Source: Prevotella sp. (lineage in GTDB: Bacteria > Bacteroidota > Bacteroidia > Bacteroidales > Bacteroidaceae). From it: DNA of 42,207 nt. Where the stretch lies: the NCBI GenBank assembly GCA_017470055.1, contig JAFUFD010000106.1, positions 1 through 42,207 of the forward strand. The letters are read 5' to 3'. Shown one piece after another: positions 1-42,207 of this stretch. The notes beneath the pieces are model-generated. The model saw only the letters and a list, made by a program, of their open reading frames with translations. It searched no databases and was not told the DNA's origin. Made by a program: the position numbers and the translations under genes. How positions within the stretch are numbered: the first letter of the stretch is position 1; the number at the start of each line of letters is the position of its first letter.

Positions 1-246
1 GTAAGGAAGCAGTGCAATCTGGCGAGCACGCTTAACAGCCTGAGCCACACGACGCTGGTACTTCAGCGAGGTACCTGTGATACGACGGGGAAGAATCTTA
101 CCCTGCTCGTTCAGGAACTTCTTCAGGAACTCGGGATCCTTATAGTCTACATATTTAATACCACTCTTCTTGAAGCGGCAGTACTTCTTCTTCTTCGTGT
201 CGATAGAAGGAGCAGTCAAATAGCGGATTTCTGATTCTTGTGCCAT
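1..246 (-). CDS. rpsR: 30S ribosomal protein S18 (partial, runs off the window)
   Basis: This is the N-terminal 82 codons of ribosomal protein S18, which binds S6 on the platform of the 30S subunit. The translation begins [13 protein letters not shown] and contains the S18 core, with [24 protein letters not shown] followed by a basic stretch with [22 protein letters not shown] and IALLPY. The ATG is at 246-244. The 3' end lies beyond position 1, so only the last few residues are missing. It follows rpsF with a 3-bp gap on the same strand, the usual rpsF-rpsR-rplI order, so rplI probably lies just outside the window. Identification is secure. Confidence 0.96.
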
Positions 247-249
247 AGT

Positions 250-594
250 TTAAGCCTCCTCTTTTTTACCAAATTTGTTACGACGCTTCTCAGCATACTC
301 AGCGGCATACTTGTCGAACTTCACTGTCTGGAAACGGATGACTTTCTCATCACGACGGAAAGCAGTCTCCAAAGTCTTAATCACTGATGGCTCAGCCTTG
401 AACTCCACGAGGAAATAGAAACCCGTAGACTTCTTCTGAATAGCGTAAGCCATCTTCTTCAATCCCCAAGCCTCTTCATTCAGGATCTCCGCACCATTGT
501 CGGTGAGGATTTTCTTGAACTTAGCGACCGTTTCCTTTGTCTGGTCGTCAGACAAAACGGGAGTCAAAATGAAAACGGTTTCGTATTGATTCAT
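250..594 (-). CDS. rpsF: 30S ribosomal protein S6
   Basis: Ribosomal protein S6, partner of S18 on the 30S platform. The 114-residue length is normal for the family. The start [18 protein letters not shown] and the central [22 protein letters not shown] are the S6 beta-alpha-beta signature; the tail is Lys/Arg/Glu-rich as usual. It is the first gene of the ribosomal operon. Its proximal promoter has the -7 box at 642-649 and the -33 box at 669-672, inside a repeated promoter element (see 641-762). Identification is secure. Confidence 0.97.
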
Positions 595-640
595 ACTACT
601 AAAAATTAATAATTATTTGTTGTTTTGCAAAATTGCGGGT

Positions 641-762
641 GCAAAGGTACGAAAAAGTGAGCACAATACAAAATAAAAACAAATATTTTTCATTTTTATT
701 GTCGAACGGAAGTACCTTCGACGCAGTCAAAGGTACGAAAAAGTGAGCACAATACAAAATAG
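641..762 (-). repeat. Promoter-bearing quasi-palindromic repeat, locus A (upstream of rpsF)
   Basis: Read on the minus strand, the stretch holds two direct copies of a complete promoter, each ending TACCTTTG. The proximal copy has its -7 box at 642-649 and TTTG at 669-672; the distal copy has 728-735 and 755-758. Both have exactly 19 nt between boxes and the same spacer, containing GTGCTCACTTTTTCG. Between the copies lies CGAAGGTACTTCCGTTC followed by an arm complementary, with one bulge, to the sequence around the proximal -33 box (ACAATA, AAAAT and AAAAA blocks). The same architecture recurs at 14765-14878, 20584-20699 and, without the distal promoter, at 20970-21047. Confidence 0.85.
642..672 (-). 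promoter_or_regulatory. Promoter of rpsF-rpsR
   Basis: The minus strand reads TTTG (672-669), 19 nt, then TACCTTTG (649-642), matching the Bacteroidales consensus TTTG-N19-TAnnTTTG. Transcription should start near 637, leaving a leader of roughly 40 nt before the rpsF ATG. A second identical promoter lies 86 bp upstream. Confidence 0.8.
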
Positions 763-773
763 AACATACAATT

Positions 774-1247
774 TCAATGCTGGAATGGTCTTTGCCTGAA
801 CTCAATCTCATATTCACGTCGAGACTTCCAGACTTCAAGTGTACCATACCACTCGCCCCATTGACACCTTATCAGATCAGGTCTGTTTCCTCGTGACAAC
901 TCCACGCCAAACTCCCCCAACCTTTCAATAACTCCCATGAGATTATAGTTGGAGCCTATGAGTATCATGCCTACCTTTTTACGATCCTCCAGTGCAGGGC
1001 ACAAATAGGCATAGCCATGCATCATCCCAGCATCAATATCAAAGAGAAGTTTTCCCGACCGTTTGCCAACATAGCGTGGCATGAAACCATATTCACCAAG
1101 AATCTGGACAGCCTTTTGGAAATCCTCAGCCTTCACGACCCGTGTAATCGCCTCCACGATGTCAGGTGCTACTACTACCTTCACCTGAGCACGGCAATGC
1201 GTTACGCACACAGCCATAACCATCAGCACTATCCATCCCTTCGTCAT
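774..1247 (-). CDS. Small exported protein of unknown function
   Basis: I do not recognise this protein. The chosen start is the ATG at 1247-1245, giving MTKGWIVLMVMAVCVTHCRAQ, a signal peptide with likely cleavage after CRA. An ATG 45 bp upstream is ruled out because it lies before the -7 box (1262-1269). The mature part, about 137 residues, has KVVVAPDIVEAITRVV, then a helix-turn with FQKAVQILGEYGFMPRYVGKR, and ends in charged strands. The pattern suggests a small alpha/beta periplasmic domain. Function is unknown. It is a transcription unit of its own, behind the terminator of the island operon (1330-1370). Confidence 0.7.
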   Translation of the reverse strand: MTKGWIVLMVMAVCVTHCRAQVKVVVAPDIVEAITRVVKAEDFQKAVQILGEYGFMPRYVGKRSGKLLFDIDAGMMHGYAYLCPALEDRKKVGMILIGSNYNLMGVIERLGEFGVELSRGNRPDLIRCQWGEWYGTLEVWKSRREYEIEFRQRPFQH

Positions 1248-1261
1248 TTGAAATCTTTTTG

Positions 1262-1269
1262 CAAAGATA
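1262..1269 (-). promoter_or_regulatory. -7 promoter box for the 774-1247 gene
   Basis: The minus strand reads TATCTTTG at 1269-1262, 15 nt before the ATG at 1247. A TTG lies about 20 nt further upstream. The short leader fixes the translation start. Confidence 0.65.
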
Positions 1270-1329
1270 CAATAAAAAGAGCAAACTAACAAGAAATCTG
1301 TTTCTCTTTTATAGCCCGACCTATAGTCT

Positions 1330-1370
1330 GGGAAAAAATAAGAGGTACTCCGATTGGAATACCTCTTATT
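1330..1370 (-). terminator. Rho-independent terminator closing the island operon
   Basis: On the minus strand a 15-bp stem is formed by 1370-1356 and 1351-1337 with a 4-nt loop (AATC) and one G-T pair, followed by a T run (1336-1333). It sits 33 bp after the stop of the 1403-3079 gene and closes the transcript of the lipoprotein cluster. Confidence 0.85.
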
Positions 1371-1402
1371 CTGTGATTACTCGACTTTAAGACTTCAAAT
1401 TA

Positions 1403-3079
1403 TTAGTTCCGTTTCCCGTGATAGATACTGATAATCTTCGCAGTCGGCTTGAAGTCCTCTGCTCGTCGAGGGTTGTCGGTATTAGGCAGGTCATCACTAT
1501 CCATGGTATAGACATAATCCTTTGATGTGGCTTCGACAACATTTTCGAAGTAAATCCGTTGCCAGTTCAGTTTGGGGTTCTTGCGGAACAACTCACGGAC
1601 AGAACTACCGACGTGGAAGCCATTGGTTGTTCTGATAAAAGAAGCACCTTCCCCGACAAGGAAAGAAACGATTTTGCCATCATCGACTCCAGCGCTAACA
1701 ATCTCTTTCCCGTTCTTTATAAATGTCACTCTTTCTTCCAAGACTTCCTCTGCTTCATCGTCATCCTCCATGCCCATCGAATATACCTTTTCATAACCTT
1801 TAAAATAGGTGAAGGTATCATATAGACCTGGAATTGTATTGGGAAGATATCTTACATCATCGCCTATACATATAGGTCCCAGTTTCCCGTTTCCCAACAC
1901 AAAAGTTTTCACTACGTTTGAAGTTTTATTCTTTTGAGATGCTGGGCTATTAAGGCTTAACAAGTACTTCCACCACCAATAGTTTACAAGTGTATTCTCG
2001 TTCAATCCATTAAGAGCCTTTGCAAACTCTGCCTCTGTCACAGCATCCAATGTCGGATCATACTCTATTCCATTCCATGGCTGTGGAGTCAGTTGCTGTC
2101 CTTTTACCCACTTCGCAATAACGCCTGAGATTTGAGCCACTTCAACAACGGTACCTCCATCTGACAATCTCACCTTCCGTAGTCCAATAGTACCCGCATT
2201 GTTTCCTTTCTCTGATATAACATCAAACACATAAACATTTCCTTCCTTTCTGGGATTATCCAACGTCCCTTCGAAGTCATCATTTCCTAAGAAATACAAA
2301 ATAGAACCCCATTCTGGAATATCGATACCGTTGAAGTCCTTCCTGCGATTAACGGTTATCTGGAGTTCCCGTTGGTTCTCACTTGATTCTTCTGGATAGA
2401 GAAACCAACTTCCTGATGGATATACCGCTTCAGAGAACACCTTAGCCGTGATTTCGAGTGGCTTCTGCTTTTTAGAAGGAGTCTCCTTACTCTGATTCTG
2501 GTTGTAATTATTTGATTGTGCCTGTTGCTGATTCGAACTTGCCTGTGCAGGTTGCTCTCCAGTATTATAGAACGACAGATAGTCACTCTGCGCAATTTGC
2601 CTTTGGAGTGTCATGTCAACCAAATAGATACGAGCATAATAAGTGTTTTGTCCTGGTAACGGATTAAGCGCATCAACATAGATGGCTTGCCATTGTCCAT
2701 TAAAGACTGTGCTTGGGTAAGTGCAGGTCAATTGATTTCCCTCTGATATCATATTGTTACCGTCAGCAAACTTGTGGTAAGTGCCTTGCGGTATCTCGAT
2801 AGCAAGAACTGGAACCAAATTATGCCCTTGCAACCCATTCACTGTCAATGTATAGTGAACCTGAAGCATTGTCCGTCCGTTACTTTGATCCTTTTGATCA
2901 TAAGTCAAACGCATATTAGAGAAATGTACAGAAGGCTGCACCTGTCGCTGCTGTGTATTCTGTTGTGAGTTATAAGTAAGCCCGCCCAACACGGCTTTTC
3001 CCAACTTCTTCAAGAATTGGGCATCGCAATTGATAGATGCGACAAAGCCCAATAATAGCATTAATAGTATTTTCTTCAT
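1403..3079 (-). CDS. Large exported protein of unknown function with Gln/Asn-rich linker
   Basis: Unrecognised 558-residue exported protein. A signal peptide (residues 1-20, ending NCDA) is followed by a beta-rich domain (about 45-175) with repeated hydrophobic/Thr alternation such as LQVHYTLTVNGLQGHNLVPVLAIEIPQG. A low-complexity Gln/Asn/Ser linker (about 176-205) leads to a second, longer domain with WGSILYFLGNDDFEGTL. Near the C-terminus are segments resembling the neighbouring lipoproteins, such as LGNGKLGPICIGDDVRYLP. The first part may be a ligand-binding or scaffolding beta domain, but this is inference from composition. It is the last gene of the minus-strand cluster, 52 bp after the next gene, and is followed by a strong terminator. 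Confidence 0.75.
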   Translation of the reverse strand: MKKILLMLLLGFVASINCDAQFLKKLGKAVLGGLTYNSQQNTQQRQVQPSVHFSNMRLTYDQKDQSNGRTMLQVHYTLTVNGLQGHNLVPVLAIEIPQGTYHKFADGNNMISEGNQLTCTYPSTVFNGQWQAIYVDALNPLPGQNTYYARIYLVDMTLQRQIAQSDYLSFYNTGEQPAQASSNQQQAQSNNYNQNQSKETPSKKQKPLEITAKVFSEAVYPSGSWFLYPEESSENQRELQITVNRRKDFNGIDIPEWGSILYFLGNDDFEGTLDNPRKEGNVYVFDVISEKGNNAGTIGLRKVRLSDGGTVVEVAQISGVIAKWVKGQQLTPQPWNGIEYDPTLDAVTEAEFAKALNGLNENTLVNYWWWKYLLSLNSPASQKNKTSNVVKTFVLGNGKLGPICIGDDVRYLPNTIPGLYDTFTYFKGYEKVYSMGMEDDDEAEEVLEERVTFIKNGKEIVSAGVDDGKIVSFLVGEGASFIRTTNGFHVGSSVRELFRKNPKLNWQRIYFENVVEATSKDYVYTMDSDDLPNTDNPRRAEDFKPTAKIISIYHGKRN

Positions 3080-3131
3080 ATTCTTTTCAATTTAATTATT
3101 AATCTCCATCAGTAGCACTAAGCCGATTCCT

Positions 3132-4328
3132 TCACCTACTTGTTCCTGTATCTTTAATCGTCATACCAACCTCATAGTCACCCGAGTCAAACATTCCGTA
3201 TGTATACCCAACACTTCCATATGGTAATTTCATTTCTTCTGCCCCATCATATAGTTTTTCCCATTTTCCGCCATAGAGAGCAGTCATCTCCTCCTTGAAT
3301 CTGTTGCAAAGATTAATAGCGGCTTCCTCAGATTCAACCATGTTGCCAAAAGAAACTGTATTCACACGATTACCTTCTGTGTTGATACTTATTTCTTGCA
3401 TCACGCCATTAACCCTACCTTTCAAAAATACCAAATCGTTATCTTCACTACTCCCACTACCTTTAGTAAATCCTCTCTGACGCAGTGCTTCGATAAATGG
3501 CTTTGGTTCTCCCCCAAGTTGAAGTCCTAGAAACTCCATATGTTTGTCTTCCTGTACCTCTTGCTCTTCATCTTTCTTTGCATTCTCTGGCTTAGATGTC
3601 AAACCATCTTTCACCCCTAAAAGGACCTTACCCTCTTCTGTCAAGAAACCTGTAATATCACCCATTGGTACGGTAATCGTATTCCAGAAATGACTACCAT
3701 ACAGATACAGCACCTTGCAACTATCCGCTATAGGGCACAAATAAGTATAATCCATCAGCCAACCTTCGTCGATGTCTTTCTGATCCTTATCACCATATTT
3801 TTGGATTAGTTTCATGAGATCATCTACAGGAACACTTGCAACCTCTGCATCTTCCATCAGATGTCCGTCAGACAGTCTGATTATTTTATAACACTCACTG
3901 GGAGCACCATTGCCAAAGACACCGTCAGTGACATGGAGGAATACCGCCTGGTCGTTTTGATACTCACACTCTACCATCAAGTCAAAAGCCAATGCACCAG
4001 CAGGATCATATTCTCCAGTGGTAATTGCCTTTTGAAAATAGTCGACAAGGTTCTTACAGACATCCTTCAAAGGTCCCTCGACGGGCTGTTTTAGTTCCTC
4101 TTCAACTTGCGATTCCTTGATGATGGTTCGGATTCCTTCTGCTACTCGATTCTGCACCTCACCCTCCCCGACTGGGATGTCAACAGAAAGTGTCATACCT
4201 GCGATACCTCCTTCGGGAGACGTAACACTCACCTGCTCATCAAACTTCTCAAACTGGATAGGGCTAAAACTATTGCCACCACATGCCGCTAACAAGCAGG
4301 CAATTCCGAATAATAATGTTTTTCTCAT
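3132..4328 (-). CDS. Lipoprotein with DUF3298-like domain plus a C-terminal Bacteroidales lipoprotein domain
   Basis: A 398-residue lipoprotein. Start is the ATG at 4328, giving MRKTLLFGIACLLAACGG with lipobox LAAC (Cys16); an upstream in-frame ATG at 4358 overlaps the -7 box and cannot be used. Residues about 30-235 match the paralogue at 5873-6595: PVGEG, GIRTIIKESQVEE, FLHVTDGVFGNGAPSECYKIIRLSDGHLM. The GA(H/P)-Y-x-I-x-LSDG layout resembles DUF3298, the RsiV/PdaC-type domain. A charged linker (KKDEEQEVQEDKH) leads to a second domain (MEFLGLQLGGEPKPFIEALRQRGF, EISINTEGNRVNTVSF) of a kind common in Bacteroidales lipoproteins. Function is unknown; family assignment is by eye. Confidence 0.75.
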   Translation of the reverse strand: MRKTLLFGIACLLAACGGNSFSPIQFEKFDEQVSVTSPEGGIAGMTLSVDIPVGEGEVQNRVAEGIRTIIKESQVEEELKQPVEGPLKDVCKNLVDYFQKAITTGEYDPAGALAFDLMVECEYQNDQAVFLHVTDGVFGNGAPSECYKIIRLSDGHLMEDAEVASVPVDDLMKLIQKYGDKDQKDIDEGWLMDYTYLCPIADSCKVLYLYGSHFWNTITVPMGDITGFLTEEGKVLLGVKDGLTSKPENAKKDEEQEVQEDKHMEFLGLQLGGEPKPFIEALRQRGFTKGSGSSEDNDLVFLKGRVNGVMQEISINTEGNRVNTVSFGNMVESEEAAINLCNRFKEEMTALYGGKWEKLYDGAEEMKLPYGSVGYTYGMFDSGDYEVGMTIKDTGTSR

Positions 4329-4355
4329 AATATAGCATGATTTTAGATTCAATTG

Positions 4356-4363
4356 CAAAGATA
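4356..4363 (-). promoter_or_regulatory. -7 promoter box for the 3132-4328 lipoprotein
   Basis: The minus strand reads TATCTTTG at 4363-4356, 28 nt upstream of the ATG at 4328. It abuts the stop codon of the small ORF at 4364-4465. Confidence 0.65.
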
Positions 4364-4465
4364 CTAATTATTTCTGATTATGCAAACATCTTGATATGTA
4401 TGTCTTCCCGGTAGAGGATTCAATATTGCCAATAAAGTCCATATTATTAAAAATGTTCTTTTCAT
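4364..4465 (-). CDS. Possible 33-residue secreted peptide or signal-peptide remnant
   Basis: A short ORF runs from ATG 4465-4463 to TAG 4366-4364: MKRTFLIIWTLLAILNPLPG then RHTYQDVCIIRNN. The first 20 residues look like a complete signal peptide and resemble the export signals of the adjacent genes; the mature part is only about 13 residues. It sits between two lipoprotein genes, and its stop touches the promoter of the next one. It could be a secreted peptide or, more likely, the surviving 5' end of a decayed lipoprotein gene. Too short to decide from sequence. Confidence 0.35.
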   Translation of the reverse strand: MKRTFLIIWTLLAILNPLPGRHTYQDVCIIRNN

Positions 4466-4475
4466 TGTCTTTAAT

Positions 4476-5207
4476 TTAATCGCCATTTTTCATCCAGTCC
4501 TTCATATTTTCTCTCACTTTATCGATGTACTCCTGGCGCATTTGATCACCTCTCTTTCTAATTTCCAAAGCCTTTTCATAAGTCCATCGTTCTATGACAG
4601 CCTTTGAAACATCGACAAGGAGAGGCAATCGATCTATCGACATACTCAGAAAAACACCTTTATGCAATATCTCGCCGTCTTTATATGGGTTGGGGATAAC
4701 TGTATCTGCGTAATCAACGACCTCCACAGAATCAGTATCAACCTCCAATCCATCTTTCAACGCAGTCTGAGGCTCATCTATACCGTCCTTAATATAGACG
4801 GCTTCCTCCCTATCATTATAAAAGACCACGCAAAGATGGTCAAGGCTTGCGAATGCTTTCTCTGCATCAGATATCTTGATGTCAAAGTTAAAGGGGAATG
4901 CAAGTAACATGTTTTTCTCGTAGCCCTCCAAAAAAACACCTTCATTTGAGACCACCTGTACTCCTAACCCATCATCTGCTTTTATAGATATGGTCTTTCC
5001 GCCCATCTCCTTTAAAAGTAATTGGGTCTCTTCATTTAGTTTTTCCAATAGATTCTCAGCCTCACGCTTTGTCTCACACGCATAAACCTTCACTTGACCA
5101 TCCATCACAAATTCTGCCACCTCTTTAAAAGGACGTGAATTGTTCGTACTGGCAAAGCATCCACATAACAGGAAAGCCGCCATTATAAAATACACACTTT
5201 TTCTCAT
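4476..5207 (-). CDS. Lipoprotein of unknown function
   Basis: Unrecognised 243-residue lipoprotein. MRKSVYFIMAAFLLCGCFASTNN gives a lipobox ending at Cys15 or Cys17. The mature protein is acidic and mixed alpha/beta, with an amphipathic helix (ETKREAENLLEKLNEETQLLLKEMGG), a strand-rich centre (FPFNFDIKISDAEKAFASLDHLCVVFYNDREEAVYIKDG) and a basic C-terminal helix (RKRGDQMRQEYIDKVRENMKDWMKNGD). It lies in the minus-strand lipoprotein cluster, 16 bp after the 5224-5838 gene, so the two are probably co-transcribed. No catalytic motif is visible. Confidence 0.7.
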   Translation of the reverse strand: MRKSVYFIMAAFLLCGCFASTNNSRPFKEVAEFVMDGQVKVYACETKREAENLLEKLNEETQLLLKEMGGKTISIKADDGLGVQVVSNEGVFLEGYEKNMLLAFPFNFDIKISDAEKAFASLDHLCVVFYNDREEAVYIKDGIDEPQTALKDGLEVDTDSVEVVDYADTVIPNPYKDGEILHKGVFLSMSIDRLPLLVDVSKAVIERWTYEKALEIRKRGDQMRQEYIDKVRENMKDWMKNGD

Positions 5208-5223
5208 ATCAATAAAACTTTAG

Positions 5224-5838
5224 TTAATAATACGATCCTCTAACTCTGCGTTCCCTTATATCATACACTTTCCTATCCACCATCTTCACATAGCCCAAAT
5301 GACGCCAGTATTTAACTTTGTCATGTTCTACAATCATTGGGGCTCGAAGATGTTTCCCATCAAAAGAGCCTGCCACTCCCGCATTTATTATCTTTCCGTC
5401 TTCTGTACAAAGGAAAAAGAACACACCGAAACTTTTCCACTCCTTCAATTGTTTTGCAAGACCTTCTGGGTATGACGGAACAAATTCCATAACAAAATTC
5501 AACGAGCCGTTTGTGGCAACCCAACTATCAATAACGACAGATTCTATTTCCATACCTTCAGAAACATTATCTTCCCTTATAGGAATTTTTTTACCTACAA
5601 CTTCCGAAGAATATTCTTGAAGTTCTTGTGCGATAGTTTGCCTGTTCATACTATAAATATTCAATTTCTCATAGGCATCCAACATATCACCAAAAATCCT
5701 TTTATAAGTGGGTTCCTCCGATGAAGACCTGGTTATAGATATGGATTCTTGCGATTCTGAAGCATTTTTCTGTTTACATCCACAAACGAGGGTCAGGCAT
5801 ACTAGTGCCAACAGGATTAAATGTACTTTCACTTTCAT
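5224..5838 (-). CDS. Lipoprotein of unknown function
   Basis: Unrecognised 204-residue lipoprotein: MKVKVHLILLALVCLTLVCGC with the lipobox Cys at 21, then a Ser/Glu-rich tether (KNASESQESISITRSSSEEP). The mature domain has a helical start (IFGDMLDAYEKLNIYSMNRQTIAQELQEYSSEV) and a beta-rich end with GKHLRAPMIVEHDKVKYWRH. That last segment resembles GKHLHSNMYVEDKEGDYWHR in the 6708-7169 lipoprotein, suggesting the two share a domain. No enzyme motif is visible. Confidence 0.68.
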   Translation of the reverse strand: MKVKVHLILLALVCLTLVCGCKQKNASESQESISITRSSSEEPTYKRIFGDMLDAYEKLNIYSMNRQTIAQELQEYSSEVVGKKIPIREDNVSEGMEIESVVIDSWVATNGSLNFVMEFVPSYPEGLAKQLKEWKSFGVFFFLCTEDGKIINAGVAGSFDGKHLRAPMIVEHDKVKYWRHLGYVKMVDRKVYDIRERRVRGSYY

Positions 5839-5872
5839 ATATTAAATCGAACTTGATTCCACATCCTAATAT

Positions 5873-6595
5873 TCATTTGCCAAAGCATTTCCTACCCTCT
5901 ACGGTGAGGAAGCGTTCTATTTCACTCATAGGAACGTCAAGGGTTTCCCAATCATGAATACCATATAAATATAGTACCTTGCATCTGCCTGCCGCAGGGC
6001 TAAGATAGACCTCATCCATCAAGAATGACTCATTAAAATCCTTTTGCTCCGCAGTTCCATATTTATTAATAAGCCTGACAAGATCTTCAAATTTGACATT
6101 GAACACTTCCTGCTCTCCCATTAACCTTCCATCTGAGACTCTGACTATCTTATAACTCTCAGAAGGTCCACCATTGCTATAGACGCCATCGGTGACATGA
6201 AAGAAGACAGCATAGTTGTTCTGATACGCTTTCTCTACCAGCAGTTCACAAGAGACACTACAACCAACATCGATGGTTCCTTTTCTGATGCCTGTAGGGA
6301 AATAAGTAGCCAGTGAATTAGCAATATTCCTGATAGGACCAGTCACAGGTCGTTTCATTACCTCAAGGACCATCGATTGCCTGATGATTTCCCTGATACC
6401 ATTATTAATTTTAGATTGGCGAGGACCTTCCCCAACAGGAATGTCAAACTTTAATGTCAGTCCTGCTTCTCCACCTTCTGGACATCTTGCTCCAGTAGTC
6501 CTTTTGTAAGGTTTGAACGTAACCTGCGCCTCACAATTGTTTGCGAATGCCATCATCAGGCAAGCAATAGAAATAAAAAATAAAGTTCTTCTCAT
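5873..6595 (-). CDS. Exported DUF3298-like protein, paralogue of the 3132-4328 lipoprotein
   Basis: A 240-residue exported protein. The start is taken at 6595 (MRRTLFFISIACLMMAFANNCEAQ) because the 8218 gene begins at the equivalent codon of almost identical DNA; a start at 6601 (MTM) is possible. The mature part aligns throughout with the first half of the 3132-4328 protein: PEGGEAGLTLKFDIPVGEG, GIREIIRQSMV, FHVTDGVYSNGGPSESYKIVRVSDGRLM, DEVYLSPAAGRCKVLYLYG. It lacks the second domain of that protein and the lipobox. A DUF3298-like (RsiV/PdaC-type) fold is my reading; the role is unknown. Confidence 0.72.
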   Translation of the reverse strand: MRRTLFFISIACLMMAFANNCEAQVTFKPYKRTTGARCPEGGEAGLTLKFDIPVGEGPRQSKINNGIREIIRQSMVLEVMKRPVTGPIRNIANSLATYFPTGIRKGTIDVGCSVSCELLVEKAYQNNYAVFFHVTDGVYSNGGPSESYKIVRVSDGRLMGEQEVFNVKFEDLVRLINKYGTAEQKDFNESFLMDEVYLSPAAGRCKVLYLYGIHDWETLDVPMSEIERFLTVEGRKCFGK

Positions 6596-6707
6596 AGTCA
6601 TTTAGCAATTAATTTACTAAGTTTCGCAAATGATGGTACACATTGAGGATGTACCTTTTTGACACGCCTTCAATAGTATTAGCCTTACTTATTCACCCTC
6701 CTTGATA

Positions 6708-7169
6708 TTATTTTAAGTCAATGTAATAAAAAAAGAATCTATCCTTTTCTGAATCATAGTTAGTGTAGAACCAATCATCTTCTTCTATACTCTTTGAGAC
6801 GTTAGCATACGAGAGACCGTCAAGTTCTGGGTCTACTCTAAACGACCGACTACGATGCCAGTAATCCCCCTCTTTATCTTCAACATACATATTGGAGTGC
6901 AAATGCTTCCCATCAGAAACGGCTTTGTGAACTCTGACGTGACTGGTGGTATAAGAGGACATACTCATAAAGGTGCGTTCGGTTCTTGTCTCTGCACAGA
7001 AACTTTGCAAAGCCGGCTTGCGAATCTTTTCAAGGATTTCTTGGTTGCTGGTATGGTACAACTGACTGATGGTGTAACCCTGTTTGCCGTCACCTTTCTT
7101 GTCGCAGCCCACGAGTACTATAGTTATAGCACATAGCAGGGCTAATATTGTAGTCTTCATCTTTTTCAT
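6708..7169 (-). CDS. Small lipoprotein of unknown function
   Basis: Unrecognised 153-residue lipoprotein: MKKMKTTILALLCAITIVLVGCDKKGDG, lipobox VGC with Cys22. An ATG nine bases downstream (MKTTIL) is an alternative start. The mature part is rich in aromatic and charged residues, with SYTTSHVRVHKAVSDGKHLHSNMYVEDKEGDYWHRSRSFRV in the middle; its GKHLxxxMxVE..YW stretch resembles the 5224-5838 lipoprotein. The start overlaps the stop of the preceding gene by 4 bp (7166-7169), so the two are likely translationally coupled. Confidence 0.68.
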   Translation of the reverse strand: MKKMKTTILALLCAITIVLVGCDKKGDGKQGYTISQLYHTSNQEILEKIRKPALQSFCAETRTERTFMSMSSYTTSHVRVHKAVSDGKHLHSNMYVEDKEGDYWHRSRSFRVDPELDGLSYANVSKSIEEDDWFYTNYDSEKDRFFFYYIDLK

Positions 7170-7816
7170 TGTCTGTATTGGTTTCTTTTCGTTTCTTTTA
7201 GTCGTTCTGCTCTTTCATCCCTTCCGTCCACAAGAATAATTTTAGATATTCGTTCAAAGTCGTCAGCGTTATATGTCTCTATACACATATCAAAGGGTAG
7301 AATCATTTCTGCTCCTTTGACATAGATCGTTCTCTTGTTTTCTATTCGATAGTCGTCTTTATGGCGCAGATTGTCGAAATTGGTGATGTAAGCACACGCC
7401 TCATTCCCGTCCATACCTATTGCCTGTAATAGACTGGCACCATAACCAACAGGTATCATATTGCTGATTTCATCTTCGCATATATCCTTGGTCAAACGAA
7501 TTTTGCAAAGCATTCTCACGCTGAAGTGACGGTTATCGAACTCAACCCCGTAGACCTCGGCAGGCCATACTACTTCAATCCCGTCAATCTCAGATGTCGT
7601 GGGGATACTATATCCCTCCAACTCAATGTTAAACCGCTGCCCCTCTACATACATCTGTTTCTCGATGAATGCCCAGTGACCTTCAAGGCTGCCTCGTGGT
7701 GCACCCTCCAGTTTCTTCACCTCTTCTGTAAGGTCTTTCAAAGTTGCCATTTTGCGGTCAGAACCACAGGACGCACATATCATTGCCATCAGAATGGCTG
7801 TTATTATCTTTTTCAT
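7166..7816 (-). CDS. Lipoprotein of unknown function
   Basis: Unrecognised 216-residue lipoprotein: MKKIITAILMAMICASCGSDRK, lipobox ASC with Cys17. The mature protein begins with a helix (ATLKDLTEEVKKLEGAPRGSLEGHWAFIEKQMYVEG) and continues as a mainly beta domain with VVWPAEVYGVEFDNRHFSVRMLCKI. It overlaps the next gene by 4 bp and lies 18 bp after the 7835-8218 gene, so the three form a tight block. No catalytic residues stand out. Confidence 0.68.
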   Translation of the reverse strand: MKKIITAILMAMICASCGSDRKMATLKDLTEEVKKLEGAPRGSLEGHWAFIEKQMYVEGQRFNIELEGYSIPTTSEIDGIEVVWPAEVYGVEFDNRHFSVRMLCKIRLTKDICEDEISNMIPVGYGASLLQAIGMDGNEACAYITNFDNLRHKDDYRIENKRTIYVKGAEMILPFDMCIETYNADDFERISKIILVDGRDERAERLKETKRNQYRQ

Positions 7817-7834
7817 ATCTGCTACGAATGATAT

Positions 7835-8218
7835 TTATATCCAGTTGGGAAATATCTTCCATCGGCCGCTGGGTGTTTTGTCTAAGACAAAGTAATCTTT
7901 TACCTCTTTTCCGCCTCTATTTACTACTATGGCTGTAATAACCACACTATTAGACTCACTGCTTTCTTTGGTGGTTACGACTCTCAGTAGATTATCGGGC
8001 ATCCTCCTATAAAGACTTTCATTCGCCAATGCTGCTTTGCAGCGTTGGACTGCCTCCCAGTCCTTGAGATCAAAGTAGCGGTTGACATCATCGATGTTCT
8101 TGTTATGCAGTGCCTCAATCCCTTTCTTCAGCACCTCTTCGGGACTGGATGGATTGTTTGAGCCACAGCCTGCCATCATCAGGCAAGCAATAGAAATAAA
8201 AAATAAAGTTCTTTTCAT
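7835..8218 (-). CDS. DUF4878-like small lipoprotein
   Basis: A 127-residue lipoprotein: MKRTLFFISIACLMMAGCGSNNP, lipobox AGC with Cys18. The mature part, SPEEVLKKGIEALHNKNIDDVNRYFDLKDW and then a beta sheet ending FVLDKTPSGRWKIFPNWI, fits the NTF2-like DUF4878 layout (one helix pair followed by a curved sheet), common among Bacteroidales lipoproteins. The DNA encoding the signal peptide is nearly identical to that at 6550-6595, although the mature proteins are unrelated. Ligand and role are unknown. Confidence 0.72.
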   Translation of the reverse strand: MKRTLFFISIACLMMAGCGSNNPSSPEEVLKKGIEALHNKNIDDVNRYFDLKDWEAVQRCKAALANESLYRRMPDNLLRVVTTKESSESNSVVITAIVVNRGGKEVKDYFVLDKTPSGRWKIFPNWI

Positions 8219-8285
8219 AGTCTTTGATTTTATTTATTCATAATTAGTGTCCCTATTTTGCTAATGTTCTCATATCCATATTAAT

Positions 8286-9830
8286 CTAATATAAGAATAT
8301 GACAGGTATGGATATAATACTCCAAATAATCACCAAAATGAGAGTTAGCAGCCAAACACATAAGAATCCTATCATATAGACGAACAGGCAATAGAGCACT
8401 TTTGTCAACAAAGAACTTTTACCTAATTTTGTAGAATATGCAAAAATAGCAATGCTAGCAACAGGTATAATCAGAAATTGTGCTAATGACTCAAACATTG
8501 TGGTTTCATACAAGGAACTCCCGAAGAGAATAGTTAAGATTATTAGTGCGGCACATGCAATAAACCAAGTGGTAATTGCTTTACGGGCTATCAAGGCATT
8601 ACTCTCCATCGTGTTGAGAAATAGTTTATGCTCAATGCGTTCTACAACACTCATACATTTGTTATGAATATATGCAAATAAACGCAAAAGGCTGTATGCA
8701 ACGCCAGTTCCTAAGAGTAAAAGGAAAAAGGCTGCTGTGAAGTATTTTCTAATACTTTCTCCATTACCTTCTCCCAACTTATGGTCGAAGCCATCTGTAA
8801 GTATGTAAGTAAAAGCAAATACTGCAAAAAGAGGGATGATAGTTGAAACTACCCTATGGATCTTTCGCTTGTAGAATACACCCATACTTATAATACTGTA
8901 GATGGGGGCTACTATCATGATTAATCCTATGATTATTGTAAAGACCATATCACTTTTGTCTGTTTGTAGCATCTCGTTGCCAGAACTCATGAAGTAATGT
9001 AGAACTTGCCAATGTGACAATTCCCCTTGCCATCCATGTAGAAATGGAACGTAAAAGCATACATAAATTAAATAGAGGGACAGGAGAATGCCTCCAATGC
9101 GTATTACCCAATCTATGGTTTTCTTTATATCATAGGTCTGGACCATCAAACACATACTATTGCTTGTCATAGAGGAAAATATTGCAAATCTTTTGCGTGT
9201 CGTTATAATAGACAAGACAGAGTTTGTATTAGTTGACCCAATATTTGTTTCAACCGAATGCTGTGGCTCTATATTAGTTGACTCAACACTTGTTTCAGCC
9301 GAATGCCGTGGCTCTATATTAGTTGACTCTACACTTGTTTCAACCGAATGCTGTGGCTCTATATTAGTTGACCCAATATTTGTTTCAGCCGAATGCTGTG
9401 GCTCTTTTTCTGTTGGCCATAACAGTCTAATGATTATGAGTGCGATAGCAGAAAACAAATAAATATAAAAACCCACTTTATATTCTATCAGTTTATCAAG
9501 GCTGAAGAAAGACGATGATAATTGATGATTTAATATATACAAGAAAAAGAGTAATGCTCCTATGGGGGCATAAGCACCAAAATCTAACTTGTTTTTCTTA
9601 TTTGCCACTAATACCAATAGGTTTCCAACAGGTATCGCTATCATCAAGAAGAAGCCAAAAAGGAATGACCCTTCAGACCCTTCATTACTTTTAAGAGACA
9701 TTGTTGTTAATTCCCAAAATGAGACTGTTTGCTTTCCCATAATTGAGAATGTTGGCATAAACAAGGCGGCAATCATTAATATATTAGCCACGATAGCACC
9801 TGTTCGGTGAGAGTTTTGTGATTCTTCCAT
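8286..9830 (-). CDS. Chimeric polytopic membrane protein with a 15-residue tandem repeat linker
   Basis: Unrecognised 514-residue inner-membrane protein. Residues 1-140 hold about four hydrophobic segments. Residues 143-202 are four 15-residue repeats of the type EPQHSAETNIGSTNI. Residues 212-232 (TRKRFAIFSSMTSNSMCLMVQTY) match the signal peptide of the 10984-11865 protein, MKRFAIFAFMASNSMCLMAQTY, but the initiator Met is lost. Residues 240-514 carry a further six or so membrane segments. The arrangement suggests two genes joined in frame: an N-terminal membrane module, a repeat linker, and a second membrane protein whose old signal peptide is now internal. No enzyme motif is visible. It precedes the 7835-8218 gene by 67 bp. 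Confidence 0.72.
   Translation of the reverse strand: MEESQNSHRTGAIVANILMIAALFMPTFSIMGKQTVSFWELTTMSLKSNEGSEGSFLFGFFLMIAIPVGNLLVLVANKKNKLDFGAYAPIGALLFFLYILNHQLSSSFFSLDKLIEYKVGFYIYLFSAIALIIIRLLWPTEKEPQHSAETNIGSTNIEPQHSVETSVESTNIEPRHSAETSVESTNIEPQHSVETNIGSTNTNSVLSIITTRKRFAIFSSMTSNSMCLMVQTYDIKKTIDWVIRIGGILLSLYLIYVCFYVPFLHGWQGELSHWQVLHYFMSSGNEMLQTDKSDMVFTIIIGLIMIVAPIYSIISMGVFYKRKIHRVVSTIIPLFAVFAFTYILTDGFDHKLGEGNGESIRKYFTAAFFLLLLGTGVAYSLLRLFAYIHNKCMSVVERIEHKLFLNTMESNALIARKAITTWFIACAALIILTILFGSSLYETTMFESLAQFLIIPVASIAIFAYSTKLGKSSLLTKVLYCLFVYMIGFLCVWLLTLILVIIWSIISIPVIFLY
9135..9197 (-). other. Relic signal-peptide coding segment inside the 8286-9830 gene
   Basis: About 60 bp here is close to identical with 11800-11865, which encodes the signal peptide of the polytopic protein at 10984. 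The ATG of that gene corresponds here to a non-start codon, so the segment reads through as internal residues 212-232. Confidence 0.7.
9225..9404 (-). repeat. Four-copy 45-bp in-frame tandem repeat
   Basis: Four contiguous 45-bp units encode EPQHSAETNIGSTNI, EPQHSVETSVESTNI, EPRHSAETSVESTNI and EPQHSVETNIGSTNT. Units 1 and 4 share NIGS, while 2 and 3 share SVES. The repeat forms a hydrophilic linker between the two membrane halves of the 8286-9830 protein. Unit number could change by slippage without breaking the frame. Confidence 0.9.
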
Positions 9831-9843
9831 AAATCTTCAATTA

Positions 9844-10446
9844 CTAAATGTTATTAATCGTATATAAAAATTTCAATCCTTTTACATGAAGCAAGTCATC
9901 TGGATAAACATACCGTTTGCTTCCGACATCCTTAAACACATCACATCCTATAGCCCTAGTCACTTTAACGACTAACTCCGTACAATAAAGTTCATGAGAG
10001 TCTCTAAAATCAAAATGATGGTCAAAGGGAATCCTTTTTGCAAGTAACGAGTCAAGAATTATTTGGATACGTCCTGTGTCTGTTAATGTGGGAATTCTGT
10101 AAAAACTGAGCATTGTTGCATTGCTCGTACAGATATAGTCATGAAAAGACTCACAAATAATAGTGTCGGTATCAGCAGACATATGAACCATCATGCTTTC
10201 ATCATCATTACGTACAACAAACCCTACATGAGAAAAAACCGCATCACGGTTTGACGCAGTTCTTACCATGTCACTCTTCATCGATTGCCCTGCGCAAAAA
10301 ACCAGATCCCCTGTCTTAAGAAGTCCGACTTCATGTGTATTCGGAGTACGGCAAAGAGGCTGTCCCTTTTGGCAACTTATAACACTAAATACCAAAAGAG
10401 TACAAATACAAATCTGATCTTTTTTGCACATATAGGCTCTCTTCAA
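9844..10446 (-). CDS. YiiX/YebB-like NlpC/P60-related lipoprotein (permuted papain fold)
   Basis: A 200-residue lipoprotein of the YiiX type (permuted papain-like amidase or peptidase). GLLKTGDLVFCAGQSMKSDMVRTAS followed by FSHVGFVV is the family's N-terminal segment with the conserved His of SHVG. The C-terminal HELYCTELVVKV carries the nucleophilic Cys, the order expected for a circularly permuted NlpC/P60 domain. The lipobox is VISC in MCKKDQICICTLLVFSVISC. An in-frame ATG at 10431 gives a cleaner signal peptide than the ATG at 10446 and may be the true start. Likely acts on peptide or amide bonds in the envelope; the substrate is unknown. Confidence 0.78.
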   Translation of the reverse strand: MKRAYMCKKDQICICTLLVFSVISCQKGQPLCRTPNTHEVGLLKTGDLVFCAGQSMKSDMVRTASNRDAVFSHVGFVVRNDDESMMVHMSADTDTIICESFHDYICTSNATMLSFYRIPTLTDTGRIQIILDSLLAKRIPFDHHFDFRDSHELYCTELVVKVTRAIGCDVFKDVGSKRYVYPDDLLHVKGLKFLYTINNI

Positions 10447-10460
10447 CTAGATAAGCATTA

Positions 10461-10892
10461 CTATACCGCCAATAACGGTAGAATAAAAAATGGCTCTGAT
10501 TCTGCGACTCTCAATCCCATATTCACAGTTGCAAAAATGGGAAAACCTTGAAGTTTGGAGGAATCTTTTAACAAGAATGTATTTGTTTTCACTTCCATAC
10601 CCAATAAATCTGCCTTATTAATAAACCAAATTGTTGCAAGCATCGGATTACTGCCACCAAAAGGTATACCAAATAGTTTTCTCACAACAGGGAGATTTGC
10701 TGAGTCAAGAGTATAAGGGCGCGGTCCATTAGGAGGATATTTTGAGACAATCTTACCCCCCATCACAAGCAAGGCTTCTTGTCCTGCCCTCACGTTTAAC
10801 TGTGTAGCGGCTGAGAGATTCCGTTCTGGATATTCGTAAGCGAATATTGTCTGCCCTTCAAAATCAAAATTCGCATGATCAATTAGTGCCAT
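10461..10892 (-). pseudogene. Truncated SPFH/Band-7 protein (YdjI-like, 'virion core protein' family)
   Basis: The 143 residues match the N-terminus of the cytosolic YdjI-like SPFH family: MALIDHANFDFEGQTIFAYEYPERNLS, TQLNVRAGQEALLVMGGKI, YTLDSANLPVVRKLFGIPFGG, ATIWFINKADL, FPIFATVNMGLRV. From family knowledge, full-length members are roughly 300 residues or more and continue with the rest of the SPFH domain, a coiled coil and often a zinc ribbon. Here the ORF stops soon after GLRVAESEPFF and the next gene starts 14 bp later. It is therefore an N-terminal fragment, either a remnant or a minimal version still expressed. Confidence 0.72.
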
Positions 10893-10983
10893 AATTCTTA
10901 ATTGTAATTATTCATGTTGTTTGAAAACAATCTCTTCTACTTCTCTAATTTTATAAACTAAAGAACACCACTACATTATCATA

Positions 10984-11865
10984 TTAATAATAGAACACAT
11001 AGTTACGCAAATAATTAAAGAATGACCAAATGAACAGTGTGAAGATTACAATAGACGTAACAATAAGAGCGATGACCCATGACACTGTATGTTCAGTATT
11101 ATCGTAATCTGTAGATGTTGTACCATCACTCCACTTGGTGGTGGTCTTTATTGTCCTTGCCCCCAATATCATACCACCTAATCCTGCAAATACAGCACCC
11201 ATGCATCCTTTCCCGTTTGAGCCATTCAGTTCCCTATCAAACAACAAAAAGGTTGGCGTGAGACTTGACATATAATAGATGCCCCCCATAAGAATAACGA
11301 ACAACGCCATTTGGTAGCCCCCTTCCTTTCCTGCAATAAAGATGAACAGCGCTGCAAAGAGTGCCACTAAGATTAGTAAAACCATTGAACCATTAAACTG
11401 ACGTTTGCGACCATCCGCCCCAACGGACAGGTAAACGTTGCATATGTCAATGAGGTTCTTATCCGTAGGCTTAAGTGCCCTTATTTGATTAAAAGTATCA
11501 ATAGCGTGATCCATCTCTTTTTTGGAAGTATAGAGTCTTGCATCGTTGACATTTCCAGGAATCGGAGTCCATTGCGCATATTCGTCATCCATTAACTTGC
11601 TGCATTGTTCATACTCTTCTTGTGACATCAAGACGGGCAATCCTTCTGCCTCACGCTGGGCTTTCATCTCTTCCAAGGATATGGGAGCAAATGGATTTTT
11701 TCGTATAAATAACTCATATATCATGTGAACTACCATGATAACAGAAAGAACTAAAATCAATATTACAATAGCGACTTCAGTAAAATCATCACTCTCGTTA
11801 TAGGTCTGAGCCATCAAACACATACTGTTGCTAGCCATAAAGGCGAAAATTGCAAATCTTTTCAT
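10984..11865 (-). CDS. Polytopic membrane protein of unknown function
   Basis: Unrecognised 293-residue protein. The start is set at 11865 (MKRFAIFAFMASNSMCLMAQTY), which makes a proper signal peptide; the open frame extends to 11958 but through a poor N-terminus. After a first membrane segment (VAIVILILVLSVIMVVHMIYELFI) comes a cytosolic or periplasmic helical domain (about 65-145) with KPTDKNLIDICNVYLSVGADGRKRQ. Three or four further membrane segments follow, including GCMGAVFAGLGGMILGARTIKTTTKWSDGTTSTDYDNTEHT. It is the first gene of the minus-strand island and is transcribed away from the histidine kinase. Confidence 0.7.
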   Translation of the reverse strand: MKRFAIFAFMASNSMCLMAQTYNESDDFTEVAIVILILVLSVIMVVHMIYELFIRKNPFAPISLEEMKAQREAEGLPVLMSQEEYEQCSKLMDDEYAQWTPIPGNVNDARLYTSKKEMDHAIDTFNQIRALKPTDKNLIDICNVYLSVGADGRKRQFNGSMVLLILVALFAALFIFIAGKEGGYQMALFVILMGGIYYMSSLTPTFLLFDRELNGSNGKGCMGAVFAGLGGMILGARTIKTTTKWSDGTTSTDYDNTEHTVSWVIALIVTSIVIFTLFIWSFFNYLRNYVFYY

Positions 11866-11955
11866 AGTCTTATCGTTTTTAGTTATAATGATGGCAACAA
11901 AGTTAAATCTTTTCATCATACTACACAATAGCGGAAAACCGCCATTTTGTTGCTT

Positions 11956-11963
11956 CAAATTTA
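11956..11963 (-). promoter_or_regulatory. Possible -7 box at the head of the minus-strand island
   Basis: The minus strand reads TAAATTTG at 11963-11956, a match to TAnnTTTG about 90 nt before the ATG at 11865. No clear -33 box is seen at the expected distance, so this is tentative. Confidence 0.35.
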
Positions 11964-12046
11964 CTGGGTTGCCAAATAGTCTCGTAAGTTAACACTAAAC
12001 ACGTAAGATTTATGGATAAACTGATCATTATTTGAGAGAAAATAAT

Positions 12047-12054
12047 TATCTTTG
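12047..12054 (+). promoter_or_regulatory. -7 promoter box of the histidine kinase gene
   Basis: TATCTTTG matches the Bacteroidales -7 consensus and lies about 100 nt before the ATG at 12155. The -33 box is not obvious. The leader contains three 15-bp direct repeats. Confidence 0.55.
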
Positions 12055-12060
12055 CAACCG

Positions 12061-12102
12061 GCATTAACTTAATACGCATTAAATTAACACGCATTAGATA
12101 CC
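12061..12102 (+). repeat. Three 15-bp direct repeats in the kinase leader
   Basis: GCATTAACTTAATAC (12061-12075), GCATTAAATTAACAC (12076-12090) and a shorter GCATTAGATACC (12091-12102) run head to tail just downstream of the -7 box. Regular spacing next to a promoter suggests an operator, for instance for autoregulation, but this is inference. Confidence 0.65.
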
Positions 12103-12154
12103 GTTACACAGATAGGCTTGTCAATGGAAGATATGTAAAAACCTGCGATAGAAT

Positions 12155-13720
12155 ATGGCAAGGAGATTATGCTTTTTATGGTTAATCCTGTTCTCTATAA
12201 ATGTATGGGGAGCGAATGACAGTATCCTTGTAAAAGGTATTGCACAGGCAAGCAGAATGGCTTTGCGTAACCAGAATGACTCCGCTATCGCACTGGTTGA
12301 CAGTCTGCTGCCTTACGCAGTACAAAGGAAGGCTTTAGTACAGGAGGCATCGCTTCATTACATTCTCGCTACATGCTATGATAACAAAAAAGAGAGACAG
12401 AAAGCCATACAAGAGTATATAACTGTCATGATTATTGCCGACCAAGCGGATTTTGTCAACAACGCCGTCAAGAATCCTTCTCTATACAATTTGATGATGC
12501 CCACCTTTGTTCAGACTGCTGTATTGACAAGAGACTTAGGCTGGAAGGAGCAGAGTGTCAATTGTTCCAAGACGGGTATTACCTGGGCTATGAGATGTCC
12601 CCAAAAAGAACTCGTAACTTCAAGTATGCCTGTGTTTGGGTCAATCTTGATAATGAATAAAGAATATGAAATAGCGTATGAACCTCTAAAACAGGCTTAT
12701 GATTACGCCATTCAAATAGGTGACACAGATAACGCTCTCGGAATTGTCATGTCACTTATTGAGGCTGAGGAGCATATACACCATGTATCTCCAGAGAAGA
12801 ATCCATGGATAAAAGTAGGAGAACGTCTAATGCCGAAGACCAAGGAAGACAAGATATCGCTGGCTTTCTTGAGTACTGCCCATAACTCAATGATCAAAGA
12901 ACTGGAGCGACGAGACTCTGACATGATAAGAAACAATACAGGAACAAGAGATACTACACGCACCAAAACACCTCAGATACTACAGGCAAGAAACGACTCC
13001 ATACAGCATCATATCCAGTATGTTCATGTGAGGAATGTGCGGATTGTCAAAATCGGTCTGACCATCATCGCTCTCCTTCTTTTGTCTTTCGGTATATACA
13101 CCCTGTGGCAACGTCATGTACGGAGAAAGCGAGAGACCCAACGCTATATTGAAGGACTGGAACAGGAGCGTAACCGCTTGGCGAAAGAATTGCATGACGG
13201 TGTAAGCAATCAGCTCTTGGCTGTCGAGATGAAACTGAACGAGGAGGGCACAAAGGAGCAGGCAATACAGATGCTCAATGAAAGCCGTGAGCAGGTTCGG
13301 CGTGTAAGCCATGAACTAATGCCACCAGAGTTCTCTTATGCCACCCTCGACGAGGTGATATCCCACTATGTTCTTGAACTTGATGAGGTCAATCATTGTG
13401 ACATCAGTTGCCATCTGAATCCACCTGATGCCGACTGGAGCACTATCCCACCCCAAGAGGCATTGGAGATATACCGTATCGTGCAAGAAGCCATTGGCAA
13501 TGCCCTTAAACATTCTGGTGCTACAACCATTGCTGTGGGTATGCACAAAACAGGACAGGAGACGGCAATCACCATCAGTGACAATGGGACTTCAGATGAG
13601 AAGACCACCACATCAGGTATTGGCATACGTACCATGAAGCAGCGTGCCCAACTCATTGGAGCCACTTTGGAATTCAGGAAAAACAAATATGGACATGTAG
13701 TAAAACTCTATATTGAGTGA
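12155..13720 (+). CDS. Sensor histidine kinase, HisKA_3/NarX type, with periplasmic helical-repeat sensor
   Basis: A 521-residue membrane histidine kinase. Signal peptide 1-19; residues about 25-255 are TPR-like helical repeats (periplasmic sensor); one membrane span at about 299-318 (KIGLTIIALLLLSFGIYTLW); a short coiled stretch; then HisKA_3 with ERNRLAKELHDGVSNQLLAVE, His347 being the phosphorylation site. The HATPase domain shows the N box EAIGNALKHS (Asn449), DNG (476-478) and GIGIRTMKQRAQLIG. This is the TPR-HisKA_3 layout common in Bacteroidales. The partner is the NarL-type regulator at 14100. The signal sensed is unknown. It is divergent from the lipoprotein island, which makes the island a possible target. 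Confidence 0.92.
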   Translation: MARRLCFLWLILFSINVWGANDSILVKGIAQASRMALRNQNDSAIALVDSLLPYAVQRKALVQEASLHYILATCYDNKKERQKAIQEYITVMIIADQADFVNNAVKNPSLYNLMMPTFVQTAVLTRDLGWKEQSVNCSKTGITWAMRCPQKELVTSSMPVFGSILIMNKEYEIAYEPLKQAYDYAIQIGDTDNALGIVMSLIEAEEHIHHVSPEKNPWIKVGERLMPKTKEDKISLAFLSTAHNSMIKELERRDSDMIRNNTGTRDTTRTKTPQILQARNDSIQHHIQYVHVRNVRIVKIGLTIIALLLLSFGIYTLWQRHVRRKRETQRYIEGLEQERNRLAKELHDGVSNQLLAVEMKLNEEGTKEQAIQMLNESREQVRRVSHELMPPEFSYATLDEVISHYVLELDEVNHCDISCHLNPPDADWSTIPPQEALEIYRIVQEAIGNALKHSGATTIAVGMHKTGQETAITISDNGTSDEKTTTSGIGIRTMKQRAQLIGATLEFRKNKYGHVVKLYIE

Positions 13721-13739
13721 AAATCACGGGAATCCACTA

Positions 13740-13769
13740 TTGCAAATTCGCCAACTTCTTATAATTTTG
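13740..13769 (+). promoter_or_regulatory. Promoter upstream of the response regulator
   Basis: TTG at 13740-13742, then 19 nt, then TAATTTTG at 13762-13769 fits the Bacteroidales consensus. It lies just behind the kinase gene, so the response regulator, and the small ORF before it, can be transcribed independently of the kinase. Confidence 0.6.
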
Positions 13770-13797
13770 TAGCCAAAATAAAAATAACGGCTCTCTG

Positions 13798-14088
13798 ATG
13801 AACGATATTTGCGCAAAAATCCGTATATTTGCAAACCGTTTCCTTTTCGGGGATGGTAGACATAATATGTTGAGGAAGCGTTATAGGCTTATCTCCAAGT
13901 TGATGAATCTCGACAACTCATCAGTGAAGAATTATGGAATAAGTATAGCGTTCTCACCCTATGAATGGATATATACTTTCAGTGTATATACAGGCAAAGG
14001 GCGTGGAGCCGTTATTTATTATCCTAATTCTGGGCTGTCGAGAGCCTATCAACTGGATAATGGCGGTTACGCGCCTTTCTGTATATAA
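13798..14088 (+). CDS. Doubtful small ORF between kinase and response regulator
   Basis: A 96-residue ORF of no recognised family, starting about 28 nt after a good promoter and ending 11 nt before the response regulator ATG. The first 20 residues overlap promoter-like DNA (TATATTTG at 13823-13830), and an internal ATG at 13867 would give 73 residues. The C-terminal half (EWIYTFSVYTGKGRGAVIYYPNSG then LDNGGYAPFCI) looks more protein-like than the N-terminus. It could be a small cytosolic protein, a fragment of a lost gene, or leader sequence. The 378-bp kinase-regulator gap holds nothing else clear. Confidence 0.35.
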   Translation: MNDICAKIRIFANRFLFGDGRHNMLRKRYRLISKLMNLDNSSVKNYGISIAFSPYEWIYTFSVYTGKGRGAVIYYPNSGLSRAYQLDNGGYAPFCI

Positions 14089-14099
14089 TATAATAAGGT

Positions 14100-14759
14100 A
14101 TGTGTAGCGATATCAGAAAATATAAATTAGAAGACCTGTCGATAGCCATCGTTGATGACCATGAGGTAGTACTTGAGGGTATGAAAAGTTATATGGAGAA
14201 GAATCACATAGAACGTATCGAGACCTTCAAGACGGCTCTGTCGTTACTGGACAGGATGTCTGCCAAACACTTCGATATCTATATTGTGGACATCGAATTG
14301 CCAGACATGGAGGGGGCTAAGTTGATTGACGAGATACGGAATCTTCATCCCCATGCTAAGATTATAGTGAACACCATACACGAAGAGATGTGGGTGGTAC
14401 GAAAGATGGCTGAGAAGGAAGTCGATGGCGTGATGTATAAGTCTGGACAATTAGACCAACTGATTGATGCCGTTATTGTAGTATCAGAAGGCGGGCAGTA
14501 TTTCTGTAGCAAATTCAGGAAGATGAATAACAGGAATAAACTTCAGAATGAAGTGCTTAGCAGACGTGAGATGGATGTTCTACAAGCAATAGCCCAGGGG
14601 CACTCGACTAAGGAAATAGCGAAGATGTTGTATATCTCAGAGAACACCGTGGAGACTCATCGGCAGAACTTGTTCGCAAAACTAAAAGCACACAATATGG
14701 CTGACCTTATTATCAAGGCAATCTCATGTGGCTATATTAATCCTAATAACATAAAATAA
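14100..14759 (+). CDS. NarL/LuxR-family response regulator
   Basis: A 219-residue two-component response regulator. Receiver domain about 13-130 with acidic pair D19-D20, phospho-acceptor D64 (YIVDIELPDMEG), T92 and K114 (MYKSG). The LuxR-type HTH spans about 152-215: LSRREMDVLQAIAQGHSTKEIAKML followed by ENTVETHRQNLFAKL, the DNA-recognition helix. Length and layout are standard. It follows its presumed cognate kinase; the targets are unknown, with the adjacent island and the kinase leader repeats being candidates. Confidence 0.93.
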   Translation: MCSDIRKYKLEDLSIAIVDDHEVVLEGMKSYMEKNHIERIETFKTALSLLDRMSAKHFDIYIVDIELPDMEGAKLIDEIRNLHPHAKIIVNTIHEEMWVVRKMAEKEVDGVMYKSGQLDQLIDAVIVVSEGGQYFCSKFRKMNNRNKLQNEVLSRREMDVLQAIAQGHSTKEIAKMLYISENTVETHRQNLFAKLKAHNMADLIIKAISCGYINPNNIK

Positions 14760-14764
14760 AATAC

Positions 14765-14878
14765 TTTTCTGTTCTCGCTTAATCGAAATTTTTGTACCTT
14801 TGGACTGTCGTCCGAAGGTACTCACGCTCGGAAAATTGCAAAATTATTTGCATTTTCGCTCGCTTAATCGTATCTTTG
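14765..14878 (+). repeat. Promoter-bearing quasi-palindromic repeat, locus B (upstream of the 58-aa membrane protein)
   Basis: A distal promoter-like copy (TTTTCTG, then CTCGCTTAATCG, ending TACCTTTG at 14795-14802) is followed by the hairpin TACCTTTGGAC-TGTC-GTCCGAAGGTA, then CACGCTC and an inner stem (GAAAATTGCAAA against TTTGCATTTTC, one bulge), and the proximal promoter, TTTG 14847-14850, 20 nt, TATCTTTG 14871-14878. The spacer contains GCTCGCTTAATCG. The distal copy has a few extra bases before its -7 box and is probably inactive. Same architecture as loci A and C. Confidence 0.8.
14847..14878 (+). promoter_or_regulatory. Promoter of the 58-residue membrane protein
   Basis: TTTG at 14847-14850, 20 nt, TATCTTTG at 14871-14878; ATG follows at 14899. 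It forms the proximal arm of repeat locus B. Confidence 0.75.
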
Positions 14879-14898
14879 CAGCAAATTTTAACGCTTTG

Positions 14899-15075
14899 AT
14901 GAAGAAAAACGCCTCTTTGATCGGGATTTTGATGGTGGTCGCAGGTACTTTGCTCTTACTTGCGGGCTATCTTCTTCATCACACCACCAACATGCTGTTA
15001 GGCGCTGGACTCGTCTTGATCATAGCCGGCATCATCGGCTATATCCAAGGCATCAAGCACGCCAACCGCTATTAA
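14899..15075 (+). CDS. Small two-span membrane protein
   Basis: A 58-residue protein of unknown function. The start is the ATG at 14899, 20 nt after the -7 box; the frame is open upstream through repeat DNA. It is almost entirely two membrane helices, GILMVVAGTLLLLAGYLL and MLLGAGLVLIIAGIIGYI, joined by a short HHTTN loop, with a basic C-terminus (KHANRY). Such hairpin proteins are common and poorly characterised in Bacteroidales. Its stop overlaps the stop of the convergent GDSL gene (15072-15075). Confidence 0.72.
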   Translation: MKKNASLIGILMVVAGTLLLLAGYLLHHTTNMLLGAGLVLIIAGIIGYIQGIKHANRY

Positions 15076-15749
15076 TCCCTGATAGCCTCCGCCACTTGCT
15101 CGGCAATCTGCGTCATGCCTTTCTGTGAAGGATGCCCCCACTGCTTATCGATGTCGTGCAACTGGATATAGGGGACATGGTAATGGTCGCAGATGGTCTT
15201 CATCGAGATGGTGACGTTCTCTGACAGGATATCATTAATGATCACATAGATATCCGTTCCTGGATAACGGTTCTGAAGGTTGGCGAGCAGATATGCCATG
15301 GCGGGACGGAACTTGAAGAGGTCGTGCCGACTCCAGTCGCTATACTTATAATCCCCGATAGGCGATTTCGCCCACGTGTCGTTCGTGCCGCCAAAGACGA
15401 GGATGATATCTGGAGAGCCCAAGTATCTCAAGCGGGTGCAATAGGAGCGGTCGCTATAGTCCTCGCCCTTATAGCCTGTGTGGCAGATGGTGGCTCCCGA
15501 GAACGAGTTGTTCTGGCAGAGTCGATAGCCGTGCTCACGGATCAGTTGGTGCCACCACAACTGGCGGATGTCCTGCACGTCGTTATTCTCCGCTTTCTCC
15601 TGCGGATACCATACGTAGTTGCTGTCTGGCAGCACGTAGCCCTTGAAGGTGCTGTAGGAGTCGCCTAAAATAGAGATCCCACGTCTCGACTGTGCCTGCA
15701 TGCCCACGCAAGCCACTACCGTAAGAATGAAAAGCAATATTCGTCTCAT
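15072..15749 (-). CDS. Exported SGNH/GDSL hydrolase
   Basis: A 225-residue exported esterase/acyl-hydrolase of the SGNH superfamily. Signal peptide 1-20 (ending MQAQ). Block I GISILGDSYS with nucleophile Ser31; block III FGGTNDTW with Asn123; block V HPSQKGM with His206 and a nearby acidic partner. A Gly for the oxyanion hole sits in FSGATICH. Length is typical. Probably removes acyl groups (for example acetyl) from a glycan in the periplasm or at the surface, but the substrate cannot be read from sequence. Single gene downstream of the tRNA-Asp terminator; convergent with the 58-residue protein. Confidence 0.88.
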   Translation of the reverse strand: MRRILLFILTVVACVGMQAQSRRGISILGDSYSTFKGYVLPDSNYVWYPQEKAENNDVQDIRQLWWHQLIREHGYRLCQNNSFSGATICHTGYKGEDYSDRSYCTRLRYLGSPDIILVFGGTNDTWAKSPIGDYKYSDWSRHDLFKFRPAMAYLLANLQNRYPGTDIYVIINDILSENVTISMKTICDHYHVPYIQLHDIDKQWGHPSQKGMTQIAEQVAEAIRD

Positions 15750-15771
15750 GTCGTCTTGAGGTTAGTTAAAC

Positions 15772-15805
15772 AAAAAACTCACTGAATGCCTGATTCAATG
15801 AGTTT
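15772..15805 (-). terminator. Terminator of tRNA-Asp
   Basis: On the minus strand a 13-bp stem (15805-15793 with 15787-15775, one G-T pair, 5-nt loop) is followed by a T run (15777-15772). It lies directly downstream of the tRNA and before the GDSL gene. Confidence 0.8.
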
Positions 15806-15811
15806 CTTTTG

Positions 15812-15885
15812 CGGTGCGTACGAGACTCGAACTCGTGACCTCCTGCGTGACAGGCAGGCATTCTAACCTACTGAACTAACGCACC
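15812..15885 (-). tRNA. tRNA-Asp (GTC)
   Basis: A complete cloverleaf on the minus strand. Acceptor GGTGCGT (15885-15879) pairs with ACGCACC, discriminator G. D arm GTTC/GAAT; anticodon stem CCTGC/GCAGG with loop CTGTCAC, so anticodon GTC (Asp); T arm ACGAG-TTCGAGT-CTCGT. CCA is not encoded. It has its own promoter (15905-15935) and terminator. Confidence 0.95.
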
Positions 15886-15904
15886 AGTTTCTGTTTTGCG
15901 GGTG

Positions 15905-15935
15905 CAAAGGTAGACAGAAAATCTTATACTGCAAA
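15905..15935 (-). promoter_or_regulatory. Promoter of tRNA-Asp
   Basis: The minus strand reads TTTG (15935-15932), 19 nt, TACCTTTG (15912-15905): an exact consensus match, 20 nt before the tRNA 5' end. Confidence 0.8.
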
Positions 15936-15952
15936 ACTATTTTTGTTAAAAT

Positions 15953-16462
15953 TTATAAAATTCTCTGCAATAAAATGGCATCATGGTATCGGTTTCCGTC
16001 GTACAACCAGTCGGTCAAACGGGCTGACTCCTTGAAAGCCAGTTTGTTAAACAGATTCTGAGCCGCCGCATTCTGTTCATCGATGATGACATAGACTTGA
16101 TGGAGATGGAGAATCTCAAGGGCGTATTGCAGAATATCCTTTACGGCGGCCTTTGCCACGCCCTGCCGCCGATATGCCGTCTTGATGACAATGCCCAGTT
16201 CGGCACGTAGATGCTGCGGATCGAAACTCACGATGTCGGCGATGCCCATGACCTCACCCCTCTCGTCCTCAATAATTAGGCGCACCTGTCGGTCGGTATA
16301 GATGTCGCTGCTGGCATGGGCGATATAGTCATGAAGGGTATAGCGGGAATAGGGGACATTGGTCCTGCCCACATTCCATAAGGACCTGTCGTTCTCTATC
16401 ATATAGAGTGCGTCGAGGTCCTCTGGCTCTATGGCTCTCAGCCTAACTATTTTTTCCATCAT
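15953..16462 (-). CDS. GNAT-family N-acetyltransferase (SpeG/RimJ-like)
   Basis: A 169-residue acetyl-CoA-dependent N-acetyltransferase. VRLRAIEPEDLDALYMIENDRSLWNVG and VPYSRYTLHDYI are the opening of the Bacteroidales SpeG-like group. The acetyl-CoA pyrophosphate loop is RRQGVAKAAVKDILQYA (motif A, Q/RxxGxA). HLHQVYVIIDEQNAAAQNLFNKLAFKES is motif B. Similarity to SpeG hints at a polyamine or a protein N-terminus as substrate, but this is not decidable here. Start at 16462 or at the next codon (16459). It overlaps the preceding glycosyltransferase by 20 bp and is the last gene of the engB operon. Confidence 0.86.
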   Translation of the reverse strand: MMEKIVRLRAIEPEDLDALYMIENDRSLWNVGRTNVPYSRYTLHDYIAHASSDIYTDRQVRLIIEDERGEVMGIADIVSFDPQHLRAELGIVIKTAYRRQGVAKAAVKDILQYALEILHLHQVYVIIDEQNAAAQNLFNKLAFKESARLTDWLYDGNRYHDAILLQRIL

Positions 16463-17327
16463 AGTCTTTACGGGGATTGACGAAACGGCGCATCCGCCGC
16501 CCCATCATTTGCAGGAGGGCAAGTGACGCACGGAAATAGATAGCCGCCTGGATGGGCAACGAGAAGAAGAAACTCAGATGGCTGTAATGCTTACGGAAGA
16601 AGATAAGCATCGCCTGATAGAACACATGGACATAGCGGAACGACGACTTCTGGGTTGACTCGCCCTTGTAGTGGATGATGTCATAGGGCAGATACCAGTT
16701 CTGCCAACCGCCATGCAACATGCGGTACGACAGGTCGATGTCCTCGCCATACATGAAATAGTCCTCGTCCAGAAGCCCTATCTGGTCGAGTGCCTGACGG
16801 CGCAGCAGGCAGTAGGCACCGCTCACGACCTCTATCTGACAAGGCTCGTCCCAAGGCAGTCTGCTCATATAGTAGCGACGGGTAAAGCCCAGCATCTTGA
16901 GCATGGCGACCCACGGGGTCGGGATGGCACGTCGTGACTCGGGGGCGGGAGTGCCCTCACGGGTCAGCATACGGACACCTGCCCCACCCGCCTCGGGATG
17001 GGCATCCATGAAGTCGACACAGGAGCGGATGGTCTGCTCGTAGACGACGGTATCGGGGTTCAGCAGCAGCACATACTCCGACTCTGACGCACGGATAGCC
17101 TGATTGTTGGCACGGGAAAAGCCGACATTCTCCCGATTGGCGATCAGGCGCACGCCCATATCATGCGACTGCAGATAATTGACGGTATCGTCCTTCGAGC
17201 AGTTGTCGACAACGACAATCTCCCCGTCAAGACCCTCCATGGCTTTGTGAACACTCTCGATGCACTGCACCAGGTACTCACGCACGTTATAACTGACGAT
17301 GACAACGGTTAATTTTTTCTGGGCCAT
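16443..17327 (-). CDS. Family 2 glycosyltransferase
   Basis: A 294-residue GT-A fold transferase of the rhamnosyltransferase-like GT2 group. The start is ATG 17327 (MAQKKLTVVIVSYNVREYLVQC), because the family begins there; the frame stays open upstream inside the preceding gene. Nucleotide-sugar motifs: VVDNCSKDDT, then LLNPDTVV (the DxD-like metal site), and the GEDIDLSYR acceptor/catalytic segment. A hydrophobic and basic C-terminal helix probably places it on the inner membrane. It likely adds a sugar to a lipid-linked glycan. It overlaps its upstream neighbour by 19 bp and the GNAT gene by 20 bp, indicating tight coupling. Confidence 0.9.
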   Translation of the reverse strand: MAQKKLTVVIVSYNVREYLVQCIESVHKAMEGLDGEIVVVDNCSKDDTVNYLQSHDMGVRLIANRENVGFSRANNQAIRASESEYVLLLNPDTVVYEQTIRSCVDFMDAHPEAGGAGVRMLTREGTPAPESRRAIPTPWVAMLKMLGFTRRYYMSRLPWDEPCQIEVVSGAYCLLRRQALDQIGLLDEDYFMYGEDIDLSYRMLHGGWQNWYLPYDIIHYKGESTQKSSFRYVHVFYQAMLIFFRKHYSHLSFFFSLPIQAAIYFRASLALLQMMGRRMRRFVNPRKDYDGKNS

Positions 17328-17545
17328 ACGAAAGGAATACAAATCAGCAGCACGACACCCAGATAGAAGAAGGGCGTGGTGCGATAAACGAGGTAAAGAA
17401 TGATGTTTGCCAGCAGGGGTAGCCCGATAAGCAGCATACGCCGCTGCCAACTCCACTTGATAAGACGCAGCCCCAAGTAGGCGCACAGGAGTGTCGCCAG
17501 TTCCATCAGGGTCGTCAGTATAAACTGTAATGTTTCGGCATTCAT
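17309..17545 (-). CDS. Small membrane protein upstream of the glycosyltransferase
   Basis: A 78-residue protein of unknown function starting at ATG 17545 (MNAETLQFILTTLMELATLL). It has three hydrophobic helices: 5-25, about 35-52 (MLLIGLPLLANIILYLVY) and about 56-72 (FFYLGVVLLICIPFV), ending WPRKN. It lies 13 bp after recR and overlaps the GT2 start by 19 bp. It may assist the glycosyltransferase at the membrane; this rests on position only. Confidence 0.68.
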   Translation of the reverse strand: MNAETLQFILTTLMELATLLCAYLGLRLIKWSWQRRMLLIGLPLLANIILYLVYRTTPFFYLGVVLLICIPFVWPRKN

Positions 17546-17558
17546 ATTTGATCCTTTT

Positions 17559-18173
17559 TTATTTTCCCTCAAAGGGAGTGCGGTTAAGTATCGACCTTCC
17601 CAAGGTCACCTCATCGGCATACTCCAACTCATCACCGACAGGGATGCCACGGGCGATGACACTCAACTTCACATCGTAGGCGGCAAGTTTGCGGAAGATA
17701 TAGAAATTGGTGGTGTCGCCCTCCATCGTGGAACTGAGGGCAAGGATGACCTCTTGGATGTCCTCCTCCTCCACCCTCCTCACCAGAGAGTCAATCTCCA
17801 AGTCAGCGGGTCCGATACCGTCCATGGGTGAGATGACACCCCCAAGGACATGATACAGTCCCGTGTACTGCTGGGTATTCTCCACGGCCATCACGTCCTG
17901 TATGTTCTCCACTACACAGATCGTGGAACTGTCACGACGGGTATCCGCACAGATCGGACAGAGGCCGGCATCCGAGATGTTATGGCAACGGCGGCAGTAA
18001 TGCACCTCTTGCCGCAACTTACCCACTGCCTCCACGAACGACTGCACGTCCTCCGGGTCTTGGCGCAACTGATACAAGACCAGCCGTAAGGCGGTCTTCC
18101 TCCCGATGCCAGGCAGTTTGGAGAACGCCTGCACTGCCTTTTCCAGCAGTTGTGATGGATATTGTTGTATCAT
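17559..18173 (-). CDS. recR: Recombination mediator RecR
   Basis: A 204-residue RecR, which with RecO (and RecF) loads RecA onto SSB-coated single-stranded DNA. The helix-hairpin-helix is [15 protein letters not shown] (20-34); the zinc finger has Cys60, Cys63, Cys72 and Cys75 ([16 protein letters not shown]); the Toprim domain starts [15 protein letters not shown] and contains the family's acidic residues; the C-terminus has [21 protein letters not shown]. Length is normal. It starts 3 bp after the stop of the ABC-F gene. Confidence 0.96.
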
Positions 18174-18176
18174 ATC

Positions 18177-19961
18177 TCAGTCTTCTATTTCAGAGAGTTC
18201 CAGCCAGCGCATGGACTTCTCGTCAAGTTCTTCTTTTAATATAGGGAGTCGCTTGCTCTTCTCGGTCAACTCCTCCACGCTCAACGTACCGCTGCATAAT
18301 TGCTCCTCCAGGGCATGCTGCTCCTCCTCCAAGGCGGCTATCTCACGCTCTAACTGCTCAAACTCCCGTTTCTCCTTGTACGACATGCGGCGACGGTCGT
18401 CATGGCGATGGGTCTCTCTTGGCTGACTAATATTATTAGATTTACTGGAACTACTAGTATTATTAGACTCCATCGCAGCCCACTCCCGATACTGCGTATA
18501 GTTGCCGGGGAAGTCCTTCACCTCGCCCTGTCCTTTGAACACCAGCAGGTGGTCGACCACCTTATCCATGAAATAGCGGTCGTGGCTCACCACGATCACA
18601 CAGCCGGGGAAGTCCTGCAGGTATTCCTCCAGAATCTGCAACGTCACGATATCCAGGTCGTTGGTGGGCTCGTCAAGCACCAAGAAGTTTGGGTTCCTCA
18701 TCAGCACCGTGCAGAGGTAGAGTTTGCGACGCTCTCCCCCACTCAACTTATACACATAATTATATTGTTGCTCGGGAGTGAAGAGGAAATACTGCAACAA
18801 CTGGGAGGCGGAGAGTTTCCTGCCACCCCCCAAGTCGACATAGTCGGCTATCGCCGTGATGACGTCTATGACTTTCTGGTTAGTATCAAACAGAAGACCC
18901 TCTTGTGAGAAATAGCCGAAGCGTACCGTCTCACCAATGACGATGCGTCCCTCGTCCGGCTGCACTTGCGAGAGCAACATCTTGATGAAGGTAGACTTCC
19001 CTGTGCCATTGTTCCCCACGATGCCCATCTTCTCAAAACGGGCAAAGTTATAGTAGAAGTCTTTGAGAATGACGACATCATCAAAAGCCTTCGAGATATA
19101 CTGGCACTCGAATATCTTCGAGCCGATATACACATTTTTCGCCTTCAACCGTAACTGGCGCTCCTCCATACGCTGTTTCGCCACCTTCTCCAACTCATAG
19201 AAAGCCTCCTCACGATAGCGAGCCTTATGCCCACGAGCCTGCGGCATGCGACGCATCCACTCCAACTCCGTGCGGTAGAGATTGTTGGCACGGGCTATCT
19301 CCGCCCGCTTGGCGTCGATGCGCTCCTGCCGCTTCTCCAGATAATAGGAGTAACTGCCCCGATAGGTATAGATAGTATGGTCGTCCAACTCCAAGATGAC
19401 GGAGCAGACACGATCCAAGAAGAAACGGTCGTGCGTCACCATCAGCAAGGTCCTGTTACCTCTTGCCAGATAGCCCTCCAACCATTCTATCATCTCCAAG
19501 TCGAGGTGGTTGGTAGGCTCGTCGAGGATCAACAGGTCGGGCTCCATCAGCAACACATTGGCGAGAGCCACCCGCTTCTGCTGACCGCCACTCAACTGTC
19601 CCATCGGCTGCCCGAGGTCACGTATCTTCAGTTGCGTCAGCACCTGCTTTGCCTTCAGCACTTTCTCCTCCTCCCCATGATGATTGAAACAGGCGTCGAG
19701 GACACTCTCCTCCGGGTCGAACTGCGGAGACTGCTCCAAGAAGCCGACGGTCAGGTCACGACGGAAGATGATATCACCAGTGTCATGTCCCTCCTTTCCC
19801 GCCAATACAGAGAGCAACGTCGACTTACCCGTGCCGTTTTTCGCTATCAAGCCCACCTTCTGCCCCTCAGCGATACTGAAACTGATATTGCTAAACAGGT
19901 TCAGTGCGCCGAAAGACTTCGACAGGTTCTGCACGTCAACGTATGGGGTATCCTTCGCCAT
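18177..19961 (-). CDS. ABC-F ATPase, Uup-like
   Basis: A 594-residue soluble protein with two ABC domains and no membrane span. First ATPase: Walker A around AKNGTGKSTLL (40-50), signature LSGGQQKRVALANVL, Walker B LLILDEPTNHLDLEMIEWL. Second: GNNGTGKSTF, signature LSGGERRKLYLC, Walker B FLVLDEPTNDLDIVTL. Between them is the P-site tRNA interaction motif region (RIDAKRAEIARANNLYRTELEWMRRMPQARGHKARYRE). The C-terminal extension (about 525-594) is a coiled coil, as in Uup. ABC-F proteins act on the ribosome; Uup is linked to ribosome function and to suppressing transposon excision. It overlaps the engB stop by 1 bp. Confidence 0.92.
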   Translation of the reverse strand: MAKDTPYVDVQNLSKSFGALNLFSNISFSIAEGQKVGLIAKNGTGKSTLLSVLAGKEGHDTGDIIFRRDLTVGFLEQSPQFDPEESVLDACFNHHGEEEKVLKAKQVLTQLKIRDLGQPMGQLSGGQQKRVALANVLLMEPDLLILDEPTNHLDLEMIEWLEGYLARGNRTLLMVTHDRFFLDRVCSVILELDDHTIYTYRGSYSYYLEKRQERIDAKRAEIARANNLYRTELEWMRRMPQARGHKARYREEAFYELEKVAKQRMEERQLRLKAKNVYIGSKIFECQYISKAFDDVVILKDFYYNFARFEKMGIVGNNGTGKSTFIKMLLSQVQPDEGRIVIGETVRFGYFSQEGLLFDTNQKVIDVITAIADYVDLGGGRKLSASQLLQYFLFTPEQQYNYVYKLSGGERRKLYLCTVLMRNPNFLVLDEPTNDLDIVTLQILEEYLQDFPGCVIVVSHDRYFMDKVVDHLLVFKGQGEVKDFPGNYTQYREWAAMESNNTSSSSKSNNISQPRETHRHDDRRRMSYKEKREFEQLEREIAALEEEQHALEEQLCSGTLSVEELTEKSKRLPILKEELDEKSMRWLELSEIED

Positions 19962-20563
19962 TATTGCTTCATCTCCTTATTGATTTGCTCGATATAGTCA
20001 AGGACCTCATCACGTCCCTGTTTCTTCTCCGCGGATGTCAGGAACATAGGAGGCAACTCCTCCCAGGTCTCCCGCAACTTCTCCTTATACGCCTCCACAC
20101 TTTGGTTTGCCTTAGTCGCCGACAACTTATCGGCTTTGGTGAAGACGATAGAGAAAGGAACGCCAGAAAGTCCTAACCACTCGATGAACTCCAAGTCAAT
20201 CTTCTGTGGCTCCAAACGTATGTCCACCAATACAAAGACATTCACCAACTGCTCGCGTTGCAGGATATAGCCACGTATCATCTGGTCCAGTTGGTCGACC
20301 TGTTTCTTAGAGCGTTTGGCGAAGCCATAGCCGGGGAGGTCGACCAGATACCACTCCTTATTAATAATAAAATGGTTAATGAGCAATGTCTTTCCCGGTG
20401 TCGAGGAAGTCTTCGCCAACTTCTTGTTACTCGTCAGCATATTGATCAAACTGGACTTTCCCACATTCGACCTTCCGATGAAGGCATACTCGGGCTTCGT
20501 GTCTTTAGGGCACATGCTCACCATGGGAGCGCTCAAGGAGAATTCTGCTGTCTTGATATCCAT
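19961..20563 (-). CDS. engB: Ribosome biogenesis GTP-binding protein EngB/YsxC
   Basis: A 200-residue TRAFAC-class GTPase needed for assembly of the large ribosomal subunit. G1 GRSNVGKS (30-37), G2 in [14 protein letters not shown]3 [11 protein letters not shown]4 TKADK, G5 around TSAEKKQG. Length and motif spacing are standard for YihA/YsxC. It heads the minus-strand operon that runs through the ABC-F gene, recR and the glycosyltransferase to the GNAT. It is driven by repeat locus C (20584-20699). Confidence 0.96.
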
Positions 20564-20583
20564 TGTTCTATTTTATTTGGCGA

Positions 20584-20615
20584 CAAAGGTACGATTAAGT
20601 GAGCAGAAAACCAAA
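20584..20615 (-). promoter_or_regulatory. Proximal promoter of the engB operon
   Basis: The minus strand reads TTTG (20615-20612), 20 nt, TACCTTTG (20591-20584), 21 nt before the engB ATG. It is the proximal copy of repeat locus C. Confidence 0.75.
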
Positions 20616-20699
20616 AGAATTTTGAGTTTTCTTGAACGTGAGTACCTTCGACCAGCAGGGTCAAAGGTACGATTAAGTGAGCAGAAAACCAAATTTATT
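20584..20699 (-). repeat. Promoter-bearing quasi-palindromic repeat, locus C (upstream of engB)
   Basis: Two direct promoter copies on the minus strand: TACCTTTG at 20584-20591 and 20662-20669, each with TTTG 20 nt upstream and the spacer TTTTCTGCTCACTTAATCG. Between them are the hairpin TACCTTTGACC-CTGCT-GGTCGAAGGTA and the segment CTCACGTTCAAGAAAAC, whose AGAAAAC pairs with the GTTTTCT upstream of the proximal spacer. Outer sequences match loci A, B and D; the inner arm is specific to this locus. Confidence 0.85.
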
Positions 20700-20767
20700 T
20701 GCATTTTTTCGAATGTCACCACTGCCGCCTAAGTATAAATGTACTGTCCCTTTTCAGTAGACACATC

Positions 20768-20872
20768 AATTGTCTGCTGACATGAAGTCAGCAAGCCTGT
20801 TGACTTAGAGTCAGCAAGGTTGTCGACTGGAGTCAGCAACCCTGTTGACTGGAGTCGACAGGCGATTAGGAT
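20768..20872. repeat. Tandem array of four related small hairpins
   Basis: Four consecutive units of about 20-25 bp, each an imperfect palindrome built on GTTGACT/AGTCAGC: TGCTGAC-ATGAA-GTCAGCA; TGTTGACT-TAG-AGTCAGCA; TTGTCGACT-GG-AGTCAGCAA; TGTTGACT-GG-AGTCGACA. Spacers are short. This is too regular to be chance and is not a CRISPR array (no unique spacers of 30 bp or so). It lies in the 510-bp engB-pyrB intergenic region. Role unknown. Confidence 0.75.
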
Positions 20873-20930
20873 GCTTCTTTCATATGAAAACGACGGCACT
20901 TCACATCGAATATAACGGCACTTACAACTG

Positions 20931-20969
20931 CAAAGGATGGCATCTGTCACTCGTAGATGCCATCCTTTG
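20931..20969. other. Perfect 15-bp inverted repeat upstream of pyrB
   Basis: CAAAGGATGGCATCT (20931-20945) and AGATGCCATCCTTTG (20955-20969) are perfectly complementary around a 9-nt loop. There is no T run after it on either strand, so it is not an ordinary intrinsic terminator. It occupies the place that the distal promoter copy takes in loci A-C and abuts TTCGAAGGTAC of locus D. Confidence 0.85.
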
Positions 20970-21047
20970 TTCGAAGGTACTTACGCTCAACAAATCAAAG
21001 AAAAAACAACTTTTTCTTTGATTTGTGCTCACTTATTCGTACCTTTG
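20970..21047 (+). repeat. Promoter-bearing quasi-palindromic repeat, locus D (upstream of pyrB)
   Basis: TTCGAAGGTACTTACGCTCA is followed by a long inner stem: AAATCAAAGAAAAA pairs perfectly with TTTTTCTTTGATTT around ACAAC. Then comes the spacer GTGCTCACTTATTCG and TACCTTTG (21040-21047). The whole element is a quasi-palindrome of about 78 bp whose right arm is the pyrB promoter. There is a single promoter copy here, unlike loci A-C. Confidence 0.85.
21017..21047 (+). promoter_or_regulatory. Promoter of pyrB-pyrI
   Basis: TTTG at 21017-21020, 19 nt, TACCTTTG at 21040-21047: exact Bacteroidales consensus, 28 nt before the pyrB ATG at 21075. It lies inside repeat locus D. Confidence 0.8.
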
Positions 21048-21074
21048 CACAACAAACCTAAAGAAACACGAAAT

Positions 21075-22022
21075 ATGGAAAAGCATGACTTTGTGACCAT
21101 TGCCGACCTCACCCGTGAGAAGATTCTCTATATGATTGAGATGGCTCAGGAGTTTGAGAAGCATCCCAACCGAGAACTGTTGAAAGGGCGTGTTGTCGCC
21201 ACCCTGTTTTTCGAACCCTCTACCCGCACACGACTGAGTTTTGAAACGGCGGCAAACCGCCTTGGAGCCCGTGTGATTGGCTTCGCCGACCCGAAGATCA
21301 CCAGTGGGACGAAGGGTGAGACACTGAAAGACACCATCTCGATGGTCGCCAACTATGCCGATGTCATCGTCATGCGCCATTTCATTGAGGGTGCCGCCCA
21401 GTATGCCTCTGAGGTCACTGAGGTGCCTATCGTGAACGCTGGCGACGGAGCCCACCAGCATCCGTCGCAATGCATGCTTGACCTCTATAGCATCTATAAG
21501 ACGCAAGGTACGCTCGACAACCTGAACATCTACCTGGTGGGAGACTTGAAATACGGACGCACCGTCCACTCCCTGTTGATGGCAATGCGCCACTTCAACC
21601 CCACCTTCCACTTCGTGGCTCCCAAGGAACTCGCCATGCCGAACGAGTATAAACTATACTGTAAGGAGCACGGCATCAAGTTTCAGGAGCATACCGCCTT
21701 CAACGAGAAGGTGATAGCGGATGCCGACATCCTGTATATGACCCGTGTGCAGAAGGAGCGTTTCTCCGACCTCATGGAGTACGAGCGGGTGAAGAACGTG
21801 TATATCCTCAATAACGAGATGCTGCGCCTTGCCAAGCCCAACATGAAGATCCTGCATCCGCTACCCCGTGTCAACGAGATCGCCTACGACGTAGACGACA
21901 ACCCGCACGCCTACTATATCCAACAGGCTGGCAACGGACTCTTCGCCCGTGAGGCGATTTTCTGTGATGTGCTGGGCATCAGTTTAGACGAAGTAAAGAA
22001 CGACAAAACCATTATCCTATGA
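21075..22022 (+). CDS. pyrB: Aspartate carbamoyltransferase, catalytic chain
   Basis: A 315-residue catalytic subunit that condenses carbamoyl phosphate with aspartate, the first committed step of pyrimidine synthesis. The start is ATG 21075 ([17 protein letters not shown]); the open frame extends upstream through repeat DNA and the promoter, so longer versions are excluded. The carbamoyl-phosphate loop is [11 protein letters not shown] (49-59); aspartate-side motifs are [12 protein letters not shown] and [24 protein letters not shown] carries the conserved His-Pro-x-Gln. Length is normal for the class that pairs with PyrI. It overlaps pyrI by 4 bp (ATGA). Confidence 0.97.
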
Positions 22023-22465
22023 ACAAGAACCAAATGCTTGTCGCCGCTATTGAGAACGGCACCGTCATCGACCACATACCATCCGAGAAGACCTATCAGG
22101 TGGCACAGTTGCTGAAACTTGCCGACTTGGGGACACCAGTGACTATCGGCTATAACTTCCCCTCCAAGAAACTGGGACGGAAAGGATTCATCAAGGTAGA
22201 GAACAAATGGTTTACCGATGAGGAGATATCCCGTCTCTCCGTCGTCGCCCCTAATGTCGTGCTGAATATCATCCACGACTTTGAGGTGGTCGAGAAGAAA
22301 CCAGTCCGTACCCCTGACGAGATACGGGGCATCGTGAAATGCAACAACCCCAAGTGCATCACCAATAACGAGCCGATGCGAACCCATTTCCACGTGACAG
22401 ACGGCATCCTCACCTGTCACTACTGCGAGATGGAGCAGGACATAAATAAAGTGGAACTCGTCTGA
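22019..22465 (+). CDS. pyrI: Aspartate carbamoyltransferase, regulatory chain
   Basis: A 148-residue regulatory chain, giving nucleotide (CTP/ATP) control of the ATCase holoenzyme. The N-terminal allosteric domain begins [22 protein letters not shown]; the C-terminal zinc domain has Cys108, Cys113, Cys133 and Cys136 (KCNNPKC and CHYC), which contacts PyrB. It overlaps pyrB by 4 bp, indicating coupled translation and balanced subunits. The stop codon lies inside the terminator hairpin. Confidence 0.97.
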
Positions 22466-22481
22466 GTTCCACTTTTTCTTT
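22451..22481 (+). terminator. Terminator of pyrB-pyrI
   Basis: GTGGAACTC (22451-22459) pairs with GAGTTCCAC (22464-22472) around a 4-nt loop, followed by TTTTTCTTTT. The pyrI stop TGA (22463-22465) is in the hairpin, so translation termination and transcript ending are physically linked. Confidence 0.88.
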
Positions 22482-24100
22482 TATGCTTTTCTGTCCAACA
22501 AGATCACGGTTGTACTCTTGTCTTTCATCGAAGGCATCGTCTCACCCACATCAGAGCCGACATAGGTAGGATCACAGATGGTGAACTTACGTCCGTCGAG
22601 CATGATATAGTCGCCCGGAACATCCTCCAGGAAGTTGACAGCCATCGCCAGATGACCAGGATAATACACCAAGACGACATCCAGTCCCACCAGATCCCTG
22701 ACTAAGTGAGAGAGGAGGATAGAACGGTCCTCACAGTCACAATAGGGATAGAAGATGGTCTCCTCGCCGAAGAAAGCACGGTCATAGCCCCATACGTCAT
22801 CGTCGAAGGCATAGAGCAGACAGCCCTGGTCGGGATTCTCCCGCTTGATGTCCACCGTTCCCTGTACCCACCAGTCTAACTGCTGCACCTTCTCTAAGGG
22901 TGACATACCATTCAGTTTGTCACGCATAGGCGGATAGAGTTGTGACGTGATACCTTTCTCCAACGGTGTATTGGCATACATTGCCCAACGTGTCATAAAG
23001 TTATTATCTGTATACGAGGAGGGATAGGTATCGTAGAAACTGATGTAGTTCTTGTTTGCCGTCACCGTAAAACTGAAATCCGGATTCCTCGGTGAGGTGA
23101 TGGTGCGCTCGATGGTAGGATTGTCAGAGAAATCCTGAATGGCGGAGATACGGAGTGACAGGGGACTCTCCTTGGGGAACTTCGCCTTACAGATAGACAA
23201 CTTGGCATCCTCTCCGATATTGTCGAGCAGGTAATAGCACTCACCATCTACATAGAAGAACGACCTCTTGAAGATGTTACACTGACTGGACACCAGGATA
23301 TAGAGGGTGCTGGCATCATGGGCGTATCGCATCTTATAGCCCGACTGGGCATACAGGAAGCCCATCACTAATGTAGCCTCGTTGGAGTGCTTGCCATAGA
23401 ATTTATCAGTCAACGCAAGCAGCATCTGGTAATACGCCCAATCAGAGAACTTATGGCTCTTACGCTCCTGCAAGCAGTCATAGAGCATGTTATCAAACTG
23501 GGGCTTGGTAAACTCCTCGATGGCATCAGCCACATCATCGCCACTCAGTCCCTTCAGACGGACACGGCAGTTGTCGCCTATGCGCACACGGCATTTGGTG
23601 CCGAAGACATCGAACTCCATATAGTCGTTAGCCTTCTCGGGCACGGGAATCACCTCGGCAAGGGGCTGGGGCTGTTTGGTAGCGGGAACAGGGGCTGCGA
23701 TAACCTGTTGTACGGCGAGGTTATCGTTGGTACGCTCACGCTTTTTCTTCTTAGCCTCTTTCTTCGCCTGTTTCTCAGCCTCCTTCTGCGGGTCTTTCTT
23801 CCCACCACCGAACAGTTTGCTGAACCATGAGGCGGTCTCATCCTCAAACTCAGGTGTGATCATAGGACCCACCCTCTCCTCCTCTGGAATCTGGACAGGC
23901 GGCTCGGCACCAAACTCCTCCCATGCCTCACGGACAAACTGGGCATACTCGGCAAGTGCCTTCTTGCGGAAGTCAGCATATTCTTTCTTCGCCTTGTTCT
24001 TGAAAGCCTCAAAGTCCTGGCGGAAATTCTTATTCTGAGCCTGCGTGGGTAATACCATGGCAAGCATCAGCAGTTGGATAATGAAGAACTTTCTATTCAT
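22481..24100 (-). CDS. Exported protein with C-terminal transglutaminase-like domain
   Basis: A 539-residue exported protein. Signal peptide 1-21. Residues 25-125 are helical and highly charged (a Lys/Glu/Ala coiled-coil-like stretch with QKEAEKQAKKEAKKKKRER). A middle beta-rich region follows. The C-terminal part is transglutaminase-like: YCDCEDRSILLSHLVRDL with likely nucleophile Cys456 (Cys-Glu-Asp-Arg-Ser), His483 in YYPGHLAMAV, and Asp510 in ICDPTY, the Cys-His-Asp order of that superfamily. It may be a peptidase or an inactive scaffold; target unknown. It follows the 24121-24786 gene by 20 bp and is probably in the same transcript. Confidence 0.8.
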   Translation of the reverse strand: MNRKFFIIQLLMLAMVLPTQAQNKNFRQDFEAFKNKAKKEYADFRKKALAEYAQFVREAWEEFGAEPPVQIPEEERVGPMITPEFEDETASWFSKLFGGGKKDPQKEAEKQAKKEAKKKKRERTNDNLAVQQVIAAPVPATKQPQPLAEVIPVPEKANDYMEFDVFGTKCRVRIGDNCRVRLKGLSGDDVADAIEEFTKPQFDNMLYDCLQERKSHKFSDWAYYQMLLALTDKFYGKHSNEATLVMGFLYAQSGYKMRYAHDASTLYILVSSQCNIFKRSFFYVDGECYYLLDNIGEDAKLSICKAKFPKESPLSLRISAIQDFSDNPTIERTITSPRNPDFSFTVTANKNYISFYDTYPSSYTDNNFMTRWAMYANTPLEKGITSQLYPPMRDKLNGMSPLEKVQQLDWWVQGTVDIKRENPDQGCLLYAFDDDVWGYDRAFFGEETIFYPYCDCEDRSILLSHLVRDLVGLDVVLVYYPGHLAMAVNFLEDVPGDYIMLDGRKFTICDPTYVGSDVGETMPSMKDKSTTVILLDRKA

Positions 24101-24120
24101 GTATCCCCAGAGTTAACTCA

Positions 24121-24786
24121 TTAATCCTTACCTAAATAAGCCTTCAACTCCTCGCTCAGTTCTTTCCCGTTCTTCTCCAACTCTGCACGGATAGCCTCCT
24201 TGGCTATCTCCTGAATGGCTGTGGTCTTGGTGACCACACGTACCATCACCTCCTTGTTCTTGTTCTTCAACTCACGGGTAACGACCAGTGGAGTCTGCAA
24301 GCGACCCAACTTCTGCGAGAAGATGGTCTTGTTCTCCAGCATCGTTGTCGTGATAGAGGCGGCCTGGTCGTCAGCGAGCATCTTGTTTGCTACCAAGTTA
24401 TCGACAATACCCGTTGCCTCAGAACTGATCTTGCTAGCAAGGTTCATACGTGCCAGTTCGGTAGCCTGTATCTGGGCAGCGACGAAGTTCTCGGCTGTCG
24501 CGCGCCCCTCGCCGTCGTAGTAGAGGGCATTCATATCGTCGTCGTACTGCTCCAGGAACATATACAAACGGTTGACTTGCTTCTCTAAAGGCAGTCCACC
24601 AGGAGACACGGTCCATCCCTCCTTCGTCAGTCGCTTTGCCTCTTTCTTTGCGTCCTTCGACACACCTTCTTTCTTTAACGCAGTCTTGTTCTCCTTCAGT
24701 CTTTGCTGTACTGAACTCTGACCCATTGCGCTCATAGAGAATGTCAGCGCAACAAACATCACAAGAAATTTCATTGTTTTCATCAT
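24121..24786 (-). CDS. Exported protein of unknown function, helical
   Basis: Unrecognised 221-residue exported protein. Signal peptide in MMKTMKFLVMFVALTFSMSAMGQ; the ATG choice (24786, 24783 or 24774) is not certain. The mature part is mostly helix, with a Lys-rich start (QQRLKENKTALKKEGVSKDAKKEAKRL), a central AAQIQATELARMNLASKISSEATGIVDNLVANKM and a beta segment (TPLVVTRELKNKNKEVMVRVVTKTTA). The AQxxAxxxAR.NLA pattern recalls LPP20/FlgT-like envelope domains, but this is a weak reading. A promoter precedes it at 24850-24881. Pairs with the transglutaminase-like gene. Confidence 0.68.
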   Translation of the reverse strand: MMKTMKFLVMFVALTFSMSAMGQSSVQQRLKENKTALKKEGVSKDAKKEAKRLTKEGWTVSPGGLPLEKQVNRLYMFLEQYDDDMNALYYDGEGRATAENFVAAQIQATELARMNLASKISSEATGIVDNLVANKMLADDQAASITTTMLENKTIFSQKLGRLQTPLVVTRELKNKNKEVMVRVVTKTTAIQEIAKEAIRAELEKNGKELSEELKAYLGKD

Positions 24787-24849
24787 TCCTTATTGGTTTT
24801 ACAAAAATATTAGCCTTAGATTTTATAGAAATCTATGAGTCCTCGAATG

Positions 24850-24881
24850 CAAAGATAAGGATAAGTAGAGAAAGTGCCAAA
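24850..24881 (-). promoter_or_regulatory. Promoter of the 24121-24786 / 22481-24100 pair
   Basis: The minus strand reads TTTG (24881-24878), 20 nt, TATCTTTG (24857-24850). The -33 box sits within an inverted repeat (AAAGTGCCAAA 24871-24881 and TTTGGTACTTT), which could be an operator or the end of the preceding transcript. Confidence 0.65.
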
Positions 24882-24960
24882 TTTTTTTGGTACTTTTTTA
24901 CGTTGACTATCGCCTCGAACTTGTCAAAAGACGAGAAATCTGACAAGGGAGAACAAGTTA

Positions 24961-26607
24961 CTATTCTGGAGCAGTATACCGTTCACCAGCCTCCTTCACA
25001 AGCCGGCGGGCAAAGGGCTGAGGATAGCCGGGACGCTCCACCGTCGCTCCTAAGCCATATTTACTACGCTTGAACTGTCCGTTCTCATCCACTGGTTTTC
25101 GTGCCATATCATTATGACGGACGATGAGGAATATCGCCAACTGCTTCCAGCGAGCCAGCATCTGCTGCGCCTGCTGGATGCTGTAGTCATTGAGGTACTG
25201 CCGCATCTCACCAGATGCCATCCCCTTTACCTTCGCCTCTATCTGAGGCTGTTGCGTCAGATAGGCATGCTGCAAGGAGTCACGCACCTGCTGCAGGTCA
25301 GGGAACAAAGCCGAGTAACGAGGATATACCATATTGCTCACCCAGTTGCATACCCAGAAAGCACTCTTGTCTGAGAAGGTCACATCATCAGCCCCTGGCG
25401 CATTGAAGCACTCGGGACGACGGGTCATCGAGCAATAGACGGGGACGTAGGCGATCATGTTGGCGTCGTCGTTGCCAAACCAGAAGCAGCCCCCCACCTC
25501 ACGAGGTAACCAGGAACGCATCTGGGAGACAAAGGAGAATGCCGTCTGCTGCGTAGACACTGGACGCTCGTTGAAGTATTTCTTCCCGTCCACCTTATAA
25601 TATAAGGGGGTTGGACGATACGGCATCTGCCAGATACCGCCACCAATATCCGTAGAGTCGATCTCCATCGCCGTTCCCTCGAAATGGTTACGCATATCAT
25701 TCATCACATCCTCGACACTCACTTTTTGGTCGGGAACGACCCAAAGGGGCATGTCCTCCGCCTCCTTATCGAGACCAAGTACCCATGGCAGGTAACGGTC
25801 CATGCCTTTCTTATGACGGTTGAAGAAACTCCAGGCACGTGCGTCACAGATACGACGACCCGAGAAATCGGGGAAGGCATAGGTGTTCTTCCAAGAGAAC
25901 TCCTCGTCCTTGCCTGTGAACCACCCTCTCTTACGGGCATACTTGATGACATTCTTCGAGTAGAGCACGTTCTGCTTGTCTTTCTGGTCAAACACCCCTA
26001 TCCTACTCTGGTTGGCATGCGCGCAGATTGCCTCATCGGGAATACGGACGGCGACCCATACGGTACGCTCCTTAGACACCTGGCGGTCTGGACCGCATCC
26101 CTGCATCTCCAATATCCAAGCCTCGTTAGGGTCACAGATGGTAAAGGTCTCGCCTTCTGAGTAATAGCCATACTGCTCCACCAAGTCCGTCATGATCTGA
26201 ATTGCCTCCCGTGCCGACTTCGCACGCTGCAGGGTAATATAGATCAGGGAACCGTAGTCGATGATACCCGTGGAGTCAACCATCTCCTCACGACCACCAT
26301 AGGTCGTCTCACCGATAGTCACCTGCCACTCGTTGATATTCCCCACGACATTATAGGTCTCCAAAGCCTCGTCTATCTCGCCAAGGTATTTATTGGTGTC
26401 CCACTCATACACCTGACGCTTGTCGCCCTTCTGGTGCTTGGCGGCAGGATAATGGTACAGGGGCATATAGGCACCGTAGGAGTCTGCGTTATAACTACAG
26501 ATCACGGAACCGTCGGTACTTGCCTTCTTACCTACGATGAAATTGGTACAGGCATCGCCTGCCGCCGCTAAACAGACAATCGTTGTCAATAACAATACTC
26601 TCTTCAT
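24961..26607 (-). CDS. Exported dipeptidase, peptidase family C69
   Basis: A 548-residue N-terminal-nucleophile peptidase of the PepD/C69 family. The signal/propeptide MKRVLLLTTIVCLAAAGDA precedes Cys20 (CTNFIVGKKAS), which becomes the N-terminal nucleophile on cleavage. Family features: GSVICSYNADSYG, GNINEWQVTIGETTYGGRE and the EGETFTICDPNEAWILEMQGCG segment, followed by ANQSRIG. Probably hydrolyses dipeptides in the periplasm as part of peptide feeding. It is 3 bp after the M23 gene and last in the 29336-24961 operon. Confidence 0.9.
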   Translation of the reverse strand: MKRVLLLTTIVCLAAAGDACTNFIVGKKASTDGSVICSYNADSYGAYMPLYHYPAAKHQKGDKRQVYEWDTNKYLGEIDEALETYNVVGNINEWQVTIGETTYGGREEMVDSTGIIDYGSLIYITLQRAKSAREAIQIMTDLVEQYGYYSEGETFTICDPNEAWILEMQGCGPDRQVSKERTVWVAVRIPDEAICAHANQSRIGVFDQKDKQNVLYSKNVIKYARKRGWFTGKDEEFSWKNTYAFPDFSGRRICDARAWSFFNRHKKGMDRYLPWVLGLDKEAEDMPLWVVPDQKVSVEDVMNDMRNHFEGTAMEIDSTDIGGGIWQMPYRPTPLYYKVDGKKYFNERPVSTQQTAFSFVSQMRSWLPREVGGCFWFGNDDANMIAYVPVYCSMTRRPECFNAPGADDVTFSDKSAFWVCNWVSNMVYPRYSALFPDLQQVRDSLQHAYLTQQPQIEAKVKGMASGEMRQYLNDYSIQQAQQMLARWKQLAIFLIVRHNDMARKPVDENGQFKRSKYGLGATVERPGYPQPFARRLVKEAGERYTAPE

Positions 26608-26610
26608 AGT

Positions 26611-27993
26611 CTATTCTTGTTTTAATTTCAATTCATAACTGGCTCCCAACTCTCGGATGCGGGTGGTAATCCATCCGTCTTGACAGACACCTCCCATGTC
26701 ATGACCACCACTGTCGATATAGAGGCGGGAAGTGTCCACCCCATGGGGAATGGCGATACTCAATTCCACCCATCCGAACAAAGGACACGCCTGCTGGGCA
26801 AAGGTATAACGCTTTGACAGGCTCCCCTCCTCTACTTTCGGAATGACGACGGTTCCCTCCTCCACCATACCCGCAGGTATCGTCAGTTGCATACCCGGCA
26901 AGGATATCAGGGAAAGACGGTCGTAACAGACATTGTAACGCTGTGGAGGTACCGTGGGGATTGGCATCTCTTTTCCTATCACCGTAAACTCATAATGCGA
27001 CTCGTTGCCTGTATAGTCACGCAGGATATAGCGTATCTGGTAAGGGCGTTCCTCATTAAAAACAACATAACCGTCGTTCTCGTCAGCCTGTAGGATAGGC
27101 AGCGTGACACCTTTGGGAATATACGAGCGCATATACCATGTCTTATAGTGTAGCCAGTGGTCATAGTCGCCCCATGAGTTCACTTGTCGGTTGCTGTAGA
27201 CAGGGATGCGCCCCACATTGGCACGGAACACCTCCTGACCGTCTACCAGAAGGATGGTCTCACGAATACCATAATGGTTATAAACTCCCTGCATATAGTC
27301 GTCAGCCCATAAAGCGAAGCCTACCTTTCCCCAGGCCGTAAACTCCTGGTCCAGACGATGGGACGAGAACCCAAAGGTCTGTTTTCCACTTCCGCCGTTG
27401 AACACGCCCTTCCCCCTCACTGGACATGCCATGAAACTATGCGCCTGCGGCGCCACCGAGTCATTCACGTAAGGAGCGATGAAGTCCAACGGGTCCATCA
27501 TATCCCAAGTGCGAGTGTCATGGATTTCTAAATGAAGATGCGGTCCCGTACTATGTCCCGTATTACCACTGATGGCAATCAACTGCCCTTGGGACACAGG
27601 GAAGTCAAGGGGAGTAAAATGGAGGTCTATCTGCTCATCATGCCTGCCAGTACGCTTGACCATCCGCTCCAATTTCGGAGAGAAACGCCTCAGATGACAA
27701 TAGATACTGGTATAGCCCTCAGGATGGGTGACATAGACGGCATTGCCAAAGCCATACAGCCCAACGGTCAGGCGACTCACATAGCCATCGCCAATGGCAT
27801 AGATATGCTTGCCCTCCACATTGTCTGTCTTGATGTCTAATCCCCCATGGAAATGGTTGGGACGGGGCTCACCAAAATTACCCGCCAGTGTGATCTTGTA
27901 ATCCACTGGCGAGTGATATTGCACACTGGCACTAAGAGGATTAGCAAACAGCCAATACCCGATGCCCAATACCCAACACCTAATATTTAGCAT
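26611..27993 (-). CDS. Exported M23 (LytM/lysostaphin-type) metallopeptidase
   Basis: A 460-residue murein endopeptidase-like protein. After the signal (WVLGIGYWLFANPLSA) comes the M23 domain at about 28-170: NHFHGGLDIKT with zinc ligands His49 and Asp53, and GPHLHLEIHD with His152 and His154. The domain is N-terminal, with an insertion (KRTGRHDEQIDLHFTPLDFPV) before the second half. About 290 residues of beta-rich sequence follow. Cuts or senses peptidoglycan cross-bridges in the periplasm. The first codons overlap the end of nadC by 7 bp and are coded by near-repetitive GGGTATTGG DNA (about 27950-27985). Confidence 0.88.
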   Translation of the reverse strand: MLNIRCWVLGIGYWLFANPLSASVQYHSPVDYKITLAGNFGEPRPNHFHGGLDIKTDNVEGKHIYAIGDGYVSRLTVGLYGFGNAVYVTHPEGYTSIYCHLRRFSPKLERMVKRTGRHDEQIDLHFTPLDFPVSQGQLIAISGNTGHSTGPHLHLEIHDTRTWDMMDPLDFIAPYVNDSVAPQAHSFMACPVRGKGVFNGGSGKQTFGFSSHRLDQEFTAWGKVGFALWADDYMQGVYNHYGIRETILLVDGQEVFRANVGRIPVYSNRQVNSWGDYDHWLHYKTWYMRSYIPKGVTLPILQADENDGYVVFNEERPYQIRYILRDYTGNESHYEFTVIGKEMPIPTVPPQRYNVCYDRLSLISLPGMQLTIPAGMVEEGTVVIPKVEEGSLSKRYTFAQQACPLFGWVELSIAIPHGVDTSRLYIDSGGHDMGGVCQDGWITTRIRELGASYELKLKQE

Positions 27994-28835
27994 GCCTTGA
28001 AACTCATGTCGAGTCCTTTGACAGAGTGTGTCAAAGCACCCACAGAGATAAAGTCAACGCCCTGCTCGGCATAGTCACGGATGGAATCAAAGGTAATACC
28101 ACCACTCGACTCCGTCTCGTAACGACCAGCAATCAGGTCGACTGCCTTCTTCGTGTCAGGCACAGAGAAGTTATCGAGCATGATACGGTCCACGCCACCA
28201 TGGTCAAGCACCTGTTGCAACTCATCGAAAGAACGGACCTCTATCTCAATCTTCAAGTTGAGTCCCTTCTCTTGCAGATACTGATGGCAACGGTCGATGG
28301 CATTGACGATACCTCCTGCGAAATCTACATGATTGTCTTTCAGCAAGATCATGTCAAACAGTCCGATACGATGGTTCACACCACCACCTATCTTCACTGC
28401 CTGCTTCTCCAGCATACGCATACCTGGCGTTGTCTTGCGAGTATCCAACACCCGGGTATGAGTACCCTTGAGACGCTCCACATAACAGTTTGTCATCGTG
28501 GCGATACCACTCATACGCTGCATGATGTTCAGCATCAGACGCTCGGTCTGCAACAGCGAACGGACACGACCCGTGACGATCATAGCGATGTCGCCCTTCC
28601 GCACCTTCGCACCATCCCCTATCAGCACTTCTACCTGCATCTCTGGGTCGAAACGGCGGAACACCTCTTTAGCCACTTCCACACCAGCAAGGATGCCATC
28701 CTCCTTGATAAGCAGATGCGACTTACCCATCGCATCCGCAGGAATACAGCATAAAGTGGTATGGTCGCCATCTCCGATATCCTCCGCAAACGAGAGGTCG
28801 ATCAGACGGTCCACTAACTCTTCTACACTTAACAT
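27987..28835 (-). CDS. nadC: Nicotinate-nucleotide diphosphorylase (carboxylating)
   Basis: A 282-residue quinolinate phosphoribosyltransferase, which makes nicotinate mononucleotide from quinolinate and PRPP in de novo NAD synthesis. Signature stretches: AEDIGDGDHTTLCCIP at the N-terminus, TRKTTPGMRMLEKQAVKIGGG with its conserved Arg/Lys residues, HRIGLFDMILLKDNHVD, then IEIEVRSFDELQQVL and VDRIMLDNFS for the barrel. Length is normal. It is 3 bp after the barrel protein gene, so probably transcribed with it. Confidence 0.96.
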   Translation of the reverse strand: MLSVEELVDRLIDLSFAEDIGDGDHTTLCCIPADAMGKSHLLIKEDGILAGVEVAKEVFRRFDPEMQVEVLIGDGAKVRKGDIAMIVTGRVRSLLQTERLMLNIMQRMSGIATMTNCYVERLKGTHTRVLDTRKTTPGMRMLEKQAVKIGGGVNHRIGLFDMILLKDNHVDFAGGIVNAIDRCHQYLQEKGLNLKIEIEVRSFDELQQVLDHGGVDRIMLDNFSVPDTKKAVDLIAGRYETESSGGITFDSIRDYAEQGVDFISVGALTHSVKGLDMSFKAC

Positions 28836-28838
28836 AGG

Positions 28839-29336
28839 CTATTTCTTGATTTTATATTGATCTTTAAACAGATAGATACCGATACCTACGCCCAGTCCAA
28901 AGGCGGAGTTATCAAAGTTCTTCGTGGAGAAATCCATATACAGTTCCGGCTCTATAGTCACCGTACGACTGACGAAGAAGGCATAGCCTAACTGCACACC
29001 AGGCAGGAAATCGTTATAGTCGTCCGTATGCTGGTACTTCAGAGAGGCACCTAAATAGAGTCCGTTCTGAATGATGTAATACCGTGCGCCTGCGCCAAGA
29101 ACTAAAACGTCTGGGGTATCCTCCAAGTGGCTATAACCAACCTGTGCCGTAGCCATCAGGTTGTCGGCAAACAAATAACCTGCCTTGGCATTGACTCCGA
29201 AATGGAACTTCTTTGCCTGGCTGCTGATATCAATACTGGAAAGGGAAGCGCCAAGATATGCCTTTCCCTGCTCAAACTGTGCGTTGGCAGTCAATGAGGC
29301 TGCTAAAACGGTGAGTAATAAAAATACTTTCTTCAT
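28839..29336 (-). CDS. Small outer-membrane beta-barrel protein
   Basis: A 165-residue exported protein with a signal peptide (1-20, ANA|QF) and eight or so alternating amphipathic strands: AYLGASLSSIDI, FHFGVNAKAGYLF, LMATAQVGYSHL, VLVLGAGARYYII, GLYLGASLKYQHT, LPGVQLGYAFFV, VTIEPELYMDF and FGLGVGIGIYLF. Strand number and length suggest an OmpX/OmpA-type eight-stranded barrel in the outer membrane. Function unknown. It heads the operon with nadC, M23 and C69 genes. Confidence 0.85.
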   Translation of the reverse strand: MKKVFLLLTVLAASLTANAQFEQGKAYLGASLSSIDISSQAKKFHFGVNAKAGYLFADNLMATAQVGYSHLEDTPDVLVLGAGARYYIIQNGLYLGASLKYQHTDDYNDFLPGVQLGYAFFVSRTVTIEPELYMDFSTKNFDNSAFGLGVGIGIYLFKDQYKIKK

Positions 29337-29352
29337 AATGATATAATTTACT

Positions 29353-30810
29353 TCAATTTTTCAATTCTTTCCTATACCATAAGCAGAACCATATCAGTGC
29401 CACGACGAAGCAAATGCCTCCCAAAGTGTAGCCGATAGGCTCAGGAAGATGGAACGCCTGCTTGGACACAAACAGGAACGTGGAGCATACCGTTGTCATA
29501 AAGAGGGCTGGAATCAGCGTGATGACATACGGTTTCTTCTTCCGTACGAGATAGACGGTCAGTGTCCATAGCGTGAAGACGGATAATGCTTGGTTACTCC
29601 AGCCGAAATACTGCCAGATGGTGTTGAAGCCGTCGGGGTTCTCAATCTGCCAGATCAACATGGCGATAGAGGCAGCGAACATCGGGACACAGATATACAG
29701 ACGCTTCACGATAGGACGCTGGTCGAGTCTCAACCACTCGGCAACAATCAGACGACCTGAGCGGAATGCAGTGTCACCACTGGTGATCGGGGCTGCTACC
29801 ACACCTAACATGGCGAGGATGGCTCCTACGACACCTAACCAGTCGTTGCAGACCAGGTTCACTACGGCAGGGGCTGAGGTGAAGAAACCTTTGTCGGCTC
29901 CCGCTATCAACTCATAACCTGGTGTCGGACTGCCATAGAAGAACCAAGACGATACCGTTGCCCATATCAAGGCAACCACTCCTTCCGTAATCATCGCTCC
30001 ATAGAAAACGGGGCGCCCCATGTGCTCTGACTTCACGCAACGAGCCATCAACGGGCTCTGGGTAGCATGGAAGCCACTGATGGCACCACAGGCTATGGTG
30101 ATAAACAAGGCTGGGAAAATGGCATCCGTCCATTTCTCGGGCTGTGCCTCCGCTCCCATATTATAGAGGTGTGACCATAATTCGGGCAACTGAGGCCATT
30201 TGACATACAATACCACCATCAAGGCTCCTGCCATAAACAACAGGGAGAAGGCAAACAAAGGATATATCTTGCCGATAATCTTGTCGATAGGCAGCATTGT
30301 GGCGATGATATAATAGACAAAGATAATACCTACCCACATCATCGTCTCACCACCAATGGAGTGCAGGATCTCTGCGGGACTATACACAAACACCGTACCA
30401 ACCATGATAAGCAACAGGACAGTGAACACCAGCATCACACCTTTCGTCGTCTTACCTAAATACTTTCCAATCAACTCGGGCAGTCCAGCACCCTCGTTAC
30501 GCATTGACAGCATACCCGACAGATAGTCGTGGGTGGCACCAGCGAAAATACATCCCAACACGATCCACAGATAGGCGACAGGACCGAACTTCGCTCCCAT
30601 GATGGCACCAAAGATAGGTCCCGTACCTGCGATGTTCAGAAACTGAATCATGAAAATCTTCCAGTTGGGAAGCACGATATAGTCCAGACCGTCTGACTTT
30701 GCCACGGCAGGGGTGACACGGTCGTCTGGATGGAAGATCTTCTCCACCAGTTTGCCATAGAAGAGATAGCCTAACAAAAGCGCTATCAAACTTAATGAAA
30801 ATGATATCAT
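29353..30810 (-). CDS. cstA: CstA-family peptide/pyruvate transporter
   Basis: A 485-residue multi-span inner-membrane transporter of the carbon-starvation protein A family. Start ATG 30810 (MISFSLSLIALLLGYLFYGKLVE); an open frame extends 330 bp upstream across the divergent promoter and into the GHL10 gene and is not coding. Family motifs: FLNIAGTGPIFGAIMGAKFGPVAYLWIVLGCIFAGATHDYLSG and SGFHATQSPLMARCV, then GVVAAPITSGDTAFRSGRLI. It is shorter than E. coli CstA, as is usual for the short form in Bacteroidales. Imports peptides or pyruvate. A -7 box lies at 30839-30846. Confidence 0.92.
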   Translation of the reverse strand: MISFSLSLIALLLGYLFYGKLVEKIFHPDDRVTPAVAKSDGLDYIVLPNWKIFMIQFLNIAGTGPIFGAIMGAKFGPVAYLWIVLGCIFAGATHDYLSGMLSMRNEGAGLPELIGKYLGKTTKGVMLVFTVLLLIMVGTVFVYSPAEILHSIGGETMMWVGIIFVYYIIATMLPIDKIIGKIYPLFAFSLLFMAGALMVVLYVKWPQLPELWSHLYNMGAEAQPEKWTDAIFPALFITIACGAISGFHATQSPLMARCVKSEHMGRPVFYGAMITEGVVALIWATVSSWFFYGSPTPGYELIAGADKGFFTSAPAVVNLVCNDWLGVVGAILAMLGVVAAPITSGDTAFRSGRLIVAEWLRLDQRPIVKRLYICVPMFAASIAMLIWQIENPDGFNTIWQYFGWSNQALSVFTLWTLTVYLVRKKKPYVITLIPALFMTTVCSTFLFVSKQAFHLPEPIGYTLGGICFVVALIWFCLWYRKELKN

Positions 30811-30838
30811 TCTTCTCTCTGTATTTAAAATCTTCCTG

Positions 30839-30875
30839 CAAAGGTAAACAATTTTTTTTATTTTTCGTATCTTTG
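30839..30875. promoter_or_regulatory. Divergent promoters of cstA and the GHL10 gene
   Basis: TACCTTTG on the minus strand (30846-30839) serves cstA; TATCTTTG on the plus strand (30868-30875) serves the GHL10 hydrolase. The two -7 boxes are 21 bp apart, back to back, across a T/A-rich spacer, so polymerase binding at one probably excludes the other. Confidence 0.6.
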
Positions 30876-30895
30876 CACCCAAAAATGAAGACATC

Positions 30896-32539
30896 ATGAA
30901 ACGATATACCATTCTGTTGTTTTTCCTGGCTGCGCTTTTGACGGTTTTCGCCCAACCTAAGCAGGAACTTCGTGCCGTATGGCTGACGACATTGGAAGGG
31001 CTCGACTGGCCCAGCACGAAAGGGACTTCCCTCGCTGTGGAGCAGAAACAGAAACAGGAACTGTGCCATATATTAGACTTGCTGAAGGAAGCGAATGTGA
31101 ATACCATCCTCTTCCAGACCCGCATCCGGGGGACGGTCACCTACCCCTCTCGCATTGAGCCTTGGGATGGCTGCGTCAGTGGTCGCTTTGGCACGGCACC
31201 CAATTACGACCCGTTGCAGTTTGCCATCGAGGAGACACATAAAAGGGGAATGGAGATTCATGCGTGGGTGGTCACCGTCCCTACGGGGAAGTGGAACAGT
31301 TATGGAGCGAGGAATCTGCGCCAGACGCATCCGGAACTGATGCGCCATGTCGGCGAGGATGCCTGTCTGAACCCGGAGGACTCTCGTACGGCTGACTATA
31401 TCGCATCCATCTGTGAGGAGATTACCCAACGGTATGACGTTGACGGAATCCACCTCGACTATATCCGATATCCTGAGACATGGAACATACGAGGCTCCCG
31501 CCAACAGGCTCGTGACAATATCACCCGTATTGTCCGTGCTATCCACCAGAAGGTGAAAGGTCTGAAGCCATGGGTCAAACTGAGTTGCTCACCTTTAGGT
31601 AAGTTTGACGACCTGACACGTTTTCCCAGCGGGGGATGGAATGCATATAATAAGGTATGCCAGAATGCTCAAGGGTGGTTGCGTGACGGACTGATGGACC
31701 AGTTATACCCTATGATGTACTATGACGGCAAGCACTACTATCCCTTTGCCGCCGATTGGAGCGAGCATCGCTACGACCGTGAGATAGCCGCTGGACTGGG
31801 TATCTACCGACTGATTCGCAGTGAGGGCAACTGGAACCTTGACGCCATCAAGCGGCAGATGTATGTCGCACGCCAACTGGGACTCGGACACTGCTATTTC
31901 CGCAGCCGCTTCCTGACAGATAACACCAAAGGACTCTACGACTTCGTTTGCGACTTCGACAGTTATCCTGCCGTCGTTCCCCCCATGCTGACTTATCAGC
32001 CTGCGCCATCGGCTCCCACTACCCTACAGATAGAGCGCACCACCATGGGCGATAATATCAGTTGGAGCGGTGCCATCGACAATAGCGATGGTGACTATCT
32101 GACATATAATGTCTATGCCTCTACCACCCAACCTGTCGACATCACGGATGGACGTAACCTGATTGCTATTCGCCAGACGCAGCAACAACTCTCTGTGCGC
32201 CGCTCTGCCGATGATCCCCCACTCTACTATGTCGTCACAGCCGTCAACCGCTATGGCATGGAGAGTACACCCGCCAACAGCCAAAAGGTGTTGGCGGATA
32301 GCCAACCGCTATCAGCCAACACCCTCATCCCCAATGACGGCAATATCCTTCGTGTTGAGAATTGTGATGAACTGCCTGGTGCTTTCTACGCCATCTATTC
32401 CATGCAAGGTATTCACCTTGTCAACAAGCCTTTCAGTTCTCTGGTGTTTATCGGCGATCTACCAAAGGGTGTCTACGAACTCCGTACCGCCAGTTACACG
32501 GGTACGAACCACCATGTCGGCTATTTCCTCATCAAATAA
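30896..32539 (+). CDS. Exported GHL10 (DUF187) glycoside hydrolase-like protein
   Basis: A 547-residue exported protein. Signal peptide 1-19 (VFA|QPKQELRAVWLTT). Residues 22-340 form the GHL10 TIM barrel: ELRAVWLTTLEGLDWPS, VNTILFQTRIRGTVTYPSRIEPWD, YDPLQFAIEETHKRGMEIHAWVV, GIHLDYIRYP, DGLMDQLYPMMYY. A fibronectin-III-like domain follows (about 370-470). The last 70 residues (YAIYSMQGIHLVNK then LPKGVYEL) look like a worn-down C-terminal sorting-type domain. Related proteins cleave peptidoglycan glycan strands; the substrate here is not proven. Confidence 0.88.
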   Translation: MKRYTILLFFLAALLTVFAQPKQELRAVWLTTLEGLDWPSTKGTSLAVEQKQKQELCHILDLLKEANVNTILFQTRIRGTVTYPSRIEPWDGCVSGRFGTAPNYDPLQFAIEETHKRGMEIHAWVVTVPTGKWNSYGARNLRQTHPELMRHVGEDACLNPEDSRTADYIASICEEITQRYDVDGIHLDYIRYPETWNIRGSRQQARDNITRIVRAIHQKVKGLKPWVKLSCSPLGKFDDLTRFPSGGWNAYNKVCQNAQGWLRDGLMDQLYPMMYYDGKHYYPFAADWSEHRYDREIAAGLGIYRLIRSEGNWNLDAIKRQMYVARQLGLGHCYFRSRFLTDNTKGLYDFVCDFDSYPAVVPPMLTYQPAPSAPTTLQIERTTMGDNISWSGAIDNSDGDYLTYNVYASTTQPVDITDGRNLIAIRQTQQQLSVRRSADDPPLYYVVTAVNRYGMESTPANSQKVLADSQPLSANTLIPNDGNILRVENCDELPGAFYAIYSMQGIHLVNKPFSSLVFIGDLPKGVYELRTASYTGTNHHVGYFLIK

Positions 32540-32550
32540 AATAATACCTC

Positions 32551-33345
32551 TCAACACTTTATCTCTATGTCCTGTTTGACATGATTACGAATCTTTGTCA
32601 GGTATGCCTTCATTCCCTTGGCGTCCTTCTGGTCGATAATCTCCAGCAACTCTTTCAGTTCCGTACGGATCTGACTGACCTGGTCGTGGGTATAGGGATT
32701 GAAGAGGATTTCCTGTAACAGGTAGTCATCCTCGTTCAGTACCCCCTTGGCAATCCTCATGTGGCGCTTAAAGGTGGTACCTGGCGCATCCTGATGCTTC
32801 ATCACGGCAGCGAAGACAAAGGTAGACACAAACGGAATACTCAACGAGTAGGCAACCGTCTTATCATGCTCCTCAAAAGTATACTCATAGATATTCAGTC
32901 CCAACTTCTGGTAGAGGTCCTTGAAGAAGATACGCCCCATGTAGTCGCCCTCACTGATAATGATGGCATTCTCCTCCGACAACTGGTTGAGGTTGGCGAA
33001 AGTGGGTCCGAACATCGGGTGAGTAGAGGCATAACGCATTCCCGTCGAATCATAAAAATCCTTCAATCCCGTTTTCACTGAGGAGATATCACTGATGATA
33101 CAGTCCTTTGGCAGATAAGGTATCACCTCCTCGAAGGCTGGAATGGTATACTTCACGGTCACGGCATTCACCACCAACTCTGGGGCAAATTCGCGAATCT
33201 CCTCTAACTCTGTGAAACGCTGGCAGTTATAGGTAAACCGCAGGCGTTTCGGATCTTTCTCAAAGACAGCGACCTCGTGGTCGAAACTCAGCAGGTCGAT
33301 GAAGAACGAGCCCATCTTTCCTGCGCCTAATACTAATATACGCAT
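32551..33345 (-). CDS. tyrA: Prephenate dehydrogenase
   Basis: A 264-residue NAD(P)-dependent prephenate dehydrogenase (tyrosine branch). The Rossmann start MRILVLGAGKMGSFF contains GAGKMG (7-12). Substrate-domain motifs: DISSVKTGLKDF, YASTHPMFGPTFANL with the conserved His, and EHDKTVAYSLSIPF. It is somewhat shorter than many TyrA proteins and has no ACT or chorismate mutase part; the mutase is carried by its neighbour. It abuts that gene (1-bp overlap at 33345) and is last in the Phe/Tyr operon. It ends 12 bp from the convergent GHL10 gene. Confidence 0.93.
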   Translation of the reverse strand: MRILVLGAGKMGSFFIDLLSFDHEVAVFEKDPKRLRFTYNCQRFTELEEIREFAPELVVNAVTVKYTIPAFEEVIPYLPKDCIISDISSVKTGLKDFYDSTGMRYASTHPMFGPTFANLNQLSEENAIIISEGDYMGRIFFKDLYQKLGLNIYEYTFEEHDKTVAYSLSIPFVSTFVFAAVMKHQDAPGTTFKRHMRIAKGVLNEDDYLLQEILFNPYTHDQVSQIRTELKELLEIIDQKDAKGMKAYLTKIRNHVKQDIEIKC

Positions 33346-34409
33346 TACTTATTGATGATTTCTATTTGCTGACGGACACTCTCCTCATGAATGCTCTCAA
33401 AGACATGAGCGACAAACTCAGGTCCCATCCCTAAGAGGGAACCCTGTGCACCACGCTTGTCAAGTATCTCGTTGTAACGGGAGGTCTGCAAGACCGTCAT
33501 GTTATGCTCCTTCTTATACTGTCCGATCTCACGACAAACACGCATACGCTTCGACAGCAAGTCCATCAACTGGTTGTCGAGTTCGTCAATCTGCTTACGC
33601 AAGGTAGTGATACCCTCCGTACTTACCTTCTCGTCACGAATGACGAGCAGAGAGAGGATATAGTCAAGCACGTCTGGGGTCACCTGCTGTTTGGCATCGC
33701 TCCATGCCTTGTCTGGATCACAATGGCTCTCGATAATCAGACCATCGAAGCCAAGGTCCATTGCTTGCTGGCACAAGGGGGCTATCAACTCTCTCCTACC
33801 TCCGATATGGCTGGGGTCGTTGATGATGGGCAACTCAGGAATACGACGATGCAACTCAATGGGAATCTGCCACATGGGCATGTTACGATAGATCTTCTTG
33901 TCGTAACTGGAGAAGCCACGATGAATAGCACCCAGACGCTTCACACCAGCCTGATTCAGACGCTCCAACGCTCCAATCCATAACTCCAGGTCAGGATTGA
34001 CCGGGTTTTTCACGAAGACAGGCACATCGACACCTTTCAAGGCATCGGCAAGTGCCTGCATGGCAAAGGGATTCGCAGAGGTACGGGCACCTACCCACAG
34101 GATATCAATGCCGTATTTCAGACACAACTCGACATGCTCTGGTGTTGCCACCTCCGTCGACACGAGCATCTTCGTCTCCTCCTTGACCTGTTTCATCCAG
34201 ACAAGGGCAGGCTCTCCATGTCCCTCAAAGCCTCCTGGCTTGGTACGTGGCTTCCAGACTCCCGCACGGAAGTTATGACAGCCAAACATCGCCAGTTGCT
34301 TTGCCGTGTTCATCACTTGCTCCTCACTCTCAGCACTGCAGGGTCCTGCAATGACGAAGGGGCGTTCATTGTCACTCGGAAGATTCAGTTTTTCTAATTC
34401 CAGTTCCAT
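33345..34409 (-). CDS. Bifunctional DAHP synthase / chorismate mutase
   Basis: A 354-residue fusion. Residues 1-255 are a KDO8P-type DAHP synthase: FVIAGPCSAESEEQVM, FRAGVWKPRTKPGGFEG, VSTEVATPEHVE, LWVGARTSANPFAMQAL, FVKNPVNPDLELWIGAL, INDPSHIGGRRELI. Residues about 260-354 are an AroQ-type chorismate mutase: LRKQIDELDNQLMDLLSKRMRVCREIGQYKKEHNM with the usual Arg/Lys/Asp/Glu set. It catalyses the first shikimate step and the chorismate-to-prephenate step. The mutase domain probably gives feedback by prephenate, as in related fusions. Lies between aminotransferase and tyrA. Confidence 0.95.
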   Translation of the reverse strand: MELELEKLNLPSDNERPFVIAGPCSAESEEQVMNTAKQLAMFGCHNFRAGVWKPRTKPGGFEGHGEPALVWMKQVKEETKMLVSTEVATPEHVELCLKYGIDILWVGARTSANPFAMQALADALKGVDVPVFVKNPVNPDLELWIGALERLNQAGVKRLGAIHRGFSSYDKKIYRNMPMWQIPIELHRRIPELPIINDPSHIGGRRELIAPLCQQAMDLGFDGLIIESHCDPDKAWSDAKQQVTPDVLDYILSLLVIRDEKVSTEGITTLRKQIDELDNQLMDLLSKRMRVCREIGQYKKEHNMTVLQTSRYNEILDKRGAQGSLLGMGPEFVAHVFESIHEESVRQQIEIINK

Positions 34410-34411
34410 AA

Positions 34412-35581
34412 TTATATTGCTTTTTTGATTCTTTCTAATGCTTCTTTAATCTTCTCCTCCTTAGCACAGAGGGAGATGCGGATATATCGCTCGCCATTCG
34501 AGCCGAAGATAAAGCCTGGGGTGATGAAGACACGAGCCTCATGGAGCACACGCTCCGTCAGATCCTCTACATGATCATACTTAGCGGGAATCTTTCCCCA
34601 GAGGAACATGCCCACTTGACTATTGTCGTAAGTACAGTCCAGCACATCCATGATCTGCTCGGCATACTGGCGACGACGGGCATAGGTCTCGATATTCGCC
34701 ACACGATGCCACTCATCCGTATTGTCGTAAGCCTCAGCGGCGGCAAGTTGGATGCCACGGAACGTACCGCTCTCGATATTCGACTGTACTTTCAGAATCC
34801 ATGAGATAAACTCCGCATTCGAGGCACAGAGTCCCACACGCCATCCAGGCATGTTATGCGACTTCGACATGGAGTTAAACTCAATGCAGCAGTCCTTGGC
34901 ACCTGGTACTTGCAGCAGCGACAGATGCTCCTCGTTCAGGATAAAGGAATAAGGGTTGTCGTTGACTACGACGATGTTATGCTCCTTGGCAAACCTCACC
35001 AGTCGCTCATAGGTCTCACGACGTGCATTACCCCCCGTCGGCATATTGGGATAGTTGGTCCACATTAGTCTTACGTTCGAGAGGTCCATCCGCTCCAACT
35101 CGTCGAAGTCAGGTTGCCAACCGTTATCCTCACGCAGGTTGTAGTTGACAATCTTCGCACCTAATATCTTACTCAGTGAGGTATAGGTGGGATAGCCGGG
35201 ATTGGGTACCAGCACCCCATCGCCAGGATTGACGAAAGCGAGGGTGACATGAAGGATACCCTCCTTAGAGCCTATCAAAGGCAATAACTCCGTCTTCGCA
35301 TCAAGGTCTACATTGTACCAACGCTTGTAGAAACGAGCCATCGCCTCACGCAACTCCGGGGTACCCATCGTAGGCTGGTAGCCATGGGCATTAGGCTGAT
35401 GCGCCACCTCACACAGTTTCTCTATGGTCTGGGCTGAGGGCGGCATATCAGGACTGCCGATGGCAAGACTGATGATGTCCTTGCCCTCCGCATTGAGTTG
35501 GGCGACCTCTTTCAGTTTACGACTGAAATAGTACTCCTGCACTAAACTTAATCTCTCTGCTGGTTGTATCTCAGTAATCAT
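34412..35581 (-). CDS. Class I/II aminotransferase, probable aromatic amino acid aminotransferase
   Basis: A 389-residue fold-type I PLP enzyme. GSPDMPPS and HGYQPTMGTPELREAMARFY near the N-terminus; NPGYPTY; NYPNMPTGG; NDNPYS with the PLP-binding Asp208; the Schiff-base lysine Lys240 in NSMSKSHNMPGWRVG; conserved Arg near the C-terminus in ERYIRISLC. General appearance is close to LL-DAP/aspartate aminotransferases, but its place in the pheA-DAHPS/CM-tyrA operon points to the last step of Phe and Tyr synthesis (phenylpyruvate and hydroxyphenylpyruvate). Starts 26 bp after pheA. Confidence 0.9.
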   Translation of the reverse strand: MITEIQPAERLSLVQEYYFSRKLKEVAQLNAEGKDIISLAIGSPDMPPSAQTIEKLCEVAHQPNAHGYQPTMGTPELREAMARFYKRWYNVDLDAKTELLPLIGSKEGILHVTLAFVNPGDGVLVPNPGYPTYTSLSKILGAKIVNYNLREDNGWQPDFDELERMDLSNVRLMWTNYPNMPTGGNARRETYERLVRFAKEHNIVVVNDNPYSFILNEEHLSLLQVPGAKDCCIEFNSMSKSHNMPGWRVGLCASNAEFISWILKVQSNIESGTFRGIQLAAAEAYDNTDEWHRVANIETYARRRQYAEQIMDVLDCTYDNSQVGMFLWGKIPAKYDHVEDLTERVLHEARVFITPGFIFGSNGERYIRISLCAKEEKIKEALERIKKAI

Positions 35582-35607
35582 AATTCCTAATTACTAATTT
35601 CTAATTA

Positions 35608-36450
35608 CTAATTCGTTTGTTTTCCGTCTCTGTATTCACCTAATATCTTGAAGTCTTTGGTCAATGGAATGATGGCGTCAATCGACTGGCGATAGCGGGT
35701 TAAGTCGTCGTACATCACATCGACATAGAACAAATACTCCCACTCCCGTCCAATAATCGGCAACGACTGGATCTTCGTCAGATTGATCTTATAGAAGGAG
35801 AGGATAGCAAGGACATGCGACAGACTACCCTCCTCATGGGGCAGTGAGAAGACGATGCTCGCCTTGTTTGCCTCCGTCAACGGACGGAGCAGGTCTGCCT
35901 TGTTGGGATTCGAGACCACGAGGAAGCGGGTGAAGTTATGCTTGTTATCCTCAATATGGTCCTCCAGCACTTTCAGTCCATAGTGTCTTGCCGCCTCCGC
36001 ATGACAGATGGCCGCCCACCCTTTCTTCTGTCCCTCGGCAATCATCTTGGCGCTACCAGCCGTATCCTCAGCCTCCACATTCTTCATCGTGGGATGCTGG
36101 GCAAGGAACTCACGACACTGCATGAGTGCCACAGGATGGGAATGGATCTCCGTAATGGTGTCCCAATCGTCGTCGGGCAGACAACAGATACAATGGGAGA
36201 TATGCAGTTTATGCTCTCCCACGATGGTGGTGCCGGAGTCACGCAACAACTCGTAGTTATGCAGCAACGAGCCCGCAATAGTGTTCTCGATGGCAACCAT
36301 GCCAATGGTCGTGGGGTCTTGCTTGATATGCTGAAACACCTGCTCGAAGGTGGCGCAGCAGATCAGTTGTATCTGCTCATCCTCGAAAAACAGATGCGCT
36401 GCGATGTCGTGGAACGACCCGACCAGTCCTTGTATTGCTATTCTCTTCAT
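35608..36450 (-). CDS. pheA: Prephenate dehydratase
   Basis: A 280-residue enzyme converting prephenate to phenylpyruvate. The PDT domain begins IAIQGLVGSFHDIAA and includes MVAIENTIAGSLLHNYELL; the catalytic TRF motif is at 174-176 (HNFTRFLVV). A C-terminal ACT domain (about 198-275) has EGSLSHVLAILSFYKINLTKIQSLPI, the site of feedback by phenylalanine. No chorismate mutase part. First gene of the Phe/Tyr operon, behind a leader with alternative hairpins (36461-36562). Confidence 0.95.
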   Translation of the reverse strand: MKRIAIQGLVGSFHDIAAHLFFEDEQIQLICCATFEQVFQHIKQDPTTIGMVAIENTIAGSLLHNYELLRDSGTTIVGEHKLHISHCICCLPDDDWDTITEIHSHPVALMQCREFLAQHPTMKNVEAEDTAGSAKMIAEGQKKGWAAICHAEAARHYGLKVLEDHIEDNKHNFTRFLVVSNPNKADLLRPLTEANKASIVFSLPHEEGSLSHVLAILSFYKINLTKIQSLPIIGREWEYLFYVDVMYDDLTRYRQSIDAIIPLTKDFKILGEYRDGKQTN

Positions 36451-36460
36451 ATCTTCATTA

Positions 36461-36562
36461 TTTAAAAAGAAACTCCGCTTTCACTTGTTCTGTGAAGCGG
36501 AGCCTTATTTCATTTCTTCAATCTTTCAATTTTAATTTCTTACATACGACTTCCCGCTTCAC
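36461..36562 (-). promoter_or_regulatory. Attenuator-like leader of the Phe/Tyr operon
   Basis: On the minus strand three segments can pair in two exclusive ways. Segment 1 (36562-36554, GTGAAGCGG) pairs perfectly over 9 bp with part of segment 2 (36502-36492, CTCCGCTTCAC). Segment 2 also pairs with segment 3 (36484-36473, GTGAAAGCGGAG) to make an 11-bp stem followed by TTTCTTTTT, a full intrinsic terminator ahead of pheA. Choosing 1:2 would prevent 2:3. No conventional Phe-rich leader peptide is evident before the terminator; a GTG frame overlapping segment 3 would read VKAEFLFK. Confidence 0.68.
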
Positions 36563-36571
36563 AATTCCCTG

Positions 36572-36579
36572 CAAAGTAA
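36572..36579 (-). promoter_or_regulatory. Possible -7 box of the Phe/Tyr operon
   Basis: The minus strand reads TTACTTTG at 36579-36572, one base off TAnnTTTG, about 120 nt before the pheA ATG. A transcript from here would begin just before segment 1 of the attenuator. No good -33 box is seen. Confidence 0.4.
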
Positions 36580-36707
36580 AAATAAAAGCCGTAAAAGTAA
36601 GCGTTTCTATTCAACATGGTTCTGTCGTTTTTGTCTTATTGGGTGCAAAATTATAATATTTTCCGTAATTACACAAACATTTTGAAAGAAAAATCGAAAA
36701 AAAGTTA

Positions 36708-36715
36708 TAATTTTG
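36708..36715 (+). promoter_or_regulatory. -7 promoter box of the P-type ATPase gene
   Basis: TAATTTTG matches the consensus; ATG follows at 36724, so the leader would be very short. A TTTG is found at 36681-36684, a little further than usual. Confidence 0.5.
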
Positions 36716-36723
36716 CATTTGTT

Positions 36724-38598
36724 ATGGAGAAAAAGACATTTGCCGTATTAGGAATGATGTGTGCGGGATGTGCCGCCAATGTAGAGAAGCGACTCAACCA
36801 GACGGAGGGAGTCGTCTCTGCCGCAGTCAACCTCCCTGCCCGTACGGCAATGATAGAATACAACGAGCAAATCACGTCGCCAGAGCAGATGAAGGCGGCT
36901 CTTGCTGGAATCGGCTACGACATGGTGGTGGAGGAAGACCGCAATGTGGAGGCGATAGAGCGACAGACCTATAAGAGCCTGCGCAACAAGGTCATCATCT
37001 CATGGGTCTTCGCACTGTTGGTGATGGCTATCTCAATGGGACCTATTAAAATAGGTACACGCGATACAGCAAACCAGACGATGCTGATTCTCTCCCTGTT
37101 GAATATCCTGTATTGTGGCAGACAGTTCTATGTGAACGCTGTGCGACAGTTGTTGCATGCCTCCGCGAATATGGACACCTTGGTAGCACTCTCCACGGGT
37201 ATCTCTTTCCTCTTCAGTGCGTTCAACACTTTCTGGGGCGAGTCATATTGGGGTACACAGGGGATGGAATGGCACACCTATTTCGATGCCTCCGTGATGA
37301 TTATCACCTTCGTGCTTACAGGCAGACTGATGGAGGAGCGTGCCAAGCACAGTACCGCCTCTGCCATCCGTGCTTTGATGGGACTGACTCCTAAGACGGC
37401 ACATCTGATAGACACTGGCGACGTGGTGGAGGTTCCCATCTCCGCCATCCAACCTGGTGATACGATAGAGGTGCGCCCTGGTGAAAAAATTCCTGTAGAC
37501 GGTCGTGTGGTAGGCGATGGCATCGCCCACATCGACGAGTCAGCGATGACGGGTGAGTCGGTCGCTGTAGAGAAACATACTGGCGATAAGGTGCTTGCTG
37601 GAACGATTGTCCGTGAGGGCACTTTCCGTTTCAAGGCGGAGGAGGTCGGACAGAAGACTGTCCTCGCTAATATGATTCGAATGGTGCAGGAGGCACAGGG
37701 GTCGAAGGCACCCGTCCAGCGTATCGTCGACAAAATAGCCCTCGTCTTCGTCCCTGCCGTGGGAGGTATCGCCCTGTTGACATTCCTCGCCTGGTATCTG
37801 ATAGGAGGTCATGCATACCTGCCCCAGGCGATTCTCTCCGCAGTCAGTGTCTTAGTGATTGCCTGTCCCTGTGCCATGGGACTTGCCACTCCTACTGCCT
37901 TGATGGTAGGTATCGGCAAGGCAGCGGAGAAAAACATCCTCATCAAAGACGCTACCGCCTTGGAGGAGATCCGCCATATCAACGCAATGGTGATAGACAA
38001 GACGGGCACCCTCACCCAACCTACAACACCTACCACACCTACCGAGACCCTCAAGCCCCACGCTCAAGAGGCGATGCAACAGTTGCAGGACATGGGTATC
38101 GAGGTCTATATGATGAGTGGCGATAAAGAGGAGCGTGCCGCCTATATCGCCCAAGAAGCCCATATAGCCCATTATCGCTCAGAGGTGAAGCCCCAAGACA
38201 AGGAGGACTTGGTGCGTGACCTACAGGCACGAGGCAAGCATGTTGCCATGGTGGGGGACGGCATCAATGACTCACAGGCACTTGCAGCCGCTGATGTCAG
38301 CATTGCGATGGGCAAAGGTACCGATGTGGCAATGGATGTCGCACAAGTCACGCTGATGGGCTCCGACCTCCGTCGTATTCCAGAGGCTATCAGCCTGTCG
38401 AAGCAAACCGTCAATATGATTCACCAGAACCTGTTCTGGGCATTCATCTATAATATCATCTGTATACCATTAGCGGCAGGACTCCCCTACCTCATCGGAC
38501 TCTCGTGGCAGATCACACCCATGTGGGCTTCCGCTCTGATGGCGTTCTCCAGTGTCAGCGTGGTACTGAATAGTCTGAGGTTAAAATTGAAAAGTTGA
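36724..38598 (+). CDS. Heavy-metal (Cu-type) P1B ATPase lacking the nucleotide-binding domain
   Basis: A 624-residue inner-membrane protein. Start ATG 36724 (MEKKTFAVLGMMCAGCAANVEKRL); the HMA domain (1-70) has the metal site Cys13/Cys16. Membrane segments about 88-200; actuator domain with DESAMTGES (271-279); the ion-site motif CPC (381-383) in IACPCAMGLATPTALM, typical of Cu+ exporters. The P domain has DKTGTLT with Asp425, SGDK (465-468) and GDGINDSQAL (511-520). Between DKTGTLT and SGDK only about 33 residues remain (QPTTPTTPTETLKPHAQ...), where normal members hold an N domain of over 100 residues. The reading frame is intact. It may work poorly as a pump, or not by ATP hydrolysis at all. 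Confidence 0.88.
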   Translation: MEKKTFAVLGMMCAGCAANVEKRLNQTEGVVSAAVNLPARTAMIEYNEQITSPEQMKAALAGIGYDMVVEEDRNVEAIERQTYKSLRNKVIISWVFALLVMAISMGPIKIGTRDTANQTMLILSLLNILYCGRQFYVNAVRQLLHASANMDTLVALSTGISFLFSAFNTFWGESYWGTQGMEWHTYFDASVMIITFVLTGRLMEERAKHSTASAIRALMGLTPKTAHLIDTGDVVEVPISAIQPGDTIEVRPGEKIPVDGRVVGDGIAHIDESAMTGESVAVEKHTGDKVLAGTIVREGTFRFKAEEVGQKTVLANMIRMVQEAQGSKAPVQRIVDKIALVFVPAVGGIALLTFLAWYLIGGHAYLPQAILSAVSVLVIACPCAMGLATPTALMVGIGKAAEKNILIKDATALEEIRHINAMVIDKTGTLTQPTTPTTPTETLKPHAQEAMQQLQDMGIEVYMMSGDKEERAAYIAQEAHIAHYRSEVKPQDKEDLVRDLQARGKHVAMVGDGINDSQALAAADVSIAMGKGTDVAMDVAQVTLMGSDLRRIPEAISLSKQTVNMIHQNLFWAFIYNIICIPLAAGLPYLIGLSWQITPMWASALMAFSSVSVVLNSLRLKLKS

Positions 38599-38602
38599 AG
38601 AT

Positions 38603-39712
38603 ATGGAACGAAAAGAGATTACATTCGACATGTTTGTGCGCGGCTTCCTTGCCGTCATCATCGCAGTGGGTATCTATCTGTTGCTCGACCGCCTGAGCGG
38701 TGTGCTACTGCCCTTCTTCCTGGCGTGGCTCATCGCCTATCTGCTCTTCCCACTGGTGAAGTTCTTCCAGTATCGCTGTAAGATGCGCTTCCGTATCGTA
38801 GCGATTCTATGTACCTTCATCGTGGTCATTGCCGTTCTGACAGGTGTCTTCTGGTTAATGATTCCTCCTATCGTCAACGAGAGTATAAGGGTGAAGGACA
38901 TGCTGATAGAGTATGTCACACAGGACGGTACGATGAGTAATATCCCTGACCAGATAGAGGTGTTCCTGAAAGAGCACCTCACCACAGAGGATATCAAGGC
39001 AATCGTGACACAGGAGGGTTTTCTGAATACCATCAAGGAGACGATGCCGAAGGTGTGGGATGTCATCATGGGCTCTGTCAACGCCCTCTCGGGACTGGTG
39101 ACTGCGGCAATGGTCGCCATCTATACTCTCTTCATCCTGCTCGACTACGAGAAGTTCACGAAGGGCTGGTCTAACCTGTTGCCTGAGCGTTTCCGTAACA
39201 TTGCCGTCAGACTGGTCGCTGATGTGGGGGAAGGTATGAACAAGTATTTCCGTGGACAAGGCGTGGTCGCCTTCTGTGTGGGTATCCTGTTCAGTATCGG
39301 TTTCCTGATCATCGACTTCCCCATGGCAGTGGGTCTGGGCATGTTCATCGGACTGTTGAACATGGTGCCTTACCTGCAATTGATCGGATTTATCCCCGCC
39401 ATCCTGCTTGCCATCGTCAAGGCGGCGGACACTGGACAGAACTTCTGGTTTATCATGCTGATGGTGGTGATTGTCTTCGCTGTGGTGCAGATCATCCAAG
39501 ACACTTTCCTCACCCCGAAGATCATGGGTAAGGTGATGGGACTCAATGCCGCTATCATCCTGCTCTCCCTCTCCATCTGGGGTTCCCTATTAGGTATGCT
39601 CGGCATGATAATCGCCCTGCCGATGACCACCTTACTGCTGACCTACTACCAACGGTACGTCATCAGACATCAGAAAGAAATCGAGGAGGAAGAAAAGAAG
39701 GAAGGCGAGTAA
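38603..39712 (+). CDS. AI-2E family transporter (PF01594)
   Basis: A 369-residue polytopic membrane protein. Two N-terminal spans (FLAVIIAVGIYLLLDRLSGVLLPFFLAWLIAYLLFPLV), a third (IVAILCTFIVVIAVLTGVFWLMI), a long soluble loop (about 95-160), then the C-terminal set with RGQGVVAFCVGILFSIGFLI, the family motif GLGMFIGLLNMVPYLQLIGFIPAILLAI and PKIMGKVMGLNAAIILLSL. Family members export varied small substrates; the name does not prove AI-2 transport. It begins 4 bp after the ATPase stop. The acidic, charged tail (EIEEEEKKEGE) is coded by the terminator stem. Confidence 0.9.
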   Translation: MERKEITFDMFVRGFLAVIIAVGIYLLLDRLSGVLLPFFLAWLIAYLLFPLVKFFQYRCKMRFRIVAILCTFIVVIAVLTGVFWLMIPPIVNESIRVKDMLIEYVTQDGTMSNIPDQIEVFLKEHLTTEDIKAIVTQEGFLNTIKETMPKVWDVIMGSVNALSGLVTAAMVAIYTLFILLDYEKFTKGWSNLLPERFRNIAVRLVADVGEGMNKYFRGQGVVAFCVGILFSIGFLIIDFPMAVGLGMFIGLLNMVPYLQLIGFIPAILLAIVKAADTGQNFWFIMLMVVIVFAVVQIIQDTFLTPKIMGKVMGLNAAIILLSLSIWGSLLGMLGMIIALPMTTLLLTYYQRYVIRHQKEIEEEEKKEGE

Positions 39713-39728
39713 GCCTTCCTTCTTTTTC
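39696..39728 (+). terminator. Terminator after the AI-2E family gene
   Basis: AGAAGGAAGGC (39696-39706) pairs with GCCTTCCTTCT (39713-39723) around a 6-nt loop containing the stop codon, followed by TTTT. The opposite strand also ends in a T-rich run, so it may serve the convergent C1B gene too. Confidence 0.85.
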
Positions 39729-41125
39729 TAATTGTCTTCCTGAAACAGCGGGTCCTCTGGCATCACCATCGTCGGTTTCTGCTCGTAGTCCTTCAGGAGT
39801 TTGTCAGAGACATACTTCTTGTTGACGACCAGACGGAACATATACTCACGGAACCAACGGTCGCTCATGATCAGGCAACCCTGCTGTCCCCACGTGGCAC
39901 CCCATGAGTTCTCCACCTTCCATTTCGCAGCATTGCCATTAGAGTCAATATCCACTGCCGTCAAGGTCATCGCATGGGTGGAGCCACTGTCGAAGGTGCT
40001 GATGCGCTCAGCCTTCGTCATACCGAAGGTAGTACCAAACAACGAGCCATAGTCGTAGTTCTCCGTATCGGCATAGCCACGCTTACGGTCGAGTTGCTTA
40101 CCCACGTCGTAACTGGAATAGAGTTTGCGACCGTCCTTCAGTGAGGTAATGGCGAGTTGCTCGATATCGTCCATCGGCAGGTTCAGGTATTTCCAGTTAT
40201 GTCCGTCGTAGGTATGACGGTCATACTCCACCTCGAAAGTCTTATAGTAGGGGCGACGGGGGTCGTTCATCACCATGATAAACGTGCCGTTGAGCGGTCC
40301 GCCCACCGTCTCCTCATAGAACGACTTCGGGGTATATCGCTTCGCCTGTGTCTGTTGCTTGCCGTTCTTATCCTTAAAGGCATAGGTAAACTCCTTCACA
40401 GGCTCTCCCAAGGTCAGACAAAGCATCCCGTATATCTGGGCAAGAGCCTCTGTCTTCACCTTCTGGATATCTGCCGTTTTCTTACCGTCAGTCACCATCT
40501 TACGCAGTTGCAAACCGTACTCACGGAGTTTCGACTTCATGATGGCAGCCATGCGTGAGGTGCTCTCTGCCGAGAAGGTCTCTGGCTGTACGGACATCGG
40601 TACGAGACCGTATTTCTCCGCTAAGTCGGCGACACCACAGAAGGTACCGCCATCCCCAATCGGATAATGGAAGAAGAACTGTACACGCTGGGCGTCAATC
40701 GGCTCTCTCGCCGTATCGATGACCCCCTGCAGGAAGAGGTTCGCCTTCTCCAACTGGTCGTAGAAGAAGAGGTATGCCTGCGAATACTCCACCGTCAGCG
40801 AGTCGCTACGCTGGGCGAAGTTGGCACGCAGCACGTTCAGACCACTGAACATCCAGCAGCGTCCGCTCGACTTCTGGTCGTGAATCGACTGCTTCTTGGT
40901 CTCTATACTGAAATAGGTGTCTAACGCTCCTGCGTTATCCTGGTTCTTCGTCAGGTTATCGATGGCATTCGAGGCAATAGCGTTACGCAACGCCTTGTTG
41001 GTGGGCTGTGCGGCATACTGCCGCTCCATCTGCTGCAGCATCTGCTCTGAGATACTACCTCCTGCTGTCTGTGCCGTCGCGGTAAGGGTCATGGCGAGTG
41101 CCACCAGAATGACAGTCTTTCTCAT
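39728..41125 (-). CDS. Exported C1B (bleomycin hydrolase/PepC-like) cysteine peptidase
   Basis: A 465-residue papain-fold aminopeptidase with a signal peptide (1-19, TATAQ), unlike the cytosolic PepC proteins. Nucleophile Cys90 in QKSSGRCWMFSGLNVLR; catalytic His in GSTHAMTLTAVD; Asn in WKVENSWGATWG. The GGPLNGTFIMVMNDP segment and the C-terminal half fit the bleomycin hydrolase group. Exported forms are typical in Bacteroidales and probably trim peptides in the periplasm. It starts 3 bp after the M48 gene stop, so the two are one transcript. Confidence 0.93.
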   Translation of the reverse strand: MRKTVILVALAMTLTATAQTAGGSISEQMLQQMERQYAAQPTNKALRNAIASNAIDNLTKNQDNAGALDTYFSIETKKQSIHDQKSSGRCWMFSGLNVLRANFAQRSDSLTVEYSQAYLFFYDQLEKANLFLQGVIDTAREPIDAQRVQFFFHYPIGDGGTFCGVADLAEKYGLVPMSVQPETFSAESTSRMAAIMKSKLREYGLQLRKMVTDGKKTADIQKVKTEALAQIYGMLCLTLGEPVKEFTYAFKDKNGKQQTQAKRYTPKSFYEETVGGPLNGTFIMVMNDPRRPYYKTFEVEYDRHTYDGHNWKYLNLPMDDIEQLAITSLKDGRKLYSSYDVGKQLDRKRGYADTENYDYGSLFGTTFGMTKAERISTFDSGSTHAMTLTAVDIDSNGNAAKWKVENSWGATWGQQGCLIMSDRWFREYMFRLVVNKKYVSDKLLKDYEQKPTMVMPEDPLFQEDN

Positions 41126-41128
41126 GTC

Positions 41129-42007
41129 CTATTTCTTTTTAGTGGATTTCTTGGTTGTCGTGGTCGTCTTCTTGGTGGTTGTCGTCGTAGTAGTAACCTT
41201 CGGCTTGTAATACTGTTTTGCCTCAGGCAACCAACCCTGTATCTGCTGAATACGGGTAGCATCGGTGGGGTGGTCGCTGAAGATGGACGAGGAACCGCCA
41301 CCCGTGGCTGACGACATGCGCTGCCAGAAATTGACGGCAACCTGCGGGTCGTAACCTGCCATCGCCGCGAAGATCAGTCCCATGTGGTCTGCCTCACTCT
41401 CCTGCTTGCGGGAGAAACCTGACGACCATGCCTGGGCACCGACACCCAGCACCTGAGTACCCAACTGCGTCAACGTACTGCTGGCACCAGCACCCTGAGC
41501 CACCGCACTGATGACCTGCAAGCCATACTGCTGCTTATAGGCGTTGCTCAGCCGCTCTGCCGAATGCTTTGCCACGGCATGCGCTATCTCATGACCCAGC
41601 ACGATGGCAAGCGAGGCCTCATCCTGCGTCACGGGCAGGATACCCTCATACACCACGATCTTACCACCAGGCATACAGAAGGCGTTGACCTGCTTGTCCT
41701 GCACGAGGTTGAACTCCCACTTATACTGTGAGACCTCCGCACCCAGTCCGTTGGCATTCAGATAACTCACCACGGCATTGGCGAGGTTCTGCCCCACCCG
41801 CTTCACCATTGCCGTATTCGTGGCATTGGTAGAGGCTTTCGCTGTCTTCATATACTCCTGATACTGCTGGTTGCTGAGACTGAGCACTTGCTCGTCGCTC
41901 ACAATCAGGTTCTGCTTACGCCCTGTGATGGGCACCGTCGATGTCGTTCCGCAACTGACCAGAATCAGTGCCACAACCGACAAAAGGATTACTTTTACGT
42001 TCTTCAT
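41129..42007 (-). CDS. M48-family metallopeptidase lipoprotein
   Basis: A 292-residue lipoprotein. Start ATG 42007 (MKNVKVILLSVVALILVSCGTTST), lipobox VSC with Cys19; the frame extends upstream across the promoter and is not coding there. Zinc motif HEIAH (139-143), with the third ligand Glu in KQESEADHMGL. AFCMPGGKIVVYEGIL and the helix before HEIAH are typical of BepA/LoiP-like M48 proteins, which do quality control of outer-membrane proteins. The C-terminus is a 20-odd residue Thr/Lys run (TTTTTTTKKTTTTTKKSTKKK). Promoter -7 box at 42044-42051. Confidence 0.93.
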   Translation of the reverse strand: MKNVKVILLSVVALILVSCGTTSTVPITGRKQNLIVSDEQVLSLSNQQYQEYMKTAKASTNATNTAMVKRVGQNLANAVVSYLNANGLGAEVSQYKWEFNLVQDKQVNAFCMPGGKIVVYEGILPVTQDEASLAIVLGHEIAHAVAKHSAERLSNAYKQQYGLQVISAVAQGAGASSTLTQLGTQVLGVGAQAWSSGFSRKQESEADHMGLIFAAMAGYDPQVAVNFWQRMSSATGGGSSSIFSDHPTDATRIQQIQGWLPEAKQYYKPKVTTTTTTTKKTTTTTKKSTKKK

Positions 42008-42043
42008 ATCACGTTCATATTTTATATCTATAGTTTCGTGTCG

Positions 42044-42051
42044 CAAAGTTA
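42044..42051 (-). promoter_or_regulatory. -7 promoter box of the M48-C1B operon
   Basis: The minus strand reads TAACTTTG at 42051-42044, 37 nt before the ATG at 42007. Upstream (42083-42207) is A/T-rich with repeated CTTACA motifs and no gene I can see. Confidence 0.6.
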
Positions 42052-42207
42052 CGAATATTTTAGGAAAGCACCAAAGTTTCAAAAGAAAAAAGTCCCTCTC
42101 TGTATCTTGTAGAAATTTGTTAGAATCTTACAGTCTTACACTTACAGTTAGGTAAGGTTGTAAGATACAAAAAACGGGTACTAATTTTATTATTATATAT
42201 ATTATAC

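Follow-up and report, generated by a model that had tools for sequence, protein, structure and literature searches.

Four unlinked sites in a 42,207-nt stretch of DNA from a Prevotella sp. (referred to here as the window) raise the question of why a promoter spacer, which is normally free to vary, is nearly invariant in front of four different genes. Three of these genes are, judging by their sequences, presumably rpsF, engB and pyrB, and the fourth encodes a 58-aa membrane protein. GTPase domains were matched in Pfam for the engB product and a DUF3784 match below the Pfam cut-off was obtained for the 58-aa protein. The first-pass annotation offered two answers, namely that a common regulator or sigma factor reads the spacer of growth-linked genes, or that a small mobile promoter cassette has been copied around the genome. 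The housekeeping promoters of Bacteroidetes have TTTG at -33 and TAnnTTTG at -7, and the putative promoters at these sites have the same layout (TTTG, 19-20 nt, TAnnTTTG ahead of a gene).

Motif searches recovered all four promoters as they had been described. The 21-nt motif GCTCRCTTWWTCGTAYCTTTG, comprising the spacer and the -7 box, occurs six times exactly in the window and seven times at up to three mismatches, where a mean of 0.01 is expected from 100 dinucleotide shuffles. Away from the four sites the spacer was found only at 1262 (3 mismatches), in keeping with the remark that ordinary promoters of the window lack it. The upstream block CGAAGGTACTYMCGYTC matches the window at exactly these four sites (0.34 expected at up to three mismatches). 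In the source genome (G000; 3.39 Mb in 125 contigs, estimated contamination 6.84%) the motif was observed 19 times exactly and 65 times at up to three mismatches, with none for the reversed-pattern control. The spacer is therefore commoner than chance and is present at many unrelated genes, rather than being confined to four sites of one duplication. Promoters of the form TTTG-N18-20-TAYCTTTG number 252 in this genome (control 4). Among the 100 of them listed, which include the rpsF and site-2 promoters, about a quarter were seen by eye to carry the conserved spacer and several to carry a second spacer class, CTCRATTTGCAC. Much of the evidence given below is drawn from metagenome assemblies.

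The spacer belongs to a unit of approximately 75-90 nt which consists of a left block (CGAAGGTACTCNCGYTCG), a palindrome (IR2), the spacer GCTCRCTTWWTCG and the -7 box TAYCTTTG, and which occurs singly, doubled or tripled (Table 1). The motif forms the right end of this unit. The claim that all sites share the upstream block holds within the window but not across the family, where the left block was found ahead of 127 of 222 sites at up to three mismatches. The 26-47 nt between the left and right blocks are IR2, which begins directly after the left block and stops directly before GCTC. Its letters are variable and its pairing is kept, with the outer 6 nt paired in 0.93 of cells over 115 distinct copies compared with 0.59 (maximum 0.63) when partners were exchanged among these copies. 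A strong palindrome ending at the spacer anchor was observed at 28% of the 151 sites with both spacer and left block, and at the same position in 13% of 117 spacer-only sites and 5% of 103 other promoters. Palindromic character is weaker in units that lack a left block.

Table 1. Positions of the repeat units, their parts and neighbouring genes in the window.
Feature	Position	Strand	Basis or remark
rpsF ORF	250-594	-	downstream of rpsF site
rpsF unit right block, spacer and -7 box (P2)	642..662	-	exact motif match; post-box sequence conserved in unit-less relatives
14.2-kb AT-rich insertion between outward-facing rpsF and site-2 units	655..14867	.	absent from G234 and G236; GC drop
rpsF unit palindrome IR2, covering -33 region	663..702	-	DNA fold -6.1 kcal/mol, z -2.3; family covariation
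rpsF unit left block CGAAGGTACTTCCGTTCG	703..720	-	upstream-block match; family comparison
rpsF junction hairpin IR1, P1 -7 box paired with left block	712..736	-	DNA fold -7.6 kcal/mol, z -3.8; family covariation
rpsF upstream promoter copy P1	728..748	-	exact motif match; 34-nt identity with P2
Site 2 junction hairpin IR1, GTACCTTTGGAC-TGTC-GTCCGAAGGTAC	14794..14821	+	read from sequence; family covariation
Site 2 left block	14813..14830	+	upstream-block match
Site 2 palindrome IR2	14831..14857	+	DNA fold -6.8 kcal/mol, z -2.7
Site 2 right block with -7 box, before 58-aa gene	14858..14878	+	motif match; G234/G236 homology resumes 14868/14870
58-aa ORF, membrane protein	14899-15075	+	downstream of site 2
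engB ORF	19961-20563	-	downstream of engB site
engB unit right block (P2)	20584..20604	-	motif match
engB unit palindrome IR2	20605..20632	-	DNA fold of 20605-20633: -7.5 kcal/mol, z -3.7
engB unit left block	20633..20650	-	upstream-block match
engB junction hairpin IR1	20642..20670	-	DNA fold -10 kcal/mol, z -4.7
engB upstream promoter copy P1	20662..20682	-	motif match
pyrB unit left block	20972..20989	+	upstream-block match
pyrB unit palindrome IR2, 16 bp perfect stem	20990..21026	+	DNA fold -14 kcal/mol, z -6.8
pyrB unit right block	21027..21047	+	motif match
pyrB ORF	21075-22022	+	downstream of pyrB unit

A second -7 box (P1) was found just upstream of the left block, with at most one mismatch, in 89 of the 141 full units (47 exact and 42 with one mismatch; control 2/141). 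Pairing of this box with the adjoining downstream left block forms a junction hairpin, IR1, whose arms read GTACCTTTG / CGAAGGTAC; the same sequences at the two ends of a unit are 9-nt imperfect inverted repeats. In the window, no P1 box was recognised by eye upstream of the left block of the pyrB unit, and a palindrome upstream of engB P1 folds no better than shuffles (z 0.4). The inner extension pairs of IR1 co-vary, being paired in 0.94, 0.90 and 0.79 of 82-84 junctions compared with 0.63, 0.53 and 0.45 after exchange of partners, and the box switches together with its partner, with TACC/GGTA in 50 and TATC/GATA in 19 of 88 junctions. The letter opposite TTTG in the left-block arm is G at 68 of the same 88 junctions, T at the other 20 and never A. 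An A there would place a -7 box on the opposite strand, and its absence suggests that antisense promoters are avoided. T-to-C changes in P1 are often uncompensated in this arm (9/88), which together with the P1 mismatches indicates that IR1 is not strictly maintained; 12 of the 88 junctions have no stem. The two co-varying hairpins, which the first-pass annotation had missed, are the most informative feature of the family.

Loops of the form c(TNC)g or c(TNNC)g were observed in 37 of 76 foldable junctions, corresponding to d(cGNAg) or d(cGNNAg) on the bottom strand, and minihairpins of this type are unusually stable. A bottom-strand DNA minihairpin would fit these loops. Folding, however, favours the top strand at 58 of 88 junctions and the bottom strand at 25, and the loops of other families differ, so that either strand may be the one that folds. 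The hairpins might instead work at the RNA level, as an attenuator, terminator or insulator ahead of P2 in RNA that starts at P1 or comes from upstream genes. An RNA role of this kind would fit the T-rich 3' arm of the IR2 hairpin beside the promoter, and T-G pairs, which RNA would allow, are tolerated in top-strand IR1 (68/88). However, the IR2 stems are AT-rich and weak, and the left arm of IR1 holds the P1 -7 box and so would, from promoter geometry, lie outside a P1 transcript starting downstream. An Rfam scan of the whole window at E up to 5 gave four matches, none of them at unit sites and only a tRNA above the gathering score. A known RNA element was rejected on this result, and we regard an RNA-level function as very improbable.

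The rpsF and engB sites each hold a doublet of tandem promoters, spaced 86 nt at rpsF and 78 nt at engB. Doublet promoters in the window are identical over 32-34 nt, yet differ between sites. Over many genomes the doublet spacing is mostly 73-89 nt with a few cases at about 110 or 160, and triplets exist, for example at locus L121 and at engB in the relative G236. Similarity also extends to unrelated loci, as 11 pairs of different loci in G000 share at least 26 of 28 IR2 letters (60 sites, four paralogous loci dropped), whereas 300 pair-preserving shuffles gave 0.01 such pairs on average and never more than 1.

The genes which follow the units look like a broad housekeeping sample and not a narrow regulon. 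A downstream ORF was found for 208 of the 222 sites, at a median of 27 nt from the box, and these ORFs fall into 162 clusters, the largest with four members (doublets are counted twice, so that some two-member clusters are one doublet). Judging by their N-termini, they presumably include gyrA, rpsF, metK, lysS, EF-P, purD, trmD and hflX. On named contigs, an ORF of 100 aa or more either lies within 300 nt of the site or spans it in 105 of 112 cases, and one of the remaining seven sites precedes a tRNA-Val. Such a promoter position is one that plain selection would give likewise.

Orthologous promoters of close relatives were observed to differ by whole units. The gyrA unit of G000 is also present in G234 (49/55 alignment columns identical), where 159 bp amounting to two whole units lie between the -7 box of the old unit and a native leader that is 50/60 identical in the two genomes. 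The extra DNA is flanked by the -7 boxes GTACCTTTA and GTACCTTTG, for which duplication and joining at a shared box look alike; this reading was made from the raw sequences and pairwise comparisons, the MAFFT alignment having misplaced the tandem copies. At dxs, where three sisters share the conserved upstream gene, one unit is present in G236, a different kind of P1 followed by a unit in G000 and two near-identical units in G234; G207 has an independent doublet. A dxs unit within three mismatches was found in 2 of 20 relatives, that of G236 being a third which was recognised by eye beyond the cut-off. Among the comparisons listed, another gene, presumably dgt, has one unit in G000 and two in G075. 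At pyrB and dxs the letters of IR2 differ wholesale between relatives with pairing kept, and the pyrB orthologue L206 has a promoter like that of the relatives followed by a degenerate unit. For gyrA, dxs and dgt, deletion between repeats is possible instead of insertion.

No unit at up to three mismatches was found ahead of rpsF in 21 loci of 20 relatives (one with only 68 nt upstream), although the sequence past the -7 box is kept, and gain of the unit would be the simpler reading here. At the same threshold the gene at locus L052 has no unit at any of 14 loci in relatives. The same orthologues thus do not carry the site across species at rpsF, the L052 gene or dxs, as those of a regulon would. 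This bears on the proposal that the spacer is recognised by a sigma factor or regulator of its own, selection for binding keeping a regulatory class alike and the palindromes serving as operators or insulators. Such a protein would account for a 13-nt spacer far more conserved than promoter function needs, for the spacer variants that other families have of their own and for the placement of nearly all sites before genes. It is difficult to reconcile with the diversity of the downstream clusters and with the unit-less orthologues of close relatives; the letters of IR2 vary, unlike those of an operator, and copying is suggested by units that are nearly identical in front of unrelated genes. Of the two original readings, the one that invokes a shared regulator or sigma factor for growth-linked genes is the weaker, and we consider it quite unlikely.

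The strict pattern occurs in 35 of 201 genomes of the family and in 3 of 13 in the genus, its own genome included. This patchiness might suggest a recent invasion, a reading rejected because under relaxed matching all 6 relatives searched have 30-96 sites (controls 0-2), so that part of the patchiness is drift of the consensus. A scan of named genomes gave at least 118 stretches; among the 80 titles listed all but one (an uncultured bacterium) are Bacteroidales, and many are from the rumen or other ruminant gut. The unit is found in gut Bacteroidales and is clearest in rumen Prevotella. Most of 237 genomes of the order are near background at up to three mismatches, and carriers in other families (control in brackets) include G399 with 23 (0), G392 with 16 (2), G465 with 14 (0), G445 with 10 (0), and G344 and G366 with 9 (0) each. 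By eye, 20 stretches were read from five such genomes: 13 of 15 from G392, G399 and G488 keep the order of parts with a left block near CGAAGATACTTTCACTCG, and the five taken from G465 and G366 are incomplete or have diverged further. Furthermore, 13 stretches with the exact motif were found on viral contigs, 8 of which have the left block and P1. Of ten proteins from five of these stretches, 8 gave family matches, including ParA, DnaC-like, replication-initiation and DNA-ligase families, which suggests that some of the viral contigs may be phage-plasmids. Against annotated plasmids (72,556 records) and phages (50,697 records), the engB doublet (20584-20700, minus strand) gave no match in distant mode at E 0.01.

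The anatomy of the unit, its covariation, its copying to unrelated loci and the whole-unit differences bounded by the -7 box can all be read from the sequences, as can its absence at rpsF in relatives and its presence on viral contigs. The whole-unit differences, the near-identical units before unrelated genes and the viral-contig copies speak for the small mobile promoter cassette that had been suggested. We lean towards regarding each site as derived by copying from a non-autonomous promoter cassette, which spreads by recombination at the -7 box while the gene keeps a promoter. The cassette would enter a promoter already in place by joining the 3' end of the resident -7 box, which would become P1, and its own -7 box would be joined to the native leader, so that the gene retains a promoter. 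Repeated entry would give rise to the tandem arrays. The incoming left end could pair with the resident -7 box to form IR1, whose letters would drift with pairing kept, and IR1 would serve as a structural recognition site that works like attC. A recombinase may recognise the hairpins as folded single-stranded or cruciform DNA. In this scheme P2 is the likely active start, and the invariance of the spacer probably comes mainly from shared descent and the need to stay a promoter.

The window also contains a large insertion, bounded by units, relative to G234 and G236. Homology with these genomes ends at 654/656 and resumes at 14868/14870, so that each breakpoint lies about 6 nt or less from the -7 box of one of two outward-facing units; where the insertion sits in G000, the relatives have 35 bp between two aligned blocks. 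Its GC content is 0.403 compared with 0.508 to its right. A Pfam scan of 16 ORFs in the insertion left 11 unmatched and gave no transposase or integrase; the matches above the cut-off were to a Band-7 protein, a histidine kinase and a response regulator. To produce this picture by misassembly, two wrong joins would have had to leave the ancestral neighbours in order, and the insertion is therefore taken as real, although the assembly has the contamination estimate given above. In G236 an independent insert of 6.2 kb (GC 0.391) lies between engB, which has the unit triplet, and pyrB.

Units as paired ends of islands in general were rejected, since neighbouring units 1-20 kb apart in G000, G254 and G234 face outward in 13 pairs and inward in 14; islands are thus not the rule. 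When GC was read over eight further outward intervals, one was insert-like (2.8 kb on contig C19 of G254, 0.355 versus 0.454 and 0.473), and the other seven have no clear drop over their whole length, that on C62 having a stretch of 0.32-0.36 near one end. Upstream DNA was more than five points poorer in GC at 27 of 64 full units and 11 of 45 other promoters, and the opposite difference was observed at 6 of 64 and 4 of 45. The comparison of full units with other promoters gives a one-sided Fisher p of 0.043 (counts back-computed from rounded fractions), and that of all units gives p values of 0.09, 0.14 and 0.027 at 800, 1300 and 2500 nt. GC-poorer DNA behind units is suggestive only. A further-reaching form of the cassette reading would be that a hairpin-recognising recombination system with the -7 box as its integration core moves promoter-only cassettes, and sometimes AT-rich islands capped by outward cassettes, into promoters of essential genes. 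These genes would not be silenced because each insertion rebuilds the promoter. We put this forward as a tentative proposal that is more likely to fail than to hold.

The units may also have no dedicated mobility, with slippage, gene conversion and illegitimate recombination between similar promoters duplicating, deleting and exchanging them, and selection for strong housekeeping promoters keeping them. The copies within a doublet are often identical, IR2 is replaced wholesale between orthologous pyrB and dxs promoters, the borders coincide with a -7 box that most promoters have, and the scanned insertion ORFs gave no recombination enzyme of the kinds named, all of which ordinary recombination would accommodate. 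It leaves unexplained why the pairing of IR1 and IR2 is kept while their letters change, and why other families of Bacteroidales have a left block and an arrangement of parts resembling these; we judge it unlikely. As for the enzyme that the cassette reading would call for, Y1_Tnp (PF01797), the one recombinase family sought genome-wide, gave no match at E 0.001 in the carriers G000, G075, G234, G078, G185 and G190, several genomes being incomplete. It was matched in 16 of 38 genomes searched, other carriers among them. Mobilisation of the REPIN/RAYT or IS200 type was rejected on the basis of the six carriers, in which a Y1 transposase is an unlikely mover.

Several known systems can be compared with the promoter cassette. 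In integron arrays, insertion occurs at a short core, and the attC hairpins, which fold from the bottom strand, vary in letters with structure kept, attCaadA1 having a 5'-GAA terminal loop (PMC2727003). The units are similar in forming arrays at a short core and in the conserved pairing and variable letters of IR1, whose bottom strand would often give a 5'-GAA-type loop as in attCaadA1. They differ from integron cassettes, in a comparison of DNA sites alone, in carrying a promoter and no gene and in having the -7 box as core. The extrahelical bases and unpaired central spacer of attC were not seen in the two IR1 hairpins folded, which are uninterrupted stems. The R' box of integron attC has a GTT core, which is not present in the IR1 arms GTACCTTTG / CGAAGGTAC. 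IR1 would thus be attC-like in its working but is not classed as attC, given the uninterrupted stems of the two folded hairpins and the other core.

REPINs are described as short, intergenic, hairpin-forming, non-autonomous sequences with many copies per genome and associated RAYT transposases (PMC8049555). The units share these properties of length, location, folding and copy number, and differ from that description in being a promoter, in their fixed place within promoters and in the six carriers without a Y1 match. Correia/NEMIS and YPAL elements are short non-coding repeats with palindromes, where Correia elements hold putative promoters, and YPAL contains inverted repeats and has its targets close to dyads (PMC2229807). 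The units resemble them in being short and non-coding and in having palindromes, but have no TA termini; their border is the -7 box, which insertion would rebuild, and they stack in tandem. PINSR is a dispersed non-coding repeat of the Prevotella intermedia/nigrescens group, with more than 170 copies of 188 bp and confined to that group by PCR (PMC4755523). It is thereby similar to our family and is set apart by description (length and group), not by sequence. No parent insertion sequence, as for a MITE, was found for the units, the ends of which are the imperfect inverted repeats described above. Putative mobile promoters, near-identical promoter segments before unrelated genes, have reportedly been noted as promoter propagation in prokaryotes; the present family is distinguished by a defined unit, two co-varying hairpins and a fixed joining point. 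No description of the element was found in the titles and abstract beginnings searched, which mostly did not cover subscription papers and preprints.

If the cassette reading is correct, about 60 housekeeping promoters in G000 would be copies of a spreading cassette and would not have evolved independently. Motif searches in such genomes can take descent within a repeat family for a regulon. Insertion that regenerates a promoter would also offer foreign DNA a concrete route into positions between essential genes, whose expression would not be silenced. Should the tentative proposal of a dedicated recombination system hold as well, the units would constitute an integron of promoters, rewiring housekeeping expression and opening safe harbours for foreign DNA.

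A second conserved spacer class, CTCRATTTGCAC, was also observed to precede TAYCTTTG in the genome of the window, and one of the sites bearing it is the upstream promoter copy (P1) of the dxs unit. The same genome carries four near-identical units inside 3 kb on contig C90, where the surrounding cluster consists of genes without named function. Repeats of the GTTGACT/GTCGAC/GTCAGCA type were noticed behind a unit in the window and again upstream of the unit in stretch L003; the two loci belong to one genome but are unrelated.

Coordinates of the features described
Feature	Sequence	Position
Second spacer class	window's genome	C8:99611, C8:116312, C16:19255, C30:161311
Four clustered units	window's genome	C90:72622-75578
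Repeats behind unit	window	20770-20880
Low-GC insertion	window	655-14867
55-nt stretches	window	6548-6602, 8171-8225
45-nt tandem repeat	window	9182-9451
AT-rich insert, engB-pyrB	L409 (G236)	4701-10880

The low-GC insertion of the window encodes a Band-7 protein together with a histidine kinase/response regulator pair, and 11 of the 16 proteins scanned from it gave no Pfam match. A PADLOC defence scan of 10 proteins from this insertion returned nothing except weak matches to the response regulator. Two 55-nt stretches, each opening one ORF of the insertion, are 96% identical, and a 45-nt tandem repeat lies within an ORF. The engB-pyrB interval of the relative G236 holds an insert of 6.2 kb. 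Judged by eye, its ORFs include one that resembles a metallo-beta-lactamase, as well as a toxin-antitoxin pair of PIN-like type.

Units were also found on viral contigs (L178-L190), several of which exceed 100 kb, where they adjoin ParA-like, DnaC-like and replication-initiation genes. These contigs are possible carriers of the units from genome to genome.
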